40,340 nucleotides of DNA from Butyrivibrio sp. Its GTDB lineage: Bacteria; Bacillota; Clostridia; Lachnospirales; Lachnospiraceae. Every line of letters begins with the position of its first letter. Position 1 is the stretch's first letter. Under the pieces are notes generated by a model that saw nothing but the letters and a program-made list of their open reading frames with translations, made no database searches and was not told where the DNA came from. Location of the stretch: positions 1 through 40,340 of the forward strand of contig NZ_JAGAYD010000158.1 in assembly GCF_017940685.1 (NCBI RefSeq). Reading direction: 5' to 3'. Position numbers and translations under genes: made by a program. Positions 1 through 40,340 of the stretch are shown one piece after another.

Positions 1-234
1 ATTGTGGTCCACCTTGGAAGACTTCGTGACAGGAGCAGAAAGGTCCTTGAGATATGCGAGCTTGAAAAAGAACTTGATGAAAGAAGCGGAAGGATCAAAG
101 TGAACACGCTGTTCAGGTTCGAGGAGAGTGAGAGTATGAGCAAAGAAAAAGTAATTGGGAAATGGAGGAAAGTTGGTGAACTTAAAGCTACTGAAAAACT
201 TTTGGCAGCAGGTCTTAGACTGCCGTCCGGGTAA
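1..234 (+). CDS. CpaF/TadA-type secretion ATPase, C-terminal fragment
   Basis: Only the last 77 codons lie in the window; the gene is open at the left edge. The peptide (VVHLGRLRDRSRKVLEICEL, later a lone KWRKVGELKATEKLLAAGL stretch) has the look of the C-terminal end of CpaF/TadA ATPases, which drive Tad (Flp) pilus assembly at the inner face of the membrane. The assignment is supported by what follows: TadB- and TadC-like membrane proteins and a Flp-like pilin, the standard Tad order. The next gene begins inside its 3' end, so the two are translationally coupled. The Walker motifs would lie upstream of the window. Confidence 0.72.
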   Translation: MVVHLGRLRDRSRKVLEICELEKELDERSGRIKVNTLFRFEESESMSKEKVIGKWRKVGELKATEKLLAAGLRLPSG

Positions 235-940
235 AAGTGATATCCCGCTATTTCTGCAGGGGATATTTATTGCCTTTATGTTTGGCGAGCTGTTTTACGA
301 TTCGCTTCTTGCGGTACTTCTTCTTTCGCCAGTGTGTCTTTTCTGGTTTGTCTATCAAAAGAAGCGGCAGAATGAAAGAAACAGGCGACTGGTGGGCATA
401 CAGTTCAGGGACGCAATAAGCTCTGTTCTTACCTGCTTAAAGGCGGGGTATTCCGCGGAGAACGCATTTATTGAGGCTTGCCACGATATGGAGATGCTTT
501 ATGGGAAAAAGAGCCTTATCTACAGCGCACTTACAAAGCTAAAGAAGGGGCTAAAGAACAATGTTCCAATAGAAAAGCTCATCTACAAAATGGGAAAGGA
601 TACAGGTAATCCTGACATCTTAGACTTTGCGGAAGTGTTTGCCGTGGCAAAGAAAAGCGGAGGCAACTTAACCCAGATAATAGGCCGCACCATTTCTGTG
701 ATCTCTGAAAAGATGGATGTGGAAAAAGAGATCGACGTGCTGATAAGCGCAAAAAGGATGGAAGCCAGGATAATGAATCTGGTGCCATTTTTCATAATCT
801 TTTATATAAGTCTCACCAGTTCCGGTTTTTTTGATCCCCTATATCACAATCTGTTTGGAATCATCTTCATGACCGTATGTGCAGGTCTGTACATCACAGC
901 GTATCTTATGTCAGAAAGGATAGTGAACATTAATGTCTAA
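176..940 (+). CDS. tadB: TadB-like type II secretion F-domain protein
   Basis: Inner-membrane platform protein of the Tad pilus machine. I place the start at GTG 176 because GGAGG at 164-168 sits 7 nt upstream; an in-frame TTG at 155 would lack a ribosome site. Of 254 residues, about 24-60 form a hydrophobic hairpin, 70-195 are a soluble T2SSF-type helical domain (RDAISSVLTCLKAGYSAENA, later KKSGGNLTQII, a family signature), and two further membrane segments lie near the C-terminus. It starts within the ATPase gene and its stop overlaps the tadC start, so the three form one operon. Confidence 0.82.
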   Translation: MNLKLLKNFWQQVLDCRPGKSDIPLFLQGIFIAFMFGELFYDSLLAVLLLSPVCLFWFVYQKKRQNERNRRLVGIQFRDAISSVLTCLKAGYSAENAFIEACHDMEMLYGKKSLIYSALTKLKKGLKNNVPIEKLIYKMGKDTGNPDILDFAEVFAVAKKSGGNLTQIIGRTISVISEKMDVEKEIDVLISAKRMEARIMNLVPFFIIFYISLTSSGFFDPLYHNLFGIIFMTVCAGLYITAYLMSERIVNINV

Positions 941-2399
941 ACTTTTCTTTTTGTATCTGATAATCCCGATCCTTATGCTGGTTTTGTTCTTATTATCAAA
1001 GGACCTGGACCTTCCTGAAAGAGTGGAGGATACAGGCATAAGCCGCGTATTTCTTAAGATTTCTCTTTATATTTTCCAAAAATTGAAGGAAAGACCATTT
1101 TCTTTTTCCAGAGAAAAGATACGAACTTACCTTGGGACGCTGGAGCACAGAAAGGACCTTGAGAGCCTTGAGACTGAGTACTTTATCAGAAAAATAAGTA
1201 TCGTTCTTTTGATGGCTACTGCAGGAAGTTTTTTGTCACTGATGCTGTGCATAAGTTCAGGCACTGAGGGAAAGATTACTGAAAAAGGAAGCCTTGAAAG
1301 AAGTGACTTTGGAGGAAAAGAGTATGGCGTTGACCTGGTGGCCAGCGACGAAGCCGGAAATGAGCTTGGGCAATATCATCTTTCTGTGGAAACAAGAGTT
1401 TTTACTGACGAAGAGGCAGGGAAGTTGTTTGAGCTTGCATCCAGGGAGCTTGAAGCGGTGGTCCTTAATGGCAATGAGAGTTTTGACAGGGTCACAACAG
1501 ATCTTTATCTTCCAGAGACCATAGAGGGATTTCCCTTTGACATAAGGTGGAAGCTTGATAACTACGAGGTTATGCATTTTGATGGACGGCTCATTGAGGA
1601 GAAGATCCCTGAAGAAGGTGTGGTGGTTGAGCTTGTGGCTAATTACAGCTACAAAGATCTTCGCTATCAGCAGGTGTTTTATGCAAATATCCTGCCAAAG
1701 GTCTTAAATCCAGCAGAAAGGGCCTATGTAGAAATAGAAAAGATGCTCCGAAGTGCGGATGAAGAATCAGCTGAGGATGGGGAGATACTCCTTCCGGAGA
1801 ACTACGAAGATCATCAGATCATATGGAGTCAGAAGTTAAAGGATAACAGTTTACTTTTACTCCTTCTTACTCTTATTGGAGGCGCCGCTTCCTACGTCCT
1901 AAAGGACAAGGAACTTAAAAAGACCATGGAAGAGAGGCAGCAGGAGTTGTTGTCAGATTATCCCCAGTTTGTATCAAAGCTTGTTTTGTACATGGGAGCA
2001 GGTATGACAGTAAGGAACGTGTTTGAGAAGCTTTCTTTTTCCTATGTGAAAAAGCGGGAAAGCGGCGCAGAAAAGAGATACCTTTACGAGGAGATACTAA
2101 GGGTAAGCAGAGAACTTAAGACCGGAGCATCAGAGAGCGAAGCCTATGAAAGATTTGGTGCAAGGTGTGCTACGAAGCAGTACACCAGATTATCTACTCT
2201 TTTATCCCAGAACATAAGGAAGGGCAATGGCGAGCTCCTTCTTCTTCTATCAGAAGAATCGAAAAAGGCCTTTGAAGAGAGAATGGATAAGGTCAAGAAA
2301 ACCGGTGAGGAAGCAGGCACAAAGCTTTTATTACCAATGATAATCATGCTGGTAATTGTCATGGCAATGATAATGATCCCGGCATACATGGCATTTTAA
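933..2399 (+). CDS. tadC: TadC-like F-domain protein with a large inserted extracytoplasmic domain
   Basis: Second platform protein of the Tad machine; ATG 933 overlaps the stop of tadB. At 488 residues it is much longer than usual TadC proteins (about 300). An N-terminal membrane segment (residues 5-22) and a second at about 92-110 are followed by a roughly 190-residue polar insert (about 111-300), then membrane segment about 307-325, the T2SSF-type domain (about 335-465, with LVLYMGAGMTVRNVFEKLSF) and a last membrane segment. The insert contains LYLPETIEGFPFDIRWKL followed by a DG(R)L stretch, which resembles atypical bacterial Ig-like folds; by topology it should face outside. The role of the insert is inferred only. 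Confidence 0.78.
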   Translation: MSKLFFLYLIIPILMLVLFLLSKDLDLPERVEDTGISRVFLKISLYIFQKLKERPFSFSREKIRTYLGTLEHRKDLESLETEYFIRKISIVLLMATAGSFLSLMLCISSGTEGKITEKGSLERSDFGGKEYGVDLVASDEAGNELGQYHLSVETRVFTDEEAGKLFELASRELEAVVLNGNESFDRVTTDLYLPETIEGFPFDIRWKLDNYEVMHFDGRLIEEKIPEEGVVVELVANYSYKDLRYQQVFYANILPKVLNPAERAYVEIEKMLRSADEESAEDGEILLPENYEDHQIIWSQKLKDNSLLLLLLTLIGGAASYVLKDKELKKTMEERQQELLSDYPQFVSKLVLYMGAGMTVRNVFEKLSFSYVKKRESGAEKRYLYEEILRVSRELKTGASESEAYERFGARCATKQYTRLSTLLSQNIRKGNGELLLLLSEESKKAFEERMDKVKKTGEEAGTKLLLPMIIMLVIVMAMIMIPAYMAF

Positions 2400-2419
2400 A
2401 ACAATGGAGGAAAAGAAAA

Positions 2420-2581
2420 ATGAATAAATTAAAGAATATTGGAAAAAAGATCGCAAATGGAGCATTAAAGTTTTGGAAGGATGAGTCTGGAATGGGCACA
2501 GTTGAGGTAATCCTTATCATCGTGGGAATCTGTATAGCCGATAAAAGCCGCATTTTATGTGGAAATTTTAGATGTATATGA
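2420..2581 (+). pseudogene. Flp-type pilin, truncated after the first part of its hydrophobic helix
   Basis: Starts 20 nt after tadC with GGAGG at 2406-2410. The peptide reads MNKLKNIGKKIANGALKFW, then DESGMGTVEVILIIVG: a basic leader, a Gly-Met-Gly-Thr-Val-Glu processing region and the start of the helix, as in Flp1-like pilins. From about codon 37 the helix stops abruptly and is replaced by a polar, cysteine-bearing tail (ICIADKSRILCGNFRCI), ending at 53 residues. The DNA from about 2530 on shows no pilin-like coding, so the gene appears cut by an insertion or deletion. It may be non-functional. Confidence 0.66.
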
Positions 2582-2632
2582 GAAAAGTATTATGTAATGA
2601 TAGGTCTAGTTTTTTTAGAAAAGGTAAAAATA

Positions 2633-2956
2633 ATGTTTACAGAATTTGATGAGTTCCTTTTGACATGCGGATATTTTAAGATAAGAAATTGGAATATAGA
2701 TAGTGCCGAGGTGATAAGTATAGATTCAGGGCACTATTGGATTATAAAGAAATTTGATAAGGAAGGGTACCCGGGGCTGGTATTGTATCATAGCCATGAT
2801 GGAAGATTATATCATGTACATTTCTGCTATAAGGATCAGGATATAGCTCCAGCGGTATCAGAGATTATGAGTCACGATAGGTATCAGAAGAAGAAATTGA
2901 AGCTTAGGAACAGAATTACAAAGGTATCGAATAGAGAGCTCATGATGGCCCTTTAA
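2633..2956 (+). CDS. hypothetical protein, 107 aa
   Basis: Not recognised. ATG 2633 is preferred over in-frame ATG 2597, which lacks any ribosome site; a weak AAGG lies 8-12 nt upstream of 2633. The product is a soluble, aromatic-rich protein (FTEFDEFLLTCGYFKIRNW, then DSGHYWIIKKF) with a basic C-terminal third (RYQKKKLKLRNRITK). It has a His-rich stretch (YHSHDGRLYHVHF), no membrane segment and no obvious domain. It lies directly downstream of the broken pilin gene, in what looks like inserted DNA. Confidence 0.5.
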   Translation: MFTEFDEFLLTCGYFKIRNWNIDSAEVISIDSGHYWIIKKFDKEGYPGLVLYHSHDGRLYHVHFCYKDQDIAPAVSEIMSHDRYQKKKLKLRNRITKVSNRELMMAL

Positions 2957-3028
2957 TAGGCGAGGTTTAATGGACAGGTAAGATGCAATAATACAATTAA
3001 GGCGGCATAGGTGATAGGAGAGACGCTT

Positions 3029-3250
3029 ATGTGCAAATATTGTGATAATCATGAGGATTACTATGAAGGAAGTTTATTGACAGCTAAGATTGAGCTTGGA
3101 TTTGGTGGGGATGAATATATATGGGTTTTGATTGACCCGGATACAAAGAAACTTGGAATTGTAGTGCTTAACCCAAGGACTTCGGAACAACGAGAGTCTT
3201 TTATCAAAGTCAACTATTGTCCAATTTGTGGAAGAAGAATAAAGAAGTAG
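3029..3250 (+). CDS. small two-CxxC (zinc-ribbon-like) protein, 73 aa
   Basis: Start chosen at ATG 3029 because AGGAGAG lies 6-10 nt upstream. The protein begins MCKYCDNHEDYYEGSLLTAK and ends NYCPICGRRIKK, so two CxxC knuckles sit at the two ends and could bind one zinc ion. The middle is a beta-rich stretch (GFGGDEYIWVLIDPDTKKLG). Small proteins of this plan are common on Firmicutes mobile elements; no function is known to me. It is followed by a terminator at 3300-3333. Confidence 0.62.
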   Translation: MCKYCDNHEDYYEGSLLTAKIELGFGGDEYIWVLIDPDTKKLGIVVLNPRTSEQRESFIKVNYCPICGRRIKK

Positions 3251-3299
3251 CTGATTAACATTGATTACAGCCTATGCTGTCGTGGGAAGAGATATGTGT

Positions 3300-3333
3300 G
3301 AGCCAAGGCAAATTGCCCTGGCTCATTTTTTTT
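3300..3333 (+). terminator. Rho-independent terminator after the zinc-ribbon gene
   Basis: Hairpin GAGCCAAGGC (3300-3309) / GCCCTGGCTC (3315-3324) with a five-base loop and one A-C mismatch, followed by A and eight T. Confidence 0.85.
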
Positions 3334-3355
3334 AGGGGGTTCTTAAAAAAATGTG

Positions 3356-3396
3356 TTGACTCCTACGTTACGTAATAGTTTATGGTATAGTTACAC
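3356..3396 (+). promoter_or_regulatory. MerR-type promoter and operator
   Basis: A -35 box TTGACT (3356-3361) is separated by 19 nt, not 17, from a -10 box TATGGT (3381-3386). The long spacer holds the palindromic core TTACGTAA inside CTACGTTACGTAATAG. A 19-bp spacer with a dyad between the boxes is the hallmark of promoters untwisted by MerR-family activators, and the next gene is a MerR regulator, so autoregulation is expected. Confidence 0.78.
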
Positions 3397-3414
3397 GTGA
3401 AGGAGATGAGAGCC

Positions 3415-4143
3415 ATGATGACAGTAAATGAAGTAAGTAAGCTGACAGGAGTGAGTATACGCACCTTGCAGTATTATGACAAAATTGGACTTTTTAAGCC
3501 GGCAGAGTATACGGAGTCCGGGTACAGACTGTATGACGATGCAGCTCTGGAAAAATTGCAACAGATTTTACTGTTTCGGGAGCTTGAGTTTCCGCTAAAA
3601 GATATAAAGGATATTATAACCAGATCTGATTTTGACAAAAGTAAAGCACTGGATCAGCAGATAGGGCTTTTGGAACTAAAGAAAGAGCATATCGAAAATC
3701 TGATCGAGATGTGCAAAGGATTAAAACTGAGAGGAGTGAGACATTTGGATTTTACAGCATTTGATTCTAGCAAGCTCGATGAGTATGCTAAAAGAGCAAA
3801 AGAGCAGTGGGGCAAGACCCCTGAGTATAAGGAATTTGAAGAAAAGAATAAGAACAGATCAAAGAGCGATGAAGAGCATATGATGGCTGATTTCATGAAG
3901 ATCTTTGAGGAGTTTGGTGGCTTGAAGGATAAGGCTCCTGCCACGGTTGAGGTACAGGATCAGGTAAAGAAACTTCAGAGCTTTATAACTGAGCATTTTT
4001 ATAAGTGTTCAAACGAGATCCTTTCAAGCCTTGGAAAGATGTATGCCGGAGGCGGTGAGTTTACGGATAACATCAATAAGATGGGGGGAGAAGGAACTGC
4101 AGAGTTTGTTTTTGAAGCTATAAAGGTATATTGCGGAAAATAA
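3415..4143 (+). CDS. MerR-family regulator with TipAS-like ligand domain
   Basis: Transcription activator that bends its operator and is probably induced by bound drugs or peptides. ATG 3415 (242 aa) is 9 nt from GGAG at 3402-3405; the upstream GTG at 3397 overlaps that ribosome site. Residues 1-70 form the winged-helix domain (MTVNEVSKLTGVSIRTLQYY, then KIGLFKPA and ESGYRLY), about 75-110 a coiled-coil dimer helix, and about 120-240 an all-helical domain with EFEEKNKNRSK and GGLKDKAPA like TipAS antibiotic-recognition domains. It stands alone between its own MerR-type promoter and a terminator. No efflux gene is adjacent; the membrane protein downstream has separate leader structures. Confidence 0.87.
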   Translation: MMTVNEVSKLTGVSIRTLQYYDKIGLFKPAEYTESGYRLYDDAALEKLQQILLFRELEFPLKDIKDIITRSDFDKSKALDQQIGLLELKKEHIENLIEMCKGLKLRGVRHLDFTAFDSSKLDEYAKRAKEQWGKTPEYKEFEEKNKNRSKSDEEHMMADFMKIFEEFGGLKDKAPATVEVQDQVKKLQSFITEHFYKCSNEILSSLGKMYAGGGEFTDNINKMGGEGTAEFVFEAIKVYCGK

Positions 4144-4149
4144 TGTGGC

Positions 4150-4192
4150 TGCGCCAAGAGACTTTGTTCTCCTGGCGCATATCTTTTTTATT
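4150..4192 (+). terminator. terminator after the MerR gene
   Basis: Stem TGCGCCAAGAG (4150-4160) / CTCCTGGCGCA (4169-4179), loop ACTTTGTT, followed by TATCTTTTTTA. The loop and inner stem are nearly identical to the hairpin at 5094-5124. Confidence 0.85.
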
Positions 4193-4395
4193 AGCTATGT
4201 TCAATGGAAAAAATCATTTGAAAATATAGAGAAAATTGTGGTATTTTAAAATCTGAAAATTAAACAGAGAAACATAAACGACACATGTAGTGCATAGCAC
4301 GTAAATCTGATCACGGTACGTATGTTAGAACATATCAAGCCGTTTTAGATAATGCTATGGCTACATGTTTTTTTATGTCAAAGGGAGGATAACTA
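4193..4395 (+). ncRNA. structured leader / possible attenuator or small RNA
   Basis: No gene lies between the MerR terminator and 4396. The region can fold into a nested structure: ACATGTAG (4283-4290) pairs with CTACATGT (4361-4368), ATAGCA (4294-4299) with TGCTAT (4353-4358), ACGG (4313-4316) with CCGT (4340-4343), and TATGT/ACATA (4321-4325 with 4330-4334) form an inner hairpin. The outer stem runs directly into seven T (4368-4374), so the whole fold could act as a terminator 20 nt before the next gene. It resembles a regulated leader or a free-standing small RNA; I recognise no known riboswitch consensus. Confidence 0.5.
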
Positions 4396-5088
4396 ATGCC
4401 GAGAAATCAATTTCAAAGAATGATCTTCGCCCTACTTACAGTAATTATTACTGTACATGGGTATGTGTTTTACAGCTTATACGTTGTAAACGGGAAACTA
4501 CTTATGGAGATAACAGGGGCAGATAGTGTGCTTGGAGCTATTAAAACTCAGGGTGGCGTGTATATGTTTGGAAGGATGCTTCCTATATGGGCCGTTGTAA
4601 TTGTGGAGTTCTGCTTTGCGTATGCCTTGGAGTGCCTTGTGGGAAGCCCTATGTCCTTTAAGATGGCATGCAGGATGTTTGACCCTAAGAATAATCATCC
4701 AATGATATTTGAAACAGCTATCATTTCATGTACTGTTCTTATCATGTGCCCGGCAATGAGCTTTATTGCTGCATTTTTGTATTATCCATATTATAACGGG
4801 TTTAATGTCTTTACACTTCTTGCAAACTGGGTAGAGCTTGTATGTCATAACTTTCCGTTTGCATTCTTTTCACAAGTATTCTTTATACAGCCCTTTGTCA
4901 GATGGGCATTTGGAAAGCTCTTTGCAAAAGACATAGCTGCCAGAAACAAGAATGCATCTGCGGAGCGTCCTAAAGATGAGACAGAAGCAATCGCGGACAT
5001 CTTTAAGAGAATGGATGAAATTCAGGAAAGACTTGAACACGAAAGAAGACAGAGAAAGAAGCTTGCTGAGAAATTGAATAACCAGTAA
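4396..5088 (+). CDS. DUF2798-like membrane protein with cytoplasmic coiled-coil tail
   Basis: Start ATG 4396 with GGGAGG at 4383-4388. The 230-residue protein opens MPRNQFQRMIFALLTVIITV and has about four membrane segments, in two halves that resemble each other (hydrophobic pair, then a W-containing segment and a P-containing segment), as in tandem DUF2798 proteins. From about residue 185 a charged, coiled-coil tail (IFKRMDEIQERLEHERRQRK) extends into the cytoplasm. Function unknown. It follows the structured leader and ends at its own terminator, so it is a single-gene unit. Confidence 0.66.
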   Translation: MPRNQFQRMIFALLTVIITVHGYVFYSLYVVNGKLLMEITGADSVLGAIKTQGGVYMFGRMLPIWAVVIVEFCFAYALECLVGSPMSFKMACRMFDPKNNHPMIFETAIISCTVLIMCPAMSFIAAFLYYPYYNGFNVFTLLANWVELVCHNFPFAFFSQVFFIQPFVRWAFGKLFAKDIAARNKNASAERPKDETEAIADIFKRMDEIQERLEHERRQRKKLAEKLNNQ

Positions 5089-5093
5089 TGTAA

Positions 5094-5124
5094 ATGAGCC
5101 AAGAGACTTGTTCTCCTGGCTCAT
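5094..5124 (+). terminator. terminator between convergent genes
   Basis: Stem ATGAGCCAAGAG (5094-5105) / CTCCTGGCTCAT (5113-5124), loop ACTTGTT, then AATTTTTAG. It serves the rightward membrane-protein gene and lies against the 3' end of the leftward partition operon (stop at 5130). The T tract is only on the rightward side. Confidence 0.8.
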
Positions 5125-5129
5125 AATTT

Positions 5130-5438
5130 TTAGAAACTATCAAGAAATGAGAGAGCTGCATCAAAGGCGGCTTCCTCTGTTTTTGTATCCTCTTTTGGAG
5201 AGGTATCTGTATTTGGGGAAGATAGCGTAAGCTTTCCGGAAAGTCTTTCTGCTATAAGGTCAGCCAATTTCTCAGCATCATTTGGTGCAGGGTCCTCATT
5301 TATAAGGTGGCGTACCGCTTCAATTACCATGTGGCTTTCGGAACGGTAGCCGTATTTCTTATAGTCTGTAATGGCATCGTATACAGCAAGATCTGAAAGA
5401 GTGTCCTGAAAACGAACGGTCTTCCTTTTGACGTTCAT
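5130..5438 (-). CDS. ParR-like DNA-binding partner of the ParM-like protein
   Basis: 102-residue last gene of the minus-strand operon; its ATG overlaps the stop of the parM-like gene by one base (TAATG). The N-terminal half (VKRKTVRFQDTLSDLAVYD, then YGYRSESHMVIEAVRHLI) fits a ribbon-helix-helix DNA-binding fold; the C-terminal half is acidic and low-complexity and ends in a hydrophobic FDAALSFLDSF patch that could contact filament ends. Gene order and size match ParR adaptors of type II partition systems, which link a centromere to ParM filaments. The assignment leans on context; sequence alone shows only a probable RHH protein. Confidence 0.65.
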   Translation of the reverse strand: MNVKRKTVRFQDTLSDLAVYDAITDYKKYGYRSESHMVIEAVRHLINEDPAPNDAEKLADLIAERLSGKLTLSSPNTDTSPKEDTKTEEAAFDAALSFLDSF

Positions 5439-6343
5439 TACCTGCCTCCCATCTTATGACGGATAAGTTCCTCATATCCTTTGGCATTGATAGATACATC
5501 ATCAAGGATGAGGGCATTTTTCTTATCTGCCTCGGAGAGGAAGTGCTTCATGATGGTTGCCCCGCCTCCGATAAAGATAAACTGGGTAAGGTCAGAGTTA
5601 AAGTTTAAGGCTCTGATCTGATCCATGAGGTTTGTAGCATAGGATGTAAGACCTGTCTTTATGATATCAAGGTAGTCTTTAGGGATATCGCTTGTTCCGT
5701 AGATCATGACTTCCTTGATGGTGGTTTCATCAGCTTCCTGCCCGAGGTTCTGACGAAGAGCTTCGTTGATGTCATTCATGCAGGTGATAGTTCCAAGTGG
5801 AAGTGACTTACATCTTGTCTGATCAGGGATAAATTCTGTCAGAGGCAGAATATCCACTGTCCAGGAGCCGATATCAATGACAAGGGCTGATTTGTGGAAG
5901 TCTTTCATGAAAGAAACAATCCCGGCATATCCTTGAGGGAATACATCAACGGAAAGAAGTGTCACAGAGTACTGCACATCTTCATATTTGAAAATAAGGC
6001 GGCGGTTTTTGGTGTAGTATTCCACAAAGTCTTTTTTCTCTGCACCCATACGGGTAAGGGGAACACCCACACCAAGATGTACGTCTGCAACAGTGGTGCC
6101 GGTCTTTTTAAGTTCCTCAGCGATAGCTGCCATTGTAAGGACTCTCATGTTTTCATCCTCTGTCTTTGATTTCTGTACGGATACTTTGCCGTTTCCGATT
6201 GCATAAAAGCCCTCTGTGGTTTCAATTACCCTTGTAGCAAGGGGCGGTTTTCCGGGGAGTTTCTTTACTCCTGAAGAAAAACAGTTGTGTGATGTCTTGG
6301 TATTTCCGTATCCTACATCTACTCCGATTACATATGCTGCCAT
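5438..6343 (-). CDS. parM: ParM/StbA-family actin-like partition ATPase
   Basis: 301 aa; filament-forming ATPase that pushes sister plasmids apart. Actin-fold signatures are visible: phosphate 1 GVDVGYGNTKT (residues 7-17), phosphate 2 LVIDIGSWTVDI (about 149-160) and the adenosine loop FIFIGGGATIMKHF (about 252-265). The ribosome site AAGGAGG lies 8-9 nt upstream of the ATG. It is co-transcribed with the recombinases upstream and the ParR-like gene downstream. Such genes occur on plasmids and on large integrative elements that pass through a circular stage, so the gene argues for an autonomous or circularising element rather than fixed chromosomal DNA. Confidence 0.86.
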   Translation of the reverse strand: MAAYVIGVDVGYGNTKTSHNCFSSGVKKLPGKPPLATRVIETTEGFYAIGNGKVSVQKSKTEDENMRVLTMAAIAEELKKTGTTVADVHLGVGVPLTRMGAEKKDFVEYYTKNRRLIFKYEDVQYSVTLLSVDVFPQGYAGIVSFMKDFHKSALVIDIGSWTVDILPLTEFIPDQTRCKSLPLGTITCMNDINEALRQNLGQEADETTIKEVMIYGTSDIPKDYLDIIKTGLTSYATNLMDQIRALNFNSDLTQFIFIGGGATIMKHFLSEADKKNALILDDVSINAKGYEELIRHKMGGR

Positions 6344-6365
6344 AGTTTAAAATCCTCCTTGTAAA

Positions 6366-6770
6366 TTAAAGTTTTTCAATAAGTGCAAAATCAACATCGT
6401 TTTGTTTCTCGTCCTGAAGCCTTTTAAGAGCAAAGGCAAGCTGGCTTTTTTCCATGCGCAGGCGGTCAATCTCGTCTTTTTGCATTTTCACAGTTTCTTT
6501 AAGGGCTTCATTTAAGGTCTTGTCCCTGCGGGAGGATAAGATTTTTCCTTCCTGAGACTTAAGGGCTTTCATAAGTTCATCATTTACCTGTTCGTTTTTA
6601 TAGAAAAATGATCTTGAAAGTCCAGTAAGCTTGGTAAGTTCAACGATTGATATGTGTTCGTTTGCTTTTACCATGCGTCTTATAGTGTCAATTGCGAGGA
6701 TCTTCTTTTCCTCTGATAGCTTCTTATTTGCAAGAAGCATGTTGTCGTAGTTGTTCATTATTCCATCCAT
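6366..6770 (-). CDS. TnpC-like (DUF6262-type) HTH/coiled-coil accessory protein
   Basis: 134 residues; start overlaps the end of the third recombinase gene by 13 bases. Residues 25-60 hold an HTH (RMVKANEHISIVELTKLTGL, then SRSFFYKNEQV), followed by a long coiled coil (about 75-125, KMQKDEIDRLRMEKSQLAFA). This is the architecture of TnpC of Tn554-type transposons (about 125 aa), which aids and orients transposition by the two TnpA/TnpB recombinases. Here too it follows directly on large tyrosine recombinases. The exact relation to Tn554 TnpC is inferred from size, HTH and position. Confidence 0.72.
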   Translation of the reverse strand: MDGIMNNYDNMLLANKKLSEEKKILAIDTIRRMVKANEHISIVELTKLTGLSRSFFYKNEQVNDELMKALKSQEGKILSSRRDKTLNEALKETVKMQKDEIDRLRMEKSQLAFALKRLQDEKQNDVDFALIEKL

Positions 6771-8245
6771 CCTTTCTTAAATTTTTTGATTTTTTCATTA
6801 CGTTTGTCGATTACAGGCTTTGTGCTTTCTGCTAAGGTCTTAGGACTCATCTGCCTGTAATATGCCACACTGCTTATGGACTTGTGCCCAAGAAGAGCTG
6901 CTATTGTTGCATCATCAGCAAAGAGGTCACAAAGGTGTTTTCCGTATGTATGCCTTAGAAGATGCGTTCCAACAGTAAAGGGCTTTCCGTTATCATCAAG
7001 CAGGTCAAGGGTCTGTACCATAGTTCTAAAGCGGTAGGAAAGAGAAGCATATGTCAGGGGCTTTGTGGGATCCTTGTCTGAGACAAAGATATAATCACAA
7101 TCGCCGTATATACTTGCAGTTTCCTCTATGCTGGCTTTAAGGAGCGAGCATAGTTCTTCATTGATAGTCTTTTCATAGGTATTTCCGGTTTTGGGCTGGC
7201 ATATCTTTACGTGTGGCTTTTCTCCAAAGAAGACATTTTCCTTTTTTAGCGTCATGGTATCGGATATACGAAGCCCTAAAAGCTCATGGATTAGCAGGAG
7301 CCTTGCAGTCTGCTTATCAAGGAGCTTATAGCCTGCGTGGAGTCTTTGCAGCTCTGCATCAGAGTAGCTTTTGTATATGGTTCTTTTGTGCTTAGAAAAG
7401 TCACTTTTTAGGAAAATTCCTTTTAGGTTGTCATAGGAGTATAGCTTTCCAACCACGATAAAGATGCTTTTTAGGGCAGACAGTTCTGTCCTGTAGTCCT
7501 TTTTACGTTTTGATTCAAGGTAGAGGTATGACAGGTATTCCTCTAAAAGTTCCCGGCTAAAGTCCTTTAAGGATATGATCTCCGGGAAAGATTTTTGTAA
7601 AAATTCAGAGAGAAAATTTACTGCCATGATTTCCACAGATACATAGCTTACAGAGCGTCTTTTTAAGTGATATAGAGCGGCATCTTTGATTTCTTTTTTT
7701 ATGTCCTCTTGCCTGATCTTTGAGAAGTTTATCTGTTTTCTTTCCTTGATAGGGGAGTCCCGTACAGGGAAAGGAAGCGATTCTAACTTCCAGATATCAT
7801 TTTCAAGTGAAAAGCCTTCATCTTCCTTTGGAAGAAAGTAATTATAGGCTGCTCTTAAGTAGTAAAACATTGGGTTATCTGCCCTATAGGTTTTTCCAAG
7901 CTCGGACCGGTACTTTTCATAGGAAAGTCTTTCTTCGTTCATGAGAAGATATACACGGAGCCGCCTTTCCATGTCCTTAAGAGGAAGGTCTGTAAGGTGC
8001 TCTATTTCCGGAAAGGTATCAGTAATAAAGTCAGCAAAATTATGAAAGTTTGTTTGCTCGCTACGCAGGGAGAGATAGGATATCTTTTCTGCCCTGTCAT
8101 ATATAAAGGCGGCAAAGTCATTTCTTATATCTGTAGGTGGGAGCCTTGATAAATCAAAGGCATGCTTTGGTGCGTAAAGGCTATGTTTTCTTTGATCCGG
8201 TGTTAAATTCCTGTAACAGGGCAGATCCTTAAAATACAGTTTCAT
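6758..8245 (-). CDS. tyrosine recombinase, third of the trio (495 aa)
   Basis: Site-specific DNA recombinase. C-terminal catalytic residues are all present: Arg in ELLGLRISDTMTL, HLLRHTYGKHL (HxxR), LLGHKSISSV and the nucleophile region VAYYRQM. The first ~290 residues form an extended DNA-binding region with a second SAM-like stretch (FLSEFLQKSFPEIISLKDF), much larger than in phage integrases. Its ATG overlaps the stop of the upstream recombinase (8242-8245), so translation is coupled. It occupies a position that Tn554, with only TnpA and TnpB, does not have. Confidence 0.86.
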   Translation of the reverse strand: MKLYFKDLPCYRNLTPDQRKHSLYAPKHAFDLSRLPPTDIRNDFAAFIYDRAEKISYLSLRSEQTNFHNFADFITDTFPEIEHLTDLPLKDMERRLRVYLLMNEERLSYEKYRSELGKTYRADNPMFYYLRAAYNYFLPKEDEGFSLENDIWKLESLPFPVRDSPIKERKQINFSKIRQEDIKKEIKDAALYHLKRRSVSYVSVEIMAVNFLSEFLQKSFPEIISLKDFSRELLEEYLSYLYLESKRKKDYRTELSALKSIFIVVGKLYSYDNLKGIFLKSDFSKHKRTIYKSYSDAELQRLHAGYKLLDKQTARLLLIHELLGLRISDTMTLKKENVFFGEKPHVKICQPKTGNTYEKTINEELCSLLKASIEETASIYGDCDYIFVSDKDPTKPLTYASLSYRFRTMVQTLDLLDDNGKPFTVGTHLLRHTYGKHLCDLFADDATIAALLGHKSISSVAYYRQMSPKTLAESTKPVIDKRNEKIKKFKKGWME

Positions 8246-10131
8246 TCGATGTGGTTCTCCTTAAAATATTCCTCCTGTAAAAGGTCGATGCGACCCGGCA
8301 GGTGGTCAATGTACTGCTTTGTCATATCATCCCTAGTGTGTCCAAGGTAAGCTCTTGTGGTGCCAAGGGGAGCTCCAGACATATGAAGGTCTGTAGCTAT
8401 GGTGTGGCGATAGTCATGGGACTTAAAATCTATGTCCTTTGTTTCTTCATATAGAAGGAGCTGAGCCTTCATCTGTTTTACAAAAGTAGCTGCCTGGTAA
8501 GGCTTATTCTTGTCTTTGCATGAAGGGAAGATAAATTCTGACCCGGAATCATCTTCTGTTATGTGGCGTCTTAAGAGCCTTGATACTTCTTCCGGTATCG
8601 GTATCTGCTTGTCAGAGCGCAATTTATATTGGTAAATCTTAAGCCAAAAGGCTCCATTATCAGAAAAGAGGGCGTCTTTTCTTAGGGAGCAGACCTCATT
8701 GATACGAAGCCCTGTGGAATAGAGGGTTAAGTACATAAGACCAAGGGTTTCGGGGAAGTCGGAAAGTACTGTAAAAATCTGATCAATCGTTTCTTCTTCA
8801 ACAGTCCTGTCATGATGTAGATATCTTGCCTTTTTATAGAAGTAGTCAAAAGGAAACGATGGGATCAAAAGCTTTTCTCTGACGGAAAGCGTGGTCAGAA
8901 AAAAGGAAAGCATGGTGAGCGTCCTGTTATAGGTTTCCGGTCTAAGGTCCTGAGAGTCTTTGTATTCTATGAAGCCTTCAATGTCCGAATATGATAGTTC
9001 GGATAGGGAACTGTGCTTTTCTTCAAGGTATTTGGTAAATTCTTTAGCTCCGTAGTATTTTTCAAGTAATGACTGCATAGAGTACTTGGGCGATAGTACA
9101 AGCAGATATTTCATGTAGTGCTGCAGGATTTCTCTGTGCTCATAGGAAACGTCTCCAAAGTTAAAGCACTCAATTCCTCGTGTAGGGTTTGCTCTTTCAG
9201 ATAATGAGAATCTTTCAAGGAACCAGAGTGTTGCTGTAAAGTCTGGCTTACTATCTGAAAGAAATAAAAATCGTCTGGCCCTGTATAAAACCTGTGGAGC
9301 ATTTTTTGATATCGCATCCATGTTTTTTTCAAGGAAAGCATGAAAATCAGATACTTCCTTGTCTGTTATATGTTTTAAGTCCTGAATACCGGCACTAACG
9401 CAGTACTTATAGAGATAGTAAAGGGGCGTTATGAAGTGCTGGATCATGTAGTGGTTTTTTCGATCCTTAATCTGTGAAAGGTCAAAAAGCAGGACTTTGT
9501 AAATTTGTTTTTTTACAGTCACAGATGCAGGCAGTGAAAAGTCAAAGTAAAGAAATTCCTTGCGCGCTGTGTAGTAAAGCCTCTCTGCAATGTAGGGATC
9601 CGGGAAGTATCCAAGAAAGAGGAGCCTATTTTCATAGGGCGGTGTTCTTCGGATGGTGATCTTTTTTATTTCTGATAAAACCATCTGGTCTAAGGCTTTT
9701 AAGTATTCCGAGTGCTTTGCCGGAACAGAAAGAGCAAGGTAATCATCATATAAAGCCCTTGTATCTGCTGTGATTTCAGAAAAGCTTTCTATGCCGGACA
9801 CCATAAGAAAGGTAAGACATTTTCTGCCACGGGCTGTTTCAGCAAAGGATGATACGGTAAGCGGATGTCCATTTTCTTTCATGTAAGCAAAATAGACGGT
9901 CTCAAGGTCTCCTTTGTATGCTGAATACTGTTTTGGTGAGAAAGCAAATTCATGACGGACAGTGGTAATAAAGGCTTTTAGGGTATTAACAGAAATTTCT
10001 GAAAGGGATGAAAAGCCAAGCGATGACAAAAATGAGTATAAGAAGTCAACCCTTTTGCCTAAAACAGAAGGCGAGAGGGTAATTTCTTCATATAATGAAC
10101 TTTCGCTTTCGACTAACTTAAGTAGAGCCAT
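8242..10131 (-). CDS. large tyrosine recombinase, second of the trio (about 629 aa, TnpB-like)
   Basis: I choose the ATG ending at 10131 because AAAGGA lies 6 nt upstream of it; the in-frame ATG two codons earlier (10137) directly abuts that site. The catalytic domain is complete: YSTGLRINEVCSL, the lysine-bearing KLRSDKQIPIP, SHDYRHTIATDL, YLGHTRDDM and the tyrosine in TKQYIDHL. The ~420-residue N-terminal part is unusually long and has at least two core-binding-like helical segments. Length equals that of Tn554 TnpB (630 aa), and the neighbours match its TnpA and TnpC in size. It has its own predicted promoter at 10183-10211. Confidence 0.86.
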   Translation of the reverse strand: MALLKLVESESSLYEEITLSPSVLGKRVDFLYSFLSSLGFSSLSEISVNTLKAFITTVRHEFAFSPKQYSAYKGDLETVYFAYMKENGHPLTVSSFAETARGRKCLTFLMVSGIESFSEITADTRALYDDYLALSVPAKHSEYLKALDQMVLSEIKKITIRRTPPYENRLLFLGYFPDPYIAERLYYTARKEFLYFDFSLPASVTVKKQIYKVLLFDLSQIKDRKNHYMIQHFITPLYYLYKYCVSAGIQDLKHITDKEVSDFHAFLEKNMDAISKNAPQVLYRARRFLFLSDSKPDFTATLWFLERFSLSERANPTRGIECFNFGDVSYEHREILQHYMKYLLVLSPKYSMQSLLEKYYGAKEFTKYLEEKHSSLSELSYSDIEGFIEYKDSQDLRPETYNRTLTMLSFFLTTLSVREKLLIPSFPFDYFYKKARYLHHDRTVEEETIDQIFTVLSDFPETLGLMYLTLYSTGLRINEVCSLRKDALFSDNGAFWLKIYQYKLRSDKQIPIPEEVSRLLRRHITEDDSGSEFIFPSCKDKNKPYQAATFVKQMKAQLLLYEETKDIDFKSHDYRHTIATDLHMSGAPLGTTRAYLGHTRDDMTKQYIDHLPGRIDLLQEEYFKENHIE

Positions 10132-10182
10132 AGTCATTCCTTTCTTAAACCTTAAGGGTTTTATCCATTTTCCTCTTAGGTG

Positions 10183-10211
10183 CTAAAAGTCCTTTTTTGG
10201 AGCCTTGTCAA
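10183..10211 (-). promoter_or_regulatory. predicted sigma-A promoter for the second recombinase operon
   Basis: On the minus strand TTGACA (10206-10211) is followed after exactly 17 nt by TTTTAG (10183-10188). It lies in the 133-nt gap between the first and second recombinase genes, about 50 nt before the start codon. A CCTTAAGG palindrome at 10151-10158 sits just downstream and could be an operator. Confidence 0.55.
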
Positions 10212-10270
10212 GTCAGTAAGATGTTTTGGCAGGTGGCTTTACAAGGCAGAGAAAAAGGATAAACTTGTCG

Positions 10271-11377
10271 CTACAGGAAATCGGAGATATTAACGCCTTC
10301 AGTAGCTTTTTTAAGGTAAAGATCCTGGGCATCTTCGATTTCGCGCGGTGATACATGCAGGTAGTTTTCTGTGGTTGCAATGTTTTTGTGTCCTAAAGCC
10401 TTGGAGATTTCAACAATCGCCCAGTTTGCTTTGCGCCTTTCATCCGCAAAATAGTGGCGGAGCATATGGTTTGTTACATGCAAGCCGCAGCGTCTGCCGA
10501 TGGTTTCAAGTGATGAATAAAACGTATTTGCCGTTAGAGGTGTACCCCTCGTTTTTCCATGCAGGACAATAAAGAGATAATCTGTTTTCTCAAAAAGATC
10601 CGCATTCTCCGATAGATAAACATTTAATAGGGAGAACAGGGCATCTGATATTTTCATGTAACGTTCTTCTGCATTTTTTGCGTAGGCGCGGTTTTGGTTC
10701 GCATCACGATATCTTACAAAGATGCGTTTTTTCTCATAATCAATGTCCTCCGTATATCTGATTCCAAGTGCCTCACCGATACGAAGTCCTGTTTCCTCTA
10801 AGAGCATGAGAAGGAGTTTATCCCTATTGTTGTTACAGGCGGCCAAAATCTTTTGAACATCTTCTTTTGTGGCAATCCGGGCATTATGTTCATTTTTCTT
10901 AAGGTACCCATCATAGGTAAGAAAAGAAGAACTTACTGTTGTGCCCACAGGTGTTACATATGAAAAGTTTCTGTCATCAAGCACTGATAAAAATGGAACC
11001 TCGCCATTTCTGTGCAGGAAGTTGTATAGTCCGAATACTGCCTGCAAATATGAGTTGGCGGTATTGTTTTTTACCTCTTTGTAGGAACCTGTGTGAGAGC
11101 CGCTTTTTACATACATTAAAAAGTCGTAAAAGTGCTCTGACTGTTCTGCGAACTTCATAGAAGCCACGGAATTTAATGTCAGGTCTCTGTCATAGAGAAA
11201 ATCCATGTAATACGGAAGGATTCTTGCAATGCGAAGGATTGTGTTGTGAGCTCTGTTTTGCATGACCTTGTGCTTTAAGTATCTGGTGCATTGTGGCTCA
11301 ATCTGTCCCGTTTCGGAATCTTTTACATAGAAGTATGTTTTTCTGCCTTTTTTGGCCTGACCATATATATATTTCAT
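10271..11377 (-). CDS. tyrosine recombinase, first of the trio (368 aa, TnpA-like)
   Basis: Site-specific recombinase with the full catalytic set: EETGLRIGEALGI, the lysine in YAKNAEERYMK, NHMLRHYFADERR (HxxR), ALGHKNIATT and the nucleophile in ENYLHVSP. Residues 1-160 form a SAM-like core-binding domain. Size is close to Tn554 TnpA (361 aa). It is the first gene of the minus-strand run and carries a copy of the element's bipartite motif about 30 nt upstream, so it may be controlled together with the mobilization genes on the other strand. A 133-nt gap with its own promoter separates it from the next recombinase. Confidence 0.86.
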   Translation of the reverse strand: MKYIYGQAKKGRKTYFYVKDSETGQIEPQCTRYLKHKVMQNRAHNTILRIARILPYYMDFLYDRDLTLNSVASMKFAEQSEHFYDFLMYVKSGSHTGSYKEVKNNTANSYLQAVFGLYNFLHRNGEVPFLSVLDDRNFSYVTPVGTTVSSSFLTYDGYLKKNEHNARIATKEDVQKILAACNNNRDKLLLMLLEETGLRIGEALGIRYTEDIDYEKKRIFVRYRDANQNRAYAKNAEERYMKISDALFSLLNVYLSENADLFEKTDYLFIVLHGKTRGTPLTANTFYSSLETIGRRCGLHVTNHMLRHYFADERRKANWAIVEISKALGHKNIATTENYLHVSPREIEDAQDLYLKKATEGVNISDFL

Positions 11378-11405
11378 GTGTCCTGATTTCTCCTTTCATC
11401 AGATA

Positions 11406-11433
11406 TGTGGGACATAAAACATGTAATCCGTAA
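11406..11433 (-). promoter_or_regulatory. bipartite element motif, minus-strand copy
   Basis: Read on the minus strand: TTACGGATT (11425-11433), 9 nt, then ATGTCCCACA (11406-11415). It matches the rightward copies except for one base in the left half and a spacer shorter by one. It lies 28 nt upstream of the first recombinase start. Confidence 0.66.
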
Positions 11434-11474
11434 CGGGAAATACAATTTTTGTGTAAAAAATTCTAAATCACAAG

Positions 11475-11680
11475 AGAGCATAACTTGAAACACATAAAAT
11501 ATGCTCTAAACAATAATAAAGCATATAGAGCAGTATATGTCAATAGGGAAATATGCTTTAGAGTGAAATAGAGCATATTATGTTAAATGATAATTAATAT
11601 AATAAATCAACATAAAGCACATTATTCTTGAAAACGACTGTGCTTTATAGTAAAATACAATCTGTACTATTGTGCTATTT
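11475..11680. promoter_or_regulatory. cluster of operator half-sites in the divergent control region
   Basis: The 318-nt gap 11378-11695 holds no gene. It contains at least eight copies of (A/T)(A/G)AGCA(T/C)A: AGAGCATA 11475-11482, TATGCTCT 11500-11507, AAAGCATAT 11518-11526, ATATGCTTT 11551-11559, AGAGCATAT 11570-11578, ATAAAGCACA 11612-11621, TGTGCTTTAT 11639-11648 and TGTGCTATTT 11671-11680. They pair as inverted repeats; 11612-11621 with 11639-11648 is a perfect 10-bp dyad. The proximal pair overlaps the promoter of the XRE gene. Probably binding sites of that regulator; iterons of a replication origin are the alternative. Confidence 0.72.
11628..11656 (+). promoter_or_regulatory. promoter of the XRE regulator gene
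   Basis: TTGAAA (11628-11633), 17 nt, TAAAAT (11651-11656). The operator arm TGTGCTTTAT (11639-11648) sits in the spacer, which predicts repression when it is bound. Confidence 0.68.
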
Positions 11681-11695
11681 TAAGAGGAATGCTTA

Positions 11696-12406
11696 ATGCG
11701 TAGAAAAGAGTTAACAGACTATCCTTTTAATAAAGAGATGTTCAGGGAAGTGATCATAAAGGCAAGAGGAGATAGGAGCCAGGCAACCTTTTGTGAAGAG
11801 TGCGGGCTTTCTTACGCCTATATGAACCGGTATGCAAATGCAAAGAATGAGGATGCACCGACTATCAGCACCTTAAAGAAGATTGCACTTGCAACCAGGG
11901 CAGTTTCATATGAAGAGCTGCTGAACGCTGCAGGCTATAATGCAGAGAAATATAAGGATGACAGGCCTGTAGGCGTGGCAAGAAAAGATTTCTTTCATCC
12001 GGTATTTCTTGGAATGGCGAACAGTAACTATGACTGGCGGATTGAATCCAAGGGATATCAGAATAACGAGCCTTTTGAGATCATCATAGAAAGAAATGAA
12101 GTAAATAAGTGGTTCTTTGTGCCTGTAACAAAAGCGGATATCACAAAGGATGAGATCCAGAGCATCATCATGAACCAGCCGAAGTTTACGCCCGGAAGCA
12201 AGGTAAGTTTTGTGACAGATGATGCAGGTATCTTTGAAACATTAAAGGCAATCGAGCTTCCTTTAATCTCCCTGTATATATCTGTAGTAAGGGTACTGGG
12301 GCAGGAGATCATAGATGAAGTGAGCATAAAGACCAGCATCAGTACGGATATTACGATAAAAAATGAAGACAATATACGTCCATTTGCCATAGGAGAGAAC
12401 CAATGA
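11696..12406 (+). CDS. XRE-type HTH regulator with an unknown C-terminal domain
   Basis: 236 aa. The N-terminal ~75 residues hold a lambda-repressor-like HTH (SQATFCEECGLSYAYMNRYA) followed by a helix (TISTLKKIALATRAVSYEEL) that fits the XRE family. Residues 95-235 form a beta-rich domain (FEIIIERNEVNKWFFVPVT) of no family I recognise. GAGG lies 8 nt upstream of ATG 11696. The start is preceded by the cluster of dyad sites, so it likely represses itself and perhaps the divergent recombinase gene. Its stop overlaps the next ATG (ATGA), placing it at the head of a long rightward run that may reach the restriction genes. Confidence 0.76.
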   Translation: MRRKELTDYPFNKEMFREVIIKARGDRSQATFCEECGLSYAYMNRYANAKNEDAPTISTLKKIALATRAVSYEELLNAAGYNAEKYKDDRPVGVARKDFFHPVFLGMANSNYDWRIESKGYQNNEPFEIIIERNEVNKWFFVPVTKADITKDEIQSIIMNQPKFTPGSKVSFVTDDAGIFETLKAIELPLISLYISVVRVLGQEIIDEVSIKTSISTDITIKNEDNIRPFAIGENQ

Positions 12407-13062
12407 GTGAGATAGATGCTATCAAAGAAAGACATTCCGTAAGAAATTATGAAGCAAAAAAGATTGAAGCTGATAAGGTCGAAAAGATCAGAGCTAAGAT
12501 TGAAGAGCTTAACAAGGAAGGGAATCTTCATTTGCAATTTATGGAGGATGCCGGAAAGACCTATAATAAGCTCTTTAACAAAGTTGCAGGGCTTGGATCT
12601 GCACCGAGTGTTATTGCCTGTGTAGGAATCGATGATGAAACTTTGGAGCAGAGAGTTGGGTACTATGGAGAAAAGCTTGTGCTTTTCATACAGGAGCTTG
12701 GACTTAATACCTGTTGGGCAGGAACTTTTAACCAGAAAAATATCGGCGCTGAAGTCGGGAACAACAAAAAGCTTGTCATCAGTATTGCCGTAGGATATGG
12801 GAAAGATAAGGGTAAGCCCCATAAGTCAAAGAGTCCTGAGCAGGTAATTGAAGCAAAGGGTGATAGGCCCTATTGGTTTAATAAAGGCGTTGATATGGCA
12901 CTTTTAGCACCTACCGCTATCAACCAGCAGAAGTTTACAATCCGACTAAATGAGGATGAAAGTGTGGATTTCGTGGATAAGGGCGGCATATTTAGCCAGG
13001 TAGATCTCGGCATTGTAAGATGTCATTTTGAAATAGGAGCAGAGAAAAGCTTTCCGATTTAA
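12403..13062 (+). CDS. nitroreductase-family flavoprotein
   Basis: 219 aa. The N-terminus has the family signature IKERHSVRNYEAKKIEADK (Arg residues that bind the FMN phosphate), and the later stretches FIQELGLNTCWAGTF and ISIAVGYGKDKGKPH match the second half of nitroreductases of the TM1586-like type. The Arg-Lys-rich KSKSPEQVI region and LLAPTAINQQKF are typical as well. Predicted cytosolic FMN-dependent NAD(P)H oxidoreductase; substrate unknown. It overlaps the regulator gene by 4 bases and precedes a nuclease-like gene by 12 nt. Whether it has a metabolic job or serves the defence-like neighbourhood cannot be told from sequence. Confidence 0.8.
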   Translation: MSEIDAIKERHSVRNYEAKKIEADKVEKIRAKIEELNKEGNLHLQFMEDAGKTYNKLFNKVAGLGSAPSVIACVGIDDETLEQRVGYYGEKLVLFIQELGLNTCWAGTFNQKNIGAEVGNNKKLVISIAVGYGKDKGKPHKSKSPEQVIEAKGDRPYWFNKGVDMALLAPTAINQQKFTIRLNEDESVDFVDKGGIFSQVDLGIVRCHFEIGAEKSFPI

Positions 13063-13074
13063 GGATGTGATGGT

Positions 13075-14094
13075 ATGAATGTGGAAATTACATGGAATGG
13101 TGGCTTTAATCATAAAGAGGAACTTTTAGCATTGGCTGAAAAGTCAGATACATTTTATATGGTATCACCTTTCTTGGCTCCTGATATAGAGAAGATCATT
13201 GAGGAAATGTCAACCATAAAGAATCTTTATGTGTACACAAACATAGATGGCTTTGACATGGGCGTAGAAATCATAGAGGCTTTATCAAGGCTCCAGAAGT
13301 ACTGCGAGAAGGAAAACATTTCTCTTAATATGTTTTATGACGACGGGTTACACGGGAAAGTTTATCTCTTTTATAAGGGAGAAAAGGCAACAGGATTTGT
13401 CACCGCCTCAGCAAATTTTACAACAAAGGGACTTACTAAGAATATTGAGTACGGCATTTTAATAGAGGATGAAACTCTCCAAAATGAAATGCTTAAGAAT
13501 GTGAGAAACAATGTTGCACATACACTTTCAGCGGCATATCTGTCTTACCTTTATGGGAAGGCACAGGAGTTTAAGAAGAAGCATCCAAAGCAAGAAAAAC
13601 CGTCATTTAAATCTGCAAAGTTTGTGCGGTCTGAAAAGACAAAGGAAACAAGGTACTTTCTTAAGACAATCGGGAGAGATGGAAAGCCTCATCCTAAGAA
13701 GCCATTTGTGGATGATGTGAAGCTTGGATTCAAAAAAGCCACATATCATAAAGGTGATGTTATGGTGATTCATGCCAAAGAGCATGGCTTAGTAGTGGGA
13801 ATTTATATGGTACTCGAAGATATACCTGAGGAATATACAGAAGATACATGGGATAAATGGCCATATAAATATATGCTTCGTTGTCTGACACCGGATTTTA
13901 GTAAGAAATGGTGGCAGGAAGAAATAAAAACATTAGAATTGCCAGAGGATTTTATAATACACCGTCTGCATGAAGAAGATCATGTGACCATGCGAGGGAA
14001 AGATAATTTGAATGCCATCAGCTATGGAAGTCCGTTCCAGCTCACAAAGGAATTTGCAGATTATGTGCTTAAAAGACTAAATGAGACGTTATGA
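13075..14094 (+). CDS. PLD-family nuclease fused to an EVE/PUA-like domain
   Basis: 339 aa. Residues 1-150 form a phospholipase-D-type nuclease half: GLHGKVYLFYKG gives the H93xK95 pair and VTASANFTTKG supplies the S/N residues (about 112-114), a single HKD motif as in dimeric restriction enzymes of the BfiI/NgoFVII kind. Residues about 190-285 (RYFLKTIGRDGKPHPKKPF, then HKGDVMVIHAKEHGLVVGIY, and a W-DKW motif) resemble EVE domains, which read modified bases. The fusion suggests a modification-dependent restriction factor. The PLD part is clear; the EVE call is tentative. It stands in a run that leads to a type I restriction system. Confidence 0.72.
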   Translation: MNVEITWNGGFNHKEELLALAEKSDTFYMVSPFLAPDIEKIIEEMSTIKNLYVYTNIDGFDMGVEIIEALSRLQKYCEKENISLNMFYDDGLHGKVYLFYKGEKATGFVTASANFTTKGLTKNIEYGILIEDETLQNEMLKNVRNNVAHTLSAAYLSYLYGKAQEFKKKHPKQEKPSFKSAKFVRSEKTKETRYFLKTIGRDGKPHPKKPFVDDVKLGFKKATYHKGDVMVIHAKEHGLVVGIYMVLEDIPEEYTEDTWDKWPYKYMLRCLTPDFSKKWWQEEIKTLELPEDFIIHRLHEEDHVTMRGKDNLNAISYGSPFQLTKEFADYVLKRLNETL

Positions 14095-14189
14095 GTCCGT
14101 TTTTTAGGACACCCTATCTGCTACCATTACAGTAGAAACATAAAACACATGTAAAATCATGGGTCAGTGTACCTAACTGGAGGTAAGCT

Positions 14190-14345
14190 ATGGGAATATT
14201 TGAAGATGAGGATGATGCAATTGACGATTTTTTCATGATGGAAATGCTGGACGAAGAAGAAAAGAACGATAGGAAGAAAAAAGGGAAGGACAAAGGTCCG
14301 GATAAGGATAAAGACAAGAAAAAAGGATTGTTCGGAATCTTTTAA
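14190..14345 (+). CDS. small highly charged protein, 51 aa
   Basis: Good ribosome site (GGAGG 14179-14183) 6 nt before the ATG. The sequence starts MGIFEDEDDAIDDFFMMEML (acidic), continues with a lysine-rich middle (DRKKKGKDKGPDKDKDKKK) and ends GLFGIF. Acidic head, basic middle and hydrophobic end make it an unusual dipolar peptide. No family recognised. It is 8 nt from the next gene and so in the operon; transcription from the nuclease gene is probable across a 95-nt gap. Confidence 0.62.
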   Translation: MGIFEDEDDAIDDFFMMEMLDEEEKNDRKKKGKDKGPDKDKDKKKGLFGIF

Positions 14346-14353
14346 GGGAGTAT

Positions 14354-14791
14354 ATGAGATCGAAACCATTAAACGCGGGAACAATAGGAATAGCTATATT
14401 TAACCTCTTTGCAGCATTTATATACAGTATAGCTATTGTAGACAAACTGCATATTGAAGGTGGGATAAGGATACCGGTGCAGATTGCATTTATTATCATC
14501 TTTGGAATTTTGGAATTTATTCCAAAGATAGTAATAATTCCGGCAGGAGCCGCAGGGTTTATGAATTGCTTTACTGCATGGAGTTTGCTTGCGCATATAG
14601 GACATCCGATTGTAAGGATAATTCTTAGGATAGCTGCAATCGTAGTCTTTATACTTCTTGAGCTTTCACTGTTTACAGACGTGACACTTGAAGGAAGGGA
14701 TGAAAGCAGACCGCCTACAATACAGCAGATTAAAGCAAGCGGATATAAGAAATACACCAAAGATGGTGTTACATCATACAGGAAAGAATAA
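14354..14791 (+). CDS. four-helix membrane protein, unknown
   Basis: 145 aa with four hydrophobic segments at about 10-28, 41-60, 63-82 and 85-107, then a polar, cytoplasmic tail (ESRPPTIQQIKASGYKKYTK). GGGAG lies 4-8 nt upstream of ATG 14354. No recognisable domain. The stop is one base before the start of the following Zn-site gene, so the two are probably translated together. Confidence 0.6.
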   Translation: MRSKPLNAGTIGIAIFNLFAAFIYSIAIVDKLHIEGGIRIPVQIAFIIIFGILEFIPKIVIIPAGAAGFMNCFTAWSLLAHIGHPIVRIILRIAAIVVFILLELSLFTDVTLEGRDESRPPTIQQIKASGYKKYTKDGVTSYRKE

Positions 14792-15943
14792 ATGGAGTTA
14801 AAAAGTGAGAAGGTCTTCTATGAAAGAGAAGTAAATGAAGCCCTTATGGATGCGGACTGTGAATGTATTCTTTGGGGAGAAGATTTTTATGATATGAAGA
14901 TTGTCCTGTATCCTAAGAAGATTTCAGCGATACCGGGCTATGAAGATATAAAGAAAAGTCTTGTTAATGCAGCACTTGTGTATTTCGACTTTTCAAGTGA
15001 AAACTATATAAAGTCAAGCATTGTAAGATTCGACTGGGACAGGCAGATAGTCTATATAGCAGAAGGAAACTTTAATGCCATATGGAAGTTCTTTCAGAAA
15101 AGCGTTGACCTTGGAATCAGAATCCAAAAAGAAAACGGAAATGAGGTTCCGGTAGATCAGAAGGAAGACATTGTTGATCTTACGCTTCTTGAAAGAAAAG
15201 GAAGTAAGCCTGTTATAAGTAAAGGGCAGCTTACATATATAGCCAGGGAAGTTTCTGAAGACGAAAAGAAGGCGCTTGGAAGAAAACAGAGCCTTTTGGA
15301 TAATCAGAAGTATAAATTTTACTATGCTGCAGGCGGTGATGTGTATCATGACAGAGACTGCGAGTGCATAAAAGCAATTGCGCCTGAGAGCTTTGAGGCA
15401 TCTGATATCGTGCCGGAGGGCATGAGACCATGTAAAAAGTGCAAGAGGAAAATGTACTTAAGGGCAGCGTGTAGCCCATATGTAAAACAGATACCGCAAG
15501 TAGATCTGCTTCTGACTAGAGGCGGAATCATGGACTTTCACCTTGAAAAGTTTGCTTTTGAGGAAGGGCTTAAGTTTCGTATTGATACAGCAGGAGAGCT
15601 AACTGTAAAGGGTAAGGAAGATACCTGGATCATTAAGGGCTTTGATAAAAACTTCCTGTCCTTATGGCATAACAATTATGTAAAGACAGCTCCAAGAGAG
15701 CGGTATATAACCCAAGGCTTTCATAATCAGAAGCTTGACGGAAAGAAGCTTTATTCCATGCTTGAATATATTTGTGGGTATACCTTCGACAAGCATCTTG
15801 AAGCAGAGGACAGAGCTGAGCAGGCAAGAATTGAAGAACAAAGAGCTGAGGAAGCAAGGATAAAGAGAGAAAAGAGCCTTATTGGTCGTATTGAGGCATT
15901 ATTTAGAAATATTTTTAGTTGGAAGAGTAAAAGAAACAAATAA
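14792..15943 (+). CDS. unknown protein with an Ada-like zinc-site motif
   Basis: 383 aa. Residues about 185-226 contain YYAAGGDVYHDRDCECIKAI and, further on, MRPCKKCKRKMY: the spacing (His-x-x-x-Cys, about 30 residues, Cys-x-x-Cys) resembles the Ada metal-binding-like motif found at the ends of many Firmicutes nuclease and envelope proteins. The rest is unfamiliar; the C-terminal 50 residues are a charged coiled coil (AEDRAEQARIEEQRAEEARI) with a short amphipathic end. It follows the membrane protein immediately and precedes hsdM by 21 nt. Function unknown. Confidence 0.58.
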   Translation: MELKSEKVFYEREVNEALMDADCECILWGEDFYDMKIVLYPKKISAIPGYEDIKKSLVNAALVYFDFSSENYIKSSIVRFDWDRQIVYIAEGNFNAIWKFFQKSVDLGIRIQKENGNEVPVDQKEDIVDLTLLERKGSKPVISKGQLTYIAREVSEDEKKALGRKQSLLDNQKYKFYYAAGGDVYHDRDCECIKAIAPESFEASDIVPEGMRPCKKCKRKMYLRAACSPYVKQIPQVDLLLTRGGIMDFHLEKFAFEEGLKFRIDTAGELTVKGKEDTWIIKGFDKNFLSLWHNNYVKTAPRERYITQGFHNQKLDGKKLYSMLEYICGYTFDKHLEAEDRAEQARIEEQRAEEARIKREKSLIGRIEALFRNIFSWKSKRNK

Positions 15944-15964
15944 TAAGCAAAGGTGGAACAAAAA

Positions 15965-18562
15965 ATGATTACATCAGATGAGATCAAAAGAAGACTGTGG
16001 AATGGAGCAAATCAGCTTAGAGGCTCAATGGATGCCAGCCGTTATAAAGATTATATGCTTGGTCTTATGTTTTATAAGTTTTTGAGTGATAAAACATTGC
16101 AAGCCTTTAAATCGGTTTCAAAATCATCTGCTATAGGCATGGAATTAGTCAAGTACTATGCTGATAATGTAAAGGCTGTTCAAAAAGATAATGCAGGGAT
16201 AGCAGATAATAAGGTGTTGAATCTTGTAAAAGACTATTTGGGATACTATGTACAGCCGGATCAGTTATACCAATCTTGGATAAATGACATCAATAATGGT
16301 GAATTTGAATTAGAAAAAATATCTGATTCATTAAATAGCTTTGAAAGAAATGTTGACGCACAAAAGGATAATGATGATTTTAAGGGATTGTTTTCAAATC
16401 TTGATCTCACTGATACAGCTTTAGGAAGCACATTAAAACAGAGAAGCGATAATATAAAAGAACTAATCCTTCTATTTGCAGATCTAGATATGGTTGAACT
16501 TCAAGAAAATGACATTCTGGGAGACGCATATGAGTACTTGATTGGCATGTTTGCTATGGAATCAGGTAAGAAGGCTGGTGAATTCTATACACCACATTAT
16601 GTGTCAGAAGTAATTGCACAGATTGCAGCAAAGTGTGCCAAGATTTCTTCGATTTATGACCCAGCTGTTGGATCTGGCTCGTTGTTATTGACTGTTAAAG
16701 GACATCTTTCCGAAGAAGATAAAAAGAATCTCCATTATTACGGACAAGAGAAGAATACAGCTACATATAACCTGACACGTATGAATCTTCTGCTCCATGG
16801 TATTCGACCTAATAAAATTGATATTAAAAATGGAGATACATTGGCGGAAGATTGGCCAGAAGATCCTAATAGACCGGGAGAAGGGATACTCTTTGATGCG
16901 GTAGTTATGAATCCTCCGTATTCGCTAAAAAACTGGAACAGTTCAAAGATAAAGGGATCAGATCCAAGATTTGAATTTGTTGACGGTATTCTTCCTCCTG
17001 ATAACAAAGGAGATTATGCATTCCTCTTACATGGATTGTACCATTTGAATAGAGATGGAGGCATAATGGGTATTGTTCTTCCGCATGGAGTTCTCTTTAG
17101 AGGAGCTGCCGAAGGCGATATAAGAAAAACACTTATAGATAAAGACTGTATTGATGCAGTAATTGGACTACCGGCAGGCATGTTCACAAATACAGGTATT
17201 CCAGTAATAGTAATGATATTGCGCAAAGATCGTAAATTCGATGAGCCTGTACTTATAATTGATGCGTCCAATGGGTACTCAAAGCAGGGAAAGCAAAACG
17301 TTCTTAGAGAACGTGATATTGCAAGGATAGTAGACACATACCTAGAAAGAAAAGAAGAAAAGGGCTTTTCACATGTTGCAACGAAAAAAGAGATTATTGA
17401 GAATGACTATAATCTAAATATTCCGAGGTATGTTGATAGTACTGTAGATACGATTGCAGAAGATGTGGATGGACATTTGTTCGGAGGGATTCCAGAGAGT
17501 AACATTGCAAATTTAACTGTTTTGAATTCTAGCGTCCCAGAAATAATAAAGAATACATTTTCAACTTTAAGACCTGGATATTTGAAAATGGAATGTGCAC
17601 CAGCTGATTTTGAGAAACAAGTCATCAATTCTGAAACGGTCACACTTAAATCCGATAAGCTTAAGAAGGAAATTGATGAATATATTGAGAAGTATTGGAA
17701 TGAAATAAAAGAGATTTCTCAAAGTGACGGTAGTGAAGCGATAGCAAAAATCAAGGATGATATGCTGAACGAAATTAAAGCTATTTTGAGTGCCTATTCA
17801 TTTGTAGATATATATGAAGGGTATCAAGTAGTGGCAGATATATGGAAAGATTCGCTTAGTCATGATGCTGGAATTATTGGAGAAAAGGGGTTTTATGAAG
17901 CAGGAAGGACTCGGGTTCCCAATATGGTAACTAAAGGGTCTGGAGATAAAAAACATGAAGAACAAGATGGATTCATAGGTGCGATTGTTCCAAATGAGCT
18001 AATTGAGAGAATTCTGTTTAAGGAAGAATTAGAGGAAATCAATCGAATTGAGACCAAAATAGCCGAGGTTGATTCTGAGATTGCAGAAATAACAGATTTT
18101 GCTGGAGATGAATCTAACGAAGATTACTCATGTTTTGCAGAATGCTTTAAGGATTCTGGGGATGAACTAGACAGAAAGAAAGTGAAGGATGCGATAAAGT
18201 CGGCGGATAAGGGAAGCCAAGAAAGAAAACTTCTTGAAACATGTGAAAAACTATTTGCGGAAAAGGCCGAGAAATCTAAGATTCAAAAGCAAAAAGAAAA
18301 GGAATTAAAGGAAGCGGTTCAAGAACGAATACTTCTTCTTACAAATGAAGAGATTGATACTATTATGCATGAGAAGTGGTTTGGAGATGTAGAAGAAGAG
18401 ATGACAAGGCTTATAGTCTTACCGCTGGCTAATGAAATAGAAATTGTAAAAGACCTTTACGACCGATACTCTGATACTTTAGACGATATAGAAAATCAAA
18501 TTAGTGCTCTTACGCAGCAAATTGAAGATTTTCAGAAAGAGTTGGTGATTGTAAATGAATAG
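15965..18562 (+). CDS. hsdM: type I restriction-modification system, methyltransferase subunit HsdM
   Basis: N6-adenine DNA methyltransferase of a type I complex (M2S or R2M2S). ATG 15965 has AAAGGTGG about 8 nt upstream; a GTG four codons earlier overlaps that site. Residues 1-150 are the HsdM N-terminal helical domain (RRLWNGANQLRGSMDASRYK), motif I is DPAVGSGSLL (about 232-241) and the catalytic motif IV is NPPY (about 316-319). At 865 aa it is some 300 residues longer than typical HsdM; the extra C-terminal part (from about 560) is rich in charged coiled coil. It overlaps hsdS by 8 bases. Confidence 0.93.
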   Translation: MITSDEIKRRLWNGANQLRGSMDASRYKDYMLGLMFYKFLSDKTLQAFKSVSKSSAIGMELVKYYADNVKAVQKDNAGIADNKVLNLVKDYLGYYVQPDQLYQSWINDINNGEFELEKISDSLNSFERNVDAQKDNDDFKGLFSNLDLTDTALGSTLKQRSDNIKELILLFADLDMVELQENDILGDAYEYLIGMFAMESGKKAGEFYTPHYVSEVIAQIAAKCAKISSIYDPAVGSGSLLLTVKGHLSEEDKKNLHYYGQEKNTATYNLTRMNLLLHGIRPNKIDIKNGDTLAEDWPEDPNRPGEGILFDAVVMNPPYSLKNWNSSKIKGSDPRFEFVDGILPPDNKGDYAFLLHGLYHLNRDGGIMGIVLPHGVLFRGAAEGDIRKTLIDKDCIDAVIGLPAGMFTNTGIPVIVMILRKDRKFDEPVLIIDASNGYSKQGKQNVLRERDIARIVDTYLERKEEKGFSHVATKKEIIENDYNLNIPRYVDSTVDTIAEDVDGHLFGGIPESNIANLTVLNSSVPEIIKNTFSTLRPGYLKMECAPADFEKQVINSETVTLKSDKLKKEIDEYIEKYWNEIKEISQSDGSEAIAKIKDDMLNEIKAILSAYSFVDIYEGYQVVADIWKDSLSHDAGIIGEKGFYEAGRTRVPNMVTKGSGDKKHEEQDGFIGAIVPNELIERILFKEELEEINRIETKIAEVDSEIAEITDFAGDESNEDYSCFAECFKDSGDELDRKKVKDAIKSADKGSQERKLLETCEKLFAEKAEKSKIQKQKEKELKEAVQERILLLTNEEIDTIMHEKWFGDVEEEMTRLIVLPLANEIEIVKDLYDRYSDTLDDIENQISALTQQIEDFQKELVIVNE

Positions 18563-19769
18563 AAAAAACACACCAAAATTAAGATTTAAAGAGTTTGAAA
18601 AAGCTGACCCTTGGGAACAGCGTAAGTTAGGAGATTTGATAAATGAGACTCGTGATAAGACAACAGTTGAAGATGAGGATACATTACTTTCTTGTGCAAT
18701 AGATGGAATGTTTCTTAATTCCGAGTTGTTCAGTCACTTTAGAGGTTCATCAAATATTGGATATTTGAAGGTCAAAAAAAATGATTTGATTTTATCAGCC
18801 CAAAATTTACATCTTGGAAATTGCAACGTGAATTTACGCTTTGAACATGGCATAATATCGCCAGCTTACAAGGTCTATGAGCTCATTGAATGTGATCCAT
18901 TGTTCATACAGGCTTGGGTAAAACAAGATAAAACAAAAGATTTCTTCTTAAAAGCTTCAACTGAAGGTGCAAGCGTTTGTAGAAAAAATATCGTTTGGGA
19001 AGAATTATATAAGCAGGAGCTACCGGTTCCTAAAATAGATGAACAAATAAAAATAGGAGCATTTTTCGAGAATATTGACAACCTTATCACCCTTCATCAG
19101 CGTAAGTATGAAAAACTAAAAAAGGTAAAAAATGCATATCTTGATGAGATGTTTCCAAAAAATGGAGAAAGATTTCCAAAGCGAAGATTTCCGGGATTTA
19201 CTGACCCTTGGGAACAGCGTAAGTTATCAGAATTAGTTGACTATAGTAATGGAACAGGGCATGAAGATTATGTTTTACCTGAAGGTAAGTATGAACTGAT
19301 AACATTAAAATCCATCAATTCAGAGGGAGAATTAGTTTCATCAGGGAAATATGTCGATGAGGAATTTGAAACATTAAAGCAAAATACCTTGATTATGATG
19401 TTGAGCGAGCAAGCAAAGGGGATGCTTGGTATGACTACTGTTATTCCTTGCAATAATCGTTATGTTTTGAATCAGCGAGTCGCTGCCTTGACATTGCATG
19501 ATAAAGTGAGTTCTAAGTTTTTAACAAAAGCTATAAACAATAAACAGTCATATTTTGAACAGATGGGTGCTGGAACTAAGGTACAAAATATATCAAGGGG
19601 TCATGTTGAGAATTGCTTGATAGAAATTCCAAAATATGATGAACAAAAGCAAATTGGTGATTTTTTTGATAATCTCGACAACCTTATCACCCTTCATCAG
19701 CGTGAGCTTGACAAACTTAAAAAACTTAAAGCAGCCTACCTTGATGCGATGTTTGTAGGAGGAAAATAA
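18555..19769 (+). CDS. hsdS: type I specificity subunit HsdS, expressed copy
   Basis: 404 aa DNA-recognition subunit that sets the bipartite target. Two target-recognition domains (TRDs) each begin WEQRKL(G/S) (residues ~21 and ~220) and end with LDNLITLHQR or the like, separated by a conserved spacer helix (KYEKLKKVKNAYLDEMFPKN) and closed by a similar C-terminal helix. At DNA level both TRDs are bounded by the same repeats (18611-18626/19082-19098 and 19208-19223/19682-19698) that flank four silent TRDs on the other strand. The gene is therefore the expression site of an invertible or cassette-exchanging system, and its sequence should differ between cells. Confidence 0.93.
   Translation: MNRKNTPKLRFKEFEKADPWEQRKLGDLINETRDKTTVEDEDTLLSCAIDGMFLNSELFSHFRGSSNIGYLKVKKNDLILSAQNLHLGNCNVNLRFEHGIISPAYKVYELIECDPLFIQAWVKQDKTKDFFLKASTEGASVCRKNIVWEELYKQELPVPKIDEQIKIGAFFENIDNLITLHQRKYEKLKKVKNAYLDEMFPKNGERFPKRRFPGFTDPWEQRKLSELVDYSNGTGHEDYVLPEGKYELITLKSINSEGELVSSGKYVDEEFETLKQNTLIMMLSEQAKGMLGMTTVIPCNNRYVLNQRVAALTLHDKVSSKFLTKAINNKQSYFEQMGAGTKVQNISRGHVENCLIEIPKYDEQKQIGDFFDNLDNLITLHQRELDKLKKLKAAYLDAMFVGGK
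18611..18626 (+). repeat. hsdS recombination repeat A, copy 1
   Basis: TTGGGAACAGCGTAAG, coding W-E-Q-R-K at the start of expressed TRD1. Confidence 0.85.
19082..19098 (+). repeat. hsdS recombination repeat B, copy 1
   Basis: CCTTATCACCCTTCATC, coding N-L-I-T-L-H at the end of TRD1. The identity to copy 2 extends upstream to GACAA. Confidence 0.85.
19208..19223 (+). repeat. hsdS recombination repeat A, copy 2
   Basis: Start of expressed TRD2. With copy 1 it is a direct repeat (identity from TGACCC onward), so deletion of one TRD is also possible. Confidence 0.85.
19682..19698 (+). repeat. hsdS recombination repeat B, copy 2
   Basis: End of expressed TRD2; downstream lies the C-terminal conserved helix and hsdR. 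Confidence 0.85.
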
Positions 19770-22700
19770 ATGAGCAATGCACCTAAAAATGCGACTGAAA
19801 AAGCATTTCAGGAAAACTTGGTAAATGAGTTACAGAAATATAGCTGGTCAGCTCCTGATGAATTAAATGGAAATCTACATAAGGTTACGGTGGAAACTCT
19901 AATAGAGAATTGGCGTAGTGAACTGAACAGAATTAATAAAAATGTTCTGGAAGGTGTCCCACTTACAGATAATGAGTTTTCACAAGTGCTCTCACGTGTA
20001 AACCAAATTAACAACAGCTATGAAGCTGCAAAGATATTGGCTGCTGAAAATGGGAAAGGTAAAATTGATGGTATCTGGCGCGATGATAACCCGGAAGTAA
20101 CAAAAAAACAAATTACACTTACAATTTATAGAAAAGCACAGGTGCTTGGCGGGGATTCTTCGTATCAAATTGCCAGAGAGGTCACTACAAAAAACAATAA
20201 CCGTTTTGATATTGTTCTTCTTATTTGTGGTCTTCCGGTTATTAATATTGAACAGAAGAGAACTGATAAAACTATAGATGAAGCATTTGGGCAGTTCAAA
20301 AGATATTATCAGGATGGTGAATATACGAATAATTTCATGGCATTTTCGCAAATGATGGTGATATGTACTGAAATTGATACAGAGTATTTTGCTACGCCCA
20401 AATCATTATCCGATTTTAATAGAGCATTTTGTTTTCACTGGACGGATAAAGATAATAATAGAATTACAGATTGGAGACAAATAGCATCAACATTTTTAAA
20501 AATACCAATGGCACATCAGATGGTAGGCGATTATCTAGTTATAAATGAGTCCGAAAAAGAAGATGAAAAATGCCATATGGTAATGCGCCCATATCAAGTA
20601 TATGCTCTTCAGGCAGTGGAATTGGCAGCCACAGGCCAAGACGGGAAATGTGGAGGCTTTCCTCATGGCGGTTTTATTTGGCATACAACCGGATCAGGAA
20701 AGACTATAACGAGTTTTAAAACAGCGTTATTTTTATCAAAAAGAGCAGGTTTTGATAAGGTTGTATTCCTCGTTGATAGAAGAGAACTAGATACCAATAC
20801 TTCGACAAGATTTAAAGCTTATTCCGCATATGAGTCTGTGAAAGTGGATGATACAAAACATACTTATCAATTAAAAAAACATCTTATGGCAGGTCATAAT
20901 GGAATAGTAGTTACAACAACTTTTAAGCTGAATGCATTAGTAAAAGATCTTCTTGAAACGTCTGATCATGCACTTAATGAGAAAAAGTTTGTTTTCATCA
21001 TAGATGAAGCCCATAGAACAACGATGGGAGACATGATGGTGACAATTCAAAAATTCTTTAAGAAGAATGGTCTTTTCTTTGGTTTTACCGGAACGCCTTT
21101 ATTTGATGAAAATAAAGCTAAGGGAAAGGTAAATGAAAAGAGTGAATTGATCAATACTACTGAAAAGCTATTCGGGCCCAAACTTCATCAATATACTATC
21201 GATGAAGCAATAAGAGATAGAAACGTTTTGGGATTCCATGTAGATTACATAAATACTGGTGAGTTTAAAAGTTACGAAGATTTACGAGATAAGCTTGTTG
21301 AAGCAATTATAGAGGAAAAGCCAGATGAAGACTTAAGAGATGTAGAGCACAAGGTACAGGCTTTGTCAGAACTTGATGTTGAAAAAGAGAGTAGTAAGAG
21401 GAATGTGTTTGTTTATCAAGATGAGACGCATATCCCTAGAGTTGTTTCAGAAATCTTGAATTCCTGGGAAAAACAATCGCAGCATCGTTTCTTTAACGCA
21501 ATACTTACTACTGGTAAGATAAGTAGGGCGATTGCTTACGCAGAAGAATTTCAGAAACAGCAAAAGCATGTGGATGATCCGATTCATGTGGCTGTGACTG
21601 TGAGTTTTGGAAATGAAAATGATACTGATAATGAAGCAAGAAAGTTTGCAGAGAGAATTTTTGAGTATTATTATGCATTCACAGGGATTAAATTTGCTCC
21701 AGGAGATTCTAAACATGGGGAATCTCAATATTTTGAAGATTTAGTTTTAAGGACAGCAAGAGGAGGAAGTGGACGAAACGAAAAAAATATTGATTTAGTA
21801 ATTGTAGCAGACCAGATGCTAACGGGATATGATTCTAAATATCTTAATACATTATATGTTGATAGAAAACTAGAATTGCAAGGACTTGTACAAGCGTACT
21901 CTAGAACGAATAGAATATATGGTGAAGCCAAAGAATTTGGAACAATTATTAATTTTATATATCCCCGTATGACTAAAGAAGCGGTCGATGAAGCCTTAAA
22001 ACTATATGGAAGCGGAGGAGAGAGTTCTCCGGCTATTGTTGATACATATGATGTTGCGGTAGGAAAACTAAATGCATTACTAAGCGATATGTGTAATGAA
22101 CTGCAAGATCCGGCAGATTGGATAAATATAAAAGATGATGAGGATGCAAAGAAAAGATTTGTAATTTCATATAAGAGGGCAGCAATACAACTAAATGTTG
22201 TTTCTCAGTATTATGAGTATAAATGGAATGATAAAACTTTTGGAATTGATGAGCATACGTGGATGAAGTATACTGGCGCATATAAAAACTTGACGCATGA
22301 GACACCAGTTGATCCGCCACCTGTTGTAATTCGACCACTTCCAGGTAAAACAAAACTTGTGGGAACACAAGTGATTAATGCCGCTTACATTATAAATTTG
22401 ATTGGAGAAAAAACTACAGTTAGTGGAAACGCAAGAATTGTTGATGATGAATCCTTACGTCTAATCCTAGAGCAGATTCAGGAATTATCGAACTTAGGAG
22501 AGGCAGAACATGCGAAACTTCTTGAGGAATTTGTAGAAGACATAAAAAATGGAAAAGTTGAAGCGTCAAAACCTATAGATGAGTCATACGAATTATGGAA
22601 GAATAATGTATTGAAACATGAAATAGATGATTTTGCTTCTGAATGGGGAGCGGATGCTAATCTGCTATATAATTCCCTTATGTCATATTCAAATCTTGAA

Positions 22701-22853
22701 CCTGATGTAGTTCCGAGGATAGATGAGATTATTGATACGGTTGAAATAACAAAAGCGAAAAGAGATGTTGTATCACCTCTTCTACATAATATTGATCTGA
22801 CAGAAGAATTACCAAAATGGATGGCAGAAATGAGAAGAAAATATAAGACCTAA
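19770..22853 (+). CDS. hsdR: type I restriction endonuclease subunit HsdR
   Basis: 1027 aa motor-nuclease subunit; with HsdM/HsdS it translocates DNA and cuts away from unmethylated sites. The PD-(D/E)xK nuclease region is visible (RFDIVLLICGLPVINIEQKR, about 144-163), followed by helicase motif I TTGSGKT (about 308), DEAH in FIIDEAHRTTMGD (about 411) and a motif VI-like region QAYSRTNRIYG. GGAGG lies 8 nt upstream of ATG 19770, directly after the hsdS stop. It ends at a strong bidirectional terminator. It is placed between hsdS and the integrase, inside the segment bounded by inverted hsdS repeats. Confidence 0.93.
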   Translation: MSNAPKNATEKAFQENLVNELQKYSWSAPDELNGNLHKVTVETLIENWRSELNRINKNVLEGVPLTDNEFSQVLSRVNQINNSYEAAKILAAENGKGKIDGIWRDDNPEVTKKQITLTIYRKAQVLGGDSSYQIAREVTTKNNNRFDIVLLICGLPVINIEQKRTDKTIDEAFGQFKRYYQDGEYTNNFMAFSQMMVICTEIDTEYFATPKSLSDFNRAFCFHWTDKDNNRITDWRQIASTFLKIPMAHQMVGDYLVINESEKEDEKCHMVMRPYQVYALQAVELAATGQDGKCGGFPHGGFIWHTTGSGKTITSFKTALFLSKRAGFDKVVFLVDRRELDTNTSTRFKAYSAYESVKVDDTKHTYQLKKHLMAGHNGIVVTTTFKLNALVKDLLETSDHALNEKKFVFIIDEAHRTTMGDMMVTIQKFFKKNGLFFGFTGTPLFDENKAKGKVNEKSELINTTEKLFGPKLHQYTIDEAIRDRNVLGFHVDYINTGEFKSYEDLRDKLVEAIIEEKPDEDLRDVEHKVQALSELDVEKESSKRNVFVYQDETHIPRVVSEILNSWEKQSQHRFFNAILTTGKISRAIAYAEEFQKQQKHVDDPIHVAVTVSFGNENDTDNEARKFAERIFEYYYAFTGIKFAPGDSKHGESQYFEDLVLRTARGGSGRNEKNIDLVIVADQMLTGYDSKYLNTLYVDRKLELQGLVQAYSRTNRIYGEAKEFGTIINFIYPRMTKEAVDEALKLYGSGGESSPAIVDTYDVAVGKLNALLSDMCNELQDPADWINIKDDEDAKKRFVISYKRAAIQLNVVSQYYEYKWNDKTFGIDEHTWMKYTGAYKNLTHETPVDPPPVVIRPLPGKTKLVGTQVINAAYIINLIGEKTTVSGNARIVDDESLRLILEQIQELSNLGEAEHAKLLEEFVEDIKNGKVEASKPIDESYELWKNNVLKHEIDDFASEWGADANLLYNSLMSYSNLEPDVVPRIDEIIDTVEITKAKRDVVSPLLHNIDLTEELPKWMAEMRRKYKT

Positions 22854-22875
22854 CTGATGTTATGTGAGTTTTTTG

Positions 22876-22911
22876 AAAAAGCTTGTAGGTGTAATGACCT
22901 ACAAGCTTTTT
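22876..22911. terminator. bidirectional terminator between hsdR and the integrase gene
   Basis: Perfect 15-bp stem AAAAAGCTTGTAGGT (22876-22890) / ACCTACAAGCTTTTT (22897-22911) with a 6-nt loop; A and T runs on both sides allow use in either direction, which suits the convergent genes. Confidence 0.92.
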
Positions 22912-22943
22912 ATATATCCATCATCGGCGCAGAGATATATTGC

Positions 22944-23879
22944 TTATTGGTTTAAATTAGATAATGACCTCATAATGATGTCAATATCGGCGCTCTCCAG
23001 CTCATGAATAATGTGGAGATATGTTTTTTGTGTTGTGGTCATATTTGAATGGCCGAGCCTACGGGCCACACTAGCAATCGAAACACCGGCAAAAAGGAGT
23101 AGCGATGCATGAGTGTGGCGAAGACCATGCACTGAAATTACAGGTATTTCAGCATGCTTACAGTGTCGCGCAAGAAGATCGTTAACAGTAGAGTTGTATA
23201 TTTTACCACAAACAAATATAGGTTCATCTTCTGGCAAAGATTTTATTAAAGAGGCAAACTGCATAACTGTTTGCCAATCTAGAGGAATCTTTCGAACAGA
23301 AGATTTGTTTTTGGTAGGAAGGAATCCACCGGAGCCTTTGTAATCCCATGTTTTAGATACTGATAGTTGTTGTCTTACCAAATCAAAATCTGCTGGGGTC
23401 AGTGCTATCGCTTCTGAGAAACGCATTCCTGTTTTGGCAATTAAGTATATTAGCCAGTCCATGTTTAACTCGGAAGATAATTCGAGATCATCAATTAGCT
23501 TGTGGAGTTCATATTGATTGAGATATTTTGGCTTTTTTTCGCGAGGGCTTCTTCCTTTAATTATTGCTTTACGGGTAGGATCTCTTTGGATTAGACCTTC
23601 ATCCACGGCATCAAGGATCGCACATTTTAAATGGTGATGAAAGTCCATTGTTGTTTGTCTTTCATGCTCGGCAGCATAATCGTTCAGAATTTTTTGATAT
23701 GAAGTTCTATCTAGATCACAAAGACAAAGTGTGGGTGCAAGCTTTAAAAGCCATTGATATGCCATGTTGTATTTGTTCATGGTTATAGGTCTTATGGCGC
23801 CTTCTTTATAAACGGAAATCCATTGTTTATAGTACTCGCTGAACAACATGGTATTGTTGTTGGTTGTCGTTGTATACAT
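22944..23879 (-). CDS. tyrosine integrase, probable hsdS invertase
   Basis: 311 aa. SAM-like N-terminal domain with an opening FSEYYKQWISVYKEGAIRPI; catalytic residues present: Arg in KTGMRFSEAIAL, HGLRHTHASLLLF (HxxR), RLGHSNMTTT and the tyrosine in QKTYLHII. AGGAGG lies about 8 nt upstream of the ATG, within the 3' end of the last silent hsdS cassette. Integrases placed between expressed and silent hsdS genes are known to invert or exchange TRDs (for example in Streptococcus pneumoniae), and the flanking repeats here support that. It is distinct from the three recombinases at 6758-11377. Confidence 0.9.
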   Translation of the reverse strand: MYTTTTNNNTMLFSEYYKQWISVYKEGAIRPITMNKYNMAYQWLLKLAPTLCLCDLDRTSYQKILNDYAAEHERQTTMDFHHHLKCAILDAVDEGLIQRDPTRKAIIKGRSPREKKPKYLNQYELHKLIDDLELSSELNMDWLIYLIAKTGMRFSEAIALTPADFDLVRQQLSVSKTWDYKGSGGFLPTKNKSSVRKIPLDWQTVMQFASLIKSLPEDEPIFVCGKIYNSTVNDLLARHCKHAEIPVISVHGLRHTHASLLLFAGVSIASVARRLGHSNMTTTQKTYLHIIHELESADIDIIMRSLSNLNQ

Positions 23880-23916
23880 ATGTAAGTCCTCCTTTTCTGC
23901 TGATAATACATACGCC

Positions 23917-23933
23917 GATGAAGGGTGATAAGG
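23917..23933 (-). repeat. hsdS recombination repeat B, copy 3
   Basis: GATGAAGGGTGATAAGG on the plus strand, inverted relative to copies 1 and 2; the most integrase-proximal site, 38 bp before the integrase start. Confidence 0.85.
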
Positions 23934-24406
23934 TTGTCGATACTTACAAGAAATGCTCCCAATTTCTTCTGTTCATCAAAACATGGTAACATTAAATCAA
24001 AATCAGACAGTGCTTCCTTAGTAATTGTTTTAATTGTTCCGCCTGGTGCTTTTCGTGCTTCATCAATAAACTTTTCCTTAATGATATACGCCCAAAATGT
24101 TTTATCGATGTCTTGATTATATCTATCAAAAATAAGAACTGTTCTATCAACAAATGCCCCATATTGCGTGATTGCAACACGTCCAATGCTTCCTTGAAGT
24201 GTAACTAATACTGAACCTTTATCAGCAAAAACACTCATTGGTTGAGCAAGCTTACTAATCTTTTGCTTGGTATCATCTACCAACTTCATATCATCTGCAA
24301 CGTCGGCTACTTGTACAAACGGCATAGCCTCTTCTCCGTCATACCATTCCTTATTTCCATATGGCTGAGGAAAAGAACCTCGTCTGAATCCTGCGCACTC
24401 TGATAA

Positions 24407-24422
24407 CTTACGCTGTTCCCAA
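24407..24422 (-). repeat. hsdS recombination repeat A, copy 3
   Basis: CTTACGCTGTTCCCAA on the plus strand; 5' end of silent TRD T6. Confidence 0.85.
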
Positions 24423-24441
24423 GAAGGGTTTATAGGTGTGA

Positions 24442-25605
24442 CTATCGCTGATGAAGGGTGATAAGGTTGTCGAGGTTTGAAAAATACTCCCCGATTTTAA
24501 TCTGCTCATCTATGGATTTCGGAATAATCATATCCGTATCTTGAAGAGCTGACTTTGAAATTGAAGTAACTTTTATTCCCTGCATCAACGGTTTTAGCTG
24601 ATTGTGATATGCAGGAGAATTGATATAGTATCCCAAGAACATCGGACCATATTTTTCCTTTGGACGACAAGCTATCGTATGAAGTCCAGACAGGAGCTTC
24701 ATTCCTTCGGAGCCCCGTATTTCTGTACATTTGCCAACAGTATCATCCTCTGCTGTATCTGCGATTATAATGTCCCCATCTTGCAAAAATGAGTTCTTAA
24801 ACTTATCAGCTTTTGCATCATCGGATATGTACGGCAGCTCAGTTTGGGAGGCATCAATATAGTCTCCAAACTTTATCAGAACATCACCGTAATGCACATT
24901 CTTTATTGTTCCGCTCTCATAGTTCAATTCTGCTCTCGATAAGGTATTATTCTGCAATCCATCAAAGACTGAAACAAACTTACGCTGTTCCCAAGAAGGA
25001 GTAGAATTATTTGTTTTTTGAAGTGCAAAAGCAATAGGGGTGTAGTTGTGCTTACACTGATGAAGGGTGATAAGGTTGTCCAACTGACGTAAATAATATG
25101 AAATTTTTTGTTGTTCCTGAATAGAAGGAAGATTTATTTTAATTCCCATAAACTCATCAAAACTGATATTTAATAAACCATCCATTCTTGCTCCAGATGA
25201 AATAAGCTTTGCAAGTTCTCGATCAGGAATCTTCGTAGAAAAATAGTATTCTATAAAACTAGCATCAGCATCTATCATTCTAAAACTATGATAAACCCTT
25301 GGTACAAGCGCTTCTTCGTATGATTCAAGTGAAAATACAGTGCCATATTTGGCAAGCTTTGAATTTCCATGATTATATGAAAGCTCACCTTTATGAAGTA
25401 ATGTATAGTTCTTTTGTTCTTTACCAGCTATATTTCCAGAAAATCTATCTTCTTGGCTCATCCAACCATTTGCTGCAGAAATAGTAAGTGTTGGCAAATC
25501 CATTCTGCCATCATTTCCCTGAACTCTTTCTGATACCTCGCCAAGCTTACGCTGTTCCCAAGAGAGATTAGTAGCATGTCTTTTTGAAAATGAGGCGAAA
25601 TACAT
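24442..25605 (-). CDS. silent hsdS gene with two TRDs (T4, T5)
   Basis: 387-residue reading frame beginning MYFASFSKRHATNLSWEQRK, one base after the stop of the preceding cassette. TRD T4 (25561-25059) and T5 (24994-24450) are each bounded by repeats A and B and joined by HNYTPIAFALQKTNNSTPS instead of the usual spacer helix. It stops directly after the last repeat (LITLHQR), so the C-terminal conserved helix of HsdS is missing. No ribosome site or promoter is visible; I regard it as a TRD store, though low-level translation of an almost full-size HsdS cannot be excluded. Confidence 0.84.
   Translation of the reverse strand: MYFASFSKRHATNLSWEQRKLGEVSERVQGNDGRMDLPTLTISAANGWMSQEDRFSGNIAGKEQKNYTLLHKGELSYNHGNSKLAKYGTVFSLESYEEALVPRVYHSFRMIDADASFIEYYFSTKIPDRELAKLISSGARMDGLLNISFDEFMGIKINLPSIQEQQKISYYLRQLDNLITLHQCKHNYTPIAFALQKTNNSTPSWEQRKFVSVFDGLQNNTLSRAELNYESGTIKNVHYGDVLIKFGDYIDASQTELPYISDDAKADKFKNSFLQDGDIIIADTAEDDTVGKCTEIRGSEGMKLLSGLHTIACRPKEKYGPMFLGYYINSPAYHNQLKPLMQGIKVTSISKSALQDTDMIIPKSIDEQIKIGEYFSNLDNLITLHQR
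24450..24466 (-). repeat. hsdS recombination repeat B, copy 4
   Basis: End of silent TRD T5; 27 bp separate it from repeat A of T6. Confidence 0.85.
24979..24994 (-). repeat. hsdS recombination repeat A, copy 4
   Basis: Start of silent TRD T5; the next codon is Phe instead of Leu (WEQRKF), so identity ends with AAGTT. Confidence 0.85.
25059..25075 (-). repeat. hsdS recombination repeat B, copy 5
   Basis: End of silent TRD T4. Confidence 0.85.
25546..25561 (-). repeat. hsdS recombination repeat A, copy 5
   Basis: Start of silent TRD T4 (WEQRKLGEVSERV). Confidence 0.85.
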
Positions 25606-25610
25606 TCACC

Positions 25611-25627
25611 GATGAAGGGTGATAAGG
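25611..25627 (-). repeat. hsdS recombination repeat B, copy 6
   Basis: Shares GATGAAGGGTGATAAGG but lacks the flanking TTGTC found in the other five copies (reads GATTC), which may lower its use by the integrase. Confidence 0.8.
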
Positions 25628-26103
25628 GATTCAAGCTTTGTAAGAAATGTTCCAATTAGCTTTTGCTCTACTATATCTTGTGGCATTGATATAGGCATCT
25701 CGTTAAAGATTTTATCTGTGATAGCAAATCTATCAGAACGGGCACCAGAGTTCCCATTAAACCTCATAAATGAATGCCAACACGTTGTCTGAAAGTACCA
25801 TTCCAAGTAGCTTAAATCGATATCATAAGGTCTAAATACATAGTAAAGCGGAGACATTGCTCCTGTTCTTTCCAGCTTGTTTCTTTTAATAGGTCCAAAT
25901 GGAGCTGTTGCGGAAATACGAGGGTTATACACAAAATCATCTGGCTCCACAACATAATATCCATCTATATTTTCGGCATTAGCAATATCTTTTTCAAAAA
26001 AGTCTCTCTGAGAGATAATTCCAAACTCTGCAGAATTTGTGAATACCTCATCAACTACAGCATCTTGATTTTTCTTAGTTACCTTATTAGATATTTCACC
26101 TAG

Positions 26104-26119
26104 CTTACGCTGTTCCCAA
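26104..26119 (-). repeat. hsdS recombination repeat A, copy 6
   Basis: Outermost copy, start of silent TRD T3; marks the right edge of the invertible locus. Confidence 0.85.
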
Positions 26120-26196
26120 GAACAACTTATTTTAAAGTATATTTTTGATACTATTTTTAGAGCATATTGGCGTTTTCTGCGTGCCTGCGTAAGTGT

Positions 26197-26247
26197 TGAC
26201 GTCAAAATGACGCCATGAAAGATTAAGGGTGACGCCGAAATGACGTC
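26197..26247. repeat. TGACG half-sites on an 11-bp lattice
   Basis: TGACG begins at 26197, 26208, 26230 and 26241, offsets 0, 11, 33 and 44. The units TGACGTCAAAATGACGCC (26197-26214) and TGACGCCGAAATGACGTC (26230-26247) are direct repeats with complementary differences. Probably a multi-site protein-binding array at the left flank of oriT. Confidence 0.7.
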
Positions 26248-26315
26248 GCTCTTTCTTTTTGCCTATTTTTCTGTACGCTGGGGTCATAGGGCACTCCCTG
26301 TTCCGGATGCCATAG

Positions 26316-26362
26316 GCAGACGGTCTGCGTAAAGTTAGCCTGCAACTTTAGGCGTATCCTGT
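26316..26362 (+). other. predicted origin of transfer (oriT), IncP/MOBP type
   Basis: A short dyad GCAGAC-G-GTCTGC (26316-26328) is followed by the perfect inverted repeat TAAAGTT (26330-26336) / AACTTTA (26344-26350) with a 7-nt loop, and five bases later by TATCCTG (26355-26361) and T. TATCCTG followed by a pyrimidine is the nick core of RP4-type oriTs (nick after G), and an inverted repeat just 5' of it is the usual relaxase-binding site. A MOBP relaxase and a MobC-like protein lie in the downstream operon. Predicted nick between 26361 and 26362 on this strand. Confidence 0.76.
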
Positions 26363-26436
26363 TATTCTTTTTTTCTTGTTTTTCATAATTTCTGTCCGGG
26401 GTCGTACATGCCCTATTTTTCAGGGGTTCAAGGTGG

Positions 26437-26608
26437 TACGGCACCGTATTTTCCCAAAATTCATTTTTACAGTTTTATAAGGCCTGTTTTTAAAGGCTGT
26501 ACGGACGCGTACAACCCAGTATTTGTGCGGCTTTGAGCCTGTTACGGGTGCGTATTTTATGCCGTCTTAAAGCAGGGAGATTATACGGGTGCGTAGTACG
26601 GGAGCGTA
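26437..26608. repeat. five TACGG(N)CGTA palindromic repeats upstream of the mobilization operon
   Basis: TACGGCACCGTA 26437-26448, TACGGACGCGTA 26500-26511, TACGGGTGCGTA 26543-26554 and 26584-26595, TACGGGAGCGTA 26597-26608. All fit TACGG-N2-(G/C)CGTA-like. A TATAAT at 26617-26622 lies just downstream with no -35 box, and the last repeat covers the -35 position, so a protein bound here could activate transcription. Iteron-like; they could also be part of oriT. Along with the features at 26197-26362 and the bipartite motif at 26628-26656, this fills the 483-nt gap 26206-26688, in which I see no gene. Confidence 0.74.
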
Positions 26609-26627
26609 CAGATTTTTATAATGATTG

Positions 26628-26656
26628 TTTCGGATTTGCTTTCAGTATGTCCCACA
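26628..26656 (+). promoter_or_regulatory. bipartite element motif, copy upstream of the mobilization operon
   Basis: TTTCGGATT (26628-26636), 10 nt, ATGTCCCACA (26647-26656); followed by TATAGGTAGAA and the ribosome site. 32 nt before ATG 26689. Confidence 0.85.
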
Positions 26657-26688
26657 TATAGGTAGAAAGCACGAAAGGAGGTTTTTGG

Positions 26689-28065
26689 ATGGATTACGCA
26701 GTGCTTAAAAAAATAGCAGAGTACTCAGATGTTTATGAAGTGGCGGCTCTTGGGATTAGCTCTGTAGAAGAAATGAAAGCAGCCTTAAAAAAGAAAGGGG
26801 CTACTGGTGGAACCTTTCAGAGAAGAACGGAGTACCTGACAGGGCAGCCTGCATATATCTCAATAAACGGAGATGAGCTGTCATATGACTACCAGACTTT
26901 GGCAGAGGATCTTCAAACATTGACAGAAAAACTTATTCCAAAGGGCTATGGGCAGGATTCTGAACAGGAACTGGAAGAAGAGATTGAGATGCTAAAAAGG
27001 CAGATTGCTGATCTGACATCTGAGCTGCAGGAGTACTCACAAAAGATTACGCAGCAGGAAGATTATATTAGCAAGCTTAAGGCAGAGCTTTCAAAGAGGG
27101 CTGGGGGATCCTTAAAGACAGAACTGGAAAGAAAAGTACTTGTGGCAAGCAGCATATCTGTGGGTCCAAAGGTGCATCCATCAGACGAGTGTTTCCTTGT
27201 GGATCCTGACGAGTTATTGGATGTAGATGCTTGTGTTGCAAGGTATGGCGGAGAGCTCGATTCTTTCTATGAAGAGATACCGACAGATACCGAAGATGCA
27301 GGATTTGAGCCGGGGCATGAGCTGACAGAGAAAAATCATGCACTTCGAACAATGAAGACTGTGGGAACAAAAAGGTTCTTTTCAAAGAGAGTCAGGGATA
27401 ATGCTGAGGTCAAGAAGGTGGAATCAAGAGTAGGGCAGTTATTCCCGGCGCATGGGGATGGTAAGAGTGAGCGTCAGAAAGAGAGGGATAAGATTCTCCG
27501 CAACAGATTTATTTCCTTAAATAACATTATCAAGTCAGACAGGCTTACCAATCAGGAAAAGCTCATGATGTATGCCATGAACTCTGAGTATCATAACACG
27601 CATATTGAGAGGCTTTTGACATATGCCGGGGCTCATTGTATCAATGCAGATTTCCTTATTTATATATTGGAAGATCCGGATACCTGCTCAACATATGAAA
27701 ATACAGTGGCATTCTTAAGCCAGTTCGCAGATGCAAGCGAGTATAGGATGAAGCTCAATCTGGCTCGTGAACTTATCGAGGGAAAGTGGTATATCACAGC
27801 AGACTATAACGGACGAAAGACAAAGTTTCAGCTTGTACCCATTGATGAGATCAATGAACTTCGTAAAGCAGTAGGTCTTCCAATAAGTAAGTATTCTTAT
27901 AAGGAAGAAGAGGAAGATGATCCTTTCCCTGACGATGTAGAAGAGGAAGTACCTAAGAAGCCGGATTTTGTTGAAGATATTGCTCCCGGTTCTTATGGCG
28001 ATATTGATATTCCCGATGATGGATTTGAGATGCCGCCAATGGACAATGAGGAATTACCTTTTTAA
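26689..28065 (+). CDS. leading-region protein with coiled coil and SSB-like C-terminal peptide
   Basis: 458 aa, first gene after oriT; AAAGGAGG lies 7-14 nt upstream. Residues 1-85 are a small folded part, about 90-135 a coiled coil (LEEEIEMLKRQIADLTSELQ), about 260-400 a helical domain (RNRFISLNNIIKSDRLTNQE) of no known family to me. A long acidic, Pro-rich tail ends FEMPPMDNEELPF: acidic residues capped by Leu-Pro-Phe, as in the C-terminal peptide of single-stranded-DNA-binding proteins (DDDIPF/DDDLPF) that recruits RecQ, PriA and other replication proteins. No OB fold is apparent. A role in single-strand DNA handling after transfer is inferred. Confidence 0.68.
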   Translation: MDYAVLKKIAEYSDVYEVAALGISSVEEMKAALKKKGATGGTFQRRTEYLTGQPAYISINGDELSYDYQTLAEDLQTLTEKLIPKGYGQDSEQELEEEIEMLKRQIADLTSELQEYSQKITQQEDYISKLKAELSKRAGGSLKTELERKVLVASSISVGPKVHPSDECFLVDPDELLDVDACVARYGGELDSFYEEIPTDTEDAGFEPGHELTEKNHALRTMKTVGTKRFFSKRVRDNAEVKKVESRVGQLFPAHGDGKSERQKERDKILRNRFISLNNIIKSDRLTNQEKLMMYAMNSEYHNTHIERLLTYAGAHCINADFLIYILEDPDTCSTYENTVAFLSQFADASEYRMKLNLARELIEGKWYITADYNGRKTKFQLVPIDEINELRKAVGLPISKYSYKEEEEDDPFPDDVEEEVPKKPDFVEDIAPGSYGDIDIPDDGFEMPPMDNEELPF

Positions 28066-28077
28066 GGGAGGGATATG

Positions 28078-28389
28078 ATGAGGCTTTTTATGAGTTTGAC
28101 GGAAGAGGAAGTAAAACAGTTTGATAAAGCATGTGACAAAGCAGGCATGACAAGATCCCAGTATCTTAAGTGCCTGCTTAATGGCAGGCGTGATATCAGA
28201 CCACCAGTATTACAGTACAGAGAAATGATACATGCACTTGAAAGCATAGAAAGAGATCTAAAGGTTATTGCAATGAAAGATGATCTTTCTGATACAGACA
28301 GGCTTCTTATCATGCAAAAACTTTCGGATTTAAAAGAGATGTTTTCAGGGAGATTTCATAAGGAGGTTTCGGATGGAAATAGAGGATAA
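28078..28389 (+). CDS. MobC-like relaxosome accessory protein
   Basis: ATG 28078 is 6 nt after GGGAGGG (28066-28072); the preceding ATG 28075 is too close. 103 aa: an N-terminal ribbon-helix-helix (MRLFMSLTEEEVKQFDKACD, then AGMTRSQYLKCLL) and a helical C-terminal half, the layout of small MobC/NikA-type proteins that bind oriT and load the relaxase. It lies directly downstream of the leading gene and overlaps the next small gene by 17 bases. Identification is by fold, size and closeness to oriT and relaxase. Confidence 0.7.
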   Translation: MRLFMSLTEEEVKQFDKACDKAGMTRSQYLKCLLNGRRDIRPPVLQYREMIHALESIERDLKVIAMKDDLSDTDRLLIMQKLSDLKEMFSGRFHKEVSDGNRG

Positions 28390-28498
28390 AGAATATACGA
28401 TGGATGATGTCGTTGAGCTTGTAAATGCTCAGGAGAAAGACTTCATTATTAATATCAAGCTGGAGGTGGATGATGGCGACAGTGAAGGAAGTGTATAA
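28373..28498 (+). CDS. small acidic protein, 41 aa
   Basis: Begins within the mobC-like gene after AAGGAGG (28360-28366), 6 nt before the ATG, and ends inside radC. The peptide MEIEDKEYTMDDVVELVNAQ continues EKDFIINIKLEVDDGDSEGSV. The tight overlaps on both sides and the ribosome site argue that it is a real, coupled gene. No family recognised. Confidence 0.6.
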   Translation: MEIEDKEYTMDDVVELVNAQEKDFIINIKLEVDDGDSEGSV

Positions 28499-29039
28499 GA
28501 ACCAGCTTGATATGGCATCAGTAAGGCTGGTTAAAGATAAACCTCTTATGAGTAAAACACCGATTCGTTCCCCGGAGGATGCGGTTAAAGCATTGGGAGA
28601 GTATCTGTGTCAGATGGATAGAGAGGTTATCTGCGTAATTAACCTTAGAACGGACGGGATTCCTATTAACTGTAGTGTTTGTAGCATGGGTGCAATAGAT
28701 CAGGCAATAGCTCATCCAAGGGAGATTATGAAAACAGCGATTCTCTCAAACGCGGTAAATATTGTAATGATGCATAACCATCCAAGTTCTAATCTTAATC
28801 CAAGTAAGGAAGATACAATGCTCACAGACAGGATGGTCACAGTTTGTGAGATCTTAGGGATTCCACTTGTGGATCATATTATTGTTGGAGGCGATAACAG
28901 TGAATATTTCAGCTTTAGAGAGAAGGGAATCCTTCCCATGAAAGCGATAAAACTTGAAAGTGATTATAACAAACTGGATATGAACACACCGAGTGTTGCA
29001 GAAGAGCATGTGACCATGAGGCCAAGACGGCATAGGTGA
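28473..29039 (+). CDS. radC: RadC-family JAB/MPN metalloprotein
   Basis: 188 aa from ATG 28473, with GGAGG at 28462-28466. The zinc motif of the JAMM fold is intact: MMHNHPSSNLNPSKEDTML (H-x-H-P ... S ... D) and an upstream glutamate-bearing region. The N-terminal HhH domain of chromosomal RadC is missing, as in plasmid and phage versions; those are common near transfer origins, though their biochemical role is unsettled. The C-terminus ends MRPRRHR, a basic tail also seen on the DUF5688-like protein. A strong terminator follows. Confidence 0.87.
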   Translation: MATVKEVYKNQLDMASVRLVKDKPLMSKTPIRSPEDAVKALGEYLCQMDREVICVINLRTDGIPINCSVCSMGAIDQAIAHPREIMKTAILSNAVNIVMMHNHPSSNLNPSKEDTMLTDRMVTVCEILGIPLVDHIIVGGDNSEYFSFREKGILPMKAIKLESDYNKLDMNTPSVAEEHVTMRPRRHR

Positions 29040-29044
29040 TATTT

Positions 29045-29073
29045 TCCCTGGCAGAGATGTCAGGGATTTTTTT
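29045..29073 (+). terminator. terminator after radC
   Basis: TCCCTGGCA (29045-29053) / TGTCAGGGA (29058-29066) with a GAGA tetraloop and one G-T pair, then seven T. Confidence 0.9.
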
Positions 29074-29080
29074 ATTTATG

Positions 29081-29108
29081 TTTCGGATTAGGGCTATGCA
29101 TGTCCCAC
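29081..29108 (+). promoter_or_regulatory. bipartite element motif, copy between radC and the 96-aa gene
   Basis: TTTCGGATT (29081-29089), 10 nt, ATGTCCCAC (29100-29108), placed 8 nt after the radC terminator, so transcription must restart here. Confidence 0.85.
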
Positions 29109-29154
29109 TAACCTTATGAGAACAATCAAAGGCGCTTAAGAAGGGAGGTATTTA

Positions 29155-29445
29155 ATGTACAAGTTTGAAAAGAAGATCAAAGCGGCAGAAGAAAATGGTA
29201 TCAGGTTCTCAGAAGGGCAAAAGACATACATAAGATGTGCTCGCATCAACGGGATAGATTTGCTTGACCATCTTTATGACAGGTATTCAAGAGATTACTT
29301 AAGTCACCCACATGATGAGAAGAGCAGCGAGTATCTTGCGGTTATAAGCGTGATCCTATCTGTCTCTGAGTACTTTGATGAAAACCTATGCGAGCTTGTT
29401 GACCAAATGATTGAGCAAAACAAGGTTTATCCGGTAAGGAAGTGA
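29155..29445 (+). CDS. hypothetical protein, 96 aa
   Basis: ATG 29155 preceded by AAGGGAGG (29140-29147). Small helical, soluble protein (MYKFEKKIKAAEENGIRFSE ... YLAVISVILSVSEYFDENL); no domain recognised. First gene of a unit started by the bipartite motif, and four nucleotides before the ArdC-like gene, so probably connected with antirestriction or DNA protection during transfer; this is inference from position only. Confidence 0.62.
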   Translation: MYKFEKKIKAAEENGIRFSEGQKTYIRCARINGIDLLDHLYDRYSRDYLSHPHDEKSSEYLAVISVILSVSEYFDENLCELVDQMIEQNKVYPVRK

Positions 29446-29449
29446 TCAT

Positions 29450-30406
29450 ATGGCAGAAAGACAAACCCGTGAAGAGAAGATGAGTGCTATCCAAAAGAAG
29501 TTAGAGGATGGTGTCAGGGCAATCTTTACTTCTGAAAAGTATCAGGAATATATCTCGGCAATGTCAAAGTTTCCGAGGTATTCCATCAACAACTGCATAC
29601 TTATTGCAAGTCAGCTACCGGAGGCAAGTCTCGTTTGCGGTTTCAGAAAATGGCAGACCGAATTTAACAGGACAGTCAATAAAGGGGAGCACGGGATTAT
29701 GATCTTGGCTCCCATCAAAGGTAAGACTGAGGTTGTAGAAGAGGTCTTCGATGAGAATAACAAGGCTGTTGTCGATGAGAACGGGAACCAAAAGACAGAG
29801 AAGGTAACAAGAGAGTATCAGACCTTCAGGCCGGTGTATGTTTTCGACGTTTCACAGACAAGCGGAGATCCGCTGCCTACTCTTGCATCGGAACTAAATG
29901 AAACAGTTGATTCTTTTGAGGAAATGAAAAGTGTTCTTATAAGTATCAGCCCGGTTCCGGTGTCATTTGAAACAATAAACGGCGGTGCCAACGGATATTA
30001 TTCTCCGACTGCAGGAAAGATTGTAATTGATGAACGTCTGCCTCAGCTACAGATGCTAAAGACGATGGTTCATGAGATCGCTCATGCAACCCTTGGACAC
30101 GGCAGTAAAGAGGATAAGTGGGACAGGCAGACCAAAGAGGTTCAGGCGGAATCGGTAGCGTATTGGGTAACGCAGATGATAGGACTCGATACATCTGACT
30201 ATTCTTTTGGGTATATATCCGGTTGGAGTAAGGATAAGGAAGTTTCTGAGCTTAAGGAAAGCCTGGATGTAATCAAACAGACATCGGATAAGCTCTCTTC
30301 TTCTATAGAAGAAAAGATAAGGGAACTTAAGAAAGAAAGGGAATCTCTTCCTATGGTATCAGAGGAAAAAGAGCCGTATATACCGACACCACACAAAAAA
30401 AGATAA
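29450..30406 (+). CDS. ArdC-like antirestriction protein with zincin motif
   Basis: 318 aa. Residues 10-130 match the ArdC/DUF1738-type N-terminal ssDNA-binding domain (FPRYSINNCILIASQLPEAS, then VCGFRKWQTEFNRTVNKGEH with GIMILAP). Residues about 205-215 hold the metallopeptidase signature MVHEIAHATLGHG (HExxH), with a later Glu in EVQAESVAYWV as third ligand. Such proteins are carried by conjugative elements and blunt recipient restriction. A coiled-coil C-terminus ends YIPTPHKKR. Placement early after oriT fits a need for first entry. Cytosolic, no signal peptide. Confidence 0.84.
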   Translation: MAERQTREEKMSAIQKKLEDGVRAIFTSEKYQEYISAMSKFPRYSINNCILIASQLPEASLVCGFRKWQTEFNRTVNKGEHGIMILAPIKGKTEVVEEVFDENNKAVVDENGNQKTEKVTREYQTFRPVYVFDVSQTSGDPLPTLASELNETVDSFEEMKSVLISISPVPVSFETINGGANGYYSPTAGKIVIDERLPQLQMLKTMVHEIAHATLGHGSKEDKWDRQTKEVQAESVAYWVTQMIGLDTSDYSFGYISGWSKDKEVSELKESLDVIKQTSDKLSSSIEEKIRELKKERESLPMVSEEKEPYIPTPHKKR

Positions 30407-30422
30407 AAATATTTGTTTTGCA

Positions 30423-30451
30423 TTTCGGATTAGGAAGATACATGTCCCACA
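30423..30451 (+). promoter_or_regulatory. bipartite element motif, copy before the DUF5688-like operon
   Basis: TTTCGGATT (30423-30431), 10 nt, ATGTCCCACA (30442-30451), then AATAGGATGAAAGG; 50 nt upstream of ATG 30502. Confidence 0.85.
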
Positions 30452-30501
30452 AATAGGATGAAAGGAAAAAATCCAGCACACAAAGATAAGGAGGTAGCGA
30501 T

Positions 30502-30630
30502 ATGGATTATTCTTTTGGAAATGCTCATGTGGAGGTAGAAAAGAACTTCACAAAAAACGAGCAGGTAAAGGCGACTGTAAAGGCAGTTGCAGAAAAAATC
30601 AAGGAGAAGGAGGAAAAGGACAATGCTTGA
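30502..30630 (+). CDS. small charged protein, 42 aa
   Basis: ATG 30502 with AAGGAGGT at 30488-30495. Peptide MDYSFGNAHVEVEKNFTKNE continues with a lysine/glutamate helix (KATVKAVAEKIKEKEEKDNA). Its stop overlaps the start of the next gene (ATGCTTGA), so the two are coupled. No family recognised. Confidence 0.62.
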   Translation: MDYSFGNAHVEVEKNFTKNEQVKATVKAVAEKIKEKEEKDNA

Positions 30631-31639
30631 TTTCGAGTCATTTCAGCAGTATGTGAAAGACAACATCAAAGACTTTCTGCCTTCCGAGTTTGCGGATGCA
30701 GAGGTAAACTTGCAGACCGTAAACAAGAATAACGGAAAGCAGCTCCACGGCATCACGATTCGCACAGGCGAAAACCCTGTATGCCCTAATATCTACCTGG
30801 ATCAGTTCTATGAGAACTATAAGGAACAGGGCATGGATATTGATGTAGTCATGGAAAGGGTAGCGCAGCTTGAGCTTGAGCACATGAACCCTTCCGAAGA
30901 CTTTAGCAGCATTGCTGAGAAGTTTAAGGATGTAGAGTTTATTAAGTCTCATGTTGTAGTTGCAATCGTAAATGCAGAGAAGAATGCCGAGATGCTTCAA
31001 AACACACCTCATAAGCTGACAGAGGATCTGGCCATCATTTATAAGGTATATCTTGGTGGCGGCTCAGATGGTATTGGAACTATTACCATCAAGGATGAAC
31101 ATATGAAGCAGTGGGATATTTCGCTGGATGAACTCCATGCATGTGCAATGGAGAACAGTAAAACTATCATGCCTGTAAAGGTTCAGGACATGGGAAGTGT
31201 ACTTGCCGAGATGATGGGTGGTATGCCGGAAGACATGATGCCTATGGTTGCGGAAGATAAGATGATGTATGTCATCAGCAATGAACAGAAGGTAAACGGT
31301 GCTGCAAGTATTATCTACTCAGATGCACTTGAAAAGCTTTCTGAAAAGCTTGGTACAGACCTGTACATTTTACCTTCATCGATCCATGAGACAATCGCCA
31401 TTTCTGCAAACTTCGGTACACCAGAGGAACTCGCACAGATGGTAAGAGAAGTAAACGCGACTCAGGTTTCTCAGGAAGAGCAGCTTTCTGATCACGTTTA
31501 TAAGTACGATGCTAAGACAAAGACCCTGTCTTTAGCAGACGTAGAGGGTTTAAGCCAGGATATCTCAAAGGTTTCTGAAGACAAGCAGACCTATGATGCA
31601 GTAAACACAGAGGTTTCGAGACCTCGCCACCACAGATAA
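30623..31639 (+). CDS. DUF5688-like protein with basic RPRHHR tail
   Basis: 338 aa from ATG 30623 (GGAGG 30608-30612 upstream). The start (FESFQQYVKDNIKDFLPSEF) and GITIRTGENPVCPNIYLDQF, then YENYKEQGMDIDVVMERVAQ, match a family, DUF5688, common in Lachnospiraceae and their plasmids. The second half (NAEKNAEMLQNTPHKLTEDL, later ILPSSIHETIAIS) follows the same family. Cytosolic, function unknown. The C-terminus, EVSRPRHHR, closely copies that of RadC (VTMRPRRHR). Confidence 0.68.
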   Translation: MLDFESFQQYVKDNIKDFLPSEFADAEVNLQTVNKNNGKQLHGITIRTGENPVCPNIYLDQFYENYKEQGMDIDVVMERVAQLELEHMNPSEDFSSIAEKFKDVEFIKSHVVVAIVNAEKNAEMLQNTPHKLTEDLAIIYKVYLGGGSDGIGTITIKDEHMKQWDISLDELHACAMENSKTIMPVKVQDMGSVLAEMMGGMPEDMMPMVAEDKMMYVISNEQKVNGAASIIYSDALEKLSEKLGTDLYILPSSIHETIAISANFGTPEELAQMVREVNATQVSQEEQLSDHVYKYDAKTKTLSLADVEGLSQDISKVSEDKQTYDAVNTEVSRPRHHR

Positions 31640-31650
31640 GGAGTAAAGGT

Positions 31651-32019
31651 ATGGAGATTACAGATATCAGAATGAACCTGCTTGATAATGCAGGCGGTGT
31701 AAAAGCCATCGGAAGCTTTTCGCTTGATAATGCATTTGCTGTCCGTGGTATGAGAGTCATGGAGGATAAGAAGGGCAGAAATTTTGTTGCCTTTCCCTCC
31801 AGAGAACGTGCAAACGGTGAGTATGAAGACATTGCTTTCCCTCTTAGCAAAGAGTTCTATCATGAGATCACCGATGCCATTATGAAAGAGTTTCATCGTA
31901 AGCAGGAGGAAGTTGCCCAGGAGGCTCAGGACAAAAGCCACAATCAGGATGAGTCCAAAGGTCAGGAGCAGACTCAGGCGGAAGATGCAGCTAAGCCCCA
32001 TAAGGGACGTGGACGATAA
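31651..32019 (+). CDS. SpoVG-family protein (first paralogue) with disordered basic tail
   Basis: 122 aa. Residues 1-85 show the SpoVG fold pattern (MEITDIRMNLLDNAGGVKAI, then FAVRGMRVMEDKKGRNFVAF and PSRE). SpoVG proteins bind nucleic acids and act as regulators in Firmicutes; paralogues are often found on plasmids. A Gln/Glu-rich tail ends AKPHKGRGR. It is 11 nt downstream of the DUF5688-like gene and 14 nt upstream of a second SpoVG-like gene. Confidence 0.82.
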   Translation: MEITDIRMNLLDNAGGVKAIGSFSLDNAFAVRGMRVMEDKKGRNFVAFPSRERANGEYEDIAFPLSKEFYHEITDAIMKEFHRKQEEVAQEAQDKSHNQDESKGQEQTQAEDAAKPHKGRGR

Positions 32020-32033
32020 GGAGGATCCTTGTT

Positions 32034-32288
32034 ATGCAGATTTCCGAAGTGAGGCTTAAAAAGAGGGATGGTGATGATAAGTTCCTTGCCAGTGGTTCCA
32101 TCACCTTTGAAGGAATGTTTGTTGTATCCGGTATCAAGGTTATGAGAGCAAAAAGCGGAGACCTTTTTGTGGCATATCCTTCATGGAAGAACTCAGATGG
32201 GGAGTACAAGGATGTATGTTTTCCTATGACAAAGGCTCTTCGAGAGGATATCAACATGCAGGTGCTTTCCAAGTACGAGGAGCTTTAA
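32034..32288 (+). CDS. SpoVG-family protein (second paralogue)
   Basis: 84 aa; AAGGAGG at 32018-32024 precedes ATG 32034. The pattern MQISEVRLKKRDGDDKFLAS, then FVVSGIKVMRAKSGDLFVAYPSW is SpoVG-like and comparable in length to the classic protein. Tandem SpoVG copies suggest a heterodimer or a duplication. It is followed at once by a strong terminator that abuts the relaxase ribosome site. Confidence 0.82.
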   Translation: MQISEVRLKKRDGDDKFLASGSITFEGMFVVSGIKVMRAKSGDLFVAYPSWKNSDGEYKDVCFPMTKALREDINMQVLSKYEEL

Positions 32289-32297
32289 GATGTAAGC

Positions 32298-32328
32298 GGG
32301 GCTGCCATAATAGGCGGCCCTTTTTTTT
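32298..32328 (+). terminator. terminator directly before the relaxase ribosome site
   Basis: Stem GGGCTGCC (32299-32306) / GGCGGCCC (32313-32320), then eight T (32321-32328). The next bases are GGAGG and the relaxase ATG at 32339. Confidence 0.9.
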
Positions 32329-32338
32329 GGAGGTATTT

Positions 32339-34195
32339 ATGGCAAAAGGTATTGTTGCAAAAATCTGGAATATAAAGGATGGATCAAAGGGAAGAGGAGC
32401 CGGAGCACAGATTTCAGATTCCATTGACTACATAACAAATAGCGAAAAATGTGATGAAACTTTGGGAGGAAGCCAGGCTCAGATAGGAAGGGAGCTTACC
32501 TATGTCACAAATGATGTAAAGACATTGGAGGGGCTTTATGTCGGATGCCGCAATATCTCAGACATTAAGAATGCTACAAATGAAATGATGCAGGTAAAGG
32601 AGTTTCATGGAAAGCTTGGAGGCAGGGTAGCACTCCACGGCATTATATCTCTTGATGCAGCAGAGTCGGATAAGAAGAATGCTGGGAAACTTATGATGCT
32701 TCTAAATGACCTTTTAGAGGAGATATTTCCAAATAATCAGGCGGTATATGCAGTGCATACCAATACAGAAAACCTTCATATCCATTTCATATTAAATACC
32801 GTAGGGCTTGGTGGTAAGAAGATTCATATGGATAAGTCTTTTATGAGTAAGGTGTTTGATCCGGCTCTTAACAGGCTTGCTGAGAAGTATGGTTTTACGC
32901 CAAATGAAGCTTGGGTAAAGGAAAAGCAGGAGGATAAGGTTTCTTTCGGAGAGAGAGTAGTTAAGCTAAGGCAGGCCGTTGATGAGGCAGTAGAGCGGTC
33001 TGAGGATTTCGAGGAGTTTTTAAAAGACTTAAAAAAACAGGGAATCGTGGTTAATTGTGGAAAATATCTAAGTCTTAAGGCAGAGGGAATGACAAGAGGT
33101 ATTAGAAGCTATCGGCTTGGTTCTTTGTATACAGTTGAGGCAATCAGAGACAGGATCCTTAATAAGCGAGAGGAATTGATACGAAGCGAAGTCGGAGAGC
33201 ATGTAGGAAGAAAGAAGGACCCTGCAACAGTCTTTGTAAAGACATCTCCGCTAAAGAAGTTTAAGGATATGTCAGAGGATGAAAAAAAGGAATGCATTAG
33301 GGCTTTAAAACTTGGCAGGAATCCTTGGAGAGAAAGGCAGGAGTCAAACTGGCAGCTTCAAAGGCTTTCTGATGAGTTTAGGCGCACGGCGGGTGTATAT
33401 GAGCTTATAAGGGTATATGCGCCAAATACCGGTAATGCTCAGGATGCCTTGGATAATATTGTAGCCAGGCAGAAGGAAATAGCAGCAGAAAAGAAGGCTG
33501 TCAGGGAAAACCTAAAGACCTATCAGCCAATCATAAGGCTCTACAAGGAGATAAAAAAGTATGCAAGAAAAGCGTACCTATATGAGTTTGCTGCCTGTGA
33601 TGAGTATTTATCTTCCTACATGGAATATAAAAAGCTCTGTGAAAGATTAGAGAACGGATATGGAAAGAGCGTTCTTGAAGTATCTGCCTATATTGAAGAT
33701 CAGGAGAATCAGATACTTTATGCCACGGCACAGTCAAAGGAGCTTTCTGATGAATATAAAACTATTTTGAGGTTCAAGGAAAATGAGCTCAAACAGGGCA
33801 TTTCAGAATATACATCCCTTTATGATGCAATCGGCTTTTCAAAGGCAAGGACGAGAGCCATGCAGATGGGTGTTTTTGAGAGCTGTATAAAGTTCATTGC
33901 AGCGGATGGAGCTGACGGGGCATACATAAGAGTTGTTATTACACCGGATATTATTGACGGGAAACGTACTGAAAAGGCTATTGTTACTGTCTTTGATAGA
34001 TCAGGGAAACAGTTATCTGAGATTTCTTCAAAAGACATGTCTATAAAAGACTTTAACCGTAGCATCTCAGAACTAAAAGCAGAGTACGGATTATATAAAT
34101 GCCATTCATTTGATAAGAGGGAGGATGCAGAGAGCTTTGTAGAAAAGCAGCAGGAAGAAAAAGCGAAAAAAGTAAGACGCCAGGTTTCGGATTAG
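32339..34195 (+). CDS. MOBP-type relaxase
   Basis: 618 aa. Nicks oriT and pilots the transferred strand. ATG 32339 is 5 nt after GGAGG (32329-32333). Motif I tyrosine is Y31 in SDSIDYITNSE; motif III HTNTENLHIHFILN supplies H140, H147 and H149 for the metal; LHGIISLD (about 99-106) matches the conserved strand before it. The C-terminal 350 residues form a helical, partly coiled-coil region. The predicted nick sequence at 26355-26361 is the type this family uses. The stop region carries the left half of a bipartite motif that serves the next operon. Confidence 0.88.
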   Translation: MAKGIVAKIWNIKDGSKGRGAGAQISDSIDYITNSEKCDETLGGSQAQIGRELTYVTNDVKTLEGLYVGCRNISDIKNATNEMMQVKEFHGKLGGRVALHGIISLDAAESDKKNAGKLMMLLNDLLEEIFPNNQAVYAVHTNTENLHIHFILNTVGLGGKKIHMDKSFMSKVFDPALNRLAEKYGFTPNEAWVKEKQEDKVSFGERVVKLRQAVDEAVERSEDFEEFLKDLKKQGIVVNCGKYLSLKAEGMTRGIRSYRLGSLYTVEAIRDRILNKREELIRSEVGEHVGRKKDPATVFVKTSPLKKFKDMSEDEKKECIRALKLGRNPWRERQESNWQLQRLSDEFRRTAGVYELIRVYAPNTGNAQDALDNIVARQKEIAAEKKAVRENLKTYQPIIRLYKEIKKYARKAYLYEFAACDEYLSSYMEYKKLCERLENGYGKSVLEVSAYIEDQENQILYATAQSKELSDEYKTILRFKENELKQGISEYTSLYDAIGFSKARTRAMQMGVFESCIKFIAADGADGAYIRVVITPDIIDGKRTEKAIVTVFDRSGKQLSEISSKDMSIKDFNRSISELKAEYGLYKCHSFDKREDAESFVEKQQEEKAKKVRRQVSD

Positions 34196-34213
34196 ACCAA
34201 GGTGTGTCCCACA
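34185..34213 (+). promoter_or_regulatory. bipartite element motif, copy before the CpaF-like operon
   Basis: TTTCGGATT (34185-34193) overlaps the relaxase stop codon; 10 nt on, GTGTCCCACA (34204-34213), then TAAAGGGTAGAAAGGAGG. 23 nt before ATG 34237. Confidence 0.85.
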
Positions 34214-34236
34214 TAAAGGGTAGAAAGGAGGATTTT

Positions 34237-35478
34237 ATGAGCGAGCTTAGGTATGAACCTAAATCGAAGGCTCCGCTCAAACTTGAATCTGATTTCTACC
34301 CTGTTTTTTCGCTCTTTTCTGATAGGGAATTAAATGCGAAGTTTATGCAGCTAAAGGCAAATATCTGTGATCTTAACCCTGCGCTTGTAACAAAGTGCAT
34401 TACGGGAACAGAGCAGGATTTCATAATGCTCATGGACAGAGCAAAGGACTTTATTAGGGAGCGCCTCAGGGGGATTTCCGAGGAAGAGGAAAGGAAGCTC
34501 TTAGAAATGTTCCGGCAGTGTGTGTTTGGGTATTATGTCCTAACTCCGCTTGTAGAAGCAAAGGAAGTATCTGATATCAAGGTACTTGATTATGACCATA
34601 TCGTAGTAAAGGCAAATGGAAGAAGATATGTGGCAAAGTGCCAGTTCTTTGACCAGACAGATTATAAGGATTGGTTTTCAAGGATCCTTCGTATTCACAG
34701 ACTTGGAAAGAGTGAGGAATATGCTCTTTCACACTGCACGGACAGAAAAGGGGTAAAGGATTTCTATCTTCGTATTGATGTACAGCTATCCTGCATCACT
34801 TCCACAGAGAAGAACAATATTCATATCCGAAAGATGCCAAAGACAAAGCTTTCCTGGGAGTACCTGATTGAGAACGGAATGCTTGATGAAGAAATGATTA
34901 CGTATTTGAAGGACAGAATATGTGCAGGCTACGGATTCTTGATATCAGGCAGAGGCGGATCCGGTAAATCCACACTCCTTAACAACATGATTGATTGCAT
35001 CCCATTTGGGGAGTCAGTGCTTGTATCGCAGGAGTCGGATGAGCTGTATTCCAATGTACATCCTCAGATTCAGTTTGAGCATACGATGACGGTTCGAAAA
35101 AAAGACACAGTAACAGATTTTTCATTGGAGGACGAGCTTCGGCTTGGTCTATTACAGGACATTGATAATTTCATCATCGGAGAGATCAAAGGCGGTGAGG
35201 CATTATATGTATTCACCACAGCCATGAGCACAGGCGCAAGATTTTTTGGAACGATTCATGCCAATGATGCAGCGAGCAGTGTGATAAGGCTGGCTCAGTG
35301 TGCAAGGTATATTTCGGATTATCCTATGGAGACTCTTTGTGAGATGCTTACCTGCACGCCATTCGTGCTTATCCATATGAGCCACTTTTCGATAGATGAA
35401 ATCCTTGAAGTAAGCGGCTTTGATGAAAAGACAAAGAGACTACAGTTTAACGAGATCTTCAGGAAGGAGGACGCATGA
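34237..35478 (+). CDS. CpaF/TadA-like (VirB11 superfamily) secretion ATPase
   Basis: 413 aa; ATG 34237, with AAAGGAGG at 34224-34231 (a GTG at 34204 lies in the motif). The N-terminal 200 residues are the helical/beta domain of CpaF-type proteins; Walker A is SGRGGSGKST (238-246), the Asp-box region DNFIIGEIKGGEALYVFTTA (about 308-327) and GTIHANDAASSVIRLA complete the ATPase. It should energise a Tad pilus or a related export apparatus from the cytosol. It is different from the ATPase whose end lies at 1-234. It overlaps the prepilin peptidase by 4 bases. Confidence 0.87.
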   Translation: MSELRYEPKSKAPLKLESDFYPVFSLFSDRELNAKFMQLKANICDLNPALVTKCITGTEQDFIMLMDRAKDFIRERLRGISEEEERKLLEMFRQCVFGYYVLTPLVEAKEVSDIKVLDYDHIVVKANGRRYVAKCQFFDQTDYKDWFSRILRIHRLGKSEEYALSHCTDRKGVKDFYLRIDVQLSCITSTEKNNIHIRKMPKTKLSWEYLIENGMLDEEMITYLKDRICAGYGFLISGRGGSGKSTLLNNMIDCIPFGESVLVSQESDELYSNVHPQIQFEHTMTVRKKDTVTDFSLEDELRLGLLQDIDNFIIGEIKGGEALYVFTTAMSTGARFFGTIHANDAASSVIRLAQCARYISDYPMETLCEMLTCTPFVLIHMSHFSIDEILEVSGFDEKTKRLQFNEIFRKEDA

Positions 35479-35963
35479 CTTACTTTTCACTTGCACTTGC
35501 AACCATTCCCGTTCTCGTATTCCTGGCAGCCCAGGATTTGAAGGAACGGATGATTTACAGCTTCCCGGTGCTTTTTTTATCAGGGGCATGGGCGGCTCAT
35601 TCAGTAATTCTCTATAAGGATAATCCTATATTTGTGATAACGGCATGGAGTGCGACTATTGCGCTATTTATGGCCTACAAAATCAGTGGCATGTGGGGAG
35701 ATGGAGACAGTGACATGTGGCTCCTTTTTACGGGCGTCATTTTAAGCACCTTTGAACTTAAGAACATGCTGCAGTTTGGCTTTGTTGTCTGCATATTACT
35801 TGTGGGTGTTCAGGGGATTGCTCTTATAGCGGGGCTTATAGAGTCAGCCATCAAAAAGAGAAAGCTTGACAGGCACTCTGATATAGCGGTTGCTCCAGGG
35901 TTCGCAATGGTTCTTATTATGGTCATTCTTTATGGAATCAGTAGGGAGGTGAGCATTTTATGA
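35475..35963 (+). CDS. A24-type prepilin peptidase (TadV/CpaA-like)
   Basis: 162 aa with six membrane segments and both catalytic aspartates: AAQDLKERMIYSFPVL (D about 22) and MWGDGDSDMWLL (G-x-G-D, about 75-78). Cleaves the leader of pilins on the cytosolic side. Short, without the methylase domain, as in CpaA/TadV. Its stop overlaps the start of the next gene, and the ATPase gene overlaps its start, so it is central to one operon. No pilin gene with a matching leader is visible in this module within the window; the only pilin-like gene is the broken one at 2420. Confidence 0.85.
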   Translation: MTYFSLALATIPVLVFLAAQDLKERMIYSFPVLFLSGAWAAHSVILYKDNPIFVITAWSATIALFMAYKISGMWGDGDSDMWLLFTGVILSTFELKNMLQFGFVVCILLVGVQGIALIAGLIESAIKKRKLDRHSDIAVAPGFAMVLIMVILYGISREVSIL

Positions 35964-37630
35964 ATGATGAGATAGAAATCATAAAAAAGCAGCTTCCTGA
36001 TATGGCTGGGATTCTAAATGCAATCCCTGGCGAAAGATTTGAGATTAAAGGAGCCCAGACACTTCTTATTGTTCAGAGGCGTATGGAAGATACGGAGCTT
36101 CAAAGGGAGCTGTCCGTGTATACGCACCTTTTTTCAAAGGAGAGCTCGCCGGGAGTAACAGAACTTTCAAACGCAGCAGTTTCTTTTGTAAAGATCAAGA
36201 CTCTTTGTGAAGCAGGAAAGACTGATTTTGATCAGGTATCAATAAGAGAGCTTATAAAGGAATTTCATGCTCAGAAGACCAAGGTTGTAAACATCATCCA
36301 TTTGTCAAAAGTAAATGCGCTTACAGCAGAGGATTACCAGAAAGAGGTAATCCAAAAGACGCTTGATAAGTCAGAGAAGTATCTGAAAGCTTTTGAGGAT
36401 GAGATAAAAAGGGCAGAAAAGAAGATTGAAAAAGAGCCTGAGAGCCTGATAAAGGCAAAAGAAGAGGTTATTCCTTCTGAGGAAGAAGAGGTAAAACCTC
36501 TTAAGCCAAAGAGAAATGTTTTTTCAGAAATAGTCGAGAAACTTGCAGGCTTCTTTGAGAGCATCCGGCATAAAAGGGAAGTCAAATCCTTGTTAAAAGA
36601 GGAAGAGAGTAAACTGGCAGACTCAAGATGTGAAGAGATCCCTTTTTATGATGGAGCTCTTAAGTATACAGAGAGCCATGTATGTAAGGATATCCCGGAG
36701 TTTTCAATATTTCTTCGTAAGGGGAATGTTTATTTCGGGTATACAAGAAATGCTACAGCAGGGGTGTATGACAACAGGGATCAGAGCCTTTTAGAACTTA
36801 TGAATGTAAGCAAGGACTTTATCCAGTTTCTAACAACAGACCTTCTTTCCGGGGAATATATCCTAAAGCCATTTGAAGACAGTGAGAAAAAGGCGATGCA
36901 GCTCTACTTCAACTATATCTGCGTTTGCTTTGAAAAGCATATAGGTAAGAATCTTTCTGTACAGGAGTATCTGCATTTCAAAGATTACTATAACCGGCTG
37001 GTGCTTATGATGTTTGACCTTGAAGAGAAGGAAAGAAGCGATTACTACAGAGCTCTTGCAGTTGCTGACAGCTATGTCGGTTACATGAAAGGCTATGACC
37101 TTACTGTATCAGATGATAAGGAAGACATTATAAGAAACATAATAGCAGGGAAAAGCCTTAACTATGTCGGAGATCTGGAGCTGATTCTTGAAAATCATGT
37201 TGTATGTGATGAGGCAAGAGAGAAGCTTTTGGAGCTTTCAGAAAGCATTCGATACTTTCATGGCATGGTTGAGACAGTTGAAGTAGAGACTTCTATTCCA
37301 GAGAATCCCGTTGATTTTAAGGGAGCAAAGATAGTGGTTGAAGTCTTGGATGAAGCTGGAAGACTTTCAGATGAAGCCTTGTTTTCATCGGACAATCTTG
37401 AAATTGCAGTCACTGATTACCTCGGAAAAGATGTGCCACTTAAGAGAATTGGCATCGAAAAGGAAGGGGTAAGAACCTATTTCTTTACAGGTAAGACAGG
37501 AGCCATGTCAATTTCAGCTATTACAAACGATGTCAGGAATGCCTGGATAGAGGAAGAAAGAACTTATTTTGAAGCGATAGAACAGAAACTAAATCAAACA
37601 ATGATAAGAATTGGAGGATATGCGATATGA
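35960..37630 (+). CDS. large cytosolic protein of the pilus-like operon, unknown
   Basis: 556 aa; ATG 35960 overlaps the peptidase stop. No membrane segment. Coiled coil at about 120-180 (EKYLKAFEDEIKRAEKKIEK), a Lys/Glu-rich link, then a mixed domain (about 210-440; FSIFLRKGNVYFGYTRNATA) and a beta-rich last 100 residues (FKGAKIVVEVLDEAGRLSDE). No recognised domain. By location it could take the place of a TadZ-type or docking protein, but nothing in the sequence proves it. Confidence 0.62.
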   Translation: MNDEIEIIKKQLPDMAGILNAIPGERFEIKGAQTLLIVQRRMEDTELQRELSVYTHLFSKESSPGVTELSNAAVSFVKIKTLCEAGKTDFDQVSIRELIKEFHAQKTKVVNIIHLSKVNALTAEDYQKEVIQKTLDKSEKYLKAFEDEIKRAEKKIEKEPESLIKAKEEVIPSEEEEVKPLKPKRNVFSEIVEKLAGFFESIRHKREVKSLLKEEESKLADSRCEEIPFYDGALKYTESHVCKDIPEFSIFLRKGNVYFGYTRNATAGVYDNRDQSLLELMNVSKDFIQFLTTDLLSGEYILKPFEDSEKKAMQLYFNYICVCFEKHIGKNLSVQEYLHFKDYYNRLVLMMFDLEEKERSDYYRALAVADSYVGYMKGYDLTVSDDKEDIIRNIIAGKSLNYVGDLELILENHVVCDEAREKLLELSESIRYFHGMVETVEVETSIPENPVDFKGAKIVVEVLDEAGRLSDEALFSSDNLEIAVTDYLGKDVPLKRIGIEKEGVRTYFFTGKTGAMSISAITNDVRNAWIEEERTYFEAIEQKLNQTMIRIGGYAI

Positions 37631-38595
37631 AGATAGATTCCGGAATTATAAAAATGCTTATTGTAGTGTTTGCAGTCACGATTATAGCAGCACTGATCTT
37701 AAGGCATGTGATGGAAAAGAAGGGACTTTATGAACCTTCTCAAAAGGTAGAAACATCAGTAGAAGAAACTTCCGAGGAAACGGTGGATGATGAGGAAACC
37801 AAGGAAGCTGATAATGAAAGCAAGGTAGTAAGTGCGGGTAACGGCTATGAGAAGATTTCAGCAGATAAGGCAGTCAGCGAAAACACTTGTGTACAGGTTG
37901 AGAAAATCTTAACGGAGGTTACAGACGATGGGAAAGGGAACCAGGAGCTTAAATATACCAGCTACTATATGTCAGATGTAAATCTCACGGCTCTTTCCGA
38001 TTCAACGGCAGATTATACGCAGTGCATTACAGAAGACGGGTTTGATGATTCTAAGATAGAAAAGGTTAGTTTTGCAGATGCCTTTGGTTTTAGCTATCAA
38101 GGATGTACTGATATGGCAGAGTTTTTTGAACTTGCAAGGAAATCATCGGGCTTTGACTATGACATGACAGATGCTTCCTATGACGAAGAAAAGTATGAGC
38201 TCATGAAAGAGGAAAGTTATGAATTTAATGGAGATTGCAGTATTCTCTATTCCATGCTTGGTGATATGGATTATGACAGATTGATTCAGTCCACATGCTA
38301 TTACAGTCTTTCTGAGCTGGAGGATGGCACCAAGTACCCTACGATGTTCACTGCTATTGTGCAGTACGTAAAAGGGAATATTACTTATACAAAGACCGCT
38401 TATCTTGGATTCTCATACTACAAGGAAGGTGAGACTGGAGGATGTGGCTGCGGATCTGATTCCGGTTGTGGCTCTTGTGAAGAAGAAAACTGCGAAGGGA
38501 CAGATGGATGTTGTGGTGATACTGATAGCGCTTGTCCTTCATGTGGAGGTGTAGGTGGCTGTACAGAGGATTGCACAGGAAATTGCTGTAAGTAA
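37627..38595 (+). CDS. membrane-anchored protein with cysteine-rich C-terminal tail
   Basis: 322 aa; overlaps the previous gene by 4 bases. One N-terminal membrane helix (about 7-27), an acidic linker (SVEETSEETVDDEETKEADN), an extracytoplasmic domain (about 75-270) of unknown family, and a final ~50 residues with 13 cysteines in short Cys-Gly patterns (GGCGCGSDSGCGSC and later CPSCGGVGGC, ending CTGNCCK). The tail may bind metal or form a disulfide cluster. It precedes by 11 nt a secreted cysteine-rich protein, so the pair may work together on the cell surface. Confidence 0.68.
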   Translation: MKIDSGIIKMLIVVFAVTIIAALILRHVMEKKGLYEPSQKVETSVEETSEETVDDEETKEADNESKVVSAGNGYEKISADKAVSENTCVQVEKILTEVTDDGKGNQELKYTSYYMSDVNLTALSDSTADYTQCITEDGFDDSKIEKVSFADAFGFSYQGCTDMAEFFELARKSSGFDYDMTDASYDEEKYELMKEESYEFNGDCSILYSMLGDMDYDRLIQSTCYYSLSELEDGTKYPTMFTAIVQYVKGNITYTKTAYLGFSYYKEGETGGCGCGSDSGCGSCEEENCEGTDGCCGDTDSACPSCGGVGGCTEDCTGNCCK

Positions 38596-38606
38596 GGGAG
38601 GAGCTT

Positions 38607-40052
38607 ATGAAGATTATAAGAAAAGCATTGGCAGGGCTTAGCATACTGCTGACGTTTGTTCTTTTCCCTGCCATGCCTGTATTTGCAGGAAGCTGTCATA
38701 ACACTGATTGTGGATGCAGGGATTATGGTATCAATAGCTGCTATGTCGGCATGACCTGTTGGTATAACGATGGCGATGGATGTTCCGGTCATAGTTGGTA
38801 TCTTTATGAATCAACATCGGCTACGTGTACGTCAGGGGGAAGAGTTGTTTATAAATGCTCTATCTGCCCGGGAGAGAGAATCTTTACAACGCCTCCACTC
38901 GGACATGATTGGGGGCCTTGGACCTGCGTAAATTCAAGGCAGCACATGAGAACGTGCAGAAGATGTGGTCTTACCCAGTATGAAAATCATTCTATGTCGA
39001 GCTGGCATTCTCACGGTGATGGTAACTATAGCAGGAACTGTCCGATATGCGGTTATTCACAGTCGAAGGGATTGTTCTTGTCAGTATCTACAACCGACTG
39101 GACTGCAGGAAATGTAACTGTAAATGTAAGCGGCTATGATGAAGGAGAAGGAAATTCAAGTATCACGCTATACAGGGTAAATTGCATTACCGGAGCAACA
39201 ACTACCGTGGGTAGTTACGGTCATGGCGGTGCTCATGGATGGACGAATGATAGTTTCACACAGACAGATGAAGGAATTTACTACTTCTATGCTATATCTA
39301 CGGATACACAAGGGCATTCCATTCAGGCAAGTACAGGCAGAGTTCATCTTGATCACTCGAATCCTGTGATTATAGGTGCTGAGAATACCGAAACGGATTG
39401 GACGAACATTGCGCCTGTGATATCAGTAAGGTCAACCGACTATTTGTATGGAACAAGTACAGTAGGATCGGGAGTAAGGAGTCTTACGATTTATGATGAT
39501 ACCGGGCATACAGTCAGAAGTGGTGGAAGTTCTACAGCTTATACACTTGAAGAAAAGTATGAAGGCGAGCATATCTGGAAGATAGAGGCTGTTGATAATG
39601 TGGGGCATGTGACAGATGTTTATGTTACGACTAGATATGATATCACGCCTCCGGGGATTGACGGAACAGAGATTACCTTTGTTACAAAAGAAGGGAAAGT
39701 TATTTCCGGTTACTGCCAGGATAATATCATTGATCAGCACATAGATGATGAGATTGTAAGAAGTGAACATGGCGCAAACATGAGCAGTGGTATAAAGAGT
39801 GTCATCTTGTATAAGGTCACGGGCACGGATGAAGAAGTAATCTATTCCGACACGACTTATCATAGATTTGACTACCCTGACACACATTCATATTTTGATG
39901 TGTACTATGACATTAATCTTACGGATGATATGGTGGATTATTATATTCTGATCACAGAGGATTTTGCAGGGAACAGGACAAAGAAAAAGCTGACAAGTCA
40001 AAGGACTCTGCTTACACTCTTTCATACCTCAATAGATAGAGGAGCATATTAA
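38607..40052 (+). CDS. secreted multi-domain protein with Cys/His knuckles and Ig-like repeats
   Basis: 481 aa, with a signal peptide (LSILLTFVLFPAMPVFAGS, cleavage near A27). The N-terminal ~130 mature residues are rich in Cys and His, including GHDWGPWTCVNSRQHMRTCRRCG, a repeat type common in Clostridia surface proteins. About 155-430 hold three or four Ig-like beta domains (VSTTDWTAGNVTVNVSGYDE; later VSVRSTDYLYG-like and ITPPGIDGTE linkers). No anchor motif is seen at the C-terminus. Likely an extracellular adhesin or pilus-tip-like component of this operon; the role is inferred from location. Confidence 0.7.
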   Translation: MKIIRKALAGLSILLTFVLFPAMPVFAGSCHNTDCGCRDYGINSCYVGMTCWYNDGDGCSGHSWYLYESTSATCTSGGRVVYKCSICPGERIFTTPPLGHDWGPWTCVNSRQHMRTCRRCGLTQYENHSMSSWHSHGDGNYSRNCPICGYSQSKGLFLSVSTTDWTAGNVTVNVSGYDEGEGNSSITLYRVNCITGATTTVGSYGHGGAHGWTNDSFTQTDEGIYYFYAISTDTQGHSIQASTGRVHLDHSNPVIIGAENTETDWTNIAPVISVRSTDYLYGTSTVGSGVRSLTIYDDTGHTVRSGGSSTAYTLEEKYEGEHIWKIEAVDNVGHVTDVYVTTRYDITPPGIDGTEITFVTKEGKVISGYCQDNIIDQHIDDEIVRSEHGANMSSGIKSVILYKVTGTDEEVIYSDTTYHRFDYPDTHSYFDVYYDINLTDDMVDYYILITEDFAGNRTKKKLTSQRTLLTLFHTSIDRGAY

Positions 40053-40058
40053 GACAAG

Positions 40059-40084
40059 GCTTCGGGAGAAATCCCGGAGCTTTT
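40059..40084 (+). terminator. terminator after the secreted-protein gene
   Basis: GCTTCGGGA (40059-40067) / TCCCGGAGC (40072-40080) with a GAAA loop and one wobble, then TTTT. Marks the end of the pilus-like operon. Confidence 0.85.
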
Positions 40085-40223
40085 ATGCTGTAAGACCGTA
40101 AATATCAATGAGCTTCCAGAAATAGGAGCCGCTTCTTTTTTCTTCTTCCACACTGACATTATGGCGGTTTCTCATCTGGTATTCATCATGTCCCACAATA
40201 TGTAGGACGGATTTTGCGGACAT
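40083..40223 (-). CDS. small minus-strand reading frame, 46 aa (possible gene remnant)
   Basis: Reads MSAKSVLHIVGHDEYQMRNR and continues HNVSVEEEKRSGSYFWKLID to a stop near the terminator. Composition is protein-like (balanced, with W, Y, H), but no ribosome site precedes the ATG, so it may be the C-terminal piece of a longer gene cut away by whatever carried tnpV in. No family recognised. Confidence 0.35.
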   Translation of the reverse strand: MSAKSVLHIVGHDEYQMRNRHNVSVEEEKRSGSYFWKLIDIYGLTA

Positions 40224-40256
40224 TCAAAATAAAAAAGAATGTGGAGGTAACAGACA

Positions 40257-40340
40257 ATGGCAAAATCATTATTTGAGGAACTGGGCGGCAAATACGAAAG
40301 GCAAGGGGATTATTTGATACCGTGCTTAACTGTACCCGCC
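40257..40340 (+). CDS. tnpV: TnpV-like transposon protein, N-terminal fragment
   Basis: ATG 40257, with GGAGG at 40243-40247. The 28 residues in the window (MAKSLFEELGGKYERQGDYL, then IPCLTVPA) match the start of TnpV, a small protein found in many Clostridia mobilizable transposons; its function is unknown to me. The gene runs out of the right edge. It suggests that another transposon-like module starts here, after the end of the pilus-like operon. Confidence 0.8.
   Translation, partial: MAKSLFEELGGKYERQGDYLIPCLTVPA

Follow-up and report, generated by a model that had tools for sequence, protein, structure and literature searches.

Why is one two-block motif repeated ahead of several operons in a stretch of Butyrivibrio sp. 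DNA, and what would read it? In the window (the whole stretch analysed, 40,340 nt), TTTCGGATT-N10-ATGTCCCACA was found four times on the plus strand, with a gap of 10 nt in each copy; the expected number of copies was 0 (100 dinucleotide shuffles of the window). The pattern scan and the shuffles confirm an earlier claim, here called the sequence-only reading, of four such copies with a base change in two. Copy 1 (26628–26656, no mismatch), which has an A/T tract at about 26612–26620, lies ahead of the gene at 26689–28065 and thereby of the mobilization operon. Copy 2 (29081–29109, one mismatch, ...CACT) precedes a 96-aa ORF and an ArdC-like gene; by eye, it adjoins a terminator-like hairpin, directly 3' of it. 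Copy 3 (30423–30451, no mismatch) precedes a 42-aa ORF (30502) and DUF5688, two SpoVG and relaxase genes. Copy 4 (34185–34213, one mismatch, GTGTCCC...) includes the relaxase stop codon (34193–34195) and precedes a CpaF/T2SSE-like ATPase (34204–35478, plus strand, ATG at 34237). The fifth copy (11406–11433) is on the minus strand with a 9-nt gap, as the sequence-only reading had it, and lies ahead of the first tyrosine recombinase (10271–11377, minus strand); a change in its left half (TTACGGATT) had gone unmentioned. From motif end to start codon we measured 32, 45, 50, 23 and 28 nt for the five copies, which agrees with the 23–50 nt given earlier. The right half also occurs without the left half at 40188–40197.

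To describe the motif we used a profile of 22 non-redundant copies. Near-identical copies of one locus (e.g. L042, L087:7412), four non-Lachnospiraceae matches, class-B variants (ATATGCC), L075:8017, G397 L119 and other weaker matches were left out. The 22 copies have a promoter-like layout consisting of an A/T tract, TTTCGGATTAG, 7–8 nt, RTGTCCCACATA and TTATGAAAGG. Profile positions 4–9, 21 and 24–28 are invariant, the gap is 9 or 10 nt, and conservation extends to about position 43. T occupies 95 of 132 positions at -13 to -8, compared with 197 of 726 farther upstream (p about 1e-26, with copies treated as independent). All profiled copies have the same asymmetric block order, with the A/T tract at a fixed distance upstream. 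As in alternative-sigma promoters, there are two conserved blocks, their spacing is constant to 1 nt, they point in a single direction (by eye) and they stand at operon heads.

The asymmetric order, the loss of 1 nt from the spacer, the A/T tract and the conservation to about position 43 are more easily reconciled with a core promoter that has -35 and -10 blocks than with an operator of two halves. The sequence-only reading had proposed an operator with two half-sites and a TGT-N3-ACA dyad, with which the asymmetric order and the layout disagree; by eye, the dyad is also absent from the differently spelled motifs of related ICEs, and we consider a dyad operator unlikely. Its statement that this is not a standard sigma-A promoter held, as the sigma-A hexamers do not match within the motif (by eye) and there is no sigma-A -10. 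Known alternative-sigma consensus sequences do not fit either. In the core-promoter reading, the -35 block would be TTTCGGATTAG and the -10 block RTGTCCCACATA, with the AAATTTTTT tract upstream of them as an UP-like element. Taking TCGGAT as -35 and CACATA as -10 gives a spacer of 17 nt and places the predicted transcription start near the conserved TGAAAGG.

The window copies belong to a large ICE spread over several contigs, in which the motif heads the mobilization, ArdC, DUF5688/relaxase, CpaF, pilin, second T4SS/pilus and recombinase operons; the pilin and second pilus/T4SS operons sit on other contigs. The regulon proposed earlier is borne out in that mobilization, relaxase, pilus-like, T4SS and recombinase genes share one motif element-wide. 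With up to 3 mismatches, the genome itself (G000) gave 10 matches and the backward pattern 0. Outside the window, copies are at C280 221 and 9354, at C172 82 (which repeats the end of C280), at C246 569 ahead of unnamed small ORFs and, in degenerate form, at C172 23587; C134:7066 (3 mismatches) is probably a chance match. Matches with up to 2 mismatches occurred in 26 of 299 other family genomes compared with 7 of 299 when the pattern was reversed, and we take them to be mostly chance. Strong copies (E <1e-4) were confined to 6 of the 397 family genomes, a class-B variant among them; weaker profile matches (E 0.001–0.01) were set aside except that in G321, other weak matches being judged by eye.

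Scanning the GTDB collection for exact matches with gaps of 9–11 yielded 37 in 33 stretches. Twenty-eight stretches are labelled Lachnospiraceae, Butyrivibrio, Pseudobutyrivibrio or Agathobacter, and one is labelled Clostridiales with a locus nearly identical to a Lachnospiraceae one. Four are singletons (Pseudomonadales, Oscillospiraceae, Proteobacteria, Nitrosotalea) in which the extended consensus is missing by eye. The near confinement to Lachnospiraceae suits the earlier focus on elements of this family, and the regulatory interpretation, to which matches within coding regions of unrelated genomes had been set as a test, withstood the scan. The exact motif was absent from IMG/VR, and a literature search with the motif letters listed matches whose titles look unrelated.

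Using the CpaF-like ATPase as query, we found related ICEs (CpaF 72–80% identical) with different motifs at the same operon heads, uniform within each ICE (G720, 6 copies; G350, 5; G197, 4; G103, 6). No opposite-strand copies of their own motifs were found in the stretches fetched from these four. Over 20 core positions (5 ICEs, 26 copies), mean motif identity was 75–100% within an ICE compared with 32–57% between ICEs. At the same operon, it was 43% for the window's ICE and G720 (n=6), 55% for the window's ICE and G103 (n=4) and 29% for G720 and G103 (n=4). Left out of these identities were, for the window's ICE, the recombinase copy with the 9-nt gap and the degenerate copy ahead of the sigma-like gene, as well as one of two G103 pre-pilin copies (65660) and both G050 copies. 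Different motifs at the same operon heads imply that an element-specific reader must have changed along with them. The motif is very probably a promoter ahead of transfer genes in a family of gut-bacterial conjugative elements, with a lineage-specific spelling.

A candidate reader lies outside the window at the right end of the ICE, where a 342-aa sigma70-like protein is encoded (G000:C172:23637-24662) behind the degenerate motif copy. Among 27 ICE ortholog-group profiles compared with a profile of ten sigma factors, it ranked first (39.8 over 184 columns; runner-up 23.9). A six-sequence profile from five lineages scored 42.2 (175 columns) when compared with a SigA/FliA profile and 40.0 (181 columns) when compared with the complete set of ten sigma factors. 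Score maxima were 19–26 in 300 shuffled and 15 reversed profiles, and none of the 300 shuffles came near the score of the protein. The 175–184 aligned columns run in the order sigma2, sigma3 and start of sigma4, where they stop, so that the promoter-reading HTH of sigma4 lies beyond the aligned region. The hhalign probability was only 59–69%, and it was below 1% against SigA alone, a SigH-like set alone or an ECF set alone and 31% against FliA alone; a true benchmark pair, the ECF set and SigA, likewise reached only 26%. Single-sequence comparisons with sigma factors gave no match. Pfam, NCBIfam, PHROGs and PDB profiles gave no sigma call, and no curated sigma model scored above cut-off; weak library matches of the family were PF12645 HTH_16 (E 0.25–0.57) and, for one homologue, one NCBIfam sigma model (E 0.024). 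Identity between lineages is 18–24%, and no sigma-like relative was found in IMG/VR. This would suggest that mobile-element sigma factors can be too divergent for present protein-family libraries.

Six ICEs (G000, G299, G300, G103, G350, G720) are assembled far enough to place the sigma-like gene, and in all of them it lies beyond the last pilus/T4SS operon; the gene's reading frame is disrupted close to the start in G720, and in G321 it is split. A motif precedes it in 5 of 7 genomes, namely G000, G299, G300, G321 (a degenerate copy) and G103 (the element's own motif); there was no copy in G350 and none was recognised in G720. The weak match in G321 is the promoter ahead of a sigma-like gene that is a relic. 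At E 0.001, no homologue was found in two genomes with motifs and incomplete ICE contigs (G197, G050), in two whose ICE contigs stop earlier (G301, G302), in two with ICE fragments (G310, G311), or in the genomes with solitary or satellite copies (G080, G120, G168, G397, G304–G309, G312); G292/G303 gave only a weak partial match. Such solitary or satellite copies need a helper or are relics.

Two other candidates were discarded. The ECF sigma factor of CF1b (Pseudobutyrivibrio ruminis; L079:1029-1547) cannot be the general reader since it lies in cargo missing from the corresponding place in RGIG9047, which has 0.8 kb between the blocks that flank this cargo in CF1b. The core 145-aa ORF at 14354–14791 has the appearance of a membrane protein.

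It is likely that the very divergent sigma factor at the far end of the element reads the motif. We infer both that it works as a sigma factor and that it recognises a promoter along with which it diverged. Since the sigma-like gene itself stands behind a degenerate copy, induction could entail positive feedback. Taken as a whole, an ICE-wide core promoter with an element-specific reader, most likely the 342-aa protein, is an interpretation in which we have good though not full confidence.

The same promoter stands ahead of integrase, MobV-like or 26689-like genes in small integrative elements, so that one site is common to the ICE and to unrelated mobilizable elements. Such satellites would be induced along with the ICE. 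Behind copy 1, the first gene (26689–28065, plus strand) encodes a 458-aa protein with a variable N-terminus, a coiled coil (by eye) and a conserved C-terminal domain, and it is common to the window's ICE and two small elements with the same motif. This protein is a rival candidate for the reader, as an activator that would bind the motif and recruit host sigma-A polymerase, or else for a relaxosome accessory protein. Its gene is directly first behind the promoter copy; in G307 and G309 (L091), in which no sigma-like gene was found, a 26689-like gene beside a serine recombinase is the only ICE-similar gene seen near the motif. The C-terminal part (141–395) covaries with the motif, at 71–83% identity between same-motif elements and 29–39% between different-motif ICEs. 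However, the HTH-like (by eye) N-terminal part is only 25–34% identical even between same-motif elements, the sigma-like score of the protein is only 0.1–0.3%, and the motif covers the entire -35 to -10 region, with scant room for a separate sigma-A promoter. The two small elements also share an ICE-like oriT block beside this gene (72% over 405 nt, 68% over 195 nt), as would suit a relaxosome accessory protein, and we regard the activator role as rather unlikely. SetCD of SXT/R391 ICEs and AcaCD of IncA/C plasmids are element-encoded master regulators of transfer genes whose regulons are exploited by unrelated mobilizable islands, according to the accessible parts of PMC4344509 and PMC4207636. 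A master activator of this kind, binding near the -35 of ordinary sigma-A promoters in ICE and satellites, would account for one site common to ICE transfer genes and small-element genes, but the motif has no sigma-A -10. SetCD/AcaCD-type elements carry FlhC/FlhD-like activator genes; Pfam scans of 59 proteins (39 from the window, 20 from CF1b, including part of the small ORFs) gave no such match. Of the regulators seen, neither the MerR/TipAS protein (3397) nor the CF1b M78/HTH protein belongs to the part in common with SIG346, and the HTH_3 protein at 11696 has its own operator-like repeats TAGAGCATA nearby. The latter was also rejected on its distribution: it matched in 9 of 34 genomes, at 86–100% only in six ICE genomes (G000, G299–G302, G310), and relatives elsewhere have 27–37% identity, the 37% one being in G292. 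We consider such an activator improbable.

The remaining alternatives would move control to the host or to RNA. Solitary motif copies in several genera without the ICE might point to a host-encoded regulator or sigma factor, but the scarcity of strong copies in the family and the change of motif spelling with ICE lineage argue against it; in addition, the nameable neighbours of solitary copies (named partly by eye) are mobile-element or toxin-antitoxin genes. We give a host reader very little credence, and slightly less to an RNA leader acting in cis within the 5' UTRs, as a riboswitch-like or protein-binding element. A long conserved stretch ahead of start codons and a possible 4-bp GGAT/GTCC pairing in most copies would suit a leader. 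Against this, the motif region had no relevant Rfam match, its RNA showed no covariation (-2.2 kcal/mol), and the pairing is lost in the motifs of other lineages (by eye). Some copies lie directly behind terminator-like hairpins (by eye), and the first mechanical ORF of at least 60 aa begins from 6 to >600 nt beyond the motif, depending on the copy.

For the sigma-promoter reading there are partial precedents. Phage-encoded, hardly recognisable sigma factors such as T4 gp55 and SPO1 gp28 redirect host polymerase; these, in contrast, are genes of lytic phages and conjugation is not involved. Among the matches listed, a literature search for element-encoded sigma factors gave SigN as the one relevant case, and no ICE sigma factor with a promoter motif from Lachnospiraceae was found. 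SigN (ZpdN) of the Bacillus subtilis plasmid pBS32 is an autoactivating plasmid sigma factor that reads a repeated two-block promoter ahead of many operons on its own plasmid; its authors describe it as weakly homologous to ECF factors, and its regulon is linked with DNA damage and cell death (PMC6751061, accessible part). The ICE would share with it a mobile-element sigma factor, here a candidate, as well as repeated two-block promoters and, putatively, autoactivation. Conjugation, lineage-specific promoter replacement and satellites are described for the ICE family and, in that part of the paper, not for SigN; moreover, the 342-aa protein is unrecognised by Pfam. With SetCD/AcaCD, as far as the accessible text of those papers goes, the shared features would be a single element-encoded regulator that joins transfer and mobility genes and islands that exploit the regulon. 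SetCD and AcaCD are, however, activator complexes, SetCD acting near -35, whereas the ICE motif looks like an entire core promoter with a sigma-like candidate reader.

We lean, by a small degree, towards the wider proposal that each Lachnospiraceae ICE lineage has a private orthogonal sigma-promoter pair, the cryptic sigma70-like factor and up to seven promoters co-diverging, so that co-resident ICEs would not cross-activate, while satellites would become mobile by adopting the code and oriT of one lineage. If true, an ICE would control conjugation by its own sigma factor rather than by an activator or derepression, and the lineages would offer, on the same operons, a natural series of sigma-promoter pairs that have diverged. 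Transfer genes of rumen bacteria could be induced by a simple handle, and a sequence code would predict which helper a satellite belongs to. The family resembles clostridial ICEs with CD1110-type VirB4 and CD1115-type VirD4, as the CF1b copy matches both NCBIfam models above cut-off (VirB4 632 bits, cut-off 325; VirD4 277, cut-off 250), and differs from them in its added Tad/CpaF-like genes, three recombinases and private promoter set.

A pattern scan of the window recovered all five copies of the bipartite motif where the sequence-only reading had placed them, copies 1 to 4 on the forward strand at 26628, 29081, 30423 and 34185, and copy 5 on the reverse strand at 11406-11433. The distances to the start codon (32, 45, 50, 23 and 28 nt) agree with the 23-50 nt claimed. 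The minus-strand copy does have the shorter gap of 9 nt, but its left half is also altered, which that reading had missed. Shuffles of the window gave zero expected matches by chance, and the pattern read backwards was absent from the whole own genome (G000).

The window (contig C281) is part of an integrative and conjugative element (ICE) that extends onto contigs C280 and C172, the contig order being taken from a nearly identical element in Pseudobutyrivibrio ruminis CF1b. The stretch common to both elements is ~70 kb, cargo included. The ICE encodes a MobA/VirD2-type relaxase, ArdC, DUF5688, two SpoVG, CpaF/T2SSE ATPases, VirB4 and VirD4 of the kind known from clostridial ICEs, and an NlpC/P60 protein. 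It also has three consecutive tyrosine recombinases, and motif copy 5 precedes the first of them. Outside the window, one full copy stands ahead of a gene that by eye encodes a Flp-like pilin (C280:221), and another heads a second operon, for T2SSE and T2SSF proteins (C280:9354, the same copy as C172:82); a degenerate copy is found at C172:23587.

We aligned 22 non-redundant copies. TTTCGGATTAG occupies positions 1-11. After a spacer that is not conserved come RTGTCCCACATA at 20-31 and, more weakly, TTATGAAAGG at 34-43, and then purine-rich sequence. Upstream, a AAATTTTTT tract spans -16..-8, and A/T content has another, weak peak at -26..-21; T accounts for 95 of 132 bases at -13..-8 compared with 197 of 726 further upstream. 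This A/T tract resembles UP elements. If TCGGAT is taken as the -35 and CACATA as the -10 element, the spacer is 17 nt (16 nt in gap-9 copies). By eye, 21 of the 22 copies lead into a gene, a fragment of one or a plausible ORF in the same orientation; the remaining copy (G120, locus L032) has only a doubtful ORF behind it. The distance to the first mechanical ORF ranges from 6 to over 600 nt, which argues against translational control. RNA folding of the copies gave four weak pairs without covariation, and Rfam held no relevant match. The motif very probably defines a genuine class of promoters in a family of ICEs.

A CpaF search of 397 family genomes gave 12 matches at E 1e-60 or better, own genome included. 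In four of these genomes (G103, G197, G350 and G050) CpaF is 72-80% identical, and the profile of the window's motif has no match in them; instead, each carries a different two-block motif at the same spot, between relaxase and CpaF. Within each related ICE, its own motif recurs before the same kinds of operon heads. G197 has four copies (before the 26689 homologue, ArdC, DUF5688 and CpaF, after which the contig ends), G350 five, with none before ArdC, and G050 two (CpaF and relaxase). Six occur in G103, two before pilin and one before a sigma-like gene, with none found before ArdC or DUF5688; G720 also has six, heading the 26689 homologue, ArdC, DUF5688, CpaF, pilin and a second T4SS/pilus operon. 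By eye, the motif families have a common skeleton, with A at position 27 and a similar distance from the -10 to GAAAG. Over 20 core positions, mean identity within an ICE was 94% (window, six copies), 100% (G720, six), 75% (G103, five), 98% (G350, five) and 95% (G197, four), against 32-57% between ICEs (ten pairs). Copies before the same operon were only 43% (window/G720, n=6), 55% (window/G103, n=4) and 29% (G720/G103, n=4) identical. The promoters of one element therefore evolve in concert, independently of their operon, which is what one would predict when a single protein, specific to the element, has to read every copy.

The candidate reader is a 342-aa protein encoded at the ICE right end (G000:C172:23637-24662; 7960-8988 in CF1b locus L080). 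When profiles of 27 ICE ortholog groups were matched to a profile built from ten sigma factors of G000, G103 and G299, this protein scored 39.8 over 184 columns and the runner-up 23.9. Six of its sequences, from five lineages, scored 42.2 over 175 columns against a SigA/FliA profile, while 300 shuffled control profiles gave at most 25.7 and the reversed profile 15. Sigma2 (HKFNNP..YSIDAFVRART), sigma3 (KKIMAALHMENG..VEDI) and the first part of sigma4 aligned in that order. Several results weigh against the assignment: the rest of sigma4 did not align, and the match probability was 59-69%, falling to 31% with FliA alone and to under 1% with SigA alone, a SigH-like set or an ECF set. Curated libraries did not recognise the protein as a sigma factor. 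In overlapping genome sets, homologues occurred in 7 of 397 family genomes (whole in G000, G103, G122 and G350, split in G321, partial in G199 and G292), in 3 of 16 handles (G299, G300 and, partial, G303) and in 5 of 387 order genomes (G000, G350, G720, G557, there in the position known from CF1b, and, partial, G292). The gene lies beyond the last pilus/T4SS operon in all six ICEs assembled that far. The CF1b and SIG346 proteins, from elements with the same motif, are 83% identical; identity to those of G103, G350, G122 and G720 is 18-24%. A motif copy precedes the gene in G000, G299, G300, G321 and G103; none was recognised before it in G350 and G720. The reading frame is broken in G321 (L106, L170), where the gene still lies behind a degenerate promoter copy, and in G720 (L208).

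The promoter class is very likely read by a private sigma-like factor, for which the 342-aa protein is the candidate; its assignment as a sigma factor that recognises this motif is the least secure step. A host regulator is an unlikely reader because the motif is rare and switches with the ICE lineage. The reader may also be a classical activator, though none turned up. It is also possible that the 458-aa product of the first gene behind copy 1 (26689-28065, forward strand) acts as reader or co-regulator: its C-terminal domain covaries with the motif (71-83% in same-motif elements, 29-39% otherwise), but it is co-shared with an oriT-like block, which fits a relaxosome role better. For a private sigma-like factor with its own promoter class, the nearest precedent is SigN of pBS32 (PMC6751061). 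As far as literature searches show, the use of such a class for a conjugation regulon is new, and so are the replacement of promoters from lineage to lineage and the sharing of one code with satellites.

An exact-pattern scan (gaps 9-11) of the GTDB collection of 84,980 species returned 37 matches in 33 stretches, by title 28 Lachnospiraceae and one Clostridiales, many from ruminants; several genomes each have 4-7 genuine copies, all on one strand. IMG/VR had no exact match. With the profile model, strong copies (E below 1e-4) occurred in 6 of 397 family genomes, in G080 by a class-B variant only. Copies outside the ICE stand before tyrosine integrase genes, 26689-like genes accompanied by a serine recombinase, the gene of a MobV-like relaxase, toxin-antitoxin pairs, a replication-like gene, small ORFs without a name, and remnants (named by eye, the 26689 family excepted).

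L091 and G307, two small elements that have the same motif as the window, combine a 26689-like gene with a serine recombinase (by eye). Their upstream blocks match window ~26197-26600, with identities of 72% over 405 nt and 68% over 195 nt. This part of the window, ahead of copy 1, is non-coding but conserved and contains the invariant string GCGTATCCTGTTAT. The string resembles MOBP nic regions, and the block is a probable oriT. The small elements look like cases of oriT mimicry plus promoter mimicry. The sigma-like profile had no match in the genomes of the two elements, so they would depend on a helper ICE. The arrangement resembles the island mobilization described for AcaCD (PMC4207636) and SetCD (PMC4344509).

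A variant class, TTTCGGATT..ATATGCCACATA, has longer conserved flanks (by eye) and occurs at L102 1510-1538, at L059 2996-3023 and on the minus strand of L074. A MobV remnant and toxin-antitoxin genes lie nearby, and in two cases a normal copy follows downstream. The right half ATGTCCCACA stands without a left half at window 40188-40197, ahead of a TnpV-like gene (by eye) at the contig end, and also in SIG346. The two SpoVG paralogues (31651-32288) lie within the relaxase operon, and G197 and G103 have comparable pairs. Repeats AAATATGCTCTA / TAGAGCATA at 11497-11586 lie between the recombinase and HTH gene 11696, which runs divergently, and are likely operators of the repressor-like product of the HTH gene. 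Besides a tyrosine recombinase (22944-23879, minus strand), the type I restriction-modification locus at 18555-26205 contains several pieces of hsdS; since segments have the opposite orientation in CF1b, shuffling of hsdS is probably active. The ICE seems to interrupt a tad pilus locus of the host, with T2SSF genes at the left of the window (155-2399) and DUF5702 and A24 peptidase genes at the right in CF1b (L080 9267-12179). DUF5702-like genes (by eye) also adjoin the sigma-gene relics in G321 and G199 (L106, L173).
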